Source of the DNA: Flavobacteriia bacterium
Lineage (GTDB): Bacteria > Bacteroidota > Bacteroidia > Flavobacteriales > Flavobacteriaceae
DNA: 64,000 bases
Reading direction: 5' to 3'
NCBI GenBank assembly: GCA_004293165.1
Contig: RDYL01000009.1
Coordinates: 62,001-126,000 of the forward strand
Shown: positions 1 through 64,000 of the stretch, in pieces
Layout of the letters: each line of letters starts with the position of its first letter
Position numbering within the stretch: position 1 is the stretch's first letter
The notes under the pieces: model-generated
Told to the model about the DNA's origin: nothing
Databases searched by the model: none
The model's input: the letters and a program-made list of their open reading frames with translations, nothing else
Made by a program: the position numbers and the translations under genes

Positions 1-3000
1 TAGCATTAGTATTCACCTTCATTACCACATCTTCATTTTCACAAAAAGTTGTATTACCTAATAATTTTAATGTAGGTAGCCCATTAAATACGGGTTTAAT
101 TTGGGTAGGCGAATTATACTCACATTCGTTGATACTTTTAACTTTTACCCAATAAAAATCAGAAGTAGATACCGTTAACAGATTGCTATTTGGTGCACCA
201 ATTACTGGTTGATTGCCTTTCATCCAAACATAATTGGCAACAGAACAATTATCATTATTGGGAATATAAGTTAAAGTAACAGATTGTCCTTGACATACCG
301 TAGCATTACTTGGTAATGCAACAATATCTCCAAAAAAACATTCTTTTGGAATATAAACCTGCGCTGTTAAAATTCGACTACATCCATAGGGATTAGTAAC
401 GGTACAAGTAACGTTATATGTGGTATCAGGTATTCCAAATACTCTATCTGGTGATGTTAAAGTATTTGATGCTCCATCTCCGAAATTCCATAAAACAGTT
501 GAGCCATCCTCTAGAAGAATACTTAAATCAAATTTGACTGATGTATTATGGCATTTAATCGATTGATTATTATTAACAATGATATTTAAAAACGGGTTAA
601 CACCTTGTAAATTAACAGTATATACTTTACTACAAACAATAGTTGGAGTGCCAGGATATGTACCTTCAACTTCTTGTTTAAAAATATAGTTTCCTGCTGG
701 CAAATTTTGTATTTCAAATACACCTAAACTAGGGTCATAAGAGACAGGACCAGTAAAAGTAGCGGCACCTGAAAGCTTGTAATAAAAACGTACGGTTTGC
801 GATGCTACTGGTGCATAAAAATTACTATTATCAATAAAATTGACATTAAAACTATTATTATTGGCACATTCAACTACATAAGAGAAATCTGGTTTATAAG
901 GAATAACTACATCTTTTATACTAATTAAGTAGCCAGGGCCACCTTCTTCACATGGATAATAAACTTTGTATACAATTTTATAATTGCCTGGTTCGCCAGT
1001 TAAAACAGTACCATTAATAGTGTAGTTTCCACTTCCTGAACCCAATACAATCCATTCTTCACTTAATGGTGTTCCTGTTGCAGTTCCTTGAAAAGTAATT
1101 TGACCACAAGCACTCAAATAAGAAGTATTAGAAATAGTATCTGTAATAGTACAAGGTTCAATATCAGGGCAAACTTGAGAAATATTAATCCCATTTGACT
1201 CTCTAATACACCCATTTGAATTAGTAACTCTAAAAGTATAATAACCAAATCCCATAGCTGGCGTAACATTTAAAGAGGTTCCTGTTTGAGCTGGTGATAA
1301 TGCAACTCCATTTTTATACCATTGAAAAGTAACTCCTGTAGTGTTAGAAGATACAGTTATTGTAGCATTAATTTCGGCAGTTGTACAAAAAGCATTGTAT
1401 TGACTCGTTAAAGTTGCAATAGCTGGAGGATTAGGTAAAACGGTTACAGTTACCGAACTAGTATTGGTTTGACCACATCCATTTGCATTGGCAATAAAAG
1501 CAGTGACAACTTGTCCAATATTAGTTGTTGAATTATTGTTAAATGTTGTTGTTTGCGTAAAAACACCAGGTGCTGTAGTATAAGCTCCAGAACCAAAATT
1601 CCAAGTCACTTGGTCAGTTGCACTTAGTGGAACTCCATTGATAGACGATATAGTAAAAGTTACAGGATACAAACTTCCAGCACACACTGGATTATTAGAT
1701 GCTGTAATAACAATCTCAGTTTTTGGATACAAAGTAATTTGCTTAACAAACTGTGGTGCAGGTGTAATAGTACATTTACCAATAGTTAATATCAAATCTA
1801 CTGTAGTAACAGCAGTAACATTATTCCAAGTAACATCTACAGAATTTGTTCCTTGACCATTGGATATACTTCCTAATGTTGACGCTACAAGACCATTTGA
1901 TGCATTTGCAAAACTCCAAGTATAAGTATCACCATCTGTGTGTAAATTTGAAGTTCCTGTTTTTAAGGCTTGATAACTAGCAATAGAGTTAGCACAAATA
2001 GCTGTAAAATTTGAAGAAATCTGAGCATTTACAGAAATTTGATTTATTGTGATGATTTTTGGATCAGACATACACGATATCGGTGATATTGTTTTCTGAT
2101 ACACTTTAATCGTTGCAGGAAAAGCTCCTGTAAAAGTAACATTAACTTGATTACCTGTATTTGCTCCTACAATTGAACCATTGGTAACTTCCCAATAATA
2201 ATCATTTGAAAGATTTGGATTTTGTACAGTATAAGTATAAACAGAGTTAGGGCATACCTCTAAAATTCCATTTACACCCTTTGGCACCAACGGCTTTGCA
2301 ATAACAGTAATAATTTTCTGTTCACCTGCACAATAGCCTGCACCAGTAGCTGTCAAAATATAAGAACCACTTTGATTAAAAGTATAGGAAAATGTTGTAC
2401 TATTCGATGCAGAATAGATAGTTACACCCGTATTAGTTCTTAAATTCCATTGCACAGGAATCCCATCATTTGTAGTATATACAGAGGAATTATTCTGACA
2501 TACAAATTGTTCTCCAGTAATCTCTAAAGGTCTAGAAATTAAAATTTCTAATTCCGCTTCACCTCCACAATGCAATAAAGTATTGATATAAGTAGCACGT
2601 AAAGTAATAGTTCCCATTGTATAGGGAGTAACAATTACTTCATTACGCTGGTCAGTTAATATAATTTCACCTAAATCATTATTTACATTGCCAACAATTT
2701 CCCATTGAATGTCTGTGGTAGGCCATTGAGGTAACTTGTACCTCCCCTGCCCTTTATAACAGATATCAGTAGGACCTTGTATGGTTCCCTGAGTCTGTAT
2801 TACAGGGACCTTAATAGTACTTGGCTCTAGGCAATCTAAACGACAATCCATTGGGTAAAAAGTAACATAGCCAAAACCATTCGAATCAACAGCATTCCAT
2901 AAAACCTCAATATTACCACCACCTTCAGATATAACCCGACCACCATTTACGGTCCAATTAAAGTGCTCATGACAAATATCCATCCCATCAAACGGTAGAG

Positions 3001-3775
3001 AATAAATTGAGGATTGCCCCTCACAAATAACAGTTGGACAAGAAATTTCAAATCCTCTTCCTTTCACTTTAAATTTTAATACATATTCACTCGTACAATT
3101 ACATGCATTAGTAACAGTCAAAATGGCCTTATATTCACCATCTTCTGTAAATGCAACCGACGGTTGAAACTCAGAAGAGGTTGTAAAAGTACCTGTTGTA
3201 TTATTCTTAAAAACCCAATGATAACTAATTAAACTAGTACCATTATTAGCAGACGAAAGATTAATAAAGTTGATGACTTGATCCCTACAAAGATAAATGT
3301 TGTCATCAGGCGTGTATTGGTGCAATGGAGCAATCTCAAACAATGCTGACGGAATAACAATTTTCTCTATACATAAAGTTTTGGATAAAATCGTACTTCC
3401 AGATACAATTGTAAACGATACAGAGCCTGTTCCTACTGCGCCCCAACTCACCGTACATACAGTGTTGGTAGCATTGGAAAGAGTACCACCCCCAACACTC
3501 CAAGTGGTGGTAGCACCAGCTGGTAAATTAGTCAAAGTATAATGAACGACACTTTGCTCACACATTCGGATGCAATCAGATTCACCTATATCTTCTATAA
3601 AGACTTTTTTTCTATCATCATAATTATAGGTTTGGCAGCCTACTTCTTTGTCCCAAGAAATAGCAATTCCGCTATTAGTTTGGGAATATCCTTTTGCACT
3701 TCCCAATAGCAAAAAGGAAGCTAAGATTAAAACAAAAAATATTTTTTGTCTGACTCTAAAGAGTTGTTTACTCAT
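1..3775 (-). CDS. PKD-repeat surface adhesin, 5' part (runs off the window)
   Basis: A large secreted surface protein read leftwards and cut by the window edge; about 1,258 residues are visible with no stop. It begins with a signal peptide: basic MSKQLFRVRQK, then a hydrophobic core ending near LLLGSAKGYSQ. The rest is a chain of repeated beta-sandwich modules. The PKD-like motif NFGDGA is encoded near 474-492 and the Ig-like motif FQWYKNGV near 1310-1330, and conserved cysteines recur in VCQGQSV and FCENED. Such proteins in Flavobacteria are exported by type IX secretion and act in adhesion or gliding (SprB-like); the C-terminal sorting domain would lie outside the window. A decayed copy of its start lies at 40495-40713. 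The class is clear; the exact role is not. Confidence 0.85.
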   Translation of the reverse strand, partial: MSKQLFRVRQKIFFVLILASFLLLGSAKGYSQTNSGIAISWDKEVGCQTYNYDDRKKVFIEDIGESDCIRMCEQSVVHYTLTNLPAGATTTWSVGGGTLSNATNTVCTVSWGAVGTGSVSFTIVSGSTILSKTLCIEKIVIPSALFEIAPLHQYTPDDNIYLCRDQVINFINLSSANNGTSLISYHWVFKNNTTGTFTTSSEFQPSVAFTEDGEYKAILTVTNACNCTSEYVLKFKVKGRGFEISCPTVICEGQSSIYSLPFDGMDICHEHFNWTVNGGRVISEGGGNIEVLWNAVDSNGFGYVTFYPMDCRLDCLEPSTIKVPVIQTQGTIQGPTDICYKGQGRYKLPQWPTTDIQWEIVGNVNNDLGEIILTDQRNEVIVTPYTMGTITLRATYINTLLHCGGEAELEILISRPLEITGEQFVCQNNSSVYTTNDGIPVQWNLRTNTGVTIYSASNSTTFSYTFNQSGSYILTATGAGYCAGEQKIITVIAKPLVPKGVNGILEVCPNSVYTYTVQNPNLSNDYYWEVTNGSIVGANTGNQVNVTFTGAFPATIKVYQKTISPISCMSDPKIITINQISVNAQISSNFTAICANSIASYQALKTGTSNLHTDGDTYTWSFANASNGLVASTLGSISNGQGTNSVDVTWNNVTAVTTVDLILTIGKCTITPAPQFVKQITLYPKTEIVITASNNPVCAGSLYPVTFTISSINGVPLSATDQVTWNFGSGAYTTAPGVFTQTTTFNNNSTTNIGQVVTAFIANANGCGQTNTSSVTVTVLPNPPAIATLTSQYNAFCTTAEINATITVSSNTTGVTFQWYKNGVALSPAQTGTSLNVTPAMGFGYYTFRVTNSNGCIRESNGINISQVCPDIEPCTITDTISNTSYLSACGQITFQGTATGTPLSEEWIVLGSGSGNYTINGTVLTGEPGNYKIVYKVYYPCEEGGPGYLISIKDVVIPYKPDFSYVVECANNNSFNVNFIDNSNFYAPVASQTVRFYYKLSGAATFTGPVSYDPSLGVFEIQNLPAGNYIFKQEVEGTYPGTPTIVCSKVYTVNLQGVNPFLNIIVNNNQSIKCHNTSVKFDLSILLEDGSTVLWNFGDGASNTLTSPDRVFGIPDTTYNVTCTVTNPYGCSRILTAQVYIPKECFFGDIVALPSNATVCQGQSVTLTYIPNNDNCSVANYVWMKGNQPVIGAPNSNLLTVSTSDFYWVKVKSINECEYNSPTQIKPVFNGLPTLKLLGNTTFCENEDVVMKVNTNA

Positions 3776-3837
3776 AATAATTGTGTTTTGGTTAGTAAAA
3801 ATTTATAGCCAAAATACGGAAGGAAATAAAAAATAAT

Positions 3838-3900
3838 TTACGGTGTTTTTAAGGTTTTTATTACGGTAACACCGTAATATTTTCCATCTATTTACCGTAA
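3838..3900. promoter_or_regulatory. Symmetric 63-bp operator-like dyad upstream of the adhesin gene
   Basis: Four 7-bp half-sites lie at 3838 (TTACGGT), 3861 (TTACGGT), 3871 (ACCGTAA) and 3894 (ACCGTAA), with steps of 23, 10 and 23 bp, so the block is symmetric about its centre. It starts 63 bp upstream of the adhesin ATG. The same four half-sites with the same steps occur at 40775-40837 in front of the decayed adhesin copy. This looks like a binding site for a multimeric regulator; the protein is unknown. Confidence 0.6.
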
Positions 3901-3956
3901 TAACAAACTATTTTATACTCGTAATTTTAAAAAATATTTTTAAAACAAAACAGAGA

Positions 3957-4133
3957 ATGAAAAAAATACTATTTCTAGCAATTGCTATGGCATGCAGTCT
4001 AACACTCCAAGCCCAAGAAAAAAAATCAAAAACCTACAAACAACACAGAAGTGCCGAAACTGGAAGATACATCACAAAAAAAGAAGCTAAAGAAAAGCCT
4101 AGTACAACTTATAGTACCAAAAGGAAAAGGTAA
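3957..4133 (+). CDS. Small secreted basic protein (58 aa)
   Basis: ATG at 3957, TAA at 4131-4133. The product has a clear signal peptide (MKKILFLAIAMACSLTLQAQ) and a basic mature part of about 38 residues. That part contains SAETGRYITKKEAKEKP, resembling the short SA-TGRFVTK-A--HP-TT motif found in many tiny bacterial proteins of unknown role. It reads away from the adhesin gene across the shared dyad region, so the two may be divergently controlled. No function can be assigned. Confidence 0.6.
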   Translation: MKKILFLAIAMACSLTLQAQEKKSKTYKQHRSAETGRYITKKEAKEKPSTTYSTKRKR

Positions 4134-4186
4134 TATAATTGTTGATATTTACTAGTTACCAGCCATTTTAATACGACAACTAAACA

Positions 4187-5125
4187 ATGAATTTAACAGT
4201 AGAATATAAAGACACCGCAGGGACAATTACTAATCAAACTCACAACTTGACACGAATTGCTTTTGCAAAACATTTAGCAATTGCTGGACAAGGTTTTGCC
4301 CCAAGTCCTCAAAAACTTATTAGGACACTTTCAATGTTTTTTCATTACAGCTATTACGTGCAAAGACAAGCATTTAATAACAATAGGTTTTCGGAGCCAC
4401 CAATACATCTTTCCGACCCAACTGAAAAAGGACAGTTTTCAAATCTTGCAGGTAAAGCAATAGCGGACTATTTATCAAAACGAATTGACCAAAGTATTTT
4501 TACTGTAAACTATGAAGCTGCAATGAGACTAAGGAATATGCCACTGAATGTTGGACGACCTGACTTACTTGCGTATAAACAAAATTCAATGTTTGCTATT
4601 GAAACAAAGGGTTATTCTGGTGGACACGGTAATATGACAACACATAAAACCCAATCTCAAACAGGCGGAATTCCAGTCAATTTTTCTGTTGCTTGTGTTT
4701 CTTACAACCTATACAACAATGTTCAATGTAAATATCACGACCCATATAATGACAATGTTCCTTATGACAACGAATTATTAAGAAAGCTAACTAAACAATA
4801 TTATATTGGACTTTCAGAATTTTTAAACGAAAAATATTTCAACTATAGAGAAATAGAAATTCAAGGCGAAAATTTTTATGAAGTTGAGTTATCTTATAGA
4901 CCATTTGAAAAATTATTCCCTGATGAATTTCCGTTCAGACATTTTTGGCATTTTGAAATTCTTGAATATTACAGACCGAGATTAATTCTTCCACTAGCAA
5001 TAAGAGATTATGCAGAAGACGGTATTACAAATGAAATTAAACCATTCATTTTTGACACGAATAAAGAACATGAAAAAAACTTGTATGTAGACAATGACAG
5101 AATTGGACTTCAAATTAGACGATAA
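4187..5125 (+). CDS. PD-(D/E)XK nuclease-like protein (312 aa)
   Basis: The middle of the protein (about residues 119-145) reads GRPDLLAYKQ followed by FAIETKGYSGG. This is a plausible PD-(D/E)XK site with D in RPD and E-T-K as the ExK part. No helicase or methylase domain is present. The gene stands alone between two inverted 10-bp copies, GTTACCAGCC at 4155 and GGCTGGTAAC at 5132, an arrangement like an integron-type gene cassette. It may be an orphan nuclease used in defence; no target is known. An overlapping 60-residue reading frame at 4281 is a shadow. Confidence 0.6.
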   Translation: MNLTVEYKDTAGTITNQTHNLTRIAFAKHLAIAGQGFAPSPQKLIRTLSMFFHYSYYVQRQAFNNNRFSEPPIHLSDPTEKGQFSNLAGKAIADYLSKRIDQSIFTVNYEAAMRLRNMPLNVGRPDLLAYKQNSMFAIETKGYSGGHGNMTTHKTQSQTGGIPVNFSVACVSYNLYNNVQCKYHDPYNDNVPYDNELLRKLTKQYYIGLSEFLNEKYFNYREIEIQGENFYEVELSYRPFEKLFPDEFPFRHFWHFEILEYYRPRLILPLAIRDYAEDGITNEIKPFIFDTNKEHEKNLYVDNDRIGLQIRR

Positions 5126-5128
5126 AAA

Positions 5129-5148
5129 AACGGCTGGTAACAGCCGTT
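5129..5148. repeat. Hairpin at the end of the nuclease-like gene; possible cassette boundary
   Basis: The sequence ACGGCTG-GTAA-CAGCCGT forms a perfect 7-bp stem a few bases after the stop codon. Its GGCTGGTAAC is the inverse of GTTACCAGCC at 4155-4164, in front of the same gene. It could be a terminator, but it lacks a T run. The paired layout fits a gene-cassette boundary better. Confidence 0.4.
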
Positions 5149-5210
5149 AATAACAACAACCATTGTAAAGCATTGATTTCATTGATTTTTTTTCAAAATA
5201 AATTTAACTG

Positions 5211-5229
5211 GTACAACATAGGTACAACA
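5211..5229 (+). repeat. Paired GTACAACA sites (possible left integrase arm sites)
   Basis: Two copies of GTACAACA start at 5211 and 5222 (11 bp apart). The same pair, 12 bp apart and in the same orientation, starts at 32163 and 32175 just upstream of the integrase gene. One ATTGCAAT octamer, typical of the mobile element, lies nearby at 5258. I infer that this may be the left end of the mobile unit. No direct-repeat core site could be picked out. The stretch 5126-5381 holds no gene. Confidence 0.4.
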
Positions 5230-5381
5230 AATCGAAAGTTTCCTATTAATGCTAACTATTGCAATTTTTACTTCGTCTAAATCTTTCATATATTTGATAG
5301 AAAAATCTATAAAAAATAGCGATTATATTCAAGTTAGTTGCTATGATTTCGCACCAATCTTAAAAAACACATTTTCTCACT

Positions 5382-6827
5382 ATGTTAATTGCAATCGACA
5401 AAGATGGTAATAGAACTTTACCAACTAAAAAAGGTAGAGGATTTTGTCAATTATGTTTAAATGAAGTATTAGCATATTGTGGCGAAATTTACATTCATCA
5501 TTGGAGACATAAAAATCTTAATTTCTGTGACTCATGGAAAGAAAGCGAATCAGATTGGCATAGACAATGGAAAAATGAATTTCCAAAGGAATGGCAAGAA
5601 ATAGTAATTAATGAAGATTACGAAAAACATATTGCAGATATTAAAACACCGAACGGTTTAGTTTTAGAGCTTCAAAACTCGTCTATTTCTAGTGCTACAA
5701 TTAAAATTCGTGAAAACTTTTACCAGGACATATATTGGTTAATAAATGCAAATGAATTTAAAGATAATTTTAGCATAAGAAGTGCGGTAACTACAATTCT
5801 AAGAAATAAAGATAGAAGCCATAATGACAATAATTATTATGGTCATTCAGAAAGTTATGATTTACAAAAATTAAGGGAAAAGCATAAAAAAACTGAAAAC
5901 ACCTTAAAAAACCTCGCTTATGAATATGAACAAAAATCAAATACAATTATATCTTTTGAAAAGTACTTACTTGATATAAAAGAAAACATAAAAGAATATT
6001 TTAATGGATATTATTATTCATCAATAATTTATGATTTTAAAACTGATAATAATAATCTAATTAAAAGTATAAAAGAGAATATTACTAAATTGAATGATGA
6101 ATTGATTCAAAAAGAGTTAATTATCACAACTATTAATAATCTCAAAAAGTGTAATCTTGATGGTTTTGAAAAATATAGATACATTAAAACAGAATCTATA
6201 AACGCCTCTTCTTTCGAGAAATGTATAATGATTGAAAAAGAGAAAACACCAACATTTTTTCCAAACATTTTGAAATTTAATAGTAAAGAAGAATTTGACA
6301 GAATTAAAAGAAATCCCAATTATTATATTTTAGTTGACACAACTGAAAAATTTGATAGAACAACAAATGAAATTGTTGCTATTCAAAAACAAATAGAGCT
6401 ACTAAATACAGAAATAGAAATTCTAAAAGAAAAAACAGAAGTAGAATTGGTTGATTTTTTAAAACAAAAAATCGTTGATGAAAACAATAATAGAAAGCTA
6501 ACCGATTCAGAATTTGAGAAGAAAACCTATAAACTTTATGACTTGAGTGTTAAAATCAAAGAAATGGAAGCATCAGAAAATGAAGAGCATTCAAAATTTG
6601 TACAAAAAATGGAACTTGAACATAAAGAGGATCGGGTTAGAATTATGAAAAACTACAAAGGATTATATTTCTATGATTGGAAACATCGTCGAAAAAGTTG
6701 GGATTACTCAGAAAGAAAAATATTTCTTGACTTTGAAAAGCACATTTTTGAAATAGTTGACGAAAGAACATTAAAAAAAATAGAAAAAATTGATTTTATT
6801 GAGTTAATAAAAAATTGGAAAAAATAA
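5382..6827 (+). CDS. CoiA-like nuclease-domain protein with long coiled coil (481 aa)
   Basis: The first ~140 residues resemble the competence protein CoiA family: a Cys-containing zinc-binding-like region (GFCQLCLNE, HHWRHKN), then W-H-x-x-W-K, and the nuclease-like block HIADIKTPNG-(7)-LQNSSIS. The remaining ~340 residues are Lys/Glu/Asn-rich and largely helical with coiled-coil stretches. CoiA is known from transformation and is a predicted PD-(D/E)XK-type nuclease. Here the gene is isolated and next to restriction genes, so a defence role is as likely. It has its own spacer on both sides. Confidence 0.65.
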   Translation: MLIAIDKDGNRTLPTKKGRGFCQLCLNEVLAYCGEIYIHHWRHKNLNFCDSWKESESDWHRQWKNEFPKEWQEIVINEDYEKHIADIKTPNGLVLELQNSSISSATIKIRENFYQDIYWLINANEFKDNFSIRSAVTTILRNKDRSHNDNNYYGHSESYDLQKLREKHKKTENTLKNLAYEYEQKSNTIISFEKYLLDIKENIKEYFNGYYYSSIIYDFKTDNNNLIKSIKENITKLNDELIQKELIITTINNLKKCNLDGFEKYRYIKTESINASSFEKCIMIEKEKTPTFFPNILKFNSKEEFDRIKRNPNYYILVDTTEKFDRTTNEIVAIQKQIELLNTEIEILKEKTEVELVDFLKQKIVDENNNRKLTDSEFEKKTYKLYDLSVKIKEMEASENEEHSKFVQKMELEHKEDRVRIMKNYKGLYFYDWKHRRKSWDYSERKIFLDFEKHIFEIVDERTLKKIEKIDFIELIKNWKK

Positions 6828-7030
6828 ATATCACGATAACAGAAATATTCTTTTAAACAACCTTTTTCATGTCGTTAACAGAATATTAAAACTTCATCTT
6901 TTACACTAATATCTTTATTAAAACTAACCTTACAAAAGAGTATTCACATTTTTGGAACAACATAGAAAACTATCGACTTAAAAAACTAAATTTGTGACTT
7001 AAAATTTATGAATCGATTATAACATAATAA

Positions 7031-8845
7031 ATGGCAAAAAAAGATTATAGTAACCTAACCAAAGAACAATTACTTGACGTAATTGAAAAATTGGAAAATA
7101 AGAAAAAATATGGGTTAGTTTGGGATGAAGAGCGTGTTCCCGAAAAAGTTGTAACTGACTGCCAAAATAAGTTACCTGTTTTAACAGCAGTGAACTCAAA
7201 AGAAATTACTACAAACGAAACAGAACCAACTCATATCCTTATCGAAGGAGACAACTACCATGCTTTATCCGTATTAAATTATACGCACAAAAATAAAGTT
7301 GACTTAATCTATATTGACCCACCTTATAATACTGGTAGCAAAGACAATGTATTCATTTACAATGATAGAATTATTGATAAAAACGATACATATAGACACA
7401 GTAAATGGTTGAATTTTATGGGAAAACGTCTTGAATTAGCAAAAGCCCTAATGAAAGATGAAGCTACTATTTTTATATCCATTGATGATAATTCTATCGC
7501 ACAACTTAAATTGCTTTGTAATAAAATTTTTGGTGAAGACAATTTTATTACTGTCCTTCCAACTATTATGAATTTGAAAGGAAATCAAGACCAATTTGGT
7601 TTTGCAGGAACTCACGAATACACATTAGTATATTCTAAAAATAAAGCAAAGACAAAAATAAATGAATTTGATTTAGATGACGAGGAGATGGACGAATGGG
7701 ATGAAGATGAGTTTGGTTTTTTTAAACGTGGTGCTCCAATGAGAGCGACTGGAGCAGAATCAAGAAGAGAAAATAGACCAAAAATGTTTTATCCAATTTT
7801 GGTAGATAAAGAATCCAAAGAAATAATTCCTATTAAAGATAATGAGTTTAAAACCATTTATAACGCAACATCAAAAACATTTGATGATAATCATTTAATT
7901 GATTTACAAAATAAGTATGAAGCAGATGGATTTGCCTTTATAATACCTAAAAATGATGATGGGTCTTATGGTAGATGGCGTTGGGGATGGAGCAACGAAA
8001 ACAAAGAAAAATTAAAAACAGAAGTACTAATTTCAGAGGGAAATGGTAGTTTTTCGTTTTATAAAAAACAACGTCCATCAATAGGTGATTTACCTTCAAA
8101 AAAACCAAAAACATTGTTTTATAAAGCAACATATAGTTCGAGTACCGGGACAGCGTTATTGAAAAGAATTTTTAATAATAAAAAAGTGTTTAATAATCCT
8201 AAACCTGTTGATTTAATAAAAGATATTATACTACTTGGCTCAAACAATGATTCAATAATTGTTGATTTCTTTGCAGGTTCGGGAACTACTGCTCAAGCAG
8301 TATTAGAATTGAATAGAGATAATCCTGCAAGTAATAGGAAATTAATTGTCTGCACTAATAATGAAAATGAAATTTGCGAAACAGTTACTTTACCGAGAAT
8401 AGAAGCAGTAATAAAAGGTTATACCTATAAAGTTAAAAAAAGAGAAATTGAAGTTGAAGGCACTGGAAATAATCTGAAGTATTTTCAAACCTCATTTGTT
8501 GCAAATAATCGAAATAAAGACCAGTTAAAAATTGATATTACCAAAAAATGTACTGAAATGCTCTGTTTGAAAGAGGGAATTTATAACCTATATAAAGAAA
8601 CCATCGATTATAAAATATTTCAACATAGTAATAAGTATTTAGCTGTTTATTACGATTTTGCCAATGTAACACTTGATGAACTAAAAGACGAAATGAACTC
8701 TTTAAAAGGAGAAAAAGTTTTATATTGTTTTACAGTTGATACTGAGTTAAATAAAATAAATTTTAGAGGTTGGAAAAACACAAGACTTGAACCAATTCCT
8801 CAAAAAATATTAGATGTTTATAAACGTATCTTTAATAACGATTAA
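7031..8845 (+). CDS. mod: Type III restriction-modification methyltransferase (Mod)
   Basis: DNA N6-adenine methyltransferase of a type III system, 604 aa, normal for the family. The catalytic motif DPPYNTG lies about residue 96, and the SAM-binding FAGSGTT about residue 415; the order DPPY before FxGxG marks the beta class of most Mod proteins. The target-recognition domain lies between them, including an acidic stretch near residue 215. The res gene follows after 5 bp, so the two form one operon. Mod alone methylates; with Res it forms the restriction complex. Confidence 0.93.
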   Translation: MAKKDYSNLTKEQLLDVIEKLENKKKYGLVWDEERVPEKVVTDCQNKLPVLTAVNSKEITTNETEPTHILIEGDNYHALSVLNYTHKNKVDLIYIDPPYNTGSKDNVFIYNDRIIDKNDTYRHSKWLNFMGKRLELAKALMKDEATIFISIDDNSIAQLKLLCNKIFGEDNFITVLPTIMNLKGNQDQFGFAGTHEYTLVYSKNKAKTKINEFDLDDEEMDEWDEDEFGFFKRGAPMRATGAESRRENRPKMFYPILVDKESKEIIPIKDNEFKTIYNATSKTFDDNHLIDLQNKYEADGFAFIIPKNDDGSYGRWRWGWSNENKEKLKTEVLISEGNGSFSFYKKQRPSIGDLPSKKPKTLFYKATYSSSTGTALLKRIFNNKKVFNNPKPVDLIKDIILLGSNNDSIIVDFFAGSGTTAQAVLELNRDNPASNRKLIVCTNNENEICETVTLPRIEAVIKGYTYKVKKREIEVEGTGNNLKYFQTSFVANNRNKDQLKIDITKKCTEMLCLKEGIYNLYKETIDYKIFQHSNKYLAVYYDFANVTLDELKDEMNSLKGEKVLYCFTVDTELNKINFRGWKNTRLEPIPQKILDVYKRIFNND

Positions 8846-8850
8846 TAAAT

Positions 8851-11172
8851 ATGCACATAGAACTAAAAGATTATCAAGATATAAAAGTAGAGGAACTTGT
8901 TAAAGCGATTTCTGACTTGCTACCAAAGGATGCACAGAATAAAGTTTGTGTTTTTCAAAGCCCAACTGGCTCAGGAAAAACTGTTATGGTTGCTAAATTT
9001 ATCGAAAGAATAATTAAAGAAGAAACTGAAAGTGATTTTTGTTTTTTATGGATTAGTATTGGTAAAGGGGAACTGCACAAGCAAAGTAAAAAATCATTAG
9101 AGAGAATTTTTGATGGAGATCCTAAAGTTTCGCTTTTGGAAGATGAGTTTTTTGGCAGTAGAAATATTATTGAAAGAAATGAGGTTGTAGTAGGAAACTG
9201 GGAAAAATTAAGAACTAAAGACCGAGCTACAGGAGAATGGAAAAGTAAAGTAATGAAAGACGGAGAGAACGTTAATTTCATTGAAGTATTACAAAAAACA
9301 AAAGAAAAGCGTCAAATAGTTTTAATCATTGATGAAAGCCACTATGCTAGTGATACCGAACGCACAAATGAACTTCGTCAAATAGTAAATGCAGATGTTA
9401 CACTTGAAATGAGTGCAACGCCTAAAATACAACCCTCTCCAATCGACATTGCTAAAAAAACGGCTTATTACATTTTTGTAGAGCCAAAAGATGTAATTGA
9501 TGAAGGAATGATAAAAAAAGAGCTTATCATAAATGAAAATTTAGGGGAATTAGCAGACGATGAAAAAACTTCACAAGAAGTAATAATTGAAGCTTCATAC
9601 AACAAACGACTAGAATTAAAGCAAGCATTTATCGATGCGGGGACTGATATAAACCCATTATGCTTAATTCAATTACCTAACGCAGAATCCGGAGAATCTA
9701 AAAAAGAAGTTGTTCAATCTTTTTTGGCAACTAAAGGAATAACTGAAAGTAATGGAAAATTAGCAATATGGTTGAGTGAAGACAAATCAGATAGTTTAGA
9801 TGAGATTTCAGACTTTGACAGCCCAGTAGAGTTTTTATTATTTAAACAAGCTATTGACACAGGTTGGGATTGCCCAAGAGCACATCTATTAGTAAAGTTA
9901 CGTGATATTCAAAGTTTTACTTTTGAAGTACAAACAGTTGGTCGAATTCTTCGTATGCCAGAACAAATGCACTATGAAGATGAAAGATTAAATAAAGGTT
10001 ATATCTATACTAATCTTGAAAGTATAACCGTTTCAAAAGAAGAATATAATCCTAACATAATAAAACATTTAAAAGCTACTCGAAAACCTATTTACGAAAA
10101 TATCAAACTTCAATCATATTATAAAAGCCGTGTTGATTTCGGAGATATTACTTATAGCTTTGGTAAAGTATTAGAAAATGTCTTTTGCAAAGAGTTTGAT
10201 ATTGACCCAACCGCTGTAAAAATAAACATTGCTGAAAATGGCGAAAAAATCAAACGAAAATCTATGACTATCGTTGCAGAACCGTACAATGAAAGCATTA
10301 TAATTGATGAAATTTTAAGTTCAACAAAATTTGACGAGTTAGAAGACACTGATTTTGAAAGCCAAGTAAAAAGAACCAAACTACGTTTAGGGGATAATGA
10401 CTTATACGATGTATTTAATATTATTATTCGCCAAAACTTAAATGGATTTGCACCAAAACGCTCAATTCCTACCGTTAGAGGGTCAATTTATCAATGGTTT
10501 AAGAAATACTTAGGTATAAATTATCATATTGATAATGGAATAATTACAATCCAAAATGTTTTTTTACATCCCAAAAACATAGAAATATTTAGTAAACTTT
10601 TATCAAAAGCAACGGGAGAATATAAACCAATTCAAAAAGCTGAAATAAAGGAAAAAATTGAAGAAAAAAATTATGAATGGGATGTTAAATTTGAAGAGTT
10701 TTACAATCAACATACTGATGAAAAGTTAGATTATAAACTTTGTATTTATAACCCCTGTTATTTGTCAAAGTCACGTTCTACTCCAGAAAAAGAATTTGAA
10801 AAATACATTGAAACAAAGACTGAAAAAATAGAATGGTGGTTTAAAAATGGAGAAAGTAAAATAGACTTTTTAGGCATCAAATATGAAGAAAATGATTTGC
10901 CAAAAACTTTCTATCCAGACTACATTATTAAACTTAAATCGGGTAAAATATTCATTGGAGATACGAAAGCAGGAAGTACAGCAACTGAAGCTACTTCAAG
11001 AGCTGAAGCCATGCAAGAATATATAAAAACTGAAAATAAAAAAGGAAAAAAATTAGTTGGTGGTATCATCATTCAAGACCAAACTAAAAAATGGAGGTTA
11101 AATCAACAAGACATTTATCTTTACGATAAAAACGATTTGACTAATTGGGACTTCTTTGATGATATAATTTAA
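8851..11172 (+). CDS. res: Type III restriction enzyme subunit (Res)
   Basis: 773-aa helicase-nuclease. The Walker A is SPTGSGKTVMVAKF (about residue 38), the DEAD-box-like motif is IDESHYAS (about 166), SATPK follows at about 190, and motif VI is QTVGRILRMPEQ (about 365). The C-terminal nuclease shows YPDYIIKL and FIGDTKAGS near residue 690-710, a PD-(D/E)XK site. It needs Mod to find its sites. A strong hairpin terminator follows the gene. It reads as complete and active. Confidence 0.93.
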   Translation: MHIELKDYQDIKVEELVKAISDLLPKDAQNKVCVFQSPTGSGKTVMVAKFIERIIKEETESDFCFLWISIGKGELHKQSKKSLERIFDGDPKVSLLEDEFFGSRNIIERNEVVVGNWEKLRTKDRATGEWKSKVMKDGENVNFIEVLQKTKEKRQIVLIIDESHYASDTERTNELRQIVNADVTLEMSATPKIQPSPIDIAKKTAYYIFVEPKDVIDEGMIKKELIINENLGELADDEKTSQEVIIEASYNKRLELKQAFIDAGTDINPLCLIQLPNAESGESKKEVVQSFLATKGITESNGKLAIWLSEDKSDSLDEISDFDSPVEFLLFKQAIDTGWDCPRAHLLVKLRDIQSFTFEVQTVGRILRMPEQMHYEDERLNKGYIYTNLESITVSKEEYNPNIIKHLKATRKPIYENIKLQSYYKSRVDFGDITYSFGKVLENVFCKEFDIDPTAVKINIAENGEKIKRKSMTIVAEPYNESIIIDEILSSTKFDELEDTDFESQVKRTKLRLGDNDLYDVFNIIIRQNLNGFAPKRSIPTVRGSIYQWFKKYLGINYHIDNGIITIQNVFLHPKNIEIFSKLLSKATGEYKPIQKAEIKEKIEEKNYEWDVKFEEFYNQHTDEKLDYKLCIYNPCYLSKSRSTPEKEFEKYIETKTEKIEWWFKNGESKIDFLGIKYEENDLPKTFYPDYIIKLKSGKIFIGDTKAGSTATEATSRAEAMQEYIKTENKKGKKLVGGIIIQDQTKKWRLNQQDIYLYDKNDLTNWDFFDDII

Positions 11173-11183
11173 TTACATTTTAT

Positions 11184-11224
11184 AAAAGACAAGCGTTTTA
11201 AAATATATGATACGCTTGTCTTTT
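11184..11224. terminator. Convergent bidirectional terminator between res and gajB
   Basis: A 13-bp perfect stem (11184-11196 pairing with 11212-11224) with a 15-base loop has A-rich and T-rich ends, so it can stop transcription from either side. It sits between the stop codons of two convergent genes. Confidence 0.8.
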
Positions 11225-11242
11225 TATAATTTATTTTTTTGT

Positions 11243-12982
11243 TTAGAGAATTATTATTTCACCCTCAAAAGTTTGCTTTATCTCTTCCTCTGATAAAGTT
11301 TTAGGAACACCAATACATAATAAACTTTTTGGTCTTGAGATTGCAACATAAATCAAACGTTGTTTTTCAGTCGGCATTGTTTCTTTTAGAACAAAATCAT
11401 TTAAGGATATGTTTTGCCCTTTACTATCACTACTTAATATTAGAAACACAGAATCAAAGGTCATTCCTTTTACTTGATGAATAGTTGTCACAGGAAAGTT
11501 GTTATCTGTTGTAGCTTTTTTAAAATGATAATTTACAGAATTATCTAAAGTTCTCTTATCAAAAGTAGTAGTATTTTTTTTTCTTATTTTAAAATCAGGT
11601 TCACTCACTAATTCTAATTCCTTTTTCAAATATTGTTGCGTTTGAACTGTCCATTCTTTGATTGACAAGTCAAATGAAGGCAAACTTCTTATTAGATTAA
11701 ATATTGCTGAATTTGTTTCTTTATCATTTTTTAATTCTAGTTCTTTTTCTTTTAAGTCAGAAAATGAAATATTTGGATTTAAAAGTTCTATTAATATGCG
11801 CCTTACTTTTCTAACAGCTTCTTTAATTTCATTTGATTGCAAATGTATTTTGGATTCGATTAAGAGATATGGTAAAGAATTACCCCACGGTGAGAAATTT
11901 TTTTCTTTCCCTAGTAAAGAGTTTTTTAAAGAATTTCCTCTAACCAGTATATTATTAGACTCTAAATTATTATCATGGCAAAGTAACTCATACTTTCTTA
12001 TCGCATCTTGATAATCTTCAATATCATATTTTATAATATGTAAAGGCAAATCGGTTTCAGAATTAATGACAGGTATAATAGCCTCATCGGTTATTCGTCT
12101 TAATTTACTAAAAACATCAATTATTTTTTTTGTTGAACGCCTATTTTCAGTTAGATATATTCCTCTCCAATTTGCACTATCATCAAATTTTTGAAGAAAC
12201 AATTCCGGACTTGCATCTCTCCACTGATATAAACATTGATAAGGATCTCCAACTAAATCAATATTCTTTAATCCTTCATTATATAATATTTCTAAAATCG
12301 AATGTTGAATTTCTGATGTATCCTGTGCTTCATCAATAATTAAATAAGGAAATTTAGCCGCGAGGTATTTCGCTATTCTTGGGTATTTTTTCAAAATATG
12401 ATACGCAAAAAAAGCCGAATCGCTAGTTTTAAGTAACCCCAATCCTATCTGTTTAGTTTTAACTGCTGTTGCATATTTCACAAATTCTGCATCATCACTT
12501 TTATTGTGACCATCCCAAGAATAACCATTGTTTATTGTGTAATCTATTTTACTAGGTGCAAATGCAAATAAATAAGTTTTATACGTTCTCATCAATTGCC
12601 AATCAGATTGAAAAATACCATCCAAATAACTTGTATCATCAATTATTTTATAACGCTTGCCTACATCTTTTAGCTTATGAGCAAATGGCAAAGTAATAAA
12701 TGTATTTACGAAACTGTCAATTGTTGAAATGAGATGAGGATAAGGCAAGGAAAAGCCATTTATTTCTCGGAATTTTTCGGCAATTTCATTTTTTGCAACA
12801 TTGGTAAATGATAGGCATATAATTCCGCTATTCTTAGGAAATTGAATATCCCAACTTTGAATTAATAAATGAATTTTATGAGCAACTGTTGTTGTTTTTC
12901 CACTTCCTGGACAAGCATTAAGAATTACTTTGCCAAATGATTGTAAATAAACAATTTGCTCTTCGGATAGTATTATACTCAT
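11243..12982 (-). CDS. gajB: Gabija protein GajB (UvrD-like helicase)
   Basis: 579-aa superfamily 1 helicase. Visible motifs are Walker A ACPGSGKTTTVAHKI (about residue 20), IIDEAQDTSEIQ (about 215), QCLYQWRDA, TENRRS, the motif V-like TIHQVKGMTFD and VAISRPKSLL near the C-terminus. Its start overlaps the end of the upstream OLD-family nuclease gene by 4 bases (ATGA), so the two are translationally coupled. An OLD-family nuclease plus UvrD-like helicase is the known Gabija anti-phage system; in characterised Gabija, GajB supports the GajA nuclease. Slightly longer than the reference proteins. Confidence 0.87.
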   Translation of the reverse strand: MSIILSEEQIVYLQSFGKVILNACPGSGKTTTVAHKIHLLIQSWDIQFPKNSGIICLSFTNVAKNEIAEKFREINGFSLPYPHLISTIDSFVNTFITLPFAHKLKDVGKRYKIIDDTSYLDGIFQSDWQLMRTYKTYLFAFAPSKIDYTINNGYSWDGHNKSDDAEFVKYATAVKTKQIGLGLLKTSDSAFFAYHILKKYPRIAKYLAAKFPYLIIDEAQDTSEIQHSILEILYNEGLKNIDLVGDPYQCLYQWRDASPELFLQKFDDSANWRGIYLTENRRSTKKIIDVFSKLRRITDEAIIPVINSETDLPLHIIKYDIEDYQDAIRKYELLCHDNNLESNNILVRGNSLKNSLLGKEKNFSPWGNSLPYLLIESKIHLQSNEIKEAVRKVRRILIELLNPNISFSDLKEKELELKNDKETNSAIFNLIRSLPSFDLSIKEWTVQTQQYLKKELELVSEPDFKIRKKNTTTFDKRTLDNSVNYHFKKATTDNNFPVTTIHQVKGMTFDSVFLILSSDSKGQNISLNDFVLKETMPTEKQRLIYVAISRPKSLLCIGVPKTLSEEEIKQTFEGEIIIL

Positions 12983-14874
12983 TTTGCTTTATAATTTATT
13001 AAATGAGTAATAGCTTTTTGAATATATTCCGGAACAATAAAATTCGTTTTTCCTTTTTCAATATTTGCTAATAAATAAACAGAAAAATTTTGGGCAAACT
13101 CTGCCTTTTTTGGTAATGCTTTCCATATAAGTATTTGTAATTGACATAATTCATTTTCCGTTATTTCACTTCCCGCAAAAGAATCTAAATGCTCTTTGAT
13201 TTTTTTGAACTTTTTTATAATTGATTTATCTTGTGAGAGGTACTCCCAAAGAAGATTTTCATTAATCTGTCCTTTTGATTTTGAAATATTGGCTTGGATA
13301 ATTGCAAATTCAAATGTTTTGTATGAAAAATTTAAACTTATTTTGTCAGGAACATTTTTAATTACTTCTGAAATATTCTTAATTCTTGTTGTTTGTGGTG
13401 CTGCTTTAATATTTTCAAAAAGTTGTTGTGCCAATGCTAAATTGTCTTTAACATTAATGAAACTATACTCCGTATTTTTAGATGCTGGGAATCTATCATC
13501 ATCAGTTAGAATGGACAAGGGAATAGGTAGTGTTTTATACTTATCGGTTGAGTTGAACAAATATATAAATGGATAAAAAGATGTACCATCTGCATTGAGC
13601 AACTCAATATTATAATCTTCTAGCTTCTGATTTAGAATTTGTGCAAACACAGGTATCAAAAGTTCTTCTGATATACCCTCAACAAACAGAACTCCTTTAG
13701 AAAAGAACAATTGAGATTTTGTTACATCTATATACCTCTCTAATTGTCCCTTTCTGTATATGGCATCATCCGTATATGTATCTTCATCTTCATCCTCAAT
13801 TTTTACTTCCTCTCTGCTTTCAAAACATTTGTTTAGATTTATAGCTTCATAATCTTTCGATAAGTGAATTAAATTATCAAGAGGTACTTTAGAAGTAAGA
13901 GTTGGTGAATGGGTTGTAATAAAAAGTTGAGAGTTTCCCTCACTATTCGTTTGTTTTAAAAAATAATATAAATTCAATTGTAATTGAGGGTGAAGATGTG
14001 CTTCGGGCTCTTCAATTAATAAAGAATAATGAGAAGTTTTATCATCTTCTAATTGTTGGCTTATATCTCCTAAAACAGTTGCTATATAAATAAGATTATT
14101 AAATCCTAAGCTGTTTTGTTTAAGACTAAAACCATCCCCAGATAAAGCTTCAGTATCATGCGGTAAATATGGCTTAATAATATTTACAATGTGTTCAGCT
14201 TTTGTTTCTTCAATGCGTAAACCAATTTGATTTTCTATTGATTGTTTGTAAATTTTGGTAAGATTAATATTTATTGATTCCCTTGAATCTGTAACTTCTT
14301 TTAGCTTTAGTAAATTATCATTGGCATTCTTTATTAATGTTTCATAATTCTCTTGACTATTATTATTCTCAACTTGTCTGTTAATTAAATTACCCAAAAT
14401 ACTACTACGATTTGTCATCAAATCTCTTGTGCTATCTCGTAAAGCACTTAAATAATAATGAATAAAAAACTGAAATGTTATACTGTCTGCCTTTTGTCCT
14501 TCAACTTCACCTGTAAAATAACTGAATAATATTTTTTGATTCTCTCTCTTGTAAGAAATTGTAATTCTTGCATAATCATTTTCTTCACTCTCTCCCAAAA
14601 CTACATATTCATAAAATGCTCCTTTTTGATCTGTTGTCAAATCTCTGAACTCGTATGAAATTGTAATAACTGATTCACCTATATAAAAATCATCCGTTGT
14701 TACATAGAGTTCTCTCTGCTGGCTTCCTAGATTATAAAGTAATCTTATTGCATCAATTAATGCTGTTTTACAACTACCATTTTCTCCTATAATTACATTA
14801 ATGTCTTTTTGAAAGTTTACATTAAGCTTTTTTATGCCTCTATAGTTTTCTATATAAATTGAAGATAAGTACAT
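12979..14874 (-). CDS. gajA: Gabija protein GajA (OLD-family ATPase-TOPRIM nuclease)
   Basis: 631-aa protein with an N-terminal ABC-type ATPase and a C-terminal TOPRIM nuclease. Walker A reads GENGSCKTALIDAI (about residue 33), with Cys where Gly is usual. Signature and Walker B regions are seen in LLIEEPEAHLHPQLQ and FITTHSPTLTS (about 295-335). TOPRIM motifs are VLFVEGISEE (about 400) and LTDDDRFP (about 475). In known Gabija systems this protein nicks phage DNA and is inhibited by nucleotides. It begins the two-gene operon with gajB; the promoter should lie in the spacer 14875-15000. Confidence 0.87.
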   Translation of the reverse strand: MYLSSIYIENYRGIKKLNVNFQKDINVIIGENGSCKTALIDAIRLLYNLGSQQRELYVTTDDFYIGESVITISYEFRDLTTDQKGAFYEYVVLGESEENDYARITISYKRENQKILFSYFTGEVEGQKADSITFQFFIHYYLSALRDSTRDLMTNRSSILGNLINRQVENNNSQENYETLIKNANDNLLKLKEVTDSRESININLTKIYKQSIENQIGLRIEETKAEHIVNIIKPYLPHDTEALSGDGFSLKQNSLGFNNLIYIATVLGDISQQLEDDKTSHYSLLIEEPEAHLHPQLQLNLYYFLKQTNSEGNSQLFITTHSPTLTSKVPLDNLIHLSKDYEAINLNKCFESREEVKIEDEDEDTYTDDAIYRKGQLERYIDVTKSQLFFSKGVLFVEGISEELLIPVFAQILNQKLEDYNIELLNADGTSFYPFIYLFNSTDKYKTLPIPLSILTDDDRFPASKNTEYSFINVKDNLALAQQLFENIKAAPQTTRIKNISEVIKNVPDKISLNFSYKTFEFAIIQANISKSKGQINENLLWEYLSQDKSIIKKFKKIKEHLDSFAGSEITENELCQLQILIWKALPKKAEFAQNFSVYLLANIEKGKTNFIVPEYIQKAITHLINYKAK

Positions 14875-15003
14875 TATAAGTGTTTTTTACGCTGTTATTA
14901 TTTGGCTAATTTTTATTATTGTAGCTTTAACTTATGATAACATCATTCTATGTTTGCCAAATAATTACTCAAAAATACTACAAAAATTGAAATATTTAAA
15001 AAT

Positions 15004-15034
15004 AAAAAAACTGTGTTACACTTCTGTAACACAG
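15004..15034 (-). terminator. Rho-independent terminator at the left end of the phage-like operon
   Basis: A perfect 10-bp stem CTGTGTTACA / TGTAACACAG with a 4-base loop is followed on the minus strand by a run of seven T. It lies 25 bp past the stop of the last small gene of the element and marks the end of its long transcript. Confidence 0.85.
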
Positions 15035-15058
15035 CCATACTAACTTAATCAATTTAAA

Positions 15059-15223
15059 CTATTTTTTTGGTTTTGCCTTTACAACTTTACCCCCTTTAAC
15101 ATACCTAAAACCTTTTTTTAGAGTTCCGTCTTTTTTCACACCTTCCCTTTTGATTACACTACTACAAAGTTTCTTTGCGGAGATTCTTTTTTTGCCTTTC
15201 GATTTTGTTTTTTTCGCTACCAT
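15059..15223 (-). CDS. Tiny highly basic protein (54 aa)
   Basis: ATG at 15221-15223, stop at 15059-15061. About 23 of the 54 residues are Lys or Arg, with very few acidic ones (for example VAKKTKSKGKKRISAKKL and KKGFRYVKGGKVVKAK). It is the last gene before the terminator and follows the large polyvalent gene by 15 bp. Such a composition fits nucleic-acid binding, for example DNA condensation in a virion, but no family is recognised. Being so short it is easily missed in annotation. Confidence 0.6.
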   Translation of the reverse strand: MVAKKTKSKGKKRISAKKLCSSVIKREGVKKDGTLKKGFRYVKGGKVVKAKPKK

Positions 15224-15238
15224 GATTTTGAATTTAGA

Positions 15239-17437
15239 TTATTTAACTTTAAATGATAATTTTCTTTTACTTTTTTGTTCTGTTGGCTCGCTGACTACTT
15301 TCTTGTAATACATCGAGTATTTTAAAGTGAGGTCATTCCCTCTGTTTTTTTCAAGAGTTGCAAATCTTTGTTTTGGGTCTTGATGTGATGAACAATGAAT
15401 TACTGAAGTTGGATTGTGTGCCATTTTGTTACCGCCATACATCGCCCCATTTTCCTTGACTTGAGATATAAAGCACCAAATTACTTTTGGGTAAGTGGTT
15501 CTTAAATAATTCAGTTGGTCGGCTGTAATTTTTAAATCTGTAACCGAATCCGCAATTATGACTTTAACCACTTTACAGAAGTCCTGCAATTCTTCAAAAG
15601 GTTTTTCTAAATAACCTTTTATAGCTATGTACTTTCTGCCTTTCTCGCTCGTATTTCGATTAATACTGTCTAGCGTGTCTTTACTTTCAATCCCGCCTTG
15701 CTCGTAATCAATGTAGGCTACTGGTGTTTGTTGTTCTCCGAAAGCGTTAGCAATCTGCATAGCCAACTGTGATTTTGAACTGTGCTTATTCCCTTTAATC
15801 AGGATAAGTGCCTTGTGTGGTTGTTGCTTTTGCAAAAACTTTCCAATCTCTCCATCAAGTATAAAAACATCTTTAGCCTCTTTTGGTGCTGTTCCCGCTG
15901 AAACAAAGCCTAATTTTTCTAATTGATTTAGACTTTTATTCTGATCCAAATTGGGTTGTCTTTTACTTACCCTAGTTGTAGTTTTTTTTGTTGCCGGCAC
16001 AACTCTTCTTTTCTTCTCTTCAGTAGCTTTTTTGGTTTTGGCTTTTGCTCCTAATCCTGCAAATAAATCCAATTGCTCCCCCTGTTTGGTTTTGCTTTTA
16101 ACTTTACTTTTTGTTGGTCTCTTTACTGGAGTTTTTACAGCTACTTTCTTGGTTGACTCTTCTTTCTTTTCTTCTTCTTGTTCATTCTCGCTGTCGGTGT
16201 TTCTATTTAAAATGTAATTGACTGCCTTTTGAGATTGTGCTGAAGCTTTGAGGAAAAAACGGTTGTCGTTCTCTAATTCATTTACTAAAACCTTGTTCCA
16301 ACTTTTAAGATACTTTGCCGAGTTCTCTTTCGTCTGAAATAAAATCCCTGCCTCTGAACATAAAAATACTGCTCCTAGTTCTGCAATAAGTTCTTCGTAA
16401 GCATAGCTTTTACTTCCAAACTTTCCTGAAAAATCTCTATCCAATCGCTTCTTTGCACCTGTTGAGTGTGTCAGCTCGTGAAAGAAAGTGCAGTAATAAG
16501 ATGCCTCTTTGTTAAAAGCATTTATTTTAGGCATATTGAGCGTATCGGTAGCAGGTTGATAATAGGCTTTATCACCAACAAAAGTATAAATAGGCGGGTT
16601 TTTATACCCGTCAATCAGTAACTGTGCTTGTTGAATTGGATTGACCTTTTTGCTATCAATTTTATCACTCGGAAATTTTAATCCTGTACAATCATCGGCT
16701 CTGAAAACATTGTAATATTTAATTACTGGGATTTTCACTAAATGCTGTTTCAAATCATCTTTGGTTAGTCCGTGAGCTTTTACAAACTCGGTAAACTTTG
16801 CCTTGTCGGTGGTTTTGAATTTTAGCGTTCCATCATCATAATTAAAAATCATGGTATAATAAATAACACGCCTTGCCTTACTATCTTTTTTGAGTGATGC
16901 GTTAGCATCTTTGATTTGGTTAAAGGTTAAATAGTAGGGCTGTATAAACTTAATCGGCACTAAATAACCTTTGCCCTCTTCATCAAATTTTATATCGAAA
17001 TTCAAAAGGAAATTTGCCCCAGTATATTCTTTCTTACTCACATAGTTTTTAGCTGTCCCATCAGCTCCCGAACCAACCCAATCTTTTTGCCAAGGCAAAT
17101 GCCCAACCTTTTCAATGGTATTGATAATTAAGTCCGTGATGTAGCTGTAAATATCATCAGGCGAAACACCATTTAAACCACCCTCTGAATCGGGTTCTGA
17201 TTGATATTCTAAAGTGGGCAAAATGATACTTTGCTCTGCACCACTTAATCCTAATTCAGTAATAAAATCGTTTATTTCAATTTCAAAAACGGAATCTTTA
17301 TTCTGTCTTAAAACGTTTGTGATGCGTTTTGAAATAAGCGTATGATTTTGCTTTTTGGCTCTTGCCAGTAGCTTTTTTAGTGTGCTTCGGGAAACTTGCT
17401 TTCCGTTTAGATTATTAAATGATTGTACTAAATCCAT
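15239..17437 (-). CDS. Polyvalent protein: ArdC-like, zincin metallopeptidase and RecA-like ATPase domains
   Basis: 732 aa, three parts. Residues ~90-260 resemble the ArdC N-terminal ssDNA-binding domain (GHLPWQKDW, YYNVFRADDCTGL). Residues ~320-390 form a zincin-like metallopeptidase with HELTH and the downstream EELIAELG. A basic linker (KKVAVKTPVKRPTKSKVKSK) leads to a RecA/RadA-like ATPase from ~520: Walker A KGNKHSSKSQLAM, Walker B VKVIIADSVTD, then CFISQVKENG. ArdC proteins are antirestriction factors, and ArdC-zincin fusions are typical polyvalent proteins of phages and plasmids that may enter the cell with the DNA. It is the largest product of the element and could help it establish itself. 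No other ATPase that could package DNA is seen in the element. Confidence 0.75.
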   Translation of the reverse strand: MDLVQSFNNLNGKQVSRSTLKKLLARAKKQNHTLISKRITNVLRQNKDSVFEIEINDFITELGLSGAEQSIILPTLEYQSEPDSEGGLNGVSPDDIYSYITDLIINTIEKVGHLPWQKDWVGSGADGTAKNYVSKKEYTGANFLLNFDIKFDEEGKGYLVPIKFIQPYYLTFNQIKDANASLKKDSKARRVIYYTMIFNYDDGTLKFKTTDKAKFTEFVKAHGLTKDDLKQHLVKIPVIKYYNVFRADDCTGLKFPSDKIDSKKVNPIQQAQLLIDGYKNPPIYTFVGDKAYYQPATDTLNMPKINAFNKEASYYCTFFHELTHSTGAKKRLDRDFSGKFGSKSYAYEELIAELGAVFLCSEAGILFQTKENSAKYLKSWNKVLVNELENDNRFFLKASAQSQKAVNYILNRNTDSENEQEEEKKEESTKKVAVKTPVKRPTKSKVKSKTKQGEQLDLFAGLGAKAKTKKATEEKKRRVVPATKKTTTRVSKRQPNLDQNKSLNQLEKLGFVSAGTAPKEAKDVFILDGEIGKFLQKQQPHKALILIKGNKHSSKSQLAMQIANAFGEQQTPVAYIDYEQGGIESKDTLDSINRNTSEKGRKYIAIKGYLEKPFEELQDFCKVVKVIIADSVTDLKITADQLNYLRTTYPKVIWCFISQVKENGAMYGGNKMAHNPTSVIHCSSHQDPKQRFATLEKNRGNDLTLKYSMYYKKVVSEPTEQKSKRKLSFKVK

Positions 17438-17438
17438 A

Positions 17439-17909
17439 CTATTGAATTATTGAATATTCTTTACCTAAAACCCCTAAAATGGTTTCAATTTGAATGTCTT
17501 TTATCCCTGTGATTTTCACTAGGCTTTGCATATTGGAAAGGTTCTCCAGTATCGGAATCTCAACTACCAAATCCTTTAAAACAAACTTGCCATTGGCGGG
17601 AACTGAAACAAATGATTTGTTTACCGTAATGGTTGCAATTCGTTTGGCTGTTTTGTCTTTAAGTACAATTCTCTTAACAACTGCAATAACACCATCAGGG
17701 CTGAAATTATCCTTTGTGGGATTAAAAAGAGTTACATCTAAATTGAACCTCATTCTTTTGAAATTGATGTCAAAATTTCTAAATCCAGTCGGCAACGCTT
17801 TGAGTTTTCCCATTGTTTCTTTCCACTTATTTACCTTGTTTTTGTACCATAGTACGCCAACGCCTACCAGTGCGCCAGCAATAACAATATGCTTTGCTCT
17901 TATACCCAT
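17439..17909 (-). CDS. Membrane-anchored LEA14/WHy-like domain protein (156 aa)
   Basis: One N-terminal membrane segment (HIVIAGALVGVGVLWY) is followed by a short basic stretch and a ~115-residue beta-rich domain resembling the LEA type-2 (WHy) fold: MRFNLDVTLFNPTKDNFSP, then VKRIVLKD and SVPANGKFVLKDLVVEIP. It overlaps the start-side gene by 10 bases and precedes the polyvalent gene by 1 base, so it belongs to the same long operon. It is one of many single-span proteins in this element and is a candidate virion membrane protein. Confidence 0.65.
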   Translation of the reverse strand: MGIRAKHIVIAGALVGVGVLWYKNKVNKWKETMGKLKALPTGFRNFDINFKRMRFNLDVTLFNPTKDNFSPDGVIAVVKRIVLKDKTAKRIATITVNKSFVSVPANGKFVLKDLVVEIPILENLSNMQSLVKITGIKDIQIETILGVLGKEYSIIQ

Positions 17910-18454
17910 AAACTTGTTTTGTTTCTGATAAATACAACCGTTTTAAACCCAATCAAAAGAAGTGTTGCAATTCCCAAAACCATTAAAAACTTCTCCAGTT
18001 TAGTTAATGGCTTTTCAATCTCAATTGGAATCTTTTTTACCCTAATTATAGTTTTATCATTTGCTGTATTGGTAGTTGTATTTTCATTTTTGGTCTGCGC
18101 AATTTTAGCGTAGAACTCCAGTTGTTTGGCTAGTTTGTTAAACTCAAGTTTATAGCTGTTGTCTCCTGAATTTTTTGAAGTATTCAGTTTTGATAAAATT
18201 TCATCAATCTTTGCATTTACTAGGCTATCAACTTCCTTGTTTCCTGTATTGCTTTGAACAACTGGAGTAATTAATTTATCATCGATTGCCTGATTAATGA
18301 TTACATTTCTGAGGCTGTCTCTTCTTTGAATTTCACTTTTGAGTAGTGTGTTTTCCTCTTTGTATTTTTTAGCTGAAGAACAGCCGATAAAAACAAAAGA
18401 AAGTAGCACCAGTAAAAGTGAGATTGCAAATGATTTATTGATTGTCTGTTTCAT
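17900..18454 (-). CDS. Unimolecular-spanin-like lipoprotein (184 aa)
   Basis: The N-terminus is a lipoprotein signal peptide ending in VFIGC with the lipidated Cys at residue 25. A charged, helical periplasmic part (residues ~28-150) with coiled-coil character follows, and a C-terminal membrane segment FLMVLGIATLLLIGF (about 156-170) ends the chain. A lipid anchor for the outer membrane at one end and an inner-membrane helix at the other is the architecture of a unimolecular spanin (u-spanin, as in phage T1), which fuses the two membranes at the end of lysis. It lies just downstream of the holin-like and GH19 endolysin genes. The role is inferred from topology and context. Confidence 0.6.
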   Translation of the reverse strand: MKQTINKSFAISLLLVLLSFVFIGCSSAKKYKEENTLLKSEIQRRDSLRNVIINQAIDDKLITPVVQSNTGNKEVDSLVNAKIDEILSKLNTSKNSGDNSYKLEFNKLAKQLEFYAKIAQTKNENTTTNTANDKTIIRVKKIPIEIEKPLTKLEKFLMVLGIATLLLIGFKTVVFIRNKTSLWV

Positions 18455-18560
18455 TATTATTTTTTTTAAAAGTCGATTTTAGAGTAAAGAATAACATTTC
18501 GCCTGCTTCAAGAAATTGGATAAAATCAAGCCCCCAATACATACTGGCGATTACCACCAT
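18435..18560 (-). CDS. Possible small protein between holin-like and spanin-like genes (41 aa)
   Basis: ATG at 18558-18560, stop at 18435-18437. It starts 4 bp after the holin-like stop and overlaps the spanin-like start by 20 bp in another frame. The N-terminal half is hydrophobic (MVVIASMYWGLDFIQFL) and the C-terminal tail is polar. The tight packing supports translation, but the length gives little statistical weight. Confidence 0.4.
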   Translation of the reverse strand: MVVIASMYWGLDFIQFLEAGEMLFFTLKSTFKKNNNETDNQ

Positions 18561-18564
18561 TTTG

Positions 18565-18921
18565 TTAAAGAGTTGTCTTTTCACTTATCAATTGTTTTAG
18601 CTTGTCAAAAATTGCCCCTAATAGATCTTCCATTCTTTTATGGAAAATGGTTGAAAATGAACCGCACCAAGCACAAACTACATAAGTAAAAAGTTTGCTA
18701 GTGTGCAGGAACTGGTCAAAGAAGCCATACACCAAGAGAGCAACAAAAAATGATACAATTGCTTCGGCTAAAAACCATTTCCAAGAGGCTTTTACTCCCT
18801 GTCGCACTTGCTTTATTATTTTCACAAATGCTCCCATACTTACGAGTAAAAGAAATAATAGAAAATCCATTAATTGTTTGGAATGATTGGTTAACCATTC
18901 CCATATTTGTTGTTTTGTCAT
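18565..18921 (-). CDS. Holin-like membrane protein (118 aa)
   Basis: Three hydrophobic segments are visible: about residues 20-36 (FLLFLLLVSMGAFVKII), 48-67 (WFLAEAIVSFFVALLVYGFF) and 77-93. The charged C-terminal tail (KRMEDLLGAIFDKLKQ) is cytoplasmic-like. Size and topology match phage holins with three spans. The gene lies directly after the GH19 endolysin and before the spanin-like gene, the usual order of a lysis cassette. Holins permeabilise the inner membrane to release or activate the endolysin. Confidence 0.65.
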   Translation of the reverse strand: MTKQQIWEWLTNHSKQLMDFLLFLLLVSMGAFVKIIKQVRQGVKASWKWFLAEAIVSFFVALLVYGFFDQFLHTSKLFTYVVCAWCGSFSTIFHKRMEDLLGAIFDKLKQLISEKTTL

Positions 18922-19004
18922 TGCTTGTATAGTTTACTGATTAAGATTGAAAAGCCCAGACCAAAAATTGTAATAGGGATTATGTAAGAGTGCTGTCTTG
19001 ACAT
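18918..19004 (-). CDS. Possible 28-residue membrane micro-protein
   Basis: ATG at 19002-19004 inside the 3' end of the GH19 gene; TGA at 18918-18920 overlapping the holin-like start as ATGA. The product is essentially one membrane helix (YIIPITIFGLGFSILI) with a short basic tail. The exact ATGA coupling suggests translation. The reading is short, so confidence is modest. Confidence 0.35.
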   Translation of the reverse strand: MSRQHSYIIPITIFGLGFSILISKLYKQ

Positions 19005-19621
19005 TTTTTTTTTAATATCCCCATTGTATCAACAGAGATATAATAATTGAGTTGTTTAACTCTTTCCTCTAAATTGGTTAAGCCTCCATTTATCTTTTCG
19101 GTTATGGAATTGATGTTGTTTTTATCGGCAATCGGATTGAGCTTGAATCTAACCGACCAAAACCAACCTGCTATATCAATAGCTATATCGGGTCTTGAGG
19201 CTAAATCGGGATTTGCAATTACATCATGCCCGGAATAATCTTTATAGGCTTGGTAGTTGGCTCTCCCTGTGAGTTGAATAAGTCCACGACCTCTAAATCG
19301 CCAACCATCACCAACCTGTGTATTCCCTAAATTTATTCTTCCCCAATTACCGCCATAAACAATATTTGCAATGGCTTGTTGATTGGCTTTTTGCTTTGCT
19401 GTTCTGCCGTATTGGTTAGCCTGTGCAACCGAAATCTGATTAGTTCCAAAAGTTTTAATTAGCCCCTGTGGAGTGTAATTCAAACTTTCCGTAAACTTTA
19501 TAAATCCTCCGCTTTCCTCATGTAATTGTGCCAAAAAATGCGCAATCCGTCTTGGAGTATTGATAGCATATTTTTTAAAAATGCTTAAAAAAGTGATGCT
19601 GTTTGTCAGTAAAAATTCCAT
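18980..19621 (-). CDS. GH19-family glycoside hydrolase, predicted endolysin
   Basis: 213-aa enzyme of the GH19 chitinase/lysozyme-like family without a signal peptide. The catalytic region is HFLAQLHEESGGF (about residues 28-40) and the family motif FRGRGLIQLTGRANY lies near residues 108-122. In phages, GH19 enzymes cut peptidoglycan as endolysins; lack of a signal peptide fits holin-dependent release. It begins within the stop of the upstream 46-residue gene (TAATG overlap) and is followed by the holin-like gene. Confidence 0.85.
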   Translation of the reverse strand: MEFLLTNSITFLSIFKKYAINTPRRIAHFLAQLHEESGGFIKFTESLNYTPQGLIKTFGTNQISVAQANQYGRTAKQKANQQAIANIVYGGNWGRINLGNTQVGDGWRFRGRGLIQLTGRANYQAYKDYSGHDVIANPDLASRPDIAIDIAGWFWSVRFKLNPIADKNNINSITEKINGGLTNLEERVKQLNYYISVDTMGILKKKCQDSTLT

Positions 19622-19761
19622 TACAATACTACTTTTTTGGGTTCTTTAGTTGGCTTGTTTTCTGTCTCTTTAATTTCAGGTGCTTTCTCATTATCCATAG
19701 TGGCAACAACTAAAATTCCTGCTACGGCTAGTGATAGCCATAATGCTCCGCTTGTACTCAT
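19621..19761 (-). CDS. Small single-span membrane protein (46 aa)
   Basis: ATG at 19759-19761; the stop overlaps the GH19 start. The N-terminal half is one membrane helix (GALWLSLAVAGILVVATM) and the tail is charged and Pro/Lys/Glu-rich. It starts 2 bp after the preceding gene, so spacing and overlap on both sides support a real gene. Candidate minor virion membrane protein or lysis regulator. Confidence 0.55.
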   Translation of the reverse strand: MSTSGALWLSLAVAGILVVATMDNEKAPEIKETENKPTKEPKKVVL

Positions 19762-19763
19762 CT

Positions 19764-20462
19764 TTAAAAGTCTTTTAGTTTGATTTGTTTTACACCTTTT
19801 TGGGCTAATAGTGCGTTTTCAGTATTACGCCCGAAATCTCCGTCAACCTTGATTTTAAGTAGTGTTTGCAAGGCTCTTACTTCAAGCCCTTTGCTTCCTT
19901 TTTTCAAGAGTTTGCTTTTATCTACTCCCGAACCGTTTGATGAACTAACCGATGCAACTGTTGGGTAAATTTTACCTACTGGTTTTATAACATCTTGGTC
20001 AGCAATCCAATAAATATCATTGAGCAATGCGCCGTTTCTTTGCACTACATAGCGATACGTTCCGTCAGGTCTTAAACCAACCCAAATAATAGTACCGATT
20101 TTATCGCCCTTTTTAAAAGTGGCTTTTCGGATTCCCTCACTGATATAATTACCGTCAGCCATTTTCCTAGCATCATAGGTTTTTGTACCATAAAATCCTG
20201 TCGCCATTACTTCCTGCCCAATGCTGTATCTAAAACTATCAGCTACTACTGGGGCTTTGACTGGGGCTTTGGGTTTTACTGGAGTTTGAACCTTGATTGG
20301 ATTGGTAGCCAATGTTGGAGTTTTTACAGGTGCTACTGGTTCTATTGGTTCTTCAATATAATTCTGCTGTTTGTCATTACCTTTTTGAACAAAATAATAG
20401 ATGCCACCACCTACCGCTAGGGCTATACCGCCACCAATCCATAATTTATCTTCTGTGGTCAT
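19764..20462 (-). CDS. Membrane-anchored protein with C-terminal peptidoglycan-binding domain (232 aa)
   Basis: An N-terminal membrane segment (LWIGGGIALAVGGGIYYFV) is followed by a Pro/Lys/Val-rich linker, then a beta-rich SH3-like part (FRYSIGQEVMATGFYGTKTY, about residues 77-160). The C-terminal ~45 residues resemble a peptidoglycan-binding domain (GSKGLEVRALQTLLKI, VDGDFGRNTENAL). In a phage this design suits a virion or entry protein that contacts the cell wall. It lies 1-2 bp from both neighbours in the long operon. Confidence 0.7.
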   Translation of the reverse strand: MTTEDKLWIGGGIALAVGGGIYYFVQKGNDKQQNYIEEPIEPVAPVKTPTLATNPIKVQTPVKPKAPVKAPVVADSFRYSIGQEVMATGFYGTKTYDARKMADGNYISEGIRKATFKKGDKIGTIIWVGLRPDGTYRYVVQRNGALLNDIYWIADQDVIKPVGKIYPTVASVSSSNGSGVDKSKLLKKGSKGLEVRALQTLLKIKVDGDFGRNTENALLAQKGVKQIKLKDF

Positions 20463-20463
20463 T

Positions 20464-20886
20464 TTATAATTGTTTTGGATAATTTGATTTTAATAATTGA
20501 TAATCTTCTGTACTTAATTCCTCTTTGAGCCAAACCTTTAAAGGGTGCTTTGTCGGAGTTTGCCAAAAAGCGAAATAGGTGTTACCTGTTAGGGTGTTAT
20601 AATATCTATTTCCAAAGGCTGTAATCACTTTTGAAAATTGTGCTTCAGTTACTCCAGTAAGTGCTGTAAAAATGGTTTTGCGCTTTTCGGTGTTAGTGAA
20701 ATTGGCTTCTTTCATTGCATTGAAAAGCATTGTGGCAACTTCTTTAGCATTGAAACTCGAATCCGTTAAACCTGCATCCAAATACGCTCCTGCCTTTTTA
20801 TTTTTACTGGTTTGGGAAACTGCCAAAAGCATTATTCCTAGTCCTGCAAGTCCAATGGTTACAGGGATAATTTTTGTACTTTCCAT
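20464..20886 (-). CDS. Single-span protein with annexin-like helical domain (140 aa)
   Basis: The N-terminal membrane segment is IIPVTIGLAGLGIMLLAV. A ~85-residue helical domain follows: AKEVATMLFNAMKEANFTN, TIFTALTGVTEAQFSKVI, then WLKEELSTEDYQLL. The spacing of A--L--AM, AL-GV---F--V and L--EL resembles one annexin repeat. The next gene upstream encodes a protein of the same plan, so they look like diverged paralogues. Candidate virion membrane proteins; no enzymatic residues are seen. Confidence 0.55.
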   Translation of the reverse strand: MESTKIIPVTIGLAGLGIMLLAVSQTSKNKKAGAYLDAGLTDSSFNAKEVATMLFNAMKEANFTNTEKRKTIFTALTGVTEAQFSKVITAFGNRYYNTLTGNTYFAFWQTPTKHPLKVWLKEELSTEDYQLLKSNYPKQL

Positions 20887-20887
20887 C

Positions 20888-21382
20888 TTAAAAAAAGTGC
20901 GGTATTAAAAAGCGTAATTCCATAAGTTCGCTTGGGTTAAACTGGTCGGCAAACCATTCTATCATTGTCATTTTCTTTGATAAGGGATTAATACCTTTTC
21001 TTTGCCCAAACTCGTTGTAAATCCTAATAAATCCATTGTGATTAACTCCCATCAGATTTTGTTTTACAGATTTAAACCCATTTCCAAAACCATACATTGC
21101 GCTAAAAATGGCTTCCGCTTTATTCTTTGCCATTCCAGTAGAAATATTACTTGGCTTTTCTCTTCTATCTTCACTTAATTTAGAAAAGCCGTTAAAAATC
21201 TTCTTGTAAACAAAATATCCAACCCCAAGAAAAAAGCCTGTTTTAAGTACACCCTTTACAATTGAAGCCGTTGCATTTACTGTAGCATTGGCATTGTCAA
21301 GCGTATTGGCGATTGCCTTTTGCCCTTGTGGGGAAGAAGCTACTGCCATAACTGCTGGATTGTGTAAACCTTGTTTTTTCAT
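20888..21382 (-). CDS. Single-span protein, paralogue of the downstream annexin-like protein (164 aa)
   Basis: The N-terminal ~45 residues are Ala-rich, followed by a membrane segment (VLKTGFFLGVGYFVYKKIF, about 46-65). The C-terminal domain repeats the plan of its neighbour: AEAIFSAMYGFGNGFK, LMGVNHNGFIRIYNEFGQR, then WFADQFNPSELMELRF. It is 1 bp from the neighbour. Similarity between the two is in pattern, not close identity. Function unknown; probably structural. Confidence 0.55.
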   Translation of the reverse strand: MKKQGLHNPAVMAVASSPQGQKAIANTLDNANATVNATASIVKGVLKTGFFLGVGYFVYKKIFNGFSKLSEDRREKPSNISTGMAKNKAEAIFSAMYGFGNGFKSVKQNLMGVNHNGFIRIYNEFGQRKGINPLSKKMTMIEWFADQFNPSELMELRFLIPHFF

Positions 21383-21600
21383 TGTCTCTGTTGTTGGCTG
21401 TAGCGACTGCTCCCAATTTCATTTTTACTTCTGGAAGTTCATTTTAAGTTTCTTAAAGGGTTGCCCCAGTAATCCGCTTAATCTTACTACTCCCGTTTCA
21501 TCTTTACTTTCTTAAATTGGAGCAATTGTTACAGCTATTTCTTTGCTGTTGTTTCACTTGCCTGTAAATGGAGCTTACAGACAAGCTACTCCAACACTAC
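21383..21600 (-). other. Intergenic stretch with no convincing gene
   Basis: This is the only gap above 200 bp in the late operon. Minus-strand frames hold only short readings without a convincing ATG. It may hold an internal promoter or the remains of a small gene. Confidence 0.4.
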
Positions 21601-21795
21601 CTACATTATGAACTCTTTTATTGTTTGCCAACTCTGCGCATCAGTTACCATTGCAATTGCTTTTTGAGAGTTTTTAAGTTCTACCAACTTCTCTAAAACC
21701 TCATTATCTAAATCGGCTAGGGTTTCAATCAATTTTGCTTTTTTCTGCAACTTGAAAGGGTTTGTTTCCTTTGTTTTTATGGTTAATGCGCTCAT
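21601..21795 (-). CDS. Small hypothetical protein (64 aa)
   Basis: Charged helical protein (KLIETLADLDNEVLEKLVEL) without membrane segments. Its ATG overlaps the last base of the preceding gene's stop, so it is translationally coupled to the 263-residue coiled-coil protein. Possibly its partner. No family recognised. Confidence 0.55.
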   Translation of the reverse strand: MSALTIKTKETNPFKLQKKAKLIETLADLDNEVLEKLVELKNSQKAIAMVTDAQSWQTIKEFIM

Positions 21796-22586
21796 TATAC
21801 TAGCATTTGATGTTGTTGTAATAATTGAAATAACTCTTGTGAGAAAACATTGTTTTCGGTATTCTCATTGATTTTTTGATAGATGACTTGTAAAAGTGTT
21901 ATGGTATCATCATCAAGGGTTTTTATGATCTCCAAAAACGATTTTTTAACTTCTGAATAAGTTTCGTTTTCTGCATCATCGGTCGAGGCAACTCCCAAAC
22001 CATTTGCTTCAACTGGTACATTAAATCCCAATCCTTTTAAAATTATCGGGGTTTGCTTTATAGCACCTAAAAGCATATTGTTAAAACTGTCGTTGCTCTC
22101 CTTTGTGTACCGTCTCTGCAACTTCTCTTCATTTAGTGCCTCGTTTTTAGCTTTGAGTTCCTTATTTTCTCTTTCTGATTCCTCTAGTTTTCTTGCGAGT
22201 TCTGCTCGGTCGTAGGCTTGAAGCTTTAAATCAAAAATCTCTGTCATACCCAATCCCATCAGTCCGCTTTTCATTTTCTTTTTCTTCTTTCTTTTGGCAA
22301 TTGGTTTTTCCTCTGGTTCATTTGATTTTCCAAAACTCACATCGAAAGGGTCTCCCTCCATTTTAAAGGCATTTGCTCCGTTTTTACGTTTCTCCTGTAG
22401 GGTTAGTTTTTTGTAACCATCAGCAAAAACTTTCTCGAAAAACTCTTCTGCTGTACCATATTCATTTTTTATTTGCTCGTGGGTTACATTGCGAAAAATC
22501 GGCTTGGAAGTATCCCTGTCATAAACCGTTACAGCACAAAACTTGTCGCTGTTGAGTTTATCCATCAAATCATCTAATTGCTCCAT
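21795..22586 (-). CDS. Coiled-coil protein of the virion-like cluster (263 aa)
   Basis: The order is an N-terminal ~90-residue domain, a Lys-rich patch (AKRKKKKKMKSGLMG, about 98-112), a heptad-like coiled coil (about 120-160, for example LEESERENKELKAKNEAL), and an acidic helical C-terminus. No membrane segment. A soluble coiled-coil protein with a basic patch, next to the small beta-rich genes, could be a scaffold or DNA-contacting assembly protein; this is inference. Its start is 1 bp after the stop of the 91-residue gene. Confidence 0.55.
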   Translation of the reverse strand: MEQLDDLMDKLNSDKFCAVTVYDRDTSKPIFRNVTHEQIKNEYGTAEEFFEKVFADGYKKLTLQEKRKNGANAFKMEGDPFDVSFGKSNEPEEKPIAKRKKKKKMKSGLMGLGMTEIFDLKLQAYDRAELARKLEESERENKELKAKNEALNEEKLQRRYTKESNDSFNNMLLGAIKQTPIILKGLGFNVPVEANGLGVASTDDAENETYSEVKKSFLEIIKTLDDDTITLLQVIYQKINENTENNVFSQELFQLLQQHQMLV

Positions 22587-22587
22587 T

Positions 22588-22863
22588 TTAAATTAGTTTC
22601 TTGTAGATAAGTAGTATTTTGTTTTTTGGGGTGTAACCCTTTTTGCTGTTATTGGTATCTGTGTAGATTACCTCTAATTGCACTTTTGAATAAGTACCAT
22701 CAGGCACAACTAAAATTTGTTTTTGGGTTGGGTATATCAGAACTCCGTTAACCTGTGCTATGCTTGTGCCTTTATTGACAACGCAAAGTGAAGTAACATT
22801 CTCTAAAACTGGGATTTGCTCTTCTCTAAATTCTCTTGTTATAAAAGCCGATTCTACAAACAT
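22588..22863 (-). CDS. Small beta-rich protein, candidate minor capsid protein (91 aa)
   Basis: Short alternating hydrophobic strands run through the chain (VTSLCVVNKGTSIAQVNGVL, QKILVVPDG, VQLEVIYTD). There is no signal peptide, membrane helix or enzyme motif. It is next to two other beta-rich genes (22866-23240 and 23299-23856). As a set they look like jelly-roll or penton-type virion proteins. The assignment is by composition and context only. Confidence 0.5.
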   Translation of the reverse strand: MFVESAFITREFREEQIPVLENVTSLCVVNKGTSIAQVNGVLIYPTQKQILVVPDGTYSKVQLEVIYTDTNNSKKGYTPKNKILLIYKKLI

Positions 22864-22865
22864 TG

Positions 22866-23240
22866 CTACATTTTTTTAACGTTATTATTATACAGGAACA
22901 CTACATGAAATTTTAGCGGTCTCTCTGATTCCAGTTTGTCCTCTAGTGTAAAATTGAGAGTGTAATCTTTGTTGCCAGTATCAAAATTTAGAGGCTTAAA
23001 ACTCTTCTCATATTCTCCACCGTTTGACTGTCTCCAGTTGTCAATATGCACCGATGGAATAATTGCAATGCTGTTATCGTCTTTCATTTCAACGGATGCC
23101 ATTGCGTTTGCCTGTTTCTCAACTCCATTGGTATAAAGTGCTGCACCTGTAGTAAAGCCTGTAGGCAGTTTAAAGTTTACCGATGTATCAGTTTCTCCTG
23201 GTTTAATTAGTGCCTTCACAACGTATTGAATTTGTCTCAT
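22866..23240 (-). CDS. Beta-rich protein, candidate small capsid protein (124 aa)
   Basis: Predicted mostly beta: IQYVVKALIKPGE, DTSVNFKLPTGFTTGAALYT, DYTLNFTLEDKLE, LKFHVVFLYNN. Soluble, with no cysteine and no enzyme motif. It ends with a basic tail (NNNVKKM). It is separated from the 185-residue gene by a hairpin. A single-barrel capsid protein is a reasonable guess, with the 185-residue protein as partner, as in two-component single-barrel viruses. Not proven. Confidence 0.5.
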   Translation of the reverse strand: MRQIQYVVKALIKPGETDTSVNFKLPTGFTTGAALYTNGVEKQANAMASVEMKDDNSIAIIPSVHIDNWRQSNGGEYEKSFKPLNFDTGNKDYTLNFTLEDKLESERPLKFHVVFLYNNNVKKM

Positions 23241-23254
23241 GTCTTTTGGGATTT

Positions 23255-23284
23255 AAAAGCCATAGCCCTAGAACTATGGCTTTT
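23255..23284 (-). terminator. Hairpin after the candidate major capsid gene
   Basis: An 11-bp stem AAAAGCCATAG / CTATGGCTTTT with an 8-base loop lies 15 bp past the stop of the 185-residue gene. On the minus strand it is followed by TTTT. A partial terminator or 3'-end stabiliser here would raise expression of the upstream gene relative to those downstream, as is common after major capsid genes. Confidence 0.6.
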
Positions 23285-23298
23285 TGAGTTTTGAAATA

Positions 23299-23856
23299 CT
23301 ATTTTTTTGCTTCTGTTACTCTGAACTCCAATCGCATAAAAAGCGGTTTTCCTGTTGGAATTGTAACCCCTTTTGGAAATTCCAACTCCAATTTGAACTC
23401 TTCTTTTGCTCTTAAAAGCGGAGTAGTTGCAATTGGTCTGTGGTCGTCCTGTTTGAAATTTTGAGTATCGGTCATCGGCAAATCAATAAGCATATCATTG
23501 GTTTGGATAAGTCTCAAATCAGCATTTTGCAGTTGTGCCGGTATTCTTTCAGAATTTTGCCAGTTGGCATTTGTAACATCAGTTCCGTCAGAGGTAAACA
23601 AGGTTCGGACAGAATCAATGACAACATCACGACCAGAGTTTAAAAGGTTTCCGTCAAAGTTGGTTACTCCGACTAATTTTTTGGTGTTGGCATCAACCAA
23701 TTGGTTTATCCCACTCATTCCGTCAACCTTTACATTTAAGTAGAATGTTTTATCTACTAATTTGGTTGCTTGTGGTCGCACAGCTTGTGCGTGTTGGCGT
23801 TGTCTCGCTCCTAAAACTTTGATTGCTCTTTGCAATTGTGGATTTCTATTTTCCAT
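23299..23856 (-). CDS. Beta-rich protein, candidate major capsid protein (185 aa)
   Basis: The N-terminal ~30 residues are basic and Gln-rich (LQRAIKVLGARQRQHAQAV). The rest is beta-rich: KTFYLNVKVDGMSGINQLVD, RDVVIDSVRTLF, LRLIQTNDMLIDLPMTD, and strands at the end (EFKLELEFPKGV, LFMRLEFRVTE). It is soluble and lacks enzyme motifs. Position in the middle of the late genes, a basic N-terminal arm and its own downstream hairpin fit a major capsid protein with one beta-barrel. It is too short for a double jelly roll (usually 250 residues or more). Structure prediction would decide. Confidence 0.5.
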   Translation of the reverse strand: MENRNPQLQRAIKVLGARQRQHAQAVRPQATKLVDKTFYLNVKVDGMSGINQLVDANTKKLVGVTNFDGNLLNSGRDVVIDSVRTLFTSDGTDVTNANWQNSERIPAQLQNADLRLIQTNDMLIDLPMTDTQNFKQDDHRPIATTPLLRAKEEFKLELEFPKGVTIPTGKPLFMRLEFRVTEAKK

Positions 23857-23894
23857 TTTTTTGTTTGAATTAAATTTTACTTTTCTTTTTGGGT

Positions 23895-24464
23895 TTACAT
23901 TATGTAATTGCCGTCTTCATCGATGTAGGCTCCTAAACCATCTTCATCTTCATAAGCACCTAGACCATCTTCAACATAGTTTCCACTTGCATCGATATAA
24001 CCGCCTAATCCGTCTTCATCATCATATCCGTTTAAACCGTTTTCAACATAATTGCCGTTTACATCAATGTAACCACCCAATCCGTCTTCGTGGTAATTGC
24101 CATAGGCATCGATATAGCCATTTAGACCGTTTACTGCTCCTGAAAGACCTACAGCTTTTTGCATAAATCTTCCCATTGCGCTATCCGAACTTAGCTTTGA
24201 GGCGATGGCTTCAGATGAAAAAATGTTTTTTACCAGTTCTAAACCGTGAGCAATGGAAACACCAATTGCCGAACCTCTCATAAGGGAACTTTTACTATCA
24301 CTCCCTTTTACCTTTACTGCCAAGAATCCTGCTCCGACAGCTACTACACCATTTACAACACCTTTTACCGTGTTTGATGATGTCTCTGTCATTGTGCCTG
24401 TAAGACCTCTTGAGAGTGCGCCTACAGCAACGGCAGAACTAATTGTTATTAACTCCTGTTTCAT
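23895..24464 (-). CDS. Protein with hydrophobic N-half and acidic GYID-GNY repeats (189 aa)
   Basis: Residues 1-100 are Gly/Ala/Val-rich with weak membrane segments (VVNGVVAVGAGFLAVKV). Residues ~112-189 consist of tandem units of the form GLGGYIDxxGNYxEDGL, some interleaved with short GLxxYxDEDGL units, encoded at 23898-24131. The acidic Asp/Asn/Gly repeats could bind calcium or form an exposed virion spike. The repeats are also visible at the DNA level, so copy number may vary. No known family recognised. Confidence 0.55.
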   Translation of the reverse strand: MKQELITISSAVAVGALSRGLTGTMTETSSNTVKGVVNGVVAVGAGFLAVKVKGSDSKSSLMRGSAIGVSIAHGLELVKNIFSSEAIASKLSSDSAMGRFMQKAVGLSGAVNGLNGYIDAYGNYHEDGLGGYIDVNGNYVENGLNGYDDEDGLGGYIDASGNYVEDGLGAYEDEDGLGAYIDEDGNYIM

Positions 24465-24475
24465 TTTTGTTTTTA

Positions 24476-25174
24476 TTAATTACTTTTTGAACTTGTTGCT
24501 AGTAAAACTGCTCCCAAAGCCCCCACGCCGATAACTATTGGAATAGTATAATTGGGTTTGTCAGTTGGGTTTGCTGTTTCATTTTTTGCCATTTCCTTTT
24601 GAGTGGCAACCTCTTCTTTTAGATTATCTACTGGAATATCCTTGACTTTTGAAATGGTCTCTAATTGAGCATCATTTGGCAAAGCTTCATTTACTTGCGT
24701 ATCGGTTGCCAAAGTCTCAGCAGGTACTCCTTTAACCTGTGCAATGGTTTCCAATTGCTGTGGTGTTGGTGTAGCATTTTGCATCACTTCTCCGCCTTGT
24801 GCATCATCGTAAACTTCTTGTGAACCTCCGCCAGAAATTGCGTTTTTAATTGTTGGCTTTACCACGTTGTTAATGGCAAACTTTCCAACCTTACTATTCC
24901 CAATTTTTGTAGCAAACTTGATAGCTTTACTACCTTTAATTTTGGTAAAAAGCCTACCTGCTTTACTGTCAAGTATCTTCCCTGCAATACCGCCTCCTGG
25001 AATAAAACTCATTGCAGTAGTGGCTAATGGAATGGCTACTTTGCCTACCTTAATGGCATTTTTTATGCTGATGTCTCTTTTAGCTGATTTGATGTTTCGT
25101 TTTATGAACCTCCCAATTTTAAGCCCTCTGTTTAAACCTGCATTTAAACCTGCTTGTTCTTCTAATATTATCAT
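24476..25174 (-). CDS. Basic membrane protein of the virion-like cluster (232 aa)
   Basis: The N-terminal ~110 residues are basic and Gly/Ala/Ile-rich with hydrophobic stretches (VAIPLATTAMSFIPGGGIAG). The middle holds two similar units (QLETIAQVKGVPAETL and QLETISKVKDIPVDNL). A C-terminal membrane helix (PIVIGVGALGAVLLATS) follows. A basic amphipathic N-part plus a membrane anchor suits a protein lining an internal virion membrane. It lies between the repeat protein and the transglutaminase-like gene. Confidence 0.55.
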   Translation of the reverse strand: MIILEEQAGLNAGLNRGLKIGRFIKRNIKSAKRDISIKNAIKVGKVAIPLATTAMSFIPGGGIAGKILDSKAGRLFTKIKGSKAIKFATKIGNSKVGKFAINNVVKPTIKNAISGGGSQEVYDDAQGGEVMQNATPTPQQLETIAQVKGVPAETLATDTQVNEALPNDAQLETISKVKDIPVDNLKEEVATQKEMAKNETANPTDKPNYTIPIVIGVGALGAVLLATSSKSN

Positions 25175-25185
25175 ACTGTTATTGT

Positions 25186-26040
25186 TTAAAAAGGAAATCT
25201 TCCTCTAGTGGAACTTGTTTTTTTTGATGCTCCTTTAAGCCCTCTTTTACTACCGTAAACACTATTGCTTTTTACATAGATATTGTAAGCTCCGCCCTCG
25301 CTATTTGATTTGTGAGCAATGGCATCTGTACCCAATGACTGTAGCATATTTTTTGCTTGTTCGGCACTTCGGGCGAAATCGTATAACTCATACGCCTTTT
25401 GACAGGGTTTCTTTGTTACATACCAGCCTTTCTTCTTTGGTGCAGGGCAATTAAGCCCTATATGTGGCAGTTTTAAACTCATAAAAACATCTTCTTTACT
25501 TGTGTACTTTGGTTCTCTGTTACTTTGTACTGTTCCATCAATTACACAATGCCCATCATCCAGTTTTCCACTTACTTGATTTTTTGGCACTACAACGTAA
25601 ACATGGGTGTACTGCTTCGGATTGAAATTGGGCTGTTTTATCTGCCTGATGTAATGCTTAATCCCCAAATTGAGAAGTATGCAACTGGCAAAAATTGAGT
25701 AGCTTTTACAATCAATTCCCTCTCTTCTGTTGAACCAACTATTAGCGGGGCTTCTTATATTTTGCGTTACTCCGTCAGCCTGATATTGAATATCATAGAA
25801 GAGAAAATAATGTATCTTGTTGCAGGTCTCTTCAATCGTTTTTCCTCTTAAAACCTGTGAAAGTTTGGCTACTTGCTTGTAATAAGCCTTTGCCCAATCT
25901 CTCATTACCCGAACCGAATAAAATGTATCTCCTGTTGCAAGCTTTACTTTTTGGTTTTTGGGCTTTTCGATTAAATGATTAAACTCGTCTCCGTTTTTTA
26001 TCCTACGCTTTAGAATTACGTTAATCTCTTCTTTTGTCAT
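25186..26040 (-). CDS. Transglutaminase-like cysteine protein (284 aa)
   Basis: Central papain-like/transglutaminase core: REGIDCKSYSIFASCIL carries the Cys, THVYVVVPK the His and CVIDGTV the Asp. The N-terminal ~90 residues are helical; the C-terminal tail is basic and Gly/Ser-rich (GSKRGLKGASKKTSSTRG). First gene of the late operon, directly after the terminator and repeat-rich region. In phages such proteins may process or cross-link virion proteins or act on the wall. The triad looks complete, so catalysis is possible. Confidence 0.7.
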   Translation of the reverse strand: MTKEEINVILKRRIKNGDEFNHLIEKPKNQKVKLATGDTFYSVRVMRDWAKAYYKQVAKLSQVLRGKTIEETCNKIHYFLFYDIQYQADGVTQNIRSPANSWFNRREGIDCKSYSIFASCILLNLGIKHYIRQIKQPNFNPKQYTHVYVVVPKNQVSGKLDDGHCVIDGTVQSNREPKYTSKEDVFMSLKLPHIGLNCPAPKKKGWYVTKKPCQKAYELYDFARSAEQAKNMLQSLGTDAIAHKSNSEGGAYNIYVKSNSVYGSKRGLKGASKKTSSTRGRFPF

Positions 26041-26079
26041 TTCTAAATCCTGTAACTTTCTGATGCAAATGTTTGAAAT

Positions 26080-26111
26080 AAAAAAACCTCGCCTTTAGGT
26101 AAAGCGAGGTA
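26080..26111 (-). terminator. Terminator between early and late modules
   Basis: On the minus strand, ACCTCGC, a 10-base loop and GCGAGGT are followed by a run of seven T. It separates the replication-side genes (26214 and up) from the late genes (26040 and down), so the late operon should have its own promoter in about 26041-26080. Confidence 0.75.
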
Positions 26112-26172
26112 TAGTAAGGTATTGCAAAGATTTTTTAGGTACGTTAAGGTATTGAAAGGTATGATAAGGTAT
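26107..26172. promoter_or_regulatory. AGGTAY array with 10-bp period
   Basis: AGGTAT or AGGTAC starts at 26107, 26117, 26137, 26147, 26157 and 26167, that is, six of seven positions on an exact 10-bp ladder. All copies lie on the same face of the helix. Such phased repeats suit cooperative binding by a regulator or initiator upstream of the late operon. Confidence 0.6.
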
Positions 26173-26173
26173 T

Positions 26174-26214
26174 ATTGCAATGATTTTGAAATACCATTGC
26201 AATAAAATTGCAAT
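26174..26214. promoter_or_regulatory. Three ATTGCAAT palindromes spaced 22 and 11 bp
   Basis: The 8-bp palindrome ATTGCAAT starts at 26174, 26196 and 26207. Further copies are at 26559, 26869 and 26890, 28846 and 28868, 29984 and 29995, 30319, 30530 and 32134. Close pairs are 11, 21 or 22 bp apart. This cluster is next to the AGGTAY array and the early/late boundary. Confidence 0.55.
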
Positions 26215-26441
26215 TAGCTACTATCATCAAGATAAAATCCTTTGGGTAATCCATAGGTTTCCACAAATTCCATAAACTCTAAATGAGGTATTATTTTGGT
26301 ATCTTTCGATATGTTTTTCTCTTTTAAAATCTCATTGATTTGCTTTCTGATTTTGGTTTCACTAAACTGGTCACAATACATCTCAACCAATTCCGATTTT
26401 GTTGCAGAGTGAGGAAGCGGTTTTTTGATGTTTTTATTCAT
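26214..26441 (-). CDS. Small hypothetical protein (75 aa)
   Basis: Charged soluble protein (KKPLPHSATKSELVEMYCDQ, KHL-type helices in the middle). It overlaps the preceding 71-residue gene by 8 bases. The tail of its coding region merges with the ATTGCAAT cluster. Possibly a small DNA-binding or regulatory protein; no family recognised. Last gene of the early operon before the terminator. Confidence 0.5.
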   Translation of the reverse strand: MNKNIKKPLPHSATKSELVEMYCDQFSETKIRKQINEILKEKNISKDTKIIPHLEFMEFVETYGLPKGFYLDDSS

Positions 26442-26649
26442 TTTTACAGTCGGTTTGTTCTTTAACTTTTAAATCATTTATTTTAAATAATGTTCTGAAA
26501 ACATAGGATTCCAAAAACTTTAATATCCTGTTCTTTCCTAGTATAATAAAATCCAAAAATTGCAATGGAGCAGTTAGAATAATTGCAAAGCATACAAGTA
26601 ATGCAAACAAGTTGTATCGAACTATTTTAAGGCGGTTTACAAAGGTCAT
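26434..26649 (-). CDS. Small membrane protein (71 aa)
   Basis: One strong hydrophobic segment (LFALLVCFAIILTAPLQFL, about residues 15-33) with basic flanks and a polar C-terminus. Overlaps the next gene by 8 bases and follows the previous gene by 3 bp. Part of the early operon. Function unknown. Confidence 0.5.
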   Translation of the reverse strand: MTFVNRLKIVRYNLFALLVCFAIILTAPLQFLDFIILGKNRILKFLESYVFRTLFKINDLKVKEQTDCKNE

Positions 26650-26652
26650 AGT

Positions 26653-26994
26653 TTAAATGTTTATTAGTTTTTCATGCAACAAATCGGATATAGTTTGCAT
26701 CGTAAATTTTTGCTCTTCTGTTCTGTCATTTCTTTTCCATTGACAACAGAAAAGAAGTATTACTGCCTGTGATGGTGTAAATGCAATATTTGAAACCTTT
26801 TTGGGGTTTTCAATCTTGGTTCTGAAAGTATAGAACATACTTTGGAGTACATCTATAACAATGATGTCATTGCAATACTTTTCATAATCATTGCAATTGG
26901 AAATATTATCTACTTTGTGGCGGATAAACTTTAAAAGTTCCGACTGGATAATAACAATGTTTTCCTTTTTGATTTTCTTTAAAACTATCTTCAT
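26653..26994 (-). CDS. Hypothetical protein (113 aa)
   Basis: Soluble helical protein (ENIVIIQSELLKFIRHKVDN, PSQAVILLFCCQWK). No motif recognised. It lies 1 bp from the neighbouring 74-residue gene and 3 bp from the small membrane protein gene, so it is part of the early operon. Its coding sequence carries two ATTGCAAT sites 21 bp apart (26869, 26890). Confidence 0.5.
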   Translation of the reverse strand: MKIVLKKIKKENIVIIQSELLKFIRHKVDNISNCNDYEKYCNDIIVIDVLQSMFYTFRTKIENPKKVSNIAFTPSQAVILLFCCQWKRNDRTEEQKFTMQTISDLLHEKLINI

Positions 26995-26995
26995 A

Positions 26996-27220
26996 TCAAT
27001 ACTTAAATTCTGCGATTAACAAATTATTTTCATAGAACTGGACGACATTAGTCCGGTTAAAGAGTTCTTTCCTTTTAAGGCGGTTAAGCATACTCTTGAT
27101 TATTGCCTCATTGTCTCTGCTGTTCTGATTTATAGGAGAGTGCCAAACCACGTTATCATCCCTACCTTTGGTTAGAATTACCATTTTAATCTTTGATTTC
27201 TCTTTCTTAAATACTGGCAT
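26996..27220 (-). CDS. Hypothetical protein (74 aa)
   Basis: Small basic protein (FKKEKSKIKMVILTKG at the start, NRLKRKELFNRTNVVQFYE later). It lies 10 bp after the replication-like gene and 1 bp before the next gene. A nucleic-acid-binding accessory role is possible. No family recognised. Confidence 0.45.
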   Translation of the reverse strand: MPVFKKEKSKIKMVILTKGRDDNVVWHSPINQNSRDNEAIIKSMLNRLKRKELFNRTNVVQFYENNLLIAEFKY

Positions 27221-27230
27221 TGGTTATAAT

Positions 27231-28988
27231 TTAAAATTCAAAAAAGCTATATTTTACGGTCTCTTCACTGGTAATTACATGGCTCTTTTCGTTAGTTTTA
27301 AGCGATTTTTTTAGTATCAAATCAGGTAATTTATCAAGATACTGTTTTGGTAAATTCTGCTCTACATAATCGAATAATTGCGAGTAAGTCAACTTGTTTT
27401 TAAAGAATCGGTTTATTGCCGTCTCACACTTTTTGGAGTGGTTGATAGTCTCTTTTCTTTTGGTTGCATTGCTTTGCTGTTTCTTCTTTATGGCACCATA
27501 CTTGGCAACGGCTGATAAATGCTCATTCCATTTGGTTTTAGTGTATTCAAAACCTACTTCTTTTGCCGTTTTTCGGGTCATATCGAAATAATCGTATGGG
27601 AATAATGGCGAAAACTCATTTTTAGCAAACCATTTTCTAGCCCACTCGATACGCCATCGCATTTGGCTTATTTCATCAACCAACACGCTCTTATTAAAGC
27701 TGTTTCCTGTAAAGGCAATCCACTTGTTCTGATAATACAGATTAATGGCTTTTTTGTAGCTTCCTGCAAAAGGAGTAGCCGTTTTGTAAATCTTTGATAC
27801 GGATTTGAAAAAGTCCTGTATTGCCAGTTCTCTAAACTCTTCATTGGTTAGCGTACCGCTGAAAGCTTCTTTGTACAGATAGCGAATGTCGATAGGCTTG
27901 TAATTGTGATATAGTCCACTAGCTAGGTTTTCGGCTAGTTCCTGTGGATGTAGAATTAACTCCTGCAAGTGGTCTGAAAGCGTTTTTTCTTTGCTTTGTG
28001 ATTCGCCCGCCGCCCCCTTAGTGGAAATAGCTTCTTTGCTGGTATGTGTTCCTGTAAAAAACAAATGAGAAGGCGTGAGAGCTTGGCTCGAACTCCTTAT
28101 ACCCTGAGAATTGTTTTCAACATTCTCTTTCTTTTTATTTTCATTTATAAATGTTCTTGTACTTTCATTGTTATCAGGTAAAACATTCCAATATGTAAGT
28201 TTAAGTTCTTTGTTTTCAGAGCGTTTTATTTTTGAGGTGTAAACATCCAAAATCACGAGAATTTCAGGATTTATATGTAGCTCAACAGGTCTGTTTCTCC
28301 CTGCGAAATGATATTCCACAAACACTCCTGCCTCTTCTAAACGCTTTCTGTGATTACGAACCGTTTTAGAGCAAATAGCTATACTGTTAACCTCATTTCG
28401 CTTTAGCTGGGTAACTAGAAAGGAATTGATTTTAAACTCTTCAATTGGTCGCTTAGATGTAATACCACCTTTGATAAACTTCTCATTGCGTTTCATCAAT
28501 TGGGAGTTATACAAATGCAATAGATTTTGAAACACTACTTCAGTAGCATATTTTACCGTTTGGATTTTCTTTTTCTCTACGATAAGCCCATAATCATTGC
28601 AAAACTGGGTAACTGCCTCGTTATAGTTTCTTGGATTACTATTCTTTGAATTATGGAGTAAAAACAGTCTTTTGTACTCTTTTTGAATATCAGTCAATGA
28701 ATTTGCTTTACAAAATTCCTTTACAGAATTATTGTGCGCTTGTATCAGTTCGTTTTCTGCCTGTGTTTTAAAATTATAGGACGCAATATACTTGCGGTAA
28801 TTATCCATCGTACTTGAAAATGCCTCTTCAATGATTGCAGGATAAATTGCAATTATTCTGCCTGACAATTGCAATGGTTTTTCAACTGGTGTTTGTTGAA
28901 CTTCTACAGCTTGATTTTCTCCAAAGCCAAAAAGCGTAGATGCCATTGAAAAAAATTTGTTATCTAGTCTTTGCGTGTTTATACTCAT
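27231..28988 (-). CDS. Replication/regulatory-like protein with winged-helix region (about 585 aa)
   Basis: I chose the ATG at 28986-28988 (MSINTQRL); an upstream ATG at 29021 would translate through the hairpin at 29011-29034. Residues ~165-240 look like a winged helix (FLVTQLKRNEVNSIAICSKT, then VRNHRKRLEEAGVFVEYHFA). The rest is helical and charged. Position after an excisionase-like gene and before small early genes fits a replication initiator or element regulator of Bacteroidetes mobile elements. No nickase or polymerase motif is seen. ATTGCAAT sites at 28846 and 28868 lie in its 5' part. Confidence 0.5.
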   Translation of the reverse strand: MSINTQRLDNKFFSMASTLFGFGENQAVEVQQTPVEKPLQLSGRIIAIYPAIIEEAFSSTMDNYRKYIASYNFKTQAENELIQAHNNSVKEFCKANSLTDIQKEYKRLFLLHNSKNSNPRNYNEAVTQFCNDYGLIVEKKKIQTVKYATEVVFQNLLHLYNSQLMKRNEKFIKGGITSKRPIEEFKINSFLVTQLKRNEVNSIAICSKTVRNHRKRLEEAGVFVEYHFAGRNRPVELHINPEILVILDVYTSKIKRSENKELKLTYWNVLPDNNESTRTFINENKKKENVENNSQGIRSSSQALTPSHLFFTGTHTSKEAISTKGAAGESQSKEKTLSDHLQELILHPQELAENLASGLYHNYKPIDIRYLYKEAFSGTLTNEEFRELAIQDFFKSVSKIYKTATPFAGSYKKAINLYYQNKWIAFTGNSFNKSVLVDEISQMRWRIEWARKWFAKNEFSPLFPYDYFDMTRKTAKEVGFEYTKTKWNEHLSAVAKYGAIKKKQQSNATKRKETINHSKKCETAINRFFKNKLTYSQLFDYVEQNLPKQYLDKLPDLILKKSLKTNEKSHVITSEETVKYSFFEF

Positions 28989-29010
28989 AAGAATTTGTTT
29001 TAACCCTTGA

Positions 29011-29034
29011 CAATGGCGCATTTTCGCGCCATTG
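29011..29034. repeat. GC-rich perfect hairpin ahead of the replication-like gene
   Basis: CAATGGCGC and GCGCCATTG form a 9-bp perfect stem around a 6-base loop, the most GC-rich dyad in the early region. It lies between the HTH gene and the replication-like gene and has no T run. It may be an attenuator, operator or replication-origin hairpin. Confidence 0.5.
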
Positions 29035-29071
29035 CTTCAAGGTCTTACAGCTTATTGCCGTGTATGTATTG

Positions 29072-29350
29072 TTATTTCTTAAAAGATTTATTGTAATTCT
29101 CTGCCAGTAGCTTATCTACATCAGCCATTTTGTAGTAAATCTTGTTTCCGACTTGGCTAAAAGATATTTTTCCCTCGTCTCTCCAACTTTGAGCAGTACG
29201 TTTTGAGATACCCATAAACTTCATAAACTCTTCATTATCCATAATGGTTTTTTTTGAAGTATCGGGTTGGGTGCTGATTAAATTTTGCAAAGTATCTAAC
29301 CTTGTGGTTAACTCTGAAAACTGGGCTTTAGACAAAATATATACCTCCAT
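29072..29350 (-). CDS. MerR/excisionase-like helix-turn-helix protein (92 aa)
   Basis: The C-terminal half is a typical helix-turn-helix of the Bacteroidetes excisionase type: EFMKFMGISKRTAQSWRDEG, then ISFSQVGNKIYYKMADVDKL. The N-terminal ~35 residues form a helix. Such proteins work with the tyrosine integrase in excision or regulate early genes. Upstream lies a 400-bp region with repeated AAAAGACTTTTT-like motifs, probably its operators. Confidence 0.8.
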   Translation of the reverse strand: MEVYILSKAQFSELTTRLDTLQNLISTQPDTSKKTIMDNEEFMKFMGISKRTAQSWRDEGKISFSQVGNKIYYKMADVDKLLAENYNKSFKK

Positions 29351-29716
29351 TTTTGAAAAAGATTAAAAATTATGAGGCAAATGTGCAGGGTCTGAAAAAG
29401 TCTTTTAGTCTTTTTATGGTCTTCAAGGACTAAGTTTTTTTGAAGACTTCGGGAAGCCACTATTTAAGGGGCTTTTGGAGTATGGAATTTTAAAAGAACT
29501 GAACTTACAAAAAGACCTTTTTTGATTTGTGTAGAAATGAGTTAAAACGAGCTTAAAATGATGCTGTTTTATTGTTTTTAAGCTAAAAAAGACGGGAGTT
29601 TTACAAAAAGTCTTTAAGGTCTTTTTTTAGCAAAAAGACTTTTTGTATTTATCGAAAGCCATTTATTTACAAAGGTTTATATAGATTTTTGGCTTTGTAA
29701 TAAGTAAGTAAAATAT
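29351..29716. promoter_or_regulatory. Gene-free control region with repeated AAAAAG(A/T)C-TTTT motifs
   Basis: About 370 bp without a gene. Near-palindromic motifs recur: AAAAAGTCTTTTAG (about 29394), AAAAAGACCTTTTTTG (about 29508), AAAAAGTCTTTAAGGTCTTT (about 29606) and AAAAAGACTTTTTG (about 29634). They likely bind the adjacent HTH protein and include the early promoter. Confidence 0.5.
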
Positions 29717-29747
29717 AAAAAGTCCACGCAGGATTTGTGGACTTTTT
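29717..29747 (-). terminator. Terminator after the 302-aa gene
   Basis: An 11-bp stem AAAAAGTCCAC / GTGGACTTTTT with a 9-base loop and A/T runs on both sides lies 6 bp past the stop of the minus-strand gene at 29753. It can act in both directions. Confidence 0.8.
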
Positions 29748-29752
29748 TTTAA

Positions 29753-30661
29753 TTATAAAATCTTGGTTACATCAATACGCTTATTTGAGTTCGGGCGTTT
29801 ATCTTCTCTGGAGGGTTGCAGGATAGTTTTAACGCTTTGCGGACTGATTTCTTTGCCGTCTTTATCAACGAATGAGTTTACTATGATATTTGCAACATCA
29901 TTAATATTCCCCTCAATAACTGGCTTACCGTCAATAAGGATTTCACGAGACAGTTGGTAAAAAATATCTACAAACTGATTGACATTGCAATTGAATTGCA
30001 ATTTTGTGAAATTGTTGGGGCTTATGGATGTTGCAGGTTTCTGTTTTTCAATAGTACTTTTTATACTCTGCATTTCATAAATCTGCTCAATCTCTTTGGC
30101 ACATTGTTTATCAAACAAAGGTAATTTTTGATTCAAAAATTCAATATTAGCCTGTTTATACTCATGTTTTTCTTTAGTTAACAAAAGGATTTTTTCATTG
30201 TCATCATCTAGTGAGCCAAGTTGCTTTTTGATTTCATAAAATGAAAAATACCTTTCATCACTTTCTGCATTGATATATCGTTTTGCTACACTAGGTTTGA
30301 TTGGTTTTGCAGTTGAGCATTGCAATAAATCTCTTTTCTTTTCGATAAGATTGCATAGTTTGTTGTACCTAGACAATAAACCATTTTCAACAAAAAGTTT
30401 CTCATTTTCTGCAATAAGCAAATCAAAACTGTCGAGCCAACTTGAAGGGGATTTGACCTGTTCTAGTTGATGATTTATAAAATTTAAAAACTGGGTTTGA
30501 GGTAATTTAAAAAGCTTTTGAATTACAGCATTGCAATAGTCTTCAATTGTGCTTTGCTCTTCTACAATTACATCTAAATTAGTGTTATTTGACTGTACAG
30601 AAGTTACAGACATTTGCTCCAAAAAAGGAACTGATTTTACTGGGATTTTGTTAGAGTTCAA
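29753..30661 (-). CDS. Mobile-element protein of unknown function (302 aa)
   Basis: Helical, charged N-terminal part; the C-terminal ~80 residues read NVNQFVDIFYQLSREIL, GNINDVANIIVNSFVDKDG and SPQSVKTILQPSREDKRP. This block looks like a tail often found in Bacteroidetes integrative-element proteins of unknown role. It has its own terminator and is separated from the integrase by another, so it is a single-gene unit. Four ATTGCAAT sites lie inside it. No enzymatic motif is visible. Confidence 0.5.
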   Translation of the reverse strand: MNSNKIPVKSVPFLEQMSVTSVQSNNTNLDVIVEEQSTIEDYCNAVIQKLFKLPQTQFLNFINHQLEQVKSPSSWLDSFDLLIAENEKLFVENGLLSRYNKLCNLIEKKRDLLQCSTAKPIKPSVAKRYINAESDERYFSFYEIKKQLGSLDDDNEKILLLTKEKHEYKQANIEFLNQKLPLFDKQCAKEIEQIYEMQSIKSTIEKQKPATSISPNNFTKLQFNCNVNQFVDIFYQLSREILIDGKPVIEGNINDVANIIVNSFVDKDGKEISPQSVKTILQPSREDKRPNSNKRIDVTKIL

Positions 30662-30732
30662 GTATGGTTAGTTTGGGTTAGTGTTACTTTTTCTAAAATC
30701 GCAATAATTGAATTTTCGTCACATTTTATCAA

Positions 30733-30760
30733 AAAAAAACCCTAAAACAAGGGTTTTTTT
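30733..30760 (-). terminator. Terminator after the integrase gene
   Basis: AAAAAAACCCT and AGGGTTTTTTT form an 11-bp stem with a 6-base loop, followed by T on the minus strand, about 80 bp past the integrase stop. Confidence 0.8.
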
Positions 30761-30842
30761 CATAAACTAACTCATTTTTGCCTATGATTTGCAACAAAGA
30801 TAATACGGAAATAATTTATAATTTAGTTAAAAAATACGATTG

Positions 30843-32060
30843 TTAAAAAATAAATTCGTCCACTGCTTTATCTAATTCCTCGTTAATAATCTTGGCGTAA
30901 ATCTGTGTTGTTCTAATATCTTGGTGATCCATTAATTTAGAAACGTGTTCAATTCTCATTCCGTTATTAAGTGCGTTGGTAGCGAAACTATGACGGCTCA
31001 AATGGAAAGAAACGTGTATTGGAAACTCCAAAGTTTTTGCAATTCTCTGTATCTGAAAATTTGCTGACTTATTGGCTTTTTCGGTTATCTCATATCTGTA
31101 CTCTTTGTTCTTTAAAAACAAGGTTGGATTTTTCACAATTGGAAAAATAAGGTCGTCAGGTTGTGAATTTGGTTTTTGATATTTTTTGATAATATCAAGA
31201 GCAATTTGACCAATTTTAAATTGGTGTAATCTCCCTGTTTTATTTATTGTCTTTTTAATTCTTTGTTCAGCCTCGATGAAGTGTTTATTTTGGATTTCTA
31301 AAACATCACTAAAACGTAATCCTCCGGCATAAATTGAAAAAACGAACATATCCCTGTAAATACAGCTTAAAGTTCCCTCTTGGGCTTTAAAATCAATCAT
31401 AGCCTGTATTTGTTCTTTCTTTAAAAATAACCTTTTACCAGTATCCTTTTTTAATGTAAGTTTACTAAAGGGATACATATACTCAGGGATAATATCCTCT
31501 TTTATGGCTTCCTTGAACATAATGGCTAAAATCATTATAGAATATCTTTGAGTTGTCGCTCCATTTTTTAACGTATTACCCATATAACTCATATAATCCA
31601 TTAAAAGAGAAACTGTAATATCATCAAAATAAACATCTCTTGTTCCAGTCCATTTTTCAAACTTTTCTAAATAGACGATATAGTTTTTATAGGTGGCAAT
31701 GGAAACATTACCTCTGATTTTTTCACAACGTTTATAGGCGTACTCAAAAAAGTTAGGCACTTCTTTTCCTTTGATTGCTTCCTTGATTTTCTTTACCGAA
31801 ACAGATTTTACCTTTCTTTCCAAGTCGGCAACTTGCGCTTCCGCATCAGCAACCTTTTGAGAAATGGAAGCATTCATTCTTGCGCTATTGGGATGGTTTT
31901 TCTTTACACGCTGTTTTCCCTCGTCCCATTCGGTTTCTTTTAACTTTAAACCGACTGAAATAAATTTAGTTTTTCTATCTTTAATAATTCTTATATACAA
32001 TGGAGAATGACCCGTTTGGTCGGCTTGATGTGTTCTTAAAATCAGTTTAATTGATGCCAT
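30843..32060 (-). CDS. Tyrosine site-specific integrase, Bacteroidetes type
   Basis: 405 aa, the usual length. An N-terminal arm-binding domain (IKLILRTHQADQTGHSPLYI) and a SAM-like core-binding domain (about 100-200) precede the catalytic domain: Arg in YAGGLRFSDVLEI (about 250), HxxR in SFHLSRHSFATNAL (about 350), then MDHQDIRTTQIYAKI with His and the Tyr nucleophile. It is at the right edge of the element and reads inward. Paired GTACAACA sites lie just upstream and match a pair at 5.2 kb, suggesting its arm sites. Confidence 0.93.
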   Translation of the reverse strand: MASIKLILRTHQADQTGHSPLYIRIIKDRKTKFISVGLKLKETEWDEGKQRVKKNHPNSARMNASISQKVADAEAQVADLERKVKSVSVKKIKEAIKGKEVPNFFEYAYKRCEKIRGNVSIATYKNYIVYLEKFEKWTGTRDVYFDDITVSLLMDYMSYMGNTLKNGATTQRYSIMILAIMFKEAIKEDIIPEYMYPFSKLTLKKDTGKRLFLKKEQIQAMIDFKAQEGTLSCIYRDMFVFSIYAGGLRFSDVLEIQNKHFIEAEQRIKKTINKTGRLHQFKIGQIALDIIKKYQKPNSQPDDLIFPIVKNPTLFLKNKEYRYEITEKANKSANFQIQRIAKTLEFPIHVSFHLSRHSFATNALNNGMRIEHVSKLMDHQDIRTTQIYAKIINEELDKAVDEFIF

Positions 32061-32077
32061 ATTATGAAAAAATGAAA

Positions 32078-32182
32078 TGTTGTACTATATTTGTAAAAGG
32101 ATGCAAACGAGTGAAACCCATTAAAATTAAGGGATTGCAATTGAGTGCAACGGAATACAAGAGTACAACATTTAGTACAACA
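32078..32182. repeat. GTACAACA-type sites upstream of the integrase (right arm sites)
   Basis: TGTTGTAC at 32078-32085 is inverted relative to GTACAACA at 32163-32170 and 32175-32182. The last two match the pair at 5211 and 5222. One ATTGCAAT is at 32134. Likely integrase arm-binding or autoregulatory sites. Confidence 0.45.
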
Positions 32183-32292
32183 AAACAAACATTTTGTTGC
32201 TTTTTTTTGCTTCATTTTGAACCATAAAAAATATAAAACCCAATAAATACGGCACTTTAGAAGCAAATCAATACATCAAAATATATAATTGA

Positions 32293-32420
32293 CCTAACAG
32301 GCGTTTGGCTCAATGGCGGGTGAAGTGGTTAAATGAGCATTCTACCTCGCATCAACTTTTGTGCTGGGCTGATAGTTTGGTGCTCCGAAATCCGCCACTG
32401 CGCCAAGCGCCAAAACGTTA
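32293..32420 (+). repeat. attC-like long inverted repeat
   Basis: The left arm GGCGTTTGGCTCAATGGCGG (32300-32319) is nearly the inverse complement of the right arm CCGCCACTGCGCCAAGCGCC (32392-32411), 16 of 20 pairs. The block is bounded by CCTAAC and GTTA, like the outer boxes of integron attC sites. It directly precedes the protease gene, so the ATG at 32459 is preferred over an upstream one that would translate the repeat. Confidence 0.5.
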
Positions 32421-32458
32421 CCTGCAATGATATCAAACAACAACATAAATCAATAAAT

Positions 32459-33109
32459 ATGGAAATAACAGGATTAGACAAAGTAATTTACACAGTTGGT
32501 AGAATCACTCCGAATGGTGTAAATCTTTTAGGCACATGCTTTTTATTAAACAAAGAGGGACTCTTTGCTACGGCATCGCATGTTACGAACAATGACAATA
32601 ACAATTTGGTGATTTTTGTTTCTGGTAAGACAGACTTAAATAATTATCAGGACACATCAGACAATCAAGGTCATACCGTTCCTGCATCTATTTATAAAGT
32701 TGACCCTGTTCGTGATATCTGTATATTAAAAATCAATACCCCTGGTAAAGCTAATTTGCAAGTTGGTGGTTCCGATGACGTTAAGGTTACAGATAATCTC
32801 GGAGTAGTTGGATTTCCACACTGTGTTAATGGAAGAAACATCCTAACATTTCAAACTACAGTTGTTGGTGCTAAGGTTTTAATTGAATCTTCCGGAATTA
32901 AATCAAAACATCTAATTCTTAATATTCAAACGAGACCTGGACAATCAGGAAGTCCAATATTCAGATTAAGCGATTCAAAATTAGTTGGAATGATAATCGG
33001 CTCATATGTTCCTGGAGGTGGTGGAATTTCTCTTGGAGGAGTTGACCCACACACGTTACATCAAACTACTCATGCAGTTTCAGCTGAGTATATTTTAAAA
33101 ATGATTTAA
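32459..33109 (+). CDS. Trypsin-like serine protease (216 aa)
   Basis: Cytoplasmic trypsin-fold protease: no signal peptide from the chosen ATG. The catalytic triad is visible as His in ATASHVTN (about residue 40), Asp in VRDICILKI (about 85), and Ser in TRPGQSGSPIF (about 163). No PDZ domain. The next gene, for a small membrane protein, starts 1 bp after the stop, so the two form a unit. Cytoplasmic trypsin-like proteases are known triggers in several anti-phage systems, and the neighbour could be the protein it activates; this is inference. Confidence 0.8.
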   Translation: MEITGLDKVIYTVGRITPNGVNLLGTCFLLNKEGLFATASHVTNNDNNNLVIFVSGKTDLNNYQDTSDNQGHTVPASIYKVDPVRDICILKINTPGKANLQVGGSDDVKVTDNLGVVGFPHCVNGRNILTFQTTVVGAKVLIESSGIKSKHLILNIQTRPGQSGSPIFRLSDSKLVGMIIGSYVPGGGGISLGGVDPHTLHQTTHAVSAEYILKMI

Positions 33110-33110
33110 T

Positions 33111-33581
33111 ATGGTAGAACTTAACAACATTACACAAGCTGACCAAGAACAACTACTTAGCTCAATAGACGATTATCAAGCTGACATAGTCAAAGCGTTT
33201 TTAAAATCTACATCCAATAATTATTTACAAAGTGTAGACTACTGGCTAAACGCAGGACCTGCAAATACTGCAAAATTTGGAGGCGAGCCTAATAAGACTA
33301 AAATCTACAGAGACAAACTTTTAGAAGAACTTGAAAAATTCTTTTGCGGTGACGAACGATATGAAGAGGATAGAAAAAAAATCGCAACGAGTGGAGACAA
33401 ATCACAGAAGTATATAATTGGCGTAATGTCAGCTGCTATGGGCAAGACTTTGGGTACCGCAGGAGCATTTATTGCACCAGTTATAGTATTATTAATTTTA
33501 AGTATTGGGAAAATGACTGTAAATGCATGGTGTGAAATGCGAAAGGAGACAAGAAGCACACCCGATAGCCCGGATTTCTAA
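33111..33581 (+). CDS. Small membrane protein paired with the protease (156 aa)
   Basis: Residues 1-95 are soluble and acidic. One membrane segment lies at ~108-133 (GTAGAFIAPVIVLLILSIGK). The last ~10 residues (RSTPDSPDF) are encoded by the start of a REP-like hairpin, which also supplies the stop codon. It may be a membrane-acting effector controlled by the adjacent protease. No family recognised. Confidence 0.6.
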   Translation: MVELNNITQADQEQLLSSIDDYQADIVKAFLKSTSNNYLQSVDYWLNAGPANTAKFGGEPNKTKIYRDKLLEELEKFFCGDERYEEDRKKIATSGDKSQKYIIGVMSAAMGKTLGTAGAFIAPVIVLLILSIGKMTVNAWCEMRKETRSTPDSPDF

Positions 33582-33642
33582 TCCGTGCTACCCCAATTTA
33601 ATTAATATTGAAAACCCCGTTAACTCGGATTTGTAATCCGAG
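33567..33642. repeat. Two REP-like hairpins (GCxCGGAT-TTnTA-ATCCGnGC)
   Basis: Near-identical dyads at 33567-33589 and 33624-33642. Degenerate relatives occur at 36866-36886 and about 40458-40480. They are typical of dispersed extragenic repeats. The stretch 33650-33919 shows no gene. Confidence 0.55.
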
Positions 33643-33919
33643 CTCAATTAATAAAAAAAATAAACTATATATACGTCCATGCAATAAAACCAAAACCCAA
33701 AAATAGAATAGACAAAAGTAATTACAGAAACAAAGTCAAATGATAAGATTAATTTTTTTAATTGTTCATATAAGTATTGATATCATTACCGCAGTAGTGA
33801 ATAATACAGATTAGGTAGTATTGTCATATTCAATACAATTTGAAGCTTTTGAATAATAGGTACTAATAGTATACACATTTTAAGATAGAATTAATAGAAA
33901 TTTTAAAAACCAAAATAGT

Positions 33920-35542
33920 ATGAAAAAATTAGCTACAATTTATTGCATTCTTAGTGCTATAGCATTCAGCTTTAGTCAAGAAACTTCTGATTCTATAAAT
34001 CGAAAAATGGGAAAAGGGAGAACAAATACTTATGTTATTGAATATGATTTTAAAAGCGGATATTTTAAAAAGAATAATCAAAAAATTATTGTCAATAGTC
34101 CTGTTATTTTTAAAATTGTAAACATCAATCGCTTGGCATATGAAGTGAGGGTAAAAGCAAAAGATTCAGTTATTGGGGTATCAAATATGGAGGGATTAAC
34201 GGAATTATTTAAAAAGGAGCAAATCGAAAATTTAGAAAAGCAAATAAATACTTCGGATATCAATAAATCAAATATCCAACCCTTTACCGCAGTAGTTGTT
34301 GATGATTTCAAAGGTTCTGAAAATGAAAATAAAGAATTAAAAAAATCGATTAATAACTTTATGATAGAGCTATCTTCAAAATCAAACTTACCTCTAAATG
34401 AAATGAATAAAGATGATATAAAAAAAGCATTAGATTCAATCAATAGCATTAAAGTAGTAAATAAAATCGATGAAGACATATCAAATCATCTCGAACTTCA
34501 AAAAAAACTAACTACGCTTTACTTAAAAATTTTAGAAAAATATTACATAATGCTCAACCTTAGTAAAGAGTATTTACATATAAGTAGTTTTATTAATGAA
34601 CCATTGTTGTCAAGCAACGATCAAATAGATGATTTAAAACTAGAGAATATAGTGCTTGAATTTGAAAATAATAAAATCATTAAAGAGGATATTTCGTTAT
34701 TAGTGAATCAATTTCAAAGCGAATACAATGCCATAAAAACAAACATACAATTAGGGAAATCAACCAATTATGGTGGTGTAATGAAGCTTAATTATATAAG
34801 TGATAATCAAAACGTTGTAATCAATCACATTAATGAAAAAATTAATAAAATTAATTTTGATGACTTAAGAAATGAATTGATTCAATTGAAGAATCTATTG
34901 AAGAGCCAGAATAGAAATTTAATCTTTGAATATGTTTCGCATCCCATACAACCATTTCAAGATGTTGTAATATTTGATGTAGAAATAAAAAAGAAAAAAA
35001 CAGATAATAATTTAATTGACAACAGTAGAAAGTTTTCGCACAAAGAATTTGTAAGACATGGACTTCGGTTAGATGTAAGCTTAGGTGTAGCAGGAAGTCT
35101 ACATTCGGATAAATATTCGTACGCAGTTAAAATGAATCAAAACAATGAAAATGTCATAATGAAAAACGACGAGTCTATTTTCACACCGAGTTTTGTAGGT
35201 TTTTTTACAGCTAGCCGAAGAAGTGCAACTCATTTTTCTTGTGGATTTAGCATAGGTATAGGAGTTAGTGCTAGTGAAGGATCGCTAACCTTTGATAACT
35301 TTTTTGTAGGCCCAAGTTTAACAGTTGGCAAGTATGAAAGAGTTACTTTAACTTCGGGTTTATCCATAAAAAATTTACCTGTTTTAAATAATGGATATCA
35401 GGAAGGTGGCATTGTACCACAACAATATACAATTGAAAATGTATCCGATAAAAATTATGTTCCAGGTTTCTTTATTGCCTTATCTTATAACTTAACAAAA
35501 GGAGTAAAAGACAACATCAAACACATGAAATCTTTTTACTAA
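33920..35542 (+). CDS. Secreted hypothetical protein (540 aa)
   Basis: Signal peptide MKKLATIYCILSAIAFSFSQ. Residues 20-330 are charged and largely helical. The C-terminal ~170 residues look like a beta-strand-rich, outer-membrane-type region (LDVSLGVAGSLHSDKYSYAV, FVGPSLTVGKYERVTLTSGL, ending GFFIALSYNLTKGV). An envelope protein, possibly with a small barrel; function unknown. It stands alone on the plus strand. Confidence 0.6.
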   Translation: MKKLATIYCILSAIAFSFSQETSDSINRKMGKGRTNTYVIEYDFKSGYFKKNNQKIIVNSPVIFKIVNINRLAYEVRVKAKDSVIGVSNMEGLTELFKKEQIENLEKQINTSDINKSNIQPFTAVVVDDFKGSENENKELKKSINNFMIELSSKSNLPLNEMNKDDIKKALDSINSIKVVNKIDEDISNHLELQKKLTTLYLKILEKYYIMLNLSKEYLHISSFINEPLLSSNDQIDDLKLENIVLEFENNKIIKEDISLLVNQFQSEYNAIKTNIQLGKSTNYGGVMKLNYISDNQNVVINHINEKINKINFDDLRNELIQLKNLLKSQNRNLIFEYVSHPIQPFQDVVIFDVEIKKKKTDNNLIDNSRKFSHKEFVRHGLRLDVSLGVAGSLHSDKYSYAVKMNQNNENVIMKNDESIFTPSFVGFFTASRRSATHFSCGFSIGIGVSASEGSLTFDNFFVGPSLTVGKYERVTLTSGLSIKNLPVLNNGYQEGGIVPQQYTIENVSDKNYVPGFFIALSYNLTKGVKDNIKHMKSFY

Positions 35543-35630
35543 TAGCTATAATTAAATATCAAAAAGAACTATAAAACAATGGATCTATAATCCTTACTTA
35601 CTTACTTACTTATAAATAAATACAAATAAC

Positions 35631-35771
35631 ATGAACACTCAAGCAATCAAACCAGGACCCAAAAGAATAGCAACCTCAACAGGAAAACCTGACCAAAGGC
35701 AACGCGACAATAAAAAAACACCTGGCAACACACCATCATTAAAACCATCGAAATCAACAACAAAAAAATAA
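35631..35771 (+). CDS. Small basic protein, intact copy of a duplicated gene (46 aa)
   Basis: ATG at 35631, TAA at 35769-35771. Lys/Pro/Thr/Gln-rich and disordered (IKPGPKRIATSTGKPDQRQR). A decayed copy of the same gene, with a stop at codon 12, lies at 36912-37051, about 1.28 kb away. Conservation of the downstream part in both copies supports this one having been a gene. Function unknown. Confidence 0.5.
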   Translation: MNTQAIKPGPKRIATSTGKPDQRQRDNKKTPGNTPSLKPSKSTTKK

Positions 35772-35902
35772 ATTAAGTACAATCCGACTAAAAACTAAAA
35801 AAGAATTCTGATAATAATGCTACTTTTTAGTTAACGCAAGTTTAACATGTGCAAACTTCAATACGAATGCTTAAACAGACATAAAAAAAGACAAGACACG
35901 AA

Positions 35903-36385
35903 ATGGCAGACACAGAAAAAAAATATGCAGCTAAAGCTTTTGTTAGTTGTAGTTTGAGACAGAAGGACGAAAAATTTGTAAACTATGTTTGCCGAATACT
36001 TGAAGTGCATAACATTCAAGCATTTGGAACAGTTGGAAAATTTTCTGCATCACCTGAAAATCCTATTACACTTATGAATAAAAATATTCCACTTGCTGAC
36101 TTTGTTGTTATTGTAGCAACACCACGATACATACAGAAAGACCTTACAACTGGAATAATTACTCACGGACTTTCAGAAATGGTTCACGTTGAAACAGGAA
36201 TGGCTATTGCTCATGGTAAACCAGCCGTTGTTTTTGTGCAAGAAGGAACAAATATTGGAAATGCAATACCTAATATTACACAATACGTTACTCTTAATAG
36301 ACAAGAGAATGATTTTGACGCAAAAAAAAATCATTTTCTCTCTACTAAACAACGCATATCAATTTGTTCAAAATCTAAAAACTGA
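35903..36385 (+). CDS. TIR/deoxyribosyltransferase-like protein, truncated by a frameshift (160 aa in this frame)
   Basis: The first ~140 residues have a Rossmann-like plan as in TIR or nucleoside deoxyribosyltransferase-like domains: AKAFVSCSLRQKDEKFVNYV, LADFVVIVATPRYI, and SEMVHVETGMAIAHGKPAVV with the conserved glutamates. After a run of nine A (36322-36330) this frame ends in unrelated residues, while the next frame continues into a membrane segment (see next entry). Losing one A would restore a ~194-residue protein. TIR-like proteins commonly degrade NAD+ in defence; that role is inferred here. Confidence 0.6.
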   Translation: MADTEKKYAAKAFVSCSLRQKDEKFVNYVCRILEVHNIQAFGTVGKFSASPENPITLMNKNIPLADFVVIVATPRYIQKDLTTGIITHGLSEMVHVETGMAIAHGKPAVVFVQEGTNIGNAIPNITQYVTLNRQENDFDAKKNHFLSTKQRISICSKSKN

Positions 36386-36485
36386 CAAAAACATAAAAAC
36401 TGCTGGTAAAGTTGTAGTAACAGGACTAGCTGTATATGGAGGTATAAAACTTTTACAAGCAATTTTTGATAACAATAAAAAATAA
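36331..36485 (+). pseudogene. Out-of-frame continuation of the TIR-like gene with membrane segment
   Basis: In the +1 frame relative to the TIR-like gene the sequence runs on as IIFSLLNNAYQFVQNLK, then a hydrophobic helix (GKVVVTGLAVYGGIKLLQAI) and stop at 36485, 5 bp before the next ORF. The join lies at the nine-A run. It is either a real frameshift, a slippage-expressed product, or a base error. Confidence 0.55.
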
Positions 36486-36490
36486 ATAAA

Positions 36491-36835
36491 ATGAGTTATT
36501 CAGCGGTCATTTCTCACATACAAATGGTGTTAAACAATTGTGGCGAACCAGTTATTTTGACACCAACTGGCAACCAAACAATGGATGATAAGGGAAATAT
36601 GTCAATTGAAATTCGTAGAGCTTATGTTTTACGACAAAACAAATGTTGCGTTATCCCTCGACCTATACCAACCTGTTCAGAAAATCCACAATATAAGTGG
36701 TGCATAAATCGCATTCGCATTTCAACAAGTTTAGCTGACGACTATTCGAAAAATTGTCAGCTTTCTGATGATGAAATTAGAAACATAATTTGTTCAAAGA
36801 TACTTTTATTTGGCTGCTATGAGGACGATAAGTAA
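36491..36835 (+). CDS. Cys-rich hypothetical protein (114 aa)
   Basis: Eight cysteines (for example QNKCCVIPRPIPTCSENP and KWCINRIR) without a signal peptide. It starts 5 bp after the end of the TIR-like continuation, so the two are probably one operon. The cysteines might bind metal. No family recognised. Confidence 0.5.
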   Translation: MSYSAVISHIQMVLNNCGEPVILTPTGNQTMDDKGNMSIEIRRAYVLRQNKCCVIPRPIPTCSENPQYKWCINRIRISTSLADDYSKNCQLSDDEIRNIICSKILLFGCYEDDK

Positions 36836-36911
36836 ACCTTATATAGTGTATTTAATACCACGATTGTGCGGATTTTTAATCTATGCTTAATAAGTTTTAA
36901 AATCAAAACTC

Positions 36912-37051
36912 ATGAAAACAGAAGCAATCAAACCTGAGTCAAAATAAATAGTAACAACAACAGAAAAACCTGACCAAAGGCAACTTGACAATAAAAAACA
37001 GCCAAAAATACATCATCATTAAAGCCATCGAAATCTACACAAAAGAAATAA
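36912..37051 (+). pseudogene. Decayed copy of the 46-residue gene
   Basis: Starts ATG and matches the intact gene at 35631 along its length (EAIKPESK then stop, later TTEKPDQRQLDNKK in a continuing frame). A premature stop at codon 12 and small changes destroy the frame. The two copies flank the TIR-like module as a direct repeat of about 140 bp. The rest of 36836-37340 has no gene. Confidence 0.6.
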
Positions 37052-37340
37052 AATCATTAGACTACAAAAAAGTTATAAAGCATCTATGAAATTTAATAAA
37101 TTAAAGGAAACCTTATGAAAAAAAACGTAAAAACTAACATAAACTAATGAAGATAAAACTTTTAAATATTAGATTTGTTACCTAATTTGATAAGAAAGTA
37201 GCATAATTTTTATTTTAGTTTAACATTTCGAGTTGAAAATATGTTTTTAGTTCAATATTCATATAGTTGAATGAAACGGAGAAATTAAGCTGAACAGGAA
37301 CCGTATAAAAAATAGTAGGCATAACTTAATAAAATGTAAA

Positions 37341-37997
37341 ATGAAACATTTAAAATTAACACTTTTTTATTTAATTGCACTTTTTGTTAGTTCAACAATG
37401 TTTATAAGTTGTTCAGAAGAAAATGAAACAACAACAAACGAAACTACAAATAAAAATGTAAATACTTTTCTAAAATCATTCTATTCAAAGGATTATGCTT
37501 TTGGTCAAAGCGCCAAAATAAACCCTAACTCACAAATTTCAGCAATGGCTCGTACTGCTTCATTAGAAGAAGTTGAATTAACAGAAGTTTTTGTAGACAA
37601 CGAAACTAAAGCACGAGGATATATAATTACAGACAAAAATACTGGAGAGTTATTATATTTTATAGATGTTGATAGAGATACATATACATTAACATCTTTA
37701 GATGTTAAAAATAGTGAGCAAAAAACTTTTAATAATATTGATGAAATTTACAATTATTTCAGTACCGATGAATTTGACTTTATCGAAATTGCTTTAGACG
37801 ATAATTCAAATACAGAAGTTGCTGAAAGAAGATTTTGGGGTTCAGAGTTTAATCAAGGTGAATGTGGTGAAGCTGGTCCAGGTTTGACTTATGTTTACAA
37901 AGATTATTATGTTCTTGGGATAAGAGTTAGTCATGTTCCACAGAAATCACTTCATGATAATCAGACCCTTTTAGTTGAACCTTGTGGTTTTAGATAA
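37341..37997 (+). CDS. Lipoprotein of unknown function (218 aa)
   Basis: Signal peptide with lipobox (TMFISC), followed by an Asn/Thr/Glu linker (SEENETTTNETTN), the usual pattern of Bacteroidetes surface lipoproteins. The mature part is acidic (EEVELTEVFVDNETKARGYI) and ends with a Cys/Gly-containing tail. A hairpin follows the stop. Confidence 0.6.
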   Translation: MKHLKLTLFYLIALFVSSTMFISCSEENETTTNETTNKNVNTFLKSFYSKDYAFGQSAKINPNSQISAMARTASLEEVELTEVFVDNETKARGYIITDKNTGELLYFIDVDRDTYTLTSLDVKNSEQKTFNNIDEIYNYFSTDEFDFIEIALDDNSNTEVAERRFWGSEFNQGECGEAGPGLTYVYKDYYVLGIRVSHVPQKSLHDNQTLLVEPCGFR

Positions 37998-38002
37998 AAA
38001 TT

Positions 38003-38028
38003 ATAGCTGTCCATTAATGGACAGCTAT
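38003..38028 (+). terminator. Terminator after the lipoprotein gene
   Basis: ATAGCTGTCCAT and ATGGACAGCTAT form a perfect 12-bp stem with a 2-base loop, followed by TTTAAAATTT, 5 bp past the stop. Confidence 0.75.
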
Positions 38029-38043
38029 TTAAAATTTATATTT

Positions 38044-38871
38044 ATGTTTTTCAAAAAAAAAATATTTTTAACAATTCTTATCATTTTTTCTAATGTACTT
38101 TTCGGTCAAGAAAGTTATATCGTTATAGATAGTCTATCTAACGAGCCAATATCTTATGCTAACATTTGGATAAATAATAAAATTTTTACAAATTCTGATG
38201 AAAATGGATTATTTATCATTGAAAATAAAAATGCTGAATACAATGTATCATGTTTAGGTTATAAAAAAAAGAAAATTGATTTATCAAAAAAGAAAGTTCT
38301 TTTAACTCCTGAATCAATTAATCTTAAAGAAATAATTGTAACTAATAGAAAGTCGAACAAAGAAATTAAAATCGGCTCGAATAAAAATAAAGATATAATA
38401 ATTGCTGCTAATTTTGATAGTAAATTTGCTGAAATTGGCAAAGTTTTCATCCCACAAGATACAACATGTCTTTTTTTAAAAGAAGTAAAATTTAACACTT
38501 TTTCTATGTTAAAAAATGCAACAGCAAAAATTAATATTTATTCTTTAGATAACAATATGCAACCATACAAACTTATCAATTACGACAACTTGATTTGTAA
38601 TATTAAAAAAGGAAATCAAAAAAGTGTAATTAAATTAGAAGAGTATAATATAATTGTTCCAAAAGAAGGTTTTATGGTTTCAATTCAAATATTATTAGTT
38701 GAAGACAATAAAAGCTATCGTCAATATAACAAAAATCTTTACCAATACGAACCAAGTCTTTTTGTTAAAAAACAATCTCCTGATAATTTTACTTATAATT
38801 TATCAGAATATAATAACTGGAAGAAAGTACCGTATTACGACCTAAATATTGAAATAACGTTAACAAATTAA
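38044..38871 (+). CDS. Secreted protein with carboxypeptidase-regulatory-like domain (275 aa)
   Basis: The ATG at 38044 (MFFKKKIFLTILIIF) gives a clean signal peptide; the longer frame from 37975 would run through the terminator. After cleavage near VLFGQ, residues ~20-90 match the CarboxypepD_reg/CNA-B-like fold common in Bacteroidetes (YIVIDSLSNEPISYANIWI, TNSDENGLFII, VSCLGYKKKKIDL). The rest is of unknown fold. Probably an envelope protein. Confidence 0.65.
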   Translation: MFFKKKIFLTILIIFSNVLFGQESYIVIDSLSNEPISYANIWINNKIFTNSDENGLFIIENKNAEYNVSCLGYKKKKIDLSKKKVLLTPESINLKEIIVTNRKSNKEIKIGSNKNKDIIIAANFDSKFAEIGKVFIPQDTTCLFLKEVKFNTFSMLKNATAKINIYSLDNNMQPYKLINYDNLICNIKKGNQKSVIKLEEYNIIVPKEGFMVSIQILLVEDNKSYRQYNKNLYQYEPSLFVKKQSPDNFTYNLSEYNNWKKVPYYDLNIEITLTN

Positions 38872-38872
38872 A

Positions 38873-39774
38873 GGCTTCCCTGATGAAGGTGACTTAATTG
38901 GAGGTAGTATAAATTATGTTGGTATTTGGGTTCTTAGTGCCGAGGATTGTGCTTGGTTGGAAGTGGAGGTGGAGGCTCAACTTCTGGTGTTGAAGGCACT
39001 AGTGGTAATACTAGTGGTTACACAGGTGGCGGTGGCGGAGGTGGAAGTATTAACACAGATGGAATAAATACAAATACACCAATTATCACAACTCCAATTA
39101 CAACTGATGGTGAATTTATTGATTTAAGTTTACCCGAACTAAACAAAATTACAACTCAAAACGAAAATGGTACTAACATTTTAAGAAATACCATTGACCA
39201 AATGAAATCTAATTTGAATAATGGCTCTGAAGAAGGAATTGAGTTTAGTTTAAATTCAGATGATACATATACACCATTTACAATGCCAGCTGGTTTTGAT
39301 GGCATACAATTTCCACCAGTTAGCACGAATAATCCTCTAATCAGAATGCATAAACACCATTCAGGCTTAGACCCAATATTTAGTGCCGAAGACATTATAG
39401 GTATGGTAGGGTTTTACCTTGACAAAAAAAATTTAAACCCAAGCTCTCCTCAAAATACTAACATTACCTCAATAATGGTTTCAGTAAGTGGTCTACATGC
39501 TTTAAGGGTTAGTAACGTATCAGACTTACAAGATTTTTACAATGAATATCAAATAAATCAAGTAAGTTTTAATGCATTTAAAGACGCATATAACAGTCAA
39601 GTCATAAAAAAATCCCAAAATCAATGTGGAGGCACTTGTTCTGATGCAGAATACAATCAATTACTATTAAATAATTTAAGTACTTTTATAAAATCATTTG
39701 CATGGGGCATTGATTTTTATTTTGCTCCTCACCCAACAACTCTAACAGGAGATTATACTTGGAAGAAAAAATAA
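38873..39774 (+). pseudogene. Remnant of a secreted Flavobacteriaceae protein, frameshifted
   Basis: A readable frame from 38873 (GFPDEGDLIGGSINYVGIWV) stops making sense near 38945. It continues in another frame, usually read from a TTG at 38947, as a Gly-rich linker and a ~200-residue domain with RMHKHHSGLDPIFSAEDI and SIMVSVSGLHALRV. This domain recurs at the C-terminus of Flavobacteriaceae proteins. No ATG start or signal peptide is present, so it is most likely the 3' part of a broken gene. Confidence 0.55.
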
Positions 39775-39798
39775 TCGTTTAACTCTAAAAATCACAAA

Positions 39799-40365
39799 AT
39801 GAAAAATATATTTAAAGTAATAATTTTATTATTTGGCTTTTCTAGCTTTTCACAAACTATTGTTGAAAAACCTCTTGAAACATTTTTTAATCCTGATGAA
39901 AATAAGCATGTTTATTTTAAAGATTTAAATAATATTTTAAATAAATATGTAGGTACTTGGATTTTTGATGATGGTACACAATATTTTAAAATACAATTTT
40001 ATAAACAAACTTATTACAGAGAAACACCTATTGCTAATAAAAGAATTACTATATATAACGATAGAATTATTGGTCATTATCAATATAAATTAAACGGTAT
40101 TGAAATTTATAATGTAATCAATGATAAATTTGTTTACAGCAACAATGGTTCATTTTCTAATGGAAATAATATATATTTTCGTGAACCTACTGACAATCCT
40201 TGCGGGAGAAGAATTGCGGGAGAAGTTAATTTAATTTACTCTAATAGCAATGGTGTTGAACAATTAACTTGGAATAGGGTAGATTTTAATGCTGGTGCAG
40301 ATTGTTATCCTTTTGATACAACACCATTCAAAACCCCTGCCAATATGGTATTAACTAAACAATAA
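39799..40365 (+). CDS. Secreted DUF6705-like protein (188 aa)
   Basis: Signal peptide MKNIFKVIILLFGFSSFSQT. The mature domain starts with a conserved-looking block (NKYVGTWIFDDGTQYFKIQF) and contains repeated strands and GHYQYKLNG, as in the small secreted Flavobacteriaceae family DUF6705. Function unknown. Confidence 0.6.
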   Translation: MKNIFKVIILLFGFSSFSQTIVEKPLETFFNPDENKHVYFKDLNNILNKYVGTWIFDDGTQYFKIQFYKQTYYRETPIANKRITIYNDRIIGHYQYKLNGIEIYNVINDKFVYSNNGSFSNGNNIYFREPTDNPCGRRIAGEVNLIYSNSNGVEQLTWNRVDFNAGADCYPFDTTPFKTPANMVLTKQ

Positions 40366-40494
40366 AACCTCTTACAACAACAGTTTGTAACAATAGCTGC
40401 TTTCGGGTAAATCTGAAAGTCGCTATTGTAATTGTAATAGTTGGTAAACAAATGTACAGAGCGGATTTCTACTCCATGTTTTCGAAATTTAATT

Positions 40495-40713
40495 AAGTTT
40501 TGAATCCGATTTAAATTAATACAATCCAAATGTAAACCACTTATCTCTTCAATATAAAATTCTTATGCATCAAAATCATAAGTCGGAATCCTATATCCAA
40601 TGAAATTAAAAGTTCATTATTGGTATAGGAATAACCTTTTGCATTCCCAATAATAGATAAGAAAAAGAAGAACAAAAAAGTTGTTGCTTGACTCTTGGGA
40701 GTTGTTGAATCAT
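40495..40713 (-). pseudogene. Decayed second copy of the PKD adhesin start
   Basis: ATG at 40711-40713. The remnant aligns with the start of the adhesin at 3775: MIQQLPRVKQQL versus MSKQLFRVRQKI; LLLG and AKGYSYTN versus AKGYSQTN; then TYDFDA and FYIEEIS versus TYNYDD and VFIEDIG. At least two frameshifts and a stop are present. Its upstream region carries the same 63-bp dyad. The start is followed by a REP-like repeat. Confidence 0.65.
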
Positions 40714-40774
40714 AAATTGTGTTTTAGATTAAAAAATTCACATAGCCAAAACACCTACTGAAATTAAAAAGAAT

Positions 40775-40837
40775 TTACGGTGTTTTTTAAGTTTTTGTTA
40801 CGGTAATACCGTAATAAATTTAATAAAAACACCGTAA
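40775..40837. promoter_or_regulatory. Second copy of the symmetric 63-bp dyad
   Basis: TTACGGT at 40775 and 40798, ACCGTAA at 40808 and 40831: steps 23, 10, 23, the same as at 3838-3900. It sits 62 bp upstream of the decayed adhesin ATG. It may still influence the divergent gene at 40883. Confidence 0.6.
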
Positions 40838-40882
40838 TCTGAAAACAATAGCAAACGTAATTTAGCAATTTAAGATAAATCA

Positions 40883-42070
40883 ATGCCAACAGGAATCTAC
40901 ATAGCAGGACTAGGTCAATCAACTACAAAAGAGTCAGTAGAAAAGTATGCAGCACGCTATATCAAAGAATTAGAATATTGCACCTCTGGCATAAACTACT
41001 ACACCAAAGTCGAAAAAATCTATTACAACGAAGACCAAAGTAGTCTAGCGGTTAGAATATTCCAACACCCAAAAGAACAACCAAAATCAGAGAAAGATAC
41101 CCTACTCTACTCCTTCTACGATTTCGAATACAACGAACTCCTAAACCAAAAATTCCAAAATAAAAACCTATTATTCAAAAACATTGCATTATTACTTTTA
41201 GTGATTAGAAAATTCCCAAGAATAATAGCCAGTTTGTTCAAAAAAACAACCTACACAAAAGGAGGTCAAACATTTTATATGTTTATCATGTTTTTAATAA
41301 TGGCAATTGCAGTTCTATTTCTATTACCTTCAATGTTATCATTGATAAATGAGATAGAATTTTTTAAAATTCACAACTTAAAAATCAACCTAGATTGGTT
41401 TTCTGAGTTGAGTAAATTTACAATCCCAATTACGACTTTTCTCATATTATTCATCCCAGAATCCAATACCCTACTCACCAAAGTAGCAGCCGAATTCACC
41501 ACCATAGACAACTACATCCAATACGGAGAGCAATCCCAAATCATACAAGGCAACTTTGATGCACTAGTAGAATACATTGTAGAAAACGAAGAAAACCCAA
41601 CCGTCCATTTACACACCTACAGTTTCGGAAGCATCATAGCATTAGATGCCTTATTTCCAATTGGAACAGAACCTTGTAACAACATACTAAACAACATCAA
41701 ACTACTCATAACCGTGGGAGCACCATACGAATTTATAGACAGTTATTATCCCAACTTCTACAGTGGAAGAACCGATAAAATGTGCCAACAAATAGAATGG
41801 ATAAACGTCTACTCTACCCTAGATGCCTTCGCAAGCAATTTCAGAAAAGACAACAAATCAGGAAAAGCACAATTCGGAATCAAAGGCAAAAAAGAAGTCC
41901 CAATCAACCTCAACTACGAAATAGCCCGAAAAGAAAAATGCAACGTCTTCAGTTTCCTAACCCTAAAACACATCACCATGCACCAATCCTACTGGGACGA
42001 CTCCAAATCCGGACAATCCTGCACAAGATTAATATTCAACAAGATGAAGGAAAAACAGTATTGGAATTAA
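40883..42070 (+). CDS. Membrane-associated serine hydrolase-like protein (395 aa)
   Basis: The start reads MPTGIYIAGLGQS. Two membrane segments lie at ~130-160 (FLIMAIAVLFLLPSML) and ~180-196 (FTIPITTFLILFIPES). The C-terminal half has HTYSFGSIIALDALFP, a G-x-S-x-G-like lipase elbow with Y in place of the first Gly, and a conserved-looking KHITMHQSYW with a possible catalytic His. Codons are richer in C-ending forms than those of the neighbours, hinting at a different origin. An alpha/beta hydrolase acting at the membrane, possibly in defence. Confidence 0.55.
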   Translation: MPTGIYIAGLGQSTTKESVEKYAARYIKELEYCTSGINYYTKVEKIYYNEDQSSLAVRIFQHPKEQPKSEKDTLLYSFYDFEYNELLNQKFQNKNLLFKNIALLLLVIRKFPRIIASLFKKTTYTKGGQTFYMFIMFLIMAIAVLFLLPSMLSLINEIEFFKIHNLKINLDWFSELSKFTIPITTFLILFIPESNTLLTKVAAEFTTIDNYIQYGEQSQIIQGNFDALVEYIVENEENPTVHLHTYSFGSIIALDALFPIGTEPCNNILNNIKLLITVGAPYEFIDSYYPNFYSGRTDKMCQQIEWINVYSTLDAFASNFRKDNKSGKAQFGIKGKKEVPINLNYEIARKEKCNVFSFLTLKHITMHQSYWDDSKSGQSCTRLIFNKMKEKQYWN

Positions 42071-42086
42071 TTATAAACTTAAAAAT

Positions 42087-42659
42087 ATGTACTTATTCTT
42101 TGACACCGAAACAACAGGATTACCAAGAGATTGGAAAGCTCCTGTTACAGATTTAAATAATTGGCCAAGATTGGTGCAATTAGCTTTTTTACAATTTGAC
42201 AATAATGGAAATAAAATTTCAGAAGGAGATTTCATTATTAAGCCTAGTGGATTTATAATTCCAAAGGAATCTTCAAATATTCATGGAATCACCCATGAAA
42301 AAGCAATGAATGAAGGTGTTGATCTACATAATGTTCTAATTGATTTTCATGCGCTTATTAATAATTCACAAACATTAGTAGCTCACAATATGAGTTTTGA
42401 TGAAAAGATAGTTGGCTCTGAATTTTTAAGAAATGGATTTAACAATACAATACCATCTAAACCAAGAATTTGTACTATGCATAGCACAACAAACTTTTGT
42501 AAAATCGAAGGGTATTATGGCTATAAATGGCCTAAACTATCAGAACTTCATTACAAGTTATTTGGATTTGAATTTGAAGAAGCTCATAATGCAATGATAG
42601 ATATTAATGCTACTGCAAAATGTTTTTGGGAGTTGAAAAGAATAGGCATTATTAATTAA
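42087..42659 (+). CDS. DEDDh 3'-5' exonuclease (DnaQ-like, 190 aa)
   Basis: Exo I: FFDTETTGLPRDW with D and E (about residue 5). Exo II: LVAHNMSFDEKIV with D (about 98). Exo III: EEAHNAMIDINATAKC with His and Asp. All four acidic residues and the His are present, so activity is likely. It lies 16 bp after the hydrolase gene and 29 bp before the SIR2 gene, suggesting it belongs to the SIR2-HerA unit. Confidence 0.85.
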   Translation: MYLFFDTETTGLPRDWKAPVTDLNNWPRLVQLAFLQFDNNGNKISEGDFIIKPSGFIIPKESSNIHGITHEKAMNEGVDLHNVLIDFHALINNSQTLVAHNMSFDEKIVGSEFLRNGFNNTIPSKPRICTMHSTTNFCKIEGYYGYKWPKLSELHYKLFGFEFEEAHNAMIDINATAKCFWELKRIGIIN

Positions 42660-42688
42660 TTTATCAACAACATAAATATATATTAAAT

Positions 42689-43885
42689 ATGTCAAACTTT
42701 CATGATCCAATAAAACATATAAAATTTTTAAGACAAACACTTTCACAAGATAAGAAACCTTTAGGTTTTTTTATTTCGGCAGGCTGCCCTCTTGCGGTAA
42801 ATATGGCAGAAGGCAAATGGCCTTTGATACCTGATGTAGCAAAACTTACAGAATATATAATTAACGAATTAAAGTCGGAAACAGCCGAGAAAAACAATTT
42901 TGATAAGTTGATTGATGAAGTAATCTTATCAAAATTAAAATCAAACAATATTGAAGATATATTAAGCTTTCTCCGAGGATTAAAGGAGGTATCTGTAGGA
43001 AGTTCTGTAAGAGGATTCACAAAAGAAAACTTGGTTGAACTTGAAAAAAACATCTGTAATAAAATTGTTGGAAAGCTTGAAGTAAATCTTCCCGATAAAG
43101 ATACGCCATACCATAAACTAGCTCAATGGATTTCAATTGACAGAGAAAAACCAATTGAGGTATTTACTACAAATTATGATTTGCTTCTTGAAGAAGCGTT
43201 TGAAGATTTATCAATCCCATATTTTGATGGATTTGTAGGTTCACGACAATCTTTTTTTGATTTGCGTGCAGTTGAGGATAATCTGATTCCTAAACATTGG
43301 ACTAGATTATGGAAAATTCACGGTTCTATAAATTGGTTTCAAAAAAAAAACAAAGAAGTTTATAGGTCGAGTTTGACAAAAAGTAATGGTGATTCATATT
43401 TAATATATCCTTCTCACTTGAAATATGAACAAAGTAGAAAAATGCCTTATTTAGCTCTTATTGATCAATTAAATCGATTTATTAGACAACCCAATTCTTT
43501 ATTGATTATCAGTGGATATTCTTTTAATGACCAACATTTAAACGATACTATAATAAGCGCATTAAAAGCTAATCCAAATTCGATGGCTATTGCACTTTTA
43601 TTTGACACTATGACTTATGAAAAAGGGGGAGAAATAGTTGAAAGATATCCAGAAGCAATTAAAACCGCAAAAAGAAACAATCTTGCTCTATGGGCTTACG
43701 ACGAAGCAATTATAGGTACTGCAAGAGGTAAATGGAAGATCCCAGTTGACATCGAAGATGAAGAAAATTTAGCAGAATGTTATGACAAAAAAGACCAACA
43801 ATTAAAATTAGGAGATTTCTCTAAGTTAGGGGATTTTTTGCAAGCACTTATTGGGTATAATCAAACTAAATTAGATGAAAAATAA
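42689..43885 (+). CDS. SIR2-family protein of a SIR2-HerA defence pair (398 aa)
   Basis: SIR2-like NAD-binding motifs: FFISAGCPLAVNM near residue 27, TTNYDLLLEEA near 160, and KIHGSINWF (His) near 210, followed by LLIISGYSFNDQHLND. The Gly-rich first motif is altered relative to sirtuins, as in many defence SIR2 proteins. The next gene, HerA, overlaps by 11 bases. In known SIR2-HerA systems the SIR2 protein depletes NAD+ and works as a complex with HerA. Confidence 0.8.
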   Translation: MSNFHDPIKHIKFLRQTLSQDKKPLGFFISAGCPLAVNMAEGKWPLIPDVAKLTEYIINELKSETAEKNNFDKLIDEVILSKLKSNNIEDILSFLRGLKEVSVGSSVRGFTKENLVELEKNICNKIVGKLEVNLPDKDTPYHKLAQWISIDREKPIEVFTTNYDLLLEEAFEDLSIPYFDGFVGSRQSFFDLRAVEDNLIPKHWTRLWKIHGSINWFQKKNKEVYRSSLTKSNGDSYLIYPSHLKYEQSRKMPYLALIDQLNRFIRQPNSLLIISGYSFNDQHLNDTIISALKANPNSMAIALLFDTMTYEKGGEIVERYPEAIKTAKRNNLALWAYDEAIIGTARGKWKIPVDIEDEENLAECYDKKDQQLKLGDFSKLGDFLQALIGYNQTKLDEK

Positions 43886-45971
43886 TTCTACATATTTAGG
43901 AACAGTTCAAGATGTAACTGGAACAACCATAAGGGTAGCAATGGTTAATGATTCTCTTTCAGGTTTGACTTATGTTAACGGAGATGGTTATCGAATTGGG
44001 CAAATTGGGAGCTTTGTAAAAATACCAATTGGATATAATTATTTATTTGGCATTATTACACAAGTCGGTGCAGGTGCTGTACCTGAAAATCAATTAGAAA
44101 ATCAACCATATGGTAATAGATGGATTACAATTCAATTAGTTGGTGAAGGGCAAAGAGCAGGCGAATTTCAAAGAGGAATTTCCCAATATCCAACAATAAG
44201 TGACGAAGTTCATTTAGTTTCGGAGGAAGATTTAAAAAAAATATACGGACAACCTGACAAGCCATATTTTGTGAATGTTGGGCATATTGCAGGTGCTGAG
44301 TCTATTCCAGCATTAATTGATGTCAACAAATTAATAACAAGACATTCTGCAGTTGTTGGAACAACAGGTTCTGGTAAATCTACAACCGTTGCAAGCTTAT
44401 TAAATGCTTTATCAGATACAGAGAAATATCCGTCTTCTCGAATTTTAGTTTTTGATATTCACGGTGAATATGGTCAGGCATTAAAAGACAAAGCCAATAT
44501 TTATAAGATAAATGCGGATAAAAGCGCAGGAAGTGTTGAAAAAGAATTGTACTTGCCTTTTTGGGCTCTAAGTTTTGAAGAATTGTGTGAAATTAGTTTT
44601 GGCAAATTCAATAATGAAAAAGACCAAAATGCTATTCTCGAGAGAATTTTACAAGAAAAAATCAAAACAATTGAAACATATCCGTGCAAGGGAATTAACA
44701 AAGACACTGTTAATATTGATTCTCCTGTGCCATTTAACTTAAATCAGTTGTGGTATGATTTATATAAAGAAACATTAGGTAGATTTTATAGAGATAGAGA
44801 GGGTTCACAATTAGAGAATCTTGCTTATGAAACGGATGCTAGTGGTAATGAACTAAAAGGAAGTCCTCAAGAAGCAATTCCGCCGATTTTCAAAAAATTA
44901 AATCAAAATAATGCAAATGGTGAAAGGGTTCAACAACTCTCAGATACGGTTTTAAATAGCAGTCAGCAATTACATTCTTTGGGGTCGAAATTAAGAATTC
45001 CAAGATATGACTTTATTTTTAAGCCAGGAATAGAGTGGACTCCCGAAGCAGATGGTAAAACTACTCAAGATTTAGATACCTTAATGAAAGGTTGGATCGG
45101 GAGTGATAAACCGATTACAATATTAGATCTATCAGGTGTTCCAATTACAATTTTAAACACCATCATAGGGGTTTTGCTTAGAATAGTTTATGATGGATTG
45201 TTTTGGTCTAGAGAGCTTTCTCAAGGCGGTAAACAAAGACCACTTTTATTGTTAATGGAAGAGGCTCACAATTATTTAAACTCAGAAGGAAGCGCACTTT
45301 CTATTGTCCAAAAAATAGTAAAAGAAGGTAGAAAATATGGTATTGGAACAATGATAGTAAGCCAAAGGCCATCAGAAATAAATTCTACAATTCTTTCTCA
45401 ATGTGGTACTTTCTTCGCTTTAAGACTTTCAAACTCTACAGACAGAGGTCACATTACGAGTACTGTTTCTGATAACCTTGAAGGTCTTACAAGTATGTTG
45501 CCGATTTTAAAAACAGGTGAAGCAATAATTTTAGGTGAAGCAGTTAAGTTACCTATGAGAACAATTATAAAAGCTCCTTCAAAAGATAGACGACCAGACA
45601 GCCAAGACCCAATTGTTTTTGATGAAATTGAATCTGAAAATTCATTACGACCAGGTGGTTGGGGGAACAAAATGGAAGAAATCCCTAATTATGAAGAAGT
45701 TATAGAGACCTGGAGAGCACAAAACCCAAAAATTGAACGCATAATTAAAATAAAAACAACTATGGAAAGAATACCTGTAAAATCATCAAATATCGATTCA
45801 ATTGGATATGATGAAAACACTTCAACTTTAGAAATTGAATTTTTGAACAATTCAATCTATCAGTATTTTGATGTACCTCAGCATATTTATCAAGGATTAA
45901 TGCAAGCCGATTCCCAAGGTCAATTTTTAGTACAAAACATTAAGGGAGTTTATAGATATTCTAAAGTTTAA
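43875..45971 (+). CDS. HerA-family ATPase with C-terminal KTSC domain (698 aa)
   Basis: HerA/FtsK-like ATPase: the N-terminal HAS-barrel-like part is followed by Walker A VVGTTGSGKSTTVASLL (about residue 160), Walker B-like ILVFDIHGEYG and LLLLMEEAHNY (about 455). The C-terminal ~65 residues (SSNIDSIGYDENTSTLEIEF, FDVPQHIYQGLMQA) match the KTSC domain. SIR2 and HerA together form a known anti-phage complex. The KTSC tail adds a possible nucleic-acid-binding module. Confidence 0.88.
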   Translation: MKNNSTYLGTVQDVTGTTIRVAMVNDSLSGLTYVNGDGYRIGQIGSFVKIPIGYNYLFGIITQVGAGAVPENQLENQPYGNRWITIQLVGEGQRAGEFQRGISQYPTISDEVHLVSEEDLKKIYGQPDKPYFVNVGHIAGAESIPALIDVNKLITRHSAVVGTTGSGKSTTVASLLNALSDTEKYPSSRILVFDIHGEYGQALKDKANIYKINADKSAGSVEKELYLPFWALSFEELCEISFGKFNNEKDQNAILERILQEKIKTIETYPCKGINKDTVNIDSPVPFNLNQLWYDLYKETLGRFYRDREGSQLENLAYETDASGNELKGSPQEAIPPIFKKLNQNNANGERVQQLSDTVLNSSQQLHSLGSKLRIPRYDFIFKPGIEWTPEADGKTTQDLDTLMKGWIGSDKPITILDLSGVPITILNTIIGVLLRIVYDGLFWSRELSQGGKQRPLLLLMEEAHNYLNSEGSALSIVQKIVKEGRKYGIGTMIVSQRPSEINSTILSQCGTFFALRLSNSTDRGHITSTVSDNLEGLTSMLPILKTGEAIILGEAVKLPMRTIIKAPSKDRRPDSQDPIVFDEIESENSLRPGGWGNKMEEIPNYEEVIETWRAQNPKIERIIKIKTTMERIPVKSSNIDSIGYDENTSTLEIEFLNNSIYQYFDVPQHIYQGLMQADSQGQFLVQNIKGVYRYSKV

Positions 45972-45973
45972 AA

Positions 45974-46999
45974 ATGCTTAAAGTAAACCAACAACTCAAA
46001 CGCATTGAAATCAAAGAATTTGAAATCGAAAACCAAATTGTTTTCAACTACTTTGATAATTTATCAGCTACAGAACGAGACGAAAAATTACTTCGTGCTA
46101 TTTACATTGGTGTATTAGCATTAATGGAAGATCGAATTTCTGCCTTTTTAGCAAAAACAAATAATGAGCTGGGCACAGAGTTAGAAAGTCTGAAAATGAT
46201 TTTCGAAATGAAAAAAGAGTTGTTTTACAAATCAACCATTAAAGGAACGCTAGCCGAAGATGAAATAGCCGATTTCTTAAACAACTATTTTTCAGAAAGA
46301 CGATTAAAAGACAAAGCTTTTTTAACCGGTAACACATCAGGAACTCTTCTAAAAAACAAAACTGGAGACATAATTTGCGAAGTAAATGGCTCACCCGATT
46401 TAAAAATTGCTATCGAATGTAAGTTTGACAAAAGCATTCGTTTTGGAGAAATTGAAAACAAAGAAATCTTTACTCGTAAAACAGATTCAGCCTGGAGTCA
46501 ATTGATTGAAGCGCAAGCCAACAGAAATTCAAAAGTGAGTATCATTGTTTTTGATATTTCATTAGTAGACAATTCCATTCTCAAAAACTTTGACAATGTG
46601 GGATACATTCCTGAAGTGGGGTTTGTAGCAATTATCAATTCACAAAAAGGAGATTATTCCAACCTAGCCATTGCCTATATGTTAGCTCGTGACATTGCAA
46701 CAAATGCCAAAGAAATAGAATTGGATAAACATGTTTTAGCAATGATTGTAAATAGAATAATCAAAGACATAAACGAGATTCTTTTAGTAAAATCATTAGT
46801 TTTAAATAACATCGAAAACAACAAAGCCATTCTAAAGCAGTTAGATAAATCAATGTTGTTAATGGAATTTAATCAAGAGTACCTAAAACGTTTCTTAACT
46901 CAAGGAACACTTACTAAAAAGGATCTACTTGACTTTTATATGGGCGAAGACATTAAAGATAAATTTAAGTTAATTGAGAAAGAGATAAACGAAATATAA
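45974..46999 (+). CDS. Nuclease-like partner of the HerA system (341 aa)
   Basis: Helical N-terminal ~95 residues, then a PD-(D/E)XK-like core: GTLAEDEIADFL, GDIICEVNGSPD and IAIECKFDKSIRF (E-x-K). It starts 2 bp after the HerA stop. It may be an extra nuclease of the SIR2-HerA unit. The fold is a prediction from pattern. Confidence 0.6.
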   Translation: MLKVNQQLKRIEIKEFEIENQIVFNYFDNLSATERDEKLLRAIYIGVLALMEDRISAFLAKTNNELGTELESLKMIFEMKKELFYKSTIKGTLAEDEIADFLNNYFSERRLKDKAFLTGNTSGTLLKNKTGDIICEVNGSPDLKIAIECKFDKSIRFGEIENKEIFTRKTDSAWSQLIEAQANRNSKVSIIVFDISLVDNSILKNFDNVGYIPEVGFVAIINSQKGDYSNLAIAYMLARDIATNAKEIELDKHVLAMIVNRIIKDINEILLVKSLVLNNIENNKAILKQLDKSMLLMEFNQEYLKRFLTQGTLTKKDLLDFYMGEDIKDKFKLIEKEINEI

Positions 47000-47066
47000 T
47001 TCAATCAACTAATTGGTCTTTTAAACCTGAGATATAGAGCAATTTCCATCACTTGATAAAAATAAA

Positions 47067-47085
47067 AAAGTTCGCTAGTGAACTT
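47067..47085 (+). terminator. Possible terminator after the HerA unit
   Basis: AAGTTCGCTAGTGAACTT is a perfect dyad, with few following T. It lies 68 bp after the stop of the 341-residue gene. Confidence 0.45.
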
Positions 47086-47127
47086 CTTAAACTTTAGCAG
47101 AGAGTTGGTTTAAAATTAAATAATATT

Positions 47128-48423
47128 ATGATAATGAACTCATTTTTTAAATTTCATCCTATTGGACAAGGAGGATTTTATACAGGCTGTTTAGATTTAT
47201 ATGGTAGAAATCATTCGCAGTTTAACTTTGTTTATGATTGCGGAACATTAAGTGAAAGAAATAATTTAAATTTCGCAATAGAAAGTTACAAAAATAGAAT
47301 ATGTAATAAGACAATTGATGTTCTATTTATATCTCATTTAGATGATGACCATGTTAATGGAATTAAGGAATTATTAAAAGACATTATATGTAATGATGTA
47401 TACATGCCATATTTATCACCATTCGAAAGGCTTATTGTATCTATCAGACATAAACCAAAAGACACTAACAATTTTGATAACTTTATTAATTTTATTAAAA
47501 GTCCTCACGATTATCTTTTTGATGATAAAAGCGAAGTAAGAAAAATAACTTACATAAAAGGAAATTCTGATAATAAAGTGCTAGATGATAAAAACCCAAA
47601 AGAAAAGCCAGATGATGAAAATTTAAATTATGAATTTACAGATTCATTAGAACTTTTGTCTACCGAAGAATTTAATGCTGAAATGGTATCATTAGCTCAA
47701 GATTCGAAAGTTGTATTTAAAAAAGCAAATGGAAAACTTAAAATTGGGAATATTTGGGAATTCTATTTATATAATGAACCCGCAAGCGAAGTACAAATTT
47801 CTCAATTTATTAGCTCAATTCAAGAGATATATGGAATCACTATTGACAAAAAATTATCTCAATCTGATTTAATGACAATATTAGATAATAAGGATAAACT
47901 AAAAGTACTTAGAGATAAATTTAAAGAAATATTTAAAGATTTAAATAAAACTGGATTAGTAGTTCAACACAAACCTTTATCATACAGATATGGAAAACTT
48001 TTTAAAGAAAATCAATTAATCCGTAATGAAATACTGCATTCTTTTAATTTCTTTTTAAGAAGATTTAGAGACTACATTTATACACACAGAAATAGAACTA
48101 ATAACTGGGGTGTAACATTATTAACAGGTGATATTGGATTAAATCAAATAGAAAACTCATTATACATAAAAAACAATTTGAGATATGTTAAAGTTTTTCA
48201 GATACCTCATCATGGATCAAAAACGGGTTGGGACAATAATTTTCTTAAACGGTTAAATAATAAAGGTTTAACCTCTTCAATTATTAACTTTGGTTATGGT
48301 AACACTTATGGTCACCCTAAACCAAATGTATTAAGAGATTTAGTTAATGACAATCATGATATTAGATTTTGTAATCAATTTGAACACTTTGAATATAAAA
48401 TAGTCTTATATTTTAATTATTGA
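47128..48423 (+). CDS. MBL-fold metallo-hydrolase (431 aa)
   Basis: Metallo-beta-lactamase fold: FISHLDDDHVNGI carries HxDDDH-type metal ligands (about residue 70), LTGDIGLN (about 330) and FQIPHHGSKTGW (about 355), then YGNTYGHPKP. The layout resembles the ComEC-type MBL domain but without membrane parts, so it is a cytosolic nuclease or phosphodiesterase. MBL proteins of this shape occur in several defence loci. It is separated by a spacer from both neighbours. Confidence 0.75.
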   Translation: MIMNSFFKFHPIGQGGFYTGCLDLYGRNHSQFNFVYDCGTLSERNNLNFAIESYKNRICNKTIDVLFISHLDDDHVNGIKELLKDIICNDVYMPYLSPFERLIVSIRHKPKDTNNFDNFINFIKSPHDYLFDDKSEVRKITYIKGNSDNKVLDDKNPKEKPDDENLNYEFTDSLELLSTEEFNAEMVSLAQDSKVVFKKANGKLKIGNIWEFYLYNEPASEVQISQFISSIQEIYGITIDKKLSQSDLMTILDNKDKLKVLRDKFKEIFKDLNKTGLVVQHKPLSYRYGKLFKENQLIRNEILHSFNFFLRRFRDYIYTHRNRTNNWGVTLLTGDIGLNQIENSLYIKNNLRYVKVFQIPHHGSKTGWDNNFLKRLNNKGLTSSIINFGYGNTYGHPKPNVLRDLVNDNHDIRFCNQFEHFEYKIVLYFNY

Positions 48424-48537
48424 AAATCTAAAATCAAAACAACGCAATAAAAGGTAGGTAGATCGGGTGGGTTGTAAAATTGCACACAATAAAATATTTT
48501 TTAATTTAAAGTATTGATAATTAATTATTTAATCTAT

Positions 48538-48741
48538 AATTGTGAGTTTTATTTATAAAAAAAAATTAGATAAGTGGGTGGAAAATAATATTAATAGACT
48601 TAGTGAGTAAAAAAATAATTATGTTTTATATCTAAATTGTGAGTTTTAATCTCACATATTGCATACGTAAAGTAATTTTTATAAAAAAAACAAAAAATAT
48701 AATATTATATTTTGTATCATTGTAGTGAGTTTAATTCTCTC
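48538..48741 (+). promoter_or_regulatory. Operator-like repeats upstream of abiEi
   Basis: AATTGTGAGTTTTA occurs exactly at 48538-48551 and 48635-48648. The second is part of the dyad GTGAGTTTTAATCTCAC (48639-48655), and a related GTGAGTTTAATTCTCTC lies at 48725-48741 next to the abiEi start. AbiEi is known to repress its own promoter through inverted repeats. The rest of 48424-48750 has no gene. Confidence 0.55.
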
Positions 48742-48750
48742 AAATCGACT

Positions 48751-49572
48751 ATGAAACATAAAAATACTTCAACACAATCTAATGAAATTCTTTCTTATTT
48801 TAATAGTAGGAACAAAGTTTGTTTTGAATACAAGGATGCTTTAAAAGTGTTGCCTAACTCTAGAGAAAATACAGTTAGACGCCTACTTAGCGATATGACT
48901 TCAAGAGGCTTACTAATGCGAATAAAAGACGGTGTGTATTACATTATCCCTTACGAAGAAAATGCAGAAACCTTTATGCCCGATTGGCATATATTGGTAA
49001 AGTATTTAGTAAAAGATGCCAAGCATTACATAGGGTATTATTCTGCATTACAAATCCATAATCTAATAACACAACCATCATTAAAAGAACAAATTGTGGT
49101 GGCAAAACAAATCAGGCCTTCTGAAATAAAAATCAAAGACATCACTTTTCAATTTATCTATCATAACGAAAGTCACTTTTTTGGAGAAAAGAAAACATGG
49201 ATTGATAATTTCAATAAAGTAAGCTGTTCAGATATAGAAAAAACAATAATAGATTGCCTTTTCAAACCGGATTACGCAGGAGGAATTGTAGAGGTAGCAA
49301 GAGCCATATACAGCACAAAAGAGAAATTAGATTATAAGAAGCTTTTAGAATACACCATAAAATTCGATTCTCAGGCAGTGGTAAAAAGACTAGGGTATAT
49401 TTTAGAACTCTTTGAAATAGAAACAGAAATAATCCAAGAATTACAAAAACTAAAAACCGCTTCCTATGTAGTTTTAGATACCGAATTACCTAAGACTGGT
49501 AAAAGAAATAGCCGTTGGAGTATCCAGCAAAATTTAGATACAGAAACCATTAAATCAGCCATGTTCACATGA
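48751..49572 (+). CDS. abiEi: AbiEi antitoxin (winged-helix repressor)
   Basis: I chose the ATG at 48751 (MKHKNTSTQSNEIL) over a TTG at 48712; 273 aa. The N-terminal winged helix reads RENTVRRLLSDMTSRGLLMR and IKDGVYYII. The middle and C-terminal parts match the AbiEi family (HYIGYYSALQIHNL, SDIEKTIIDCLFKP). It is the antitoxin of a type IV pair and a repressor. It overlaps the toxin gene by 4 bases (ATGA). Confidence 0.85.
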   Translation: MKHKNTSTQSNEILSYFNSRNKVCFEYKDALKVLPNSRENTVRRLLSDMTSRGLLMRIKDGVYYIIPYEENAETFMPDWHILVKYLVKDAKHYIGYYSALQIHNLITQPSLKEQIVVAKQIRPSEIKIKDITFQFIYHNESHFFGEKKTWIDNFNKVSCSDIEKTIIDCLFKPDYAGGIVEVARAIYSTKEKLDYKKLLEYTIKFDSQAVVKRLGYILELFEIETEIIQELQKLKTASYVVLDTELPKTGKRNSRWSIQQNLDTETIKSAMFT

Positions 49573-50378
49573 TCAAGCCAGGCGAAATACAAAAGAAAGC
49601 AAACCAAGTTGGAGTTCGCGACCAACAAATCGAGAAAGATTACATTTTATCCTGGATACTTTGGGGTGTAGCAAATCACGAACAGCTTTCAAAAACACTG
49701 GTATTCAAAGGCGGAACCGTATTAAAAAAAGTCTATTTTGAAGACTATCGTTTCTCAGAAGATTTAGATTTTACATTGTTGAATAATGAAATAACAAACG
49801 AACAAATTTTTGATTGGTTCAAAGAAACTTTCGAAGAAATAAAGGAAGAATCCAATATTCCATTAGAAATAATTGATGATAACGAGCATGAAGATGGAGG
49901 CATCAATTTTTATATAGGTTATGTTGGTCCACTGGGTGGCTCTGGTAACAACAAAAAAGTAAAAGTAGATATTTCTAAGAGTGAAAAATTAGAATTTGAA
50001 CCGGTAGTAAAAAATGCTATTGTGGATTATTCAGATTTAGAGGATTATAAACTAGTATGCTATCCTTTAGAAGAACTATTAGTAGAAAAATTACGCTGCA
50101 CCATGCAACGCACACAGCCAAGAGACTACTATGACATATGGTATTTAGTAGAAGTAGAAAAAATGGAGGTTGAATATTTCACAAATGAATTCCGGAACAA
50201 ATGCACAAGTAAAGAATTAAAACCCGAAGATTTTCACAATAAACTAGAACAAAAATTACCACAATACAAAGCACGTTGGAAAAACTCAATGAACGACCAA
50301 ATCAAAGATTTACCCGATTTTGAGCAAGTAGAAAGAGAAGTGAGTAGAAAGATTAAAAATTTTATGATAGTTAAATAA
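49569..50378 (+). CDS. abiEii: AbiEii toxin (nucleotidyltransferase)
   Basis: 269-aa nucleotidyltransferase toxin of an AbiE-type abortive infection system. The key motif is VFKGGTVLKKVYF and RFSEDLDFTLLN (GG and DxD-type residues, about 45-70), followed by KVDISKSEKL and EELLVEKLRCTMQRTQPRDY. AbiEii toxins modify tRNA or other RNAs with nucleotides. Coupled to abiEi. Confidence 0.87.
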   Translation: MIKPGEIQKKANQVGVRDQQIEKDYILSWILWGVANHEQLSKTLVFKGGTVLKKVYFEDYRFSEDLDFTLLNNEITNEQIFDWFKETFEEIKEESNIPLEIIDDNEHEDGGINFYIGYVGPLGGSGNNKKVKVDISKSEKLEFEPVVKNAIVDYSDLEDYKLVCYPLEELLVEKLRCTMQRTQPRDYYDIWYLVEVEKMEVEYFTNEFRNKCTSKELKPEDFHNKLEQKLPQYKARWKNSMNDQIKDLPDFEQVEREVSRKIKNFMIVK

Positions 50379-50432
50379 AAACAACAAGAAACTTTTTATT
50401 AAAGATTTAAAGGTTTTAACAAAATAATTTAA

Positions 50433-52232
50433 ATGAATAATTTCAAAGAAAAAGCAGACCTGATTTGGAAAGTAGCAGACTTATTAAGAGGTGATTACAA
50501 ACAATCAGATTATGGAAAAGTTATATTACCTCTTACAGTTCTAAGAAGATTAGATTGCGTACTAGAGCCTACAAAGCAAAAAGTATTAGACTATTTACCA
50601 AAAATAGAGAAACTAAAAGAAAGTGCAAAAGATATTGCTTTAAACAAAGTAGCAGGCTACAACTTCCATAATAAAAGTCAATATAATTTTGATAAACTAG
50701 TAGCTGAACCAAATGATGTTTCTGTTAATCTTAGAAACTTCATTAATGGATTTTCTACAAGTGCAAGAGAAATAATTGAATACTTCAACTTTGATGACCA
50801 GATAGATAGAATGGATGACCCTAAAGCCGACATTCTTTATCGTGTCATTAAAAAATTTCAAGAAATAGATTTGTCTGATATGGATTCTATGGAAATGGGA
50901 TATGTATTTGAAGAATTGATTAGGAAGTTTGCTGAACAATCAAATGAAACTGCTGGAGAGCATTTTACACCTCGAGAAGTAATTAAATTGATGGTAAATC
51001 TGTTGTTTAACGAAGATAGAACCATTTTAACCCAAGAAGGTATTGTTAAAACGTTGTATGATCCAGCTTGCGGAACAGGTGGTATGCTTTCAATTGGAGA
51101 AACTTATTTAAAAGCATTAAACCCAAAAGCAGAATTAAAAGTTTTTGGACAAGAAATAAATCCTGAGTCCTATGCCATTTGTAAATCAGATATGCTAATC
51201 AAAGGACAAAATCCATCAAATATAAAATTTGGAAATACTTTCACAGTTGATGGCTTAGAATTTGAAAAATTTGATTACATGCTTTCCAATCCTCCATTTG
51301 GTGTAGATTGGAAAAAGGCTCAAAAAATCATTACTACAGAAGCAGAAAAGAAAGGAATGTCTGGTCGTTTTGGAGCTGGATTACCACGTATTAATGATGG
51401 TTCATTATTGTTTTTACAACACATGATGTCTAAGATGAAACCAGATGGAACTAGAATCGCAGTTGTTTTTAATGGTTCTCCTCTCTTCACAGGTGCTGCC
51501 GAAAGTGGTGAAAGTAATATTCGTAGATGGATTATTGAGAATGATTGGTTAGAAGCGGTTGTGGGTTTACCAGACCAGTTATTCTACAACACAGGAATTT
51601 CAACATATATTTGGATAGTAACTAACCATAAAAGTGACGCCAGAAGAGGAAAAATTCAATTGATTAATGCAACTGGTGTTAAAGACGAAGAATTAGTAAA
51701 AGAAGGTAAACTAGAATTCAACAGGTTTTGGAATAAAAAAGACCGTAGTTTAGGTAACAAACGAAAAGAGATTTCCGAAAACGGAAATACAAAAGGCATT
51801 GGTTTCATTACTCAATTGTATGGAAATTTTGAAGAAAATGAATTCAGTAAAATTTATCCAAATGAGTTCTTTGGTTATTCTAGAATAACAATTGAACAAC
51901 CTTTAAAAGAAAATGACAAAATAGTAACAGACCGTTCTGGTAATCCTAAACCAGATCCATCACTAAGAGATTATGAAAACGTGGCTTTTCTAAAAAAAGA
52001 CAGCTCTGGCAATTTGCAACCCCAAGATATTGAAGAATATTTTGAATCCGAAGTAAAACCTCATGTGCCTGATGCTTGGATTGATTTTAATAAAACCAAA
52101 ACCGGATATGAAATAAATTTCACTAAATATTTTTATGAGTTCAAACCATTGAGACCTTTAGCAGATATTAAAGCAGATATTATAGCCTTAGAAGAAAAAA
52201 CATTAGAATCGGAAAAAACAATATTAAACTAA
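50433..52232 (+). CDS. hsdM: Type I restriction-modification methyltransferase (HsdM)
   Basis: 599-aa DNA methyltransferase with an N-terminal helical domain. Motifs are EHFTPREVIKLMVNL, the SAM site DPACGTGGML (about residue 210) and the catalytic NPPF in LSNPPFGVDW (about 287). It needs HsdS for specificity. First gene of an expanded type I operon. Length is normal. Confidence 0.93.
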   Translation: MNNFKEKADLIWKVADLLRGDYKQSDYGKVILPLTVLRRLDCVLEPTKQKVLDYLPKIEKLKESAKDIALNKVAGYNFHNKSQYNFDKLVAEPNDVSVNLRNFINGFSTSAREIIEYFNFDDQIDRMDDPKADILYRVIKKFQEIDLSDMDSMEMGYVFEELIRKFAEQSNETAGEHFTPREVIKLMVNLLFNEDRTILTQEGIVKTLYDPACGTGGMLSIGETYLKALNPKAELKVFGQEINPESYAICKSDMLIKGQNPSNIKFGNTFTVDGLEFEKFDYMLSNPPFGVDWKKAQKIITTEAEKKGMSGRFGAGLPRINDGSLLFLQHMMSKMKPDGTRIAVVFNGSPLFTGAAESGESNIRRWIIENDWLEAVVGLPDQLFYNTGISTYIWIVTNHKSDARRGKIQLINATGVKDEELVKEGKLEFNRFWNKKDRSLGNKRKEISENGNTKGIGFITQLYGNFEENEFSKIYPNEFFGYSRITIEQPLKENDKIVTDRSGNPKPDPSLRDYENVAFLKKDSSGNLQPQDIEEYFESEVKPHVPDAWIDFNKTKTGYEINFTKYFYEFKPLRPLADIKADIIALEEKTLESEKTILN

Positions 52233-52242
52233 AGGAAAGACT

Positions 52243-54015
52243 ATGTTAAGTGCAAGCAAAGAAAAATTACTATCGTTCCTAAATGGTTCAAGTCAATATA
52301 TAATACCTTTTTTTCAAAGAAGTTATGTTTGGAAAGTGGAAAATTGGTCAGAATTATGGGAAAATATTTTAGAAGAATATGAAGAATTAGTAGTAAATAA
52401 TAATCCTAAAAGTGAACATTTTATAGGAACCATTATTATTAAACAACTATTAACCTCGCAAGTTGGAGCTACAGAATACGAGCTAATTGATGGGCAACAG
52501 CGAATGACAACAATCAATCTTTTATTAAAAGCGTTTCATGATGCTACACTTGAAAATAGTGCCAAAACATGGATAAATAAGTTTTTAACTTTTGAAGATT
52601 CTTACGGTAATGAAAAGATTAGAATTCAACATAGTAAAGTAGATAGAGATCATTTTCAAACCATTATTCAAAATAAAGACAATAACCAAAAATTATGGGA
52701 CGAATATAAAGATTTGCGAATCGATGAAGTAGAAAAAAAGCTTGAAAATGAAAGTAGAATTATTGGAGGTTATATTTATTATCGTCATAAAATTGAAAAC
52801 GAATGCAATATTGATGATGTAAGGAAATATATAAATATAGTTATTGAAAAATTACCAGTTATTCACATGGCATTAAATGCTGATGATGATGTACAACAGA
52901 TATTTGATACAATTAATTCACTAGGTGTTAAACTTACGACAGCTGAATTACTTAAAAATTATTTGTTTTCAGCAGTTGAACTCAGGGAATATTATGAACC
53001 TTATTGGCAATCTGTTTTTGAAGCTGACGAAGATGCAATTGATTTTTGGAATAGAGAAAAAACTTCAGGTAGAATTAGAAGAACAACAGTAGAATTATTT
53101 TTGTATAGTTATTTAGTAATAAAAAAAGAAGCAAATGTAAAACTAGACACGTTATTCAAAGAGTTTAAGAATCATCTAAAAGATTTATCTGTTGAAGATA
53201 AAATTGCTTTTGCAAAAGATATTAATGAATACGCAAAAGTATATGAAGAAATGCCCGATGGTGAAAATTTAGCAGAAATTAGTTTTGACCAACACGAAAA
53301 AAGATTCTTTCATTTAATAAGAGAATTTGATGTAAATACAATATTCCCATTAGTACTGTTAATTTATAAAGAAGTTTCAAACCTTGAAGAAAGAATCAAA
53401 ATTCTTAGAGTTTTAGAATCTTATATTGCTAGAAGAACTATTTGTAAACTTACTACCAAAAACTACAACAATTTATTTATTTCTATATTAAGTGAGGTAA
53501 ATAAAATGGAAAACATAACAGCTGAAAACCTATTAAAAAAACTAAACAGTTACACTGAAGTAACTAATAAATTTCCTGATGATGCCGAGTTCAAAGAAGC
53601 ATTCTTTGGCAAATACTTAATAAATAAATACAGTCGTGAAGTTTTATATTGTATTGCGTTACATGATTTAAACCATGCCTATGTTGACAACCGAAAATTA
53701 AACTTTAGCGGTTTTAGTGTGGAACACATGATGCCAAAAAATTGGAACAAAAACTGGAAAACATTGCCAGAAGGAATAACCAAAGAAATACGAAACGGCA
53801 AATTACTTACATTAGGGAATCTAACGCTTATACAGGGAAAACTAAACAGCTCATTAAGAGATTCTAGTTGGAGTAATAAAAGAGCAAAATTAAAAGATTA
53901 CTCTACTTTAAAACAAACTACAGACTATTTAGCAATTGAAAATTGGCAAGAATCTGAAATGGATAAAAGAGCTGAAAATCTTTATGTTGTGGCAGAATTA
54001 ATCTGGAAAAAATGA
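52243..54015 (+). CDS. GmrSD-like DUF262-DUF1524 protein inserted in the type I operon (590 aa)
   Basis: The N-terminal DUF262 domain shows YIIPFFQRSYVWKVENW (about 15-31) and ELIDGQQRMTTINLLLK (about 80), the ParB/GmrS-like NTPase motif. The C-terminal DUF1524 HNH-type part has SVEHMMPKNWN (about 490) and LGNLTLIQGKLNSSL. GmrSD proteins restrict modified DNA (type IV). It lies 10 bp after hsdM and overlaps hsdS by 4 bases, so it is co-expressed and may add a second line against modified phage DNA. Confidence 0.82.
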   Translation: MLSASKEKLLSFLNGSSQYIIPFFQRSYVWKVENWSELWENILEEYEELVVNNNPKSEHFIGTIIIKQLLTSQVGATEYELIDGQQRMTTINLLLKAFHDATLENSAKTWINKFLTFEDSYGNEKIRIQHSKVDRDHFQTIIQNKDNNQKLWDEYKDLRIDEVEKKLENESRIIGGYIYYRHKIENECNIDDVRKYINIVIEKLPVIHMALNADDDVQQIFDTINSLGVKLTTAELLKNYLFSAVELREYYEPYWQSVFEADEDAIDFWNREKTSGRIRRTTVELFLYSYLVIKKEANVKLDTLFKEFKNHLKDLSVEDKIAFAKDINEYAKVYEEMPDGENLAEISFDQHEKRFFHLIREFDVNTIFPLVLLIYKEVSNLEERIKILRVLESYIARRTICKLTTKNYNNLFISILSEVNKMENITAENLLKKLNSYTEVTNKFPDDAEFKEAFFGKYLINKYSREVLYCIALHDLNHAYVDNRKLNFSGFSVEHMMPKNWNKNWKTLPEGITKEIRNGKLLTLGNLTLIQGKLNSSLRDSSWSNKRAKLKDYSTLKQTTDYLAIENWQESEMDKRAENLYVVAELIWKK

Positions 54016-55340
54016 AAAAATACAAAAAATACAAACCAACAAATATAGATTGGATTGGTGATATTCCAGAGCATTGGGAAGTAAAAAAGATAAAACACAA
54101 TTGCTACGTAAAAGCTAGGGTTGGATGGAAAGGGTTAAAATCAGATGAGTTTTTAAGTGAAGGTTATTCTTATTTAGTAACAGGTCAAGATTTTAAAAAT
54201 GACGTTGTAAATTGGAAAGAGTGCTATTTCGTGGATAAAAATAGATATGAAGATGACCCATACATTCAACTAGTTGAAGATGACTTACTAATAACAAAGG
54301 ATGGAACAATAGGAAAATTAGCTATTGTAAAAAACATTGACAAACCAGCCTGTTTAAACAGTGGTATTTTTGTTGTTAGGTCATTAAATAACAGCTTAAA
54401 AACAGATTTTTTATTTTGGATTCTTAAATCCAAAATATTTACTCAGTTTAATGATTTTACATCATATGGGTCAACAATCCAACATTTGTATCAAAATGTA
54501 TTTGTAGAATTTTCCCATCCTTTACCAAAAGAAAATGAACAAACATTCATTGCCAACTATCTTTACAAAAAAACACAGGAAATAGACCAACTTATCGAAG
54601 ATAAAAAACAATTGTTAGAGCTATTTGAGGAAGAAAAAAAAGCTGTTACAAGCCAAGCAGTAACTAAAGGGTTAAATCCAAAAACAGAATTTAGAAACTC
54701 AGGTATTGAATGGATTGGCAATATTCCCAAACATTGGAAATTAAAGAAATTAAAATATTTAGGAAAGGTTCAAACAGGTAGAACTCCTAAAATTCAATCT
54801 TCCAAAATTGATTATTTTGAAAATGGTAAAATTAATTGGTTTACTCCTTCTGATTTTAAATCTAACAAGGAAGTTTTCAAATCAAAAAGAAGAATTATAG
54901 AAGAAGCTGTACATCAAAATGAAGTTGAATTATTTCCTGAAAATTCAATCTACTTAGTTAGTATTGGTGCTACATTAGGCAAAATAAGTTATTGTTCAGA
55001 GAAGGCGTCTGCAAATCAACAAATAAATGTAATTTCATTTTATCAAGAAATATGTAATTCAATGTATGGTTATTTTTATCTAATCGCTTGTAAGGACATT
55101 TTATTATTAGAAGCCGATTATACGACACTTCCAATTCTAAATCAAAGTAAAACAAAAAATTTAGATTTTGCAGTTCCACCTATTGAAGAACAAAAAGAAA
55201 TAGTTAATTTTATTCAAAAAGAAACTAAAATAATTGATTCTAAAATAAAGAAAACTAAAAAATTAATCGATTTATTAACCGAATACCGTTCCGCTTTAAT
55301 TAGTGATATAGTAACGGGTAAAGTAAATGTAATAGAATAA
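54012..55340 (+). CDS. hsdS: Type I specificity subunit (HsdS)
   Basis: 442 aa with two target-recognition domains, each preceded by the same kind of start: IDWIGDIPEHWEVKKIK (about residue 13) and IEWIGNIPKHWKLKKLK (about 234). Each ends in a long helix (TQEIDQLIEDKKQLLELF and KIIDSKIKKTKKLIDLL). It recognises a split DNA site. A full, two-domain subunit with no sign of truncation. Confidence 0.92.
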   Translation: MKKYKKYKPTNIDWIGDIPEHWEVKKIKHNCYVKARVGWKGLKSDEFLSEGYSYLVTGQDFKNDVVNWKECYFVDKNRYEDDPYIQLVEDDLLITKDGTIGKLAIVKNIDKPACLNSGIFVVRSLNNSLKTDFLFWILKSKIFTQFNDFTSYGSTIQHLYQNVFVEFSHPLPKENEQTFIANYLYKKTQEIDQLIEDKKQLLELFEEEKKAVTSQAVTKGLNPKTEFRNSGIEWIGNIPKHWKLKKLKYLGKVQTGRTPKIQSSKIDYFENGKINWFTPSDFKSNKEVFKSKRRIIEEAVHQNEVELFPENSIYLVSIGATLGKISYCSEKASANQQINVISFYQEICNSMYGYFYLIACKDILLLEADYTTLPILNQSKTKNLDFAVPPIEEQKEIVNFIQKETKIIDSKIKKTKKLIDLLTEYRSALISDIVTGKVNVIE

Positions 55341-55342
55341 GT

Positions 55343-55669
55343 ATGGGTGATTTATTAGACCGAGAAAAACTTACAGAATCATTTAGAGCTGTACAATCTT
55401 TTCTTCAAGCTGCACAGTTAAATACAATGAAACATCATTTAGATTTATTACTAAATGTAAATGCTAAAAGACAAAATTTTAAAGGTTCATTCGAAATAGA
55501 ATGTAAAGATCGTTTGGATAACGAAAGTTTTGTGATTTATTCTGATGTTTTCAAAGCTAATGGATATTATCGTCCAGTTTGGAGTGCCTATGTTTACATG
55601 ACCTTTGATGATAGCAATGGAGAATTAGAATTTGAATTAGAAGGAGTAAAATATACTTTAAAGCATTAG
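55343..55669 (+). CDS. Hypothetical protein within the type I operon (108 aa)
   Basis: A helical N-terminal third (DREKLTESFRAVQSFLQAAQ) and a beta-rich remainder (GSFEIECKDRLDNESFVIYS, ELEFELEGVKYTL). It lies 2 bp after hsdS and 3 bp before the proteasome-like gene. Probably a small partner of the latter. No family recognised. Confidence 0.55.
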   Translation: MGDLLDREKLTESFRAVQSFLQAAQLNTMKHHLDLLLNVNAKRQNFKGSFEIECKDRLDNESFVIYSDVFKANGYYRPVWSAYVYMTFDDSNGELEFELEGVKYTLKH

Positions 55670-55672
55670 ACT

Positions 55673-56680
55673 ATGACTCTCTGTACAGCATGGATAAGAC
55701 AAGCCAATAACACTGAAGAATTAATTTTTGCAACAGATAGTGAACTTCGTGGTGGTGGTGAAAGATGGGATAAAGGTGTAAAGCTTTTCGAATTACCAAA
55801 TAAGGATGGTTTATTGTGTTTTACAGGTACTACACTAAGAGCCTATCCTTTAATTTTAAATTTGATATCTTCAATATCTTATGAAGATTTATTTTTTAAG
55901 AAGACTTACACGCTTTCAGATTTAAAAGACCATATAATTGAAACGTTTTCAACATTAATAAAATCTATTTCTGATTTTGTTGCAGATAAACACGAAATTA
56001 GAGGTGAAGCACGTTTTCTTTTTGGTGGCTGGGATTGGGAACTAGGTCAATTTAGAATCTGGTACGTTTTGTATAATCCAGATTCTGAAAAATTTGAAGC
56101 TAATGAATTAACAGATGATTCACAAAAAACTAATTTTTATGTTTTTATTGGTGAAGCAAAAGACATAAATGCGGAAGATTGGGCTAATGAACAATTAACC
56201 AATCATTTAATTCATGAAAAAAAACTCCATATGAAATTAGATATGGAACCACTTCAAATTTTGAGAAAAGCAGCTATTGATAATACAATAATAGGGATTG
56301 GTGGAAGTCTACAAATAGCAAAGGTATATAAATCAAACAAAACAGAATTTTTTGGAACATACTGGCATTCAATAAAAGGCAAACCATGTTTTCAAGGTAG
56401 AGAATATGTAGAAAAAAACAAACCTAACGTTCGCTATTTTGACCCAGATACTTTTGAAATAATAGAAACAGATTTACCTTATAAATTATCTCAAATAAAT
56501 GAGGATATTTTTGGAGAAGAAACGAGTTTTATTTTGGAATGTTATCCAGATGGTTTTTTAAGTAATACTATATCAGAAAAACAAAGACATCATTTAAAAT
56601 TGATATTTAAAGAAATAGCATTTAATCAATTTGTATTCAATCAATCACAAGATGAGGTTTTAACTGAGCAAGAAGATTAG
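55673..56680 (+). CDS. Proteasome-like N-terminal-nucleophile hydrolase candidate (335 aa)
   Basis: Begins MTLCTAWIRQ; removal of Met would expose Thr at position 1, the nucleophile of proteasome and HslV-type hydrolases. The start then reads like a proteasome subunit: ELIFATDSELRGGGERWDKG (cf. the D-S-R-x-x-x-G pattern), VKLFELPNKDGLLCFTGTT and the following helix AYPLILNLIS. The C-terminal ~150 residues are specific to this protein. It sits between hsdS and SIR2 with 2-3 bp spacers. A threonine peptidase or amidase in a defence operon; inferred from sequence pattern only. Confidence 0.6.
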   Translation: MTLCTAWIRQANNTEELIFATDSELRGGGERWDKGVKLFELPNKDGLLCFTGTTLRAYPLILNLISSISYEDLFFKKTYTLSDLKDHIIETFSTLIKSISDFVADKHEIRGEARFLFGGWDWELGQFRIWYVLYNPDSEKFEANELTDDSQKTNFYVFIGEAKDINAEDWANEQLTNHLIHEKKLHMKLDMEPLQILRKAAIDNTIIGIGGSLQIAKVYKSNKTEFFGTYWHSIKGKPCFQGREYVEKNKPNVRYFDPDTFEIIETDLPYKLSQINEDIFGEETSFILECYPDGFLSNTISEKQRHHLKLIFKEIAFNQFVFNQSQDEVLTEQED

Positions 56681-56682
56681 AA

Positions 56683-58569
56683 ATGAGTAAACAAAGAATT
56701 TTTGAATTAATCAGAAAAGAAGAAGCAGCCCTTTTTGTTGGAGCTGGAATGTCTTTATATGCAGGCTATCCTTCTGGAGCAAAATTAGCAGAAATAATAT
56801 ACAACAACCTTACAAGCGATTTACAAAAAGATATTAATCTCTCTACTGATTTACCCAAATTAGCAGAAGACATTTATTACCTAAAAGGTGGAAATAAAAA
56901 TTTCTTGATTGAAGTGCTCAAGAAAGAATTTCAAAAAGTACCATCTTCAACAGAAACCCATCAAATTTTAGCAAAAATTCCTCAAATAAAAACCATAATC
57001 ACAACCAATTATGATACATTAATTGAGAGTAATAATAAAAATATTGAGGTAATCCGCAAAAGTGCCGATTGTGCAACGGCAAACTTAAAAAAACAATGTT
57101 TATTTAAAATTCATGGAGATTTAACAGACACAACAAATTTAATTTTAACCAATTCTGACTACAATAATTATTTTGTAAAAGAAAAAGAGCAATCTGTATT
57201 TTGGAATACAGTCAAAACAAAACTGATTGAAAATCATGTAATATTTATTGGATATGGATTAGAGGACAGTAACATTTTAAATATCATTGAAAAAATAATA
57301 AATGAATTAGGGGATAACCGAAAAGAAATGTTTTTTGTGGCTCCAAGTATTCAGCCAGCCAAGTTAAAATTTTTACAGTTAAAAGGTATTGAATACGTTC
57401 AAGCAAAGGGAGAAGAACTTTTTAAAGAAATTGAAGAAGATCTAAAATATAATTATATACCAGGTTTAAATAAAGGTATAGGTAATGCAGATACAGCTTT
57501 TGATTATGCAAAACTTAACAATATTGATATAGGATTGAGTAAGTCAAATGATTACTATATTGTTGATAAACTAAGTTCGCTAAGTGGTTTATCAAATAAT
57601 GAAGTAAAATTTAAAATAGAGGGAGAAAATAAAAACACAAAAAAAATTATAGATTCTATAAGAGGTAAAGATTTTGATGATGTTCAATTAAGCGGAGATT
57701 TATTAAAAGAATACAGCCACTTTTTTAACGGTATCAGAATAAACAACCAAGAAAATATTAAAAGTATTTATATTAAAAAAATGCCCTCTGTTTTTGGTAT
57801 GTTCAACATTGTTTGTGAAGATGGTTTTGAATTAGATAATTATTATTTAGAATTTTTCATAGCAACTCCTAATGATGATCAAGCCAAGATTAAAATTAAA
57901 GCAAATGATTTTGAAATACTTTTAACAATTGATTTTACTAAAGATTCTCAAAGTCAAAAAATACACATTCAAATAACTCCAAATGAAAAAATAACTTCAA
58001 CAAAAAACGGACTCAATTTTTATAATATCTTATCAAGAATTACAGCAAATCAAAGAATTAAATTTTTTAAAGACAATAAGTTGTTTTATAATCACAAAGA
58101 TAGAATTGCTTTTGAAAAGGATAGTTTTGATGCGTTTTTTTTACAAAATTACTTTACCAAATTAAGAAAAATTGAAAATTATTTCGATGTTCAATTTACG
58201 GATATAGTTTTTAGTAAAATGAATGAAAAAAACATAAGATATATAGATGCTTATATCAATAAAATTGTGCTAAAAGAAAACTTTGAAGGAATGACTTTTA
58301 AGAACGATAATAAAGAAGAGTTTAACTATTTATTGAGTAAAGGAAAAAATGAAACTGTGTTAGTGACTAGTGAAAAACAAAAATTACAGTTAAAATTACA
58401 TGGAATTAATTTTACAATAGGTTATTTACATAAATATGTTCAAGATGCCTTTATTGAAAATTATAACGATTTAATAAATGGAGTTACAGAAGAATTCAAC
58501 ATGAAGAGTAAATCAAATTCCATTTATTTACAGTTTACAGATAACGATACAATGATTACACAACAATAA
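56683..58569 (+). CDS. SIR2-family defence protein with long C-terminal domain (628 aa)
   Basis: N-terminal SIR2: ALFVGAGMSLYAGYPSGAKL (GAGxS-type NAD site, residues ~15-35), IITTNYDTLIESN (about 105), FKIHGDLTD (His, about 145), VIFIGYGLEDSNILNII (about 185). C-terminal ~380 residues are of unknown fold, possibly sensing. It starts 2 bp after the proteasome-like gene. NAD+-degrading SIR2 domains trigger cell shutdown on infection in several systems. Confidence 0.82.
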   Translation: MSKQRIFELIRKEEAALFVGAGMSLYAGYPSGAKLAEIIYNNLTSDLQKDINLSTDLPKLAEDIYYLKGGNKNFLIEVLKKEFQKVPSSTETHQILAKIPQIKTIITTNYDTLIESNNKNIEVIRKSADCATANLKKQCLFKIHGDLTDTTNLILTNSDYNNYFVKEKEQSVFWNTVKTKLIENHVIFIGYGLEDSNILNIIEKIINELGDNRKEMFFVAPSIQPAKLKFLQLKGIEYVQAKGEELFKEIEEDLKYNYIPGLNKGIGNADTAFDYAKLNNIDIGLSKSNDYYIVDKLSSLSGLSNNEVKFKIEGENKNTKKIIDSIRGKDFDDVQLSGDLLKEYSHFFNGIRINNQENIKSIYIKKMPSVFGMFNIVCEDGFELDNYYLEFFIATPNDDQAKIKIKANDFEILLTIDFTKDSQSQKIHIQITPNEKITSTKNGLNFYNILSRITANQRIKFFKDNKLFYNHKDRIAFEKDSFDAFFLQNYFTKLRKIENYFDVQFTDIVFSKMNEKNIRYIDAYINKIVLKENFEGMTFKNDNKEEFNYLLSKGKNETVLVTSEKQKLQLKLHGINFTIGYLHKYVQDAFIENYNDLINGVTEEFNMKSKSNSIYLQFTDNDTMITQQ

Positions 58570-58579
58570 TTCTGCTAGT

Positions 58580-61564
58580 ATGAGTATAACAACAGAAAAT
58601 ACGTTCGAAACCGCTATAGTAAATTCATTAATTGAAAATGGTGGATATTGCTTGGGTGATTCTCAAGACTATAGTAGTGACCTAGGTTTTTTTAAGAAAG
58701 ATATTTTAGAGTTTCTTCAAAATTCACAACCAAAAAAATGGGAAAAACTAGCAGCCATACATGAAAAAGATGTGGATAATCGAGTATTACAACGTCTATA
58801 TAAAGAATTAGATTTAAGAGGTTCATTAGATGTTTTACGAAATGGTTTTACCGATTATGGAGTACGTTTTCAAATGGGGTTTTTCAAACCTTCTTCTGGT
58901 TTAAATCCAGATGCTCAAACTTTATATGCTCAAAACGATTTAAAAATATACAGACAAGTTTATTTCAGTAAACAAAACAAAAATTCGGTTGATTTGGTTA
59001 TCGCGTTAAATGGTATACCAGTGGCTACTTTTGAATTAAAAAATCAATTTACAGGTCAAAATGTTAACGATGCTTTAAAACAATACAGTACTTCTAGAGA
59101 TAACCGTGAACTTCTATTTGCTTTCAAAAAAAGAAGTTTAGTGCATTTTGCTGTGGATCAAGATGAGGTTTTTATGACAACTAAATTAGATGGTAATAAA
59201 ACCTATTGGTTACCTTTCAATAAAGGATTTAATAACGGAAAAGGAAATCCACCAAATTCGCAAGGATATAAAACACAATATTTATGGGAAGATATTCTAA
59301 CAAAAGATAGTTGGTTAGAAATTATTCAAAGTTTTGTTCACTTACAAACTGAAGAAATTGAAGCGGAAGGTAAAATCTACAAAAAAGAAAAAATGATTTT
59401 TCCACGTTTTCATCAATTGGACGCAGTACGCACAATTGGTGCTGATGCCAAAGCTTTTGGTACTGGTAAAAACTATTTAATCCAGCATTCTGCAGGTTCT
59501 GGTAAGAGTAATTCAATTGCCTGGTTAGCTTACAGACTTTCAAGCTTACATAACAACCAAGATGAACGTATTTTTGATAGTGTTATTGTTGTAACAGATA
59601 GAAAAGTCCTAGACCAACAATTACAAAACACTATTTATCAATTTGAACATAAAACAGGTGTAGTTCAAAAAATTGATAAGGATAGTACTCAACTTGCAAG
59701 TGCTATAGGTTATGGCACTAATATTATAATTACAACACTCCAAAAATTCCCATACATTATTGACAAAGTAGGTGAATTACCTGAGCGTAAATATGCTGTT
59801 GTTATTGATGAAGCTCACAGTTCTCAAGGTGGTGAAGCTAGCAAAAAATTAAAAGAAGTCTTAGCAGTAAAATCATTAGTGGAAGCAGAACAACAAGAAG
59901 CTGATGATTTCACAGCTGATGATTATATTAGAGAACAAATTGAAAAATCAGCAGCAGCAAGAGGTAAACAAGAAAATATTTCCTTTTTTGCGTTTACAGC
60001 AACTCCTAAATACAAAACGCTTCAAGTATTTGGTCATAAAGATGCAAATGGAAAACCGCAACCATTCCATTTATATGCAATGCGTCAAGCTATTGAAGAA
60101 GGTTTTATTTTAGATGTTTTAAAAAATTATACTACTTACGAATTATACTTCAAATTAAATAAAGCCATTGAAGATGATCCAAAATTAAACCGTAAAAAAG
60201 CTTCTAAAGCTATTGGTAAATATGTTTCGCTCCATCCATATAATTTAGCCCAAAAATCTGAAATAATAATCGAGCACTTTAGACAAATTGTAGCAAAAAA
60301 AATAGGAGGAAAAGCTAAAGCGATGCTAGTTTGTGGTTCAAGATTACATGCAAAAAGATACTTTGAAGAATTTGAAAGATACATTATAGAAAAGAGTTAT
60401 CAAAATGAAATAAAAGTTTTAGTGGCTTTTTCTGGCAAAGTAGAAGATGATAATTATCCAATGGGGGTTTCTGAACCTGAGTTAACCGGTTTTGGCGAAA
60501 AAGAATTACCGGAAATATTTGATACAGAAGAATACAAAATTTTAATTGTAGCAGATAAATACCAAACAGGTTTTGATCAACCCTTATTACATACTATGTA
60601 TGTAGATAAAAAATTATCAGGAGTTAAAGCGGTTCAAACATTATCGCGTTTAAACAGAACCTGTCCTGGTAAAGAAGATACCTTCGTTTTAGACTTTTCA
60701 AATGAAAGACAAACTATATTAGAATCTTTTCAACCATATTATGAGATTACAACGGTAACAGAAGAGACAGATGTTAATCATTTATTTGATTTAAAAAATA
60801 GATTGGATGAATTTAAAATTTATTGGGAAAATGAAATTGATGCTTTTGCAAACGTATATTTTAACCCAAAAACAAAATTACATAATGCTAGAGAACAAAA
60901 ATACTTGTATAGCTTTACAGATGGTGCAGTAGAACGTTTTAAAGAAATTACTGAAGAAGATAAGAAAGACGAATTTAAAAAAGGAATACGTTCTTGGACT
61001 AATCTATATGCTTTCTTATCTCAAATAATGCCATTCACAGACCAAGAATTAGAAAAATTCTATGCCTATGCGAAATTATTGCAAATGCGACTTCCAAAAA
61101 GAGATATTTCAGATGTTTTTGAATTAGATGATGAAGTGGCTTTAGAATATTACAGACTTCAAAAAATTAAAGAGGGTTCTATTGATTTAATAGTTGGTGA
61201 AGACGGAGAATTAAGTGGTACAACTGAAGCAGGTTTAAAAAGAGCAAAAGAAGACGAAGCATTACTTTCTGAAATAATAACAGTATTAAATGATAGATTC
61301 GGTACAGAATTTGAAGAAGCTGACAAACTATTCTTTGACCAAATCGAAGCAGAATTAATGCAAGATGAAACACTTCAAACACAAGCTAAAGTAAACAAAA
61401 TAGATACATTCAAATATGCTTTTGAAGATTTATTTATATCAAAATTAATAGAAAGAATGGACCAAAATCAAGACATTTTTGAGAAAATATTAGAAGACAA
61501 ATCATTTGGGGATTTAGTTAAGCAAATGATGCTAAAAAAGGTCTATAATAAAATGAACGAATAA
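58580..61564 (+). CDS. hsdR: Type I restriction endonuclease subunit (HsdR)
   Basis: 994 aa. N-terminal nuclease: SVDLVIALNGIPVATFELKN with D and E-x-K (about 135-155). Walker A QHSAGSGKSNSIAWL (about 305), VVTDRKVLDQQL, DEAHSSQGGEA (about 415), FTATPKYKT and QTLSRLNRTCPGK (motif VI). It translocates and cuts DNA with HsdM/HsdS. Last gene of the type I operon, complete in length. Confidence 0.93.
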   Translation: MSITTENTFETAIVNSLIENGGYCLGDSQDYSSDLGFFKKDILEFLQNSQPKKWEKLAAIHEKDVDNRVLQRLYKELDLRGSLDVLRNGFTDYGVRFQMGFFKPSSGLNPDAQTLYAQNDLKIYRQVYFSKQNKNSVDLVIALNGIPVATFELKNQFTGQNVNDALKQYSTSRDNRELLFAFKKRSLVHFAVDQDEVFMTTKLDGNKTYWLPFNKGFNNGKGNPPNSQGYKTQYLWEDILTKDSWLEIIQSFVHLQTEEIEAEGKIYKKEKMIFPRFHQLDAVRTIGADAKAFGTGKNYLIQHSAGSGKSNSIAWLAYRLSSLHNNQDERIFDSVIVVTDRKVLDQQLQNTIYQFEHKTGVVQKIDKDSTQLASAIGYGTNIIITTLQKFPYIIDKVGELPERKYAVVIDEAHSSQGGEASKKLKEVLAVKSLVEAEQQEADDFTADDYIREQIEKSAAARGKQENISFFAFTATPKYKTLQVFGHKDANGKPQPFHLYAMRQAIEEGFILDVLKNYTTYELYFKLNKAIEDDPKLNRKKASKAIGKYVSLHPYNLAQKSEIIIEHFRQIVAKKIGGKAKAMLVCGSRLHAKRYFEEFERYIIEKSYQNEIKVLVAFSGKVEDDNYPMGVSEPELTGFGEKELPEIFDTEEYKILIVADKYQTGFDQPLLHTMYVDKKLSGVKAVQTLSRLNRTCPGKEDTFVLDFSNERQTILESFQPYYEITTVTEETDVNHLFDLKNRLDEFKIYWENEIDAFANVYFNPKTKLHNAREQKYLYSFTDGAVERFKEITEEDKKDEFKKGIRSWTNLYAFLSQIMPFTDQELEKFYAYAKLLQMRLPKRDISDVFELDDEVALEYYRLQKIKEGSIDLIVGEDGELSGTTEAGLKRAKEDEALLSEIITVLNDRFGTEFEEADKLFFDQIEAELMQDETLQTQAKVNKIDTFKYAFEDLFISKLIERMDQNQDIFEKILEDKSFGDLVKQMMLKKVYNKMNE

Positions 61565-61602
61565 ATAATAAAATGTTTTAAAAGCGTTGCAATTTATTAA
61601 AT

Positions 61603-62496
61603 ATGATAATAAAATTTGAAGATGATATTAAAACTGATTTTGATGGGTATCAAAAATTAATTGATTTAATATCAAAAATAAACAAGAGCACTGACAAAAA
61701 TATAACAGTAGATTTTTCTAATGTTTTTTTCTTTGAAGCAAATTTATGTGCCATTTTAGCAACAATAATTGAGATAATAGAAAAATCAGGAAAAATTGTA
61801 AAACTTATTAATTTCAACAATAAAGTGGAAACAATTCTTCGTAAAAATGAATTTTTATATCAGTTTGGTTACGAGAAGATTTTTGATAATTATGCAACAT
61901 CTATCAGATATCAAAAATTTGATCCCAAGGATAAATTAGATGATAATAATTTTGAAGACTATATTAAATTACAACTATTAAGCAAAAATGATTTTCCATC
62001 ACATAGTAAACTTTTAGGAAAACATATAACACTTAGAATTTTTGAATTGTATGAGAATGCAAGAACACATGGGTCTTGTGATTATATTCATGCTTGTGGG
62101 CAATATTTCCCTAGAAAAACAGAAAAACCTTTAAATGTTACAATTGTAGATACAGGAAAAAACATTCAAGAAAATGTTTCAGAATTTTTAAATAGTAATG
62201 TATCTGCCATAGAGTCTATTGAATGGGCAATGAAAAAAGGAAATACTACTAAAACTGGAGATATATCTGGTGGATTAGGTCTAGATTTGATTTTTCAGTT
62301 CATTCAGCACAACAAAGGTAAAATTCAAATTATCTCTTCGGATGGTTTTTGGGAATGGCATAGAGGTAAATCAACAAAAATGAAATTAAACAATCCTTTT
62401 AATGGAACAATTGCTAATTTGAGATTTAATTTAAATGATAATTCACACTATAAACTAATCGAAGAAGCAGATGATGATTGGAATAATTTATTTTAA
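61603..62496 (+). CDS. STAS-like and GHKL-ATPase protein (297 aa)
   Basis: The N-terminal ~100 residues look like a STAS-type domain (NITVDFSNVFFFEANLCAIL). The C-terminal part carries GHKL/HATPase boxes: FELYENARTHG (N box), TIVDTGKNIQ (D box variant), and GGLGLDLIFQFIQHNKGK (G box). This is the make-up of anti-sigma/kinase-like regulators in miniature. The next two genes encode a STAS-like and a PIN-like protein. The unit follows hsdR by 38 bp. Confidence 0.7.
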   Translation: MIIKFEDDIKTDFDGYQKLIDLISKINKSTDKNITVDFSNVFFFEANLCAILATIIEIIEKSGKIVKLINFNNKVETILRKNEFLYQFGYEKIFDNYATSIRYQKFDPKDKLDDNNFEDYIKLQLLSKNDFPSHSKLLGKHITLRIFELYENARTHGSCDYIHACGQYFPRKTEKPLNVTIVDTGKNIQENVSEFLNSNVSAIESIEWAMKKGNTTKTGDISGGLGLDLIFQFIQHNKGKIQIISSDGFWEWHRGKSTKMKLNNPFNGTIANLRFNLNDNSHYKLIEEADDDWNNLF

Positions 62497-62535
62497 TTAC
62501 TATTTTGTATCTTTGTACCAAATTTAAAATTATTT

Positions 62536-62886
62536 ATGAGCAATTTAATTGTTAAAAATATTATCGATAGCGATATAGCTGTTGCTACAGATGCTGGTGA
62601 TAAAGTGTTTAATGAAATTGTATATCATTTATCAAAAAAACATGCCGTAATACTTGATTTTAATGAGATTACGATTCTGACTACAGCTTTTTTAAATGCA
62701 GCTATTGGTCAACTCTACAGTAACGATAGCTTTTCAAGTGAATTTCTAAATGATAACTTAAAAGTTATTAATGTACAATCAGAAGACAAACCTCTATTTT
62801 CAATGGTTATAAGACGAGCTAAAGAATACTATAAAAATAAAAAAGGGTTTGAAGATTCTGCAAATAGTGCATTTTATGACAAATAA
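62536..62886 (+). CDS. STAS-like DUF4325 protein (116 aa)
   Basis: Short domain typical of DUF4325: AVILDFNEITILTTAFLNAA and IGQLYSNDSF. Such proteins are often encoded next to GHKL-ATPases, as here. It overlaps the following PIN gene by 11 bases. A regulator or antitoxin-like partner. Confidence 0.65.
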   Translation: MSNLIVKNIIDSDIAVATDAGDKVFNEIVYHLSKKHAVILDFNEITILTTAFLNAAIGQLYSNDSFSSEFLNDNLKVINVQSEDKPLFSMVIRRAKEYYKNKKGFEDSANSAFYDK

Positions 62887-63412
62887 TCTTTTTCAAGCTA
62901 AAGATTTTGATGTTAAATCAAATCAAAGTTTCTTTTTCGACAATAATATTTGGATGTTTCTTTATTGTCCTATTGCCAACTTTAATGAAGCAAAACAAAA
63001 AACAATATCTACATTATTTGAAAAAATTCTCAGCAGAAATTGTATCATAATTGTTAACAGTTTGATTATTTCAGAATTTTGTAACGCATATCTTAGACTA
63101 GATTTTAATCTTTGGAAAGAAGAAACTAAAAATCCTTTAGCAAATTTTAAAAATGATTATTTTACAAGTAAAAGAGCTATTGATACGAGACAAAATATTA
63201 CAAATACAGTAAAAAATAAGATTTTAAAAATTTCAGAAAAACACCCTGATTCTTTTAATGCTCTAAATTTTGATAATATTTTTACTTCTTACGAATTTTT
63301 GGATTATAATGACTCTATAATTTACAATGAGTGTAAAAATAAAAATTGGATATTAGTCAGTGATGATACAGATTTTGTAAAATTCAATGACATAACAATT
63401 ATTAAGATATAA
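62876..63412 (+). CDS. PIN-like ribonuclease (178 aa)
   Basis: I chose the ATG at 62876 inside the DUF4325 gene over a TTG at 62849. PIN-type acidic residues: FFFDNNIWMFL (D, about residue 19), IISEFCNAYL (E, about 63), DYNDSIIYNEC (D, about 141) and LVSDDTDFVKF (D, about 164). PIN proteins are usually RNases and often toxins. Overlap with its neighbour points to control by the two regulators upstream. Confidence 0.65.
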   Translation: MTNNLFQAKDFDVKSNQSFFFDNNIWMFLYCPIANFNEAKQKTISTLFEKILSRNCIIIVNSLIISEFCNAYLRLDFNLWKEETKNPLANFKNDYFTSKRAIDTRQNITNTVKNKILKISEKHPDSFNALNFDNIFTSYEFLDYNDSIIYNECKNKNWILVSDDTDFVKFNDITIIKI

Positions 63413-64000
63413 TTGCCACCCCTTCCCATCGCTCCAAAAGTTTTTGTATGCCAGAAATTCATCACTCTGATACAAAATGGTAGTAGGCAACAAAAACTTT
63501 TCCCAAAGCTTCTTTACATAATGTGGCATTATAGTTCATAAAGAAAGTCCCTGCTACTATTGATGTTGACGGATGAACTATAATAACATTATGTAAAAAA
63601 GCCGCTCACCCAACGCGCTTGCCAGTGGCTCCAGGACAACATTTTTTGCAGCTCCCATCGCATCACCCAGCTACAAAAAACACCGTCCTTCGCCACTGTC
63701 TTCAACAACGTTCGCCATTTCATAGGAAACTTTACGGTTATAATTGCTTTTATGAACGTTCACGTTAACTGTTTTTATCAACTTTGTGGTTAAATAGGAA
63801 GTATTTACATTGCTTTTGTAAGTAATAAAATGGCTTTTAGTTTAAGTTAATTTGCCTATGGTAAAAGCCATTTTATTACCCACAAAACCAAAATCCACAG
63901 TAAGAGTATCATTTTTTATTTGCCAGAAACCCCAAGTCATTGCTCCAGCGGAAAAGCTGATGCCATAGCGTTTTTAAGATTATTTTCTGCCAACTAAACA
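63413..64000. other. Gene-free tail with three strong inverted repeats
   Basis: No convincing gene on either strand. There is a ~25-bp near-perfect inverted repeat with a 2-base asymmetry (63513-63539 and 63573-63597; TTTACATAATG to CATTATGTAAA). A looser attC-like pair spans 63609-63716 (CAACGCGCTTGCCAGTGGC against CGCCACTGTCTTCAACAACG). A perfect 18-bp repeat lies at 63822-63839 and 63862-63879. Base composition is more C-rich than in the flanking genes. Confidence 0.5.

Follow-up and report, generated by a model that had tools for sequence, protein, structure and literature searches.

A candidate temperate, tailless provirus with two predicted single-jelly-roll proteins in Bacteroidota

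Which kind of mobile element combines an integrase, a set of lysis genes and a long run of small membrane proteins with no visible tail? The question is raised by a locus within the window, by which we mean the whole 64,000-nucleotide stretch of Flavobacteriia bacterium contig RDYL01000009.1 that was analysed. Read from the letters alone, the locus had been taken for a tailless, lipid-containing prophage or a derivative of one, possibly of an undescribed family.

Extent and gene content of the element

The minus-strand unit placed at 15004-32182 by this sequence-only reading is real, but its true limits are slightly wider: the element covers about 17.3 kb of the minus strand (about 14976-32309). 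At the DNA level, similarity to independent copies is lost near 14976-15056 at the left end; at the right end it stops at 32306-32309. From its integrase the layout runs through a helix-turn-helix gene and an early module to a terminator, beyond which lies a late operon (26.0 to 15.0 kb). The products of the late operon are small and often anchored in a membrane, and they include holin-like, GH19 endolysin and spanin-like proteins; the element has 26 gene products in all. The integrase, HTH gene, terminator, transglutaminase-like, GH19, holin-like and spanin-like genes were each found as claimed. The features, in window positions, are as follows.

30843..32060, minus: tyrosine integrase, 405 aa (PF00589 3.7e-19, Arm-DNA-bind_5 1e-18, SAM_5)
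29753..30661, minus: 302-aa early protein (matches in L001, L005, L006, L015)
29072..29350, minus: HTH_17 excisionase-like protein, 92 aa (PF12728 1e-10)
27231..29021, minus: 596-aa putative replication initiator (suggested by the place of its gene and by a stretch resembling an HTH)
26214..27220, minus: small early genes of 75, 71, 113 and 74 aa (ORFs)
26086..26110, minus: strong terminator-like hairpin at the early/late module boundary (10 pairs, 5 GC, T-run)
25186..26040, minus: 284-aa transglutaminase-like protein, opening the late operon (DUF553 3e-5)
24476..25174, minus: 232-aa protein, single C-terminal membrane span (hydropathy)
23895..24464, minus: membrane protein of 189 aa, rich in glycine, encoded next to and upstream of the proposed capsid gene (hydropathy)
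23299..23856, minus: 185-aa protein predicted as a single jelly-roll preceded by an N-terminal helix, candidate for the major capsid protein (AlphaFold2 model)
22866..23240, minus: 124-aa protein, the other predicted single jelly-roll, candidate for a penton or additional capsid protein (AlphaFold2 model)
22588..22863, minus: 91-aa product of the capsid cluster's third gene (family A4; adjoins the capsid gene in divergent loci)
21795..22586, minus: 263-aa protein (syntenic ORFs of 259-316 aa)
21601..21795, minus: 64-aa protein (matches in 15/15 near loci)
20888..21382, minus: 164-aa protein, weak hydrophobic segment (hydropathy)
20464..20886, minus: 140-aa single-span protein (hydropathy)
19764..20462, minus: 232-aa protein, N-terminal hydrophobic segment (peptidoglycan-binding PF09374 0.0096, weak, below cut-off)
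19621..19761, minus: 46-aa single-span protein (hydropathy)
18980..19621, minus: GH19 endolysin, 213 aa (PF00182 3.7e-8)
18565..18921, minus: holin-like protein, 118 aa, two hydrophobic segments (Phage_holin_3_3 PF16083 7.5e-5, below curated cut-off)
17900..18454, minus: spanin-like lipoprotein, 184 aa, C-terminal span (lipobox and two segments)
17439..17909, minus: 156-aa LEA2-like protein, N-terminal hydrophobic segment (syntenic)
15239..17437, minus: polyvalent protein, 732 aa, with ArdC N-terminus, zincin and RecA/AAA-like P-loop domain (PF18818 1.9e-35, PF08401 1.7e-22)
15059..15223, minus: 54-aa very basic protein, 22 K/R (matches in 14/15 near loci)
15009..15036, minus: terminator-like hairpin at the end of the late operon (12 pairs, T-run)

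The hairpin scan is weak on its own, since it returned 17 such sites against 11.8 ± 3.7 in shuffled sequences. Membrane segments were found in seven of the 26 gene products, five of them single-span (mean hydropathy of at least 1.6 over 19 residues); a looser cut (1.5 over 17 residues) added the 156-aa protein and the 232-aa protein whose N-terminus is hydrophobic, together with two doubtful cases, the 113- and 732-aa products. The earlier count of at least eight single-span proteins was therefore rather generous.

The integrase is 76-83% identical at the protein level to those in the genomes of L005, L006 and L015. Relatives of the 596-aa protein occur in L001, L005, L006 and L015, and in five Tenacibaculum loci at 32-33% identity; as it has no Pfam match, the label "replication-like" given to its gene is plausible but unproven. 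The 75-, 71- and 113-aa early genes have matches in 14 of 15 near loci and the 74-aa gene in four. Among the late products, residues C111, H146 and D168 of the transglutaminase-like protein, which we take to be the catalytic triad, are invariant in all 27 aligned sequences (the window's own included). The 184-aa lipobox protein looks like a unimolecular spanin, and the basic 54-aa protein may bind or condense DNA. The 156-aa protein itself has no Pfam match; its counterpart in L085 gave a LEA_2 match of 1.9e-3, below cut-off. The positional counterpart of the 164-aa protein in L085 carries an annexin repeat.

Pfam searches of 20 window proteins recognised no FtsK-HerA superfamily packaging ATPase (E 0.1), no HK97 capsid, portal, large terminase or tail gene, in line with what had been read from the sequence, and no relaxase, coupling protein or type IV secretion gene, nor any other conjugation family. 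With PHROGs (10 window proteins), the sole Caudoviricetes-type match was a tail spike at 0.021, to the 164-aa protein. In a scan of 139 proteins, no tailed-phage family was among the matches listed (best 25 of 108 and best 25 of 37 families), apart from adhesin-type, tail-fibre-type domains in L045, one of which is filed under head and packaging; likewise, no conjugation family was among the best 25 of 37 families. A weak contrary match, below cut-off, was DUF4134 (0.013), a family known from conjugative transposons, in relative L050. No rolling-circle Rep was recognised in the element. The absence of a canonical packaging ATPase, already named as the weak point of the prophage interpretation, holds: a P-loop-like motif, and a degenerate one, is confined to the polyvalent protein among the 26 products. 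This protein matches the phrog_6891 ATPase (2.1e-5), and in relatives its P-loop domain is RecA/AAA_24/AAA_25-like.

Relatives, synteny and mobility

The same gene block is present in many other Bacteroidota genomes, a point that the sequence-only reading had left to be checked. The 185-aa family was matched in 39 of 395 sampled genomes of the class Bacteroidia, and block order is kept across Flavobacterium, Tenacibaculum and Capnocytophaga. In the fully read divergent loci the order, with variations, is transglutaminase, ~300-aa protein, ~150-aa membrane protein and capsid, followed by ~125-, ~90- and ~280-aa proteins, a single-span protein, lysis genes, lipoprotein and LEA2-like gene. A protein of 130-215 aa lies upstream of the capsid gene in 35 of 42 loci, and one of 108-165 aa downstream in 35 of 42. 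Lysis families recurred in the 139-protein scan. The element is integrated and mobile, carries an integrase and lysis genes, and has a strongly conserved late operon.

In nine of 15 near copies an RteC gene stands in place of the integrase module, and no integrase was present in the compared stretch of the seven RteC-bearing copies read. RteC, known from conjugative transposons, was found in other copies only. This replacement, the occurrence of up to five matches in a single genome and the lack of a recognised packaging ATPase would suit a domesticated derivative, in which the capsid-and-lysis block is kept as a gene transfer or killing particle and the element's own genome is no longer transferred. 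However, the L005 and L006 copies are ~89-90% identical over 18 kb in different flanks, several copies retain the integrase, and early modules have been swapped between copies, all of which is typical of active mobile elements; we therefore hold domestication to be unlikely.

No relative was found in 50,697 phage records (three queries) and one was found in IMG/VR (four queries), meaning that the virus finders now in use appear to miss the group. Such near-absence from virus collections is unexpected if particles are common.

Two adjacent genes with predicted jelly-roll products

The AlphaFold2 model of the 185-aa protein (pLDDT 80.2) shows one barrel preceded by an N-terminal helix, and that of the 124-aa protein (pLDDT 84.3) has eight strands. 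Structural alignment with VIA placed the capsid protein chain 6oj0_A of SPV1 (Sulfolobus polyhedral virus 1) first for the 185-aa model (Z 9.6, 149/185 residues, rmsd 4.0), followed by a second row at Z 7.9; the capsid proteins P23-77 VP17 (7.6), SH1 (7.1), HCIV-1 (7.1) and HHIV-2 (6.8), as well as P23-77 VP16 and the STIV turret protein, were also among the best 50 rows. For the 124-aa model the top was a capsid barrel of Emiliania huxleyi virus EhV-201 (Z 9.8, 111-112 residues, rmsd 3.4-3.5), and a faustovirus capsid barrel (8.1) was also among the first rows. Taken together, the models suggest two adjacent single jelly-rolls in a gene order common to distant relatives, and two of the beta-rich proteins that had been singled out for structure prediction do have their best structural alignments with viral capsid proteins. 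According to the alignment tool's own guidance, a best Z of 7-8 is typical where no clear relative exists, and values of 9.6-9.8 stand just modestly above the scores of unrelated jelly-rolls.

Both genes are under purifying selection (dN/dS 0.03-0.14 in six comparisons); the range of 0.03 to 0.075 for the 185-aa gene (three comparisons) makes it more than a chance reading frame. No sequence relation between the two families was detectable. A profile of 24 sequences, run against every PDB chain with an E limit of 10, gave five matches, all to proteasome subunits, and detected neither the SPV1 capsid chains nor any other solved capsid.

On another reading, which we consider improbable, the jelly-roll proteins are not capsid proteins but components of a surface appendage or of a secretion apparatus, and the lysis-like genes do no more than remodel the wall. 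Plain Foldseek against PDB puts non-capsid proteins first for both: FlhE for the 185-aa model, with SH1 second, no match reaching E 0.001, and 6oj0_A outside the best 50 rows (another SPV1 chain, 6oj0_Z, at rank 36). For the 124-aa model, the five matches at or below 0.001 are to GOLD domains, a subtilisin-type protease, a histone chaperone and a Yersinia mitogen; SPV1 does not appear until rank 11 (E 1.5e-3). Cellular proteins appear in VIA too (Ena pili Z 6.8, FlhE Z 6.0, and GOLD domains Z 8.0 with the 124-aa model), but a viral capsid chain comes first there for both proteins. Moreover, lysins of the GH19, GH108, SLT and amidase types occur in the operons together with genes of holin and spanin kind, an integrase and a polyvalent protein with an anti-restriction role, and one relative has tail-fibre-type adhesin domains. 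That the element is a satellite borrowing a helper virus's capsid, as its ~17 kb size and the lack of a recognised packaging motor might suggest, is very improbable: the element brings two jelly-roll genes of its own as well as lysis genes, and no tailed-phage head family was recognised with PHROGs in the 10 window proteins or among the matches listed for the 139 (best 25 of 108 families), the adhesin-type domains of L045 apart.

Proposed nature of the element and its place among tailless viruses

We consider it probable that the element is a temperate, tailless icosahedral provirus with a single-jelly-roll shell and probably an internal membrane, and that the lineage to which it belongs among the viruses of Bacteroidota is apparently undescribed. 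The jelly-roll models and the absence of any recognised conjugation family favour the original proposal; its lipid would follow from the single-span proteins and the structural relatives. The integrase would insert the element and, with the HTH protein, excise it. Early genes would replicate it with the help of host enzymes and, given that a rolling-circle Rep was not recognised, as double-stranded DNA; the late operon would be expressed afterwards. The 185-aa protein may form hexameric capsomers that its N-terminal helix anchors upright on the membrane, and pentons or another type of capsomer may be made of the 124-aa protein; single-span proteins would organise membrane and vertices, the transglutaminase-like enzyme would process or cross-link the shell, and the 54-aa protein would bind DNA. 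Holin-like, GH19 and spanin-like proteins would lyse the cell. The polyvalent protein may travel in the particle and shield incoming DNA from restriction; its P-loop domain is the only one seen that might power a step of genome packaging or delivery.

Tectiviruses and corticoviruses, with which the element had been compared, have double-jelly-roll capsids; they are of the tailless kind, but portogloboviruses and then helvetiaviruses, with single jelly-rolls, are nearer structural relatives. SPV1 (Portogloboviridae) has a second jelly-roll protein, VP10, which forms pentons; the element's second one is the predicted jelly-roll of 124 aa, for which a penton role is a proposal. The genomes are of similar size (17.3 kb against 20.2 kb in SPV1). 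Small proteins and membrane proteins abound in both, and an FtsK/HerA packaging ATPase is absent from SPV1 and was not seen in the element (PMC8459092; PMC8812541). SPV1, an unusual virus of heat-loving archaea, has its host in the genus Saccharolobus and is presumed non-lytic, whereas the element resides in Bacteroidota, integrated via an integrase, with lysis genes and an ArdC polyvalent protein, and its relatives lie in Flavobacterium, Tenacibaculum and Capnocytophaga genomes. The Portogloboviridae virion holds circular dsDNA, an internal membrane and a nucleoprotein core; the element is known here from its genes.

Helvetiavirae (realm Singelaviria; Sphaerolipoviridae, Simuloviridae, Matsushitaviridae) likewise have two adjacent single-jelly-roll genes, whose products are vertical capsid proteins in P23-77, SH1 and HHIV-2 and models in the element. 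They are described as encoding an FtsK-HerA packaging ATPase (PMC8812541), in contrast to the element, where none was seen. Finnlakeviridae (FLiP), PRD1, PM2 and Autolykiviridae are tailless, small and membrane-rich like the element, but, as double-jelly-roll viruses do (Varidnaviria), they have two barrels per capsid chain, against one in the model of the 185-aa protein and a second encoded by a separate gene. FLiP, which is described as infecting Flavobacterium and as lacking a packaging ATPase too (PMC5894146, PMC8812541), is an ssDNA virus; in the element no rolling-circle Rep was recognised.

More tentatively, and with somewhat less than even confidence, we propose a deep, class-wide provirus lineage whose capsid is of the kind that has been predicted as ancestral to the single-jelly-roll realm: one major capsid gene resembling that of SPV1, a small jelly-roll encoded apart from it, and no packaging ATPase of the FtsK/HerA type. 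It would be hidden in about one in ten Bacteroidia genomes, and a RecA-like domain, joined in one chain to an anti-restriction protein that is injected, may replace the usual packaging motor. An SPV1-like make-up in bacterial relatives from culturable genera would open the proposal of a single-jelly-roll ancestor to bench testing. A dormant tailless virus in Flavobacterium, with relatives unnoticed in about a tenth of the sampled genomes of its class, would mean that Bacteroidota, Capnocytophaga and Tenacibaculum included, have a further group of tailless viruses that is widespread and has been overlooked.

Anatomy, mobility and surroundings of the element

We consider it quite probable that the element is a temperate tailless virus. 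It comprises 26 genes in one direction, on the minus strand of the window, and its ends, set by DNA similarity to independent copies, fall at ~14976-15056 and 32306-32309. The early genes come in the order integrase, 302-aa protein, HTH protein, 596-aa putative replication protein and small early genes, and two terminators follow:

26110-26086, minus strand: strong hairpin terminator between the early and late genes
15036-15009, minus strand: second terminator, closing the late genes

Such a virus would integrate, then use the early replication module and then a late operon of genes for shell, membrane and lysis, in which the single-span proteins, the transglutaminase-like protein and a basic 54-aa protein (22 K/R among 54 residues) would have their putative roles. 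Rfam gave no match anywhere in the window. A 27-bp imperfect tandem repeat (24006-24061), within the gene of a 189-aa membrane protein, encodes acidic repeats of the GLGGYID...GNYVE type.

Mobility is apparent from two near copies, L005 and L006, which are ~89-90% identical across 18 kb (0.9 to 19.2 kb) and differ in the genes outside. The window's whole early module is common to these two and to the near copy L015, and L001 has part of it with another integrase. In nine other near copies (L002-L004, L007-L009 and L011-L013, at their upstream ends) an RteC gene stands in place of this module (PF09357, 1.6e-83 in L012). In seven RteC copies inspected, RteC is followed by an HTH gene, a putative initiator and a P-loop AAA protein (families checked in L012), and no integrase was seen inside the element; farther out in L002, past other genes, lies an integrase-like ORF. 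From these differences it follows that early modules are exchanged while the late block stays.

No attachment core emerged, as the flanks compared share no word longer than 12 bp and a second comparison gave none of use. The integrase end is adjoined by an imperfect palindrome of ~90-130 bp, running from (T/C)AACG to CTGTTA, which we take to resemble an integron attC site. It lies at the following places:

32295-32420, window: palindrome at the integrase end
808-936, near copy L005: palindrome
348-466 and ~929-1017, near copy L006: palindromes
L098 (the L015 copy): palindrome
L100: palindrome, heading an island with restriction-like genes

The palindrome is present in five of the six same-subfamily integrase copies whose upstream DNA was inspected, the one without it being L101. 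In one genome (G1108) four pattern matches within 8 kb have the same direction, and may be arranged as in a cassette array. Because pattern counts are near those of the reversed control (10 matches versus 7 in four genomes, with 0 in the own genome, and a stricter pattern likewise equal to its control), nothing beyond the clustering and the placement at insertions is notable.

Outside the element, the window forms a large defence island. On the element's strand, ~135 bp past its last terminator, a Gabija pair begins (11243-14874; GajA 2e-265, GajB 2e-106), and at its place other copies carry different genes; the element may carry the pair as cargo. Further defence genes (42689-45971 and 50433-61564) are a SIR2 + HerA pair and, accompanied by ThsA/SIR2-like and Orf5/HEC-06-like genes, a type I restriction-modification set.

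Predicted folds of the two jelly-roll proteins

The model of the 185-aa protein (23299-23856), the proposed major capsid protein, was built from 24 sequences (pLDDT 80.2) and has an N-terminal helix (6-22) followed by a beta-barrel. Its first match in VIA-align 2 structural alignment was 6oj0_A of Sulfolobus polyhedral virus 1 (SPV1; Z 9.6, rmsd 4.0, 149 residues); next came a tail fibre (7.9), satellite panicum mosaic virus (7.8) and the STIV turret protein (7.6), then P23-77 VP17 (7.6), SH1 (7.1), HCIV-1 (7.1) and HHIV-2 (6.8), with cellular jelly-rolls (PHM, nucleoplasmin-like domains) at ~5.5-6.7. A fold family missing from such lists was not counted as evidence. The STIV rows were rejected as capsid protein matches, the turret being named in the title of 4ind and 3j31_P aligning over the same residues. 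In an excerpt from PMC8812541, SPV1 VP4 has a DALI Z of 7.5 to its best relative, P23-77 VP17, a value from another program and from solved structures. Foldseek against the PDB returned nothing at E <=0.001 for the 185-aa model (FlhE first, SH1 second), and against a viral library it gave 19 matches that passed 0.001, two of them named capsid and most nameless. A sequence search of all PDB chains with the capsid profile yielded nothing relevant.

The 124-aa protein (22866-23240) was modelled from 24 sequences with eight strands (pLDDT 84.3). Its best VIA-align 2 matches were two capsid barrels, that of EhV-201 (Z 9.8, 111-112 residues, rmsd 3.4-3.5) followed by that of faustovirus (8.1); next came GOLD domains (8.0), the KHP40 cement protein (7.9) and iridovirus (7.7), and lower down PBCV-1 (7.3), HHIV-2 (7.2) and SPV1 (6.8). 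By Foldseek alone cellular proteins lead. Five rows reach E <=0.001 (two GOLD domains, a subtilisin-type protease, a histone chaperone and a Yersinia mitogen), and SPV1 holds rank 11 (1.5e-3). The predicted jelly-roll fold is clear in the model, and a capsid role is suggested by the place of the gene beside that of the 185-aa protein and by the block as a whole. Profile comparison detected no relation between the capsid and second jelly-roll families, nor between the 124-aa family and that of the 91-aa protein (22588-22863), the third gene of the cluster; a recent duplication as the origin of these families is therefore unsupported.

Conservation and distribution of the late block

When genome contigs were searched with the 185-aa protein, 29 loci matched. 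Environmental Flavobacterium strains with copies include F. aquatile LMG 4008 and F. cauense R2A-7. Fifteen of the 29 loci, at 78-99% identity (12 titled Flavobacterium, three other or unnamed MAGs), retain nearly all late genes, and their variable parts are the holin-like gene (matched in four), a 46-aa gene and the early module. The other 14, in Tenacibaculum and Capnocytophaga, are at 27-32% identity. There, the tblastn counts are 13 for the transglutaminase-like protein, 12 for the polyvalent protein and six for the 54-aa basic protein, some gaps being contig ends. In the three distant loci inspected whole (L016, L018 and L021), the other genes are largely at matching places and of similar sizes; beyond these the comparison covered the ORFs just past the capsid gene, which fit in 13/14 (L025 is truncated there by its contig).

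In an even draw of Flavobacteriaceae, 11 of 397 genomes match the 185-aa protein, the own genome counted. With a broader profile, a class draw gave matches at E <=0.001 in 39 of 395 genomes and 26 of 196 genera (at most five within one genome), and a phylum draw in 8/395, tallies that include the own genome and those found previously. Because E-values are per genome, chance should account for less than one match in each draw. Among 42 loci of the range L042-L086 whose capsid ORF matches at E <1e-6, a same-strand upstream ORF of 130-215 aa occurs in 35 and a downstream ORF of 108-165 aa also in 35. Three of the 45 loci in this range were left out, L071 and L074 because no ORF matched (the ORF filter had kept an overlapping opposite frame in L074) and L075 because a stop interrupts it. 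Of the 36 loci L051-L086, 10 are recognised by profile as having the 124-aa family (E <1e-3); six of these are from the family of the window, the other four from different families. In many distant loci the second jelly-roll is therefore assigned by position and size.

A putative lineage of tailless proviruses

The transglutaminase-like protein (25186-26040) is probably an active enzyme, because C111, H146 and D168 are invariant in all 27 aligned sequences, a selection of available loci plus the window. The polyvalent protein (15239-17437) combines ArdC and zincin domains with a C-terminal domain that matches AAA_22 and KTI12 weakly and also matches a PHROG ATPase; in relatives this domain matches RecA/AAA_24/AAA_25-like families, not FtsK/HerA. 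It has the sole P-loop-like motif among the window's 26 proteins. The motif occurs in 21 of 23 polyvalent proteins listed (that of L018 is not among them), and reads SKS for GKS in each of the 13 near proteins; it is missed in L026, a mis-picked short ORF, and in L050, whose domain Pfam recognises. A late protein of one relative (L045:17404-17862) has a chance-like Walker A motif. The anti-restriction protein would probably enter with the DNA by injection.

When 139 proteins from the window and from seven relatives were scanned, the families listed (25 of 108 and 25 of 37) included lysins, holins, MazG, anti-restriction proteins and integrase, and no terminase or portal; one relative, L045, has an adhesin carrying tail-fibre-type domains. 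Annexin-repeat matches were observed in late proteins of two relatives (L085:13188-13883, 8.7e-10; L046:12197-12952, 8.3e-4, below the cut-off); the late operon of a phage would be an odd place for this fold, which is known to bind calcium and membranes.

Against the virus reading, the Z values are modest, the Foldseek rankings favour no capsid, a sequence bridge to known capsids is absent and virus collections hold almost no trace. In IMG/VR three of four queries had no match and the remaining one had a single match; phage records did not match any of three queries. The window protein was unmatched among plasmids, where a distant-relative query found two Persicobacter psychrovividus records at 32%. 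The 53-kb plasmid pPP10 of this species (L086) carries a distant capsid relative, replication/partition genes and an amidase, and is possibly a phage-plasmid form. No paper describing the group stood among the matches listed from open-licence PMC literature, a collection that largely excludes subscription journals and preprint servers; the Charybdis elements (PMC12324425) are a different group, in archaea.

As a temperate tailless virus, the element would form particles with a membrane and package a dsDNA genome. We propose more tentatively, at somewhat below even chances, a class-wide provirus lineage with an SPV1-like major capsid gene, a separate small jelly-roll and no FtsK/HerA packaging ATPase, possibly with a RecA-like domain instead. 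Judged here from genes and predicted folds, the element would work like a portoglobovirus or a helvetiavirus, but it lacks the sequence relation to the former and its archaeal host, and the FtsK-HerA ATPase of the latter. Since it falls outside both definitions, its group is probably a new lineage of single-jelly-roll viruses, at family level or higher, outside the named families. According to part of PMC8812541, packaging ATPases are lacking in SPV1, FLiP-like viruses and one further double-jelly-roll group; the element's group would add another ATPase-less set, in bacteria.
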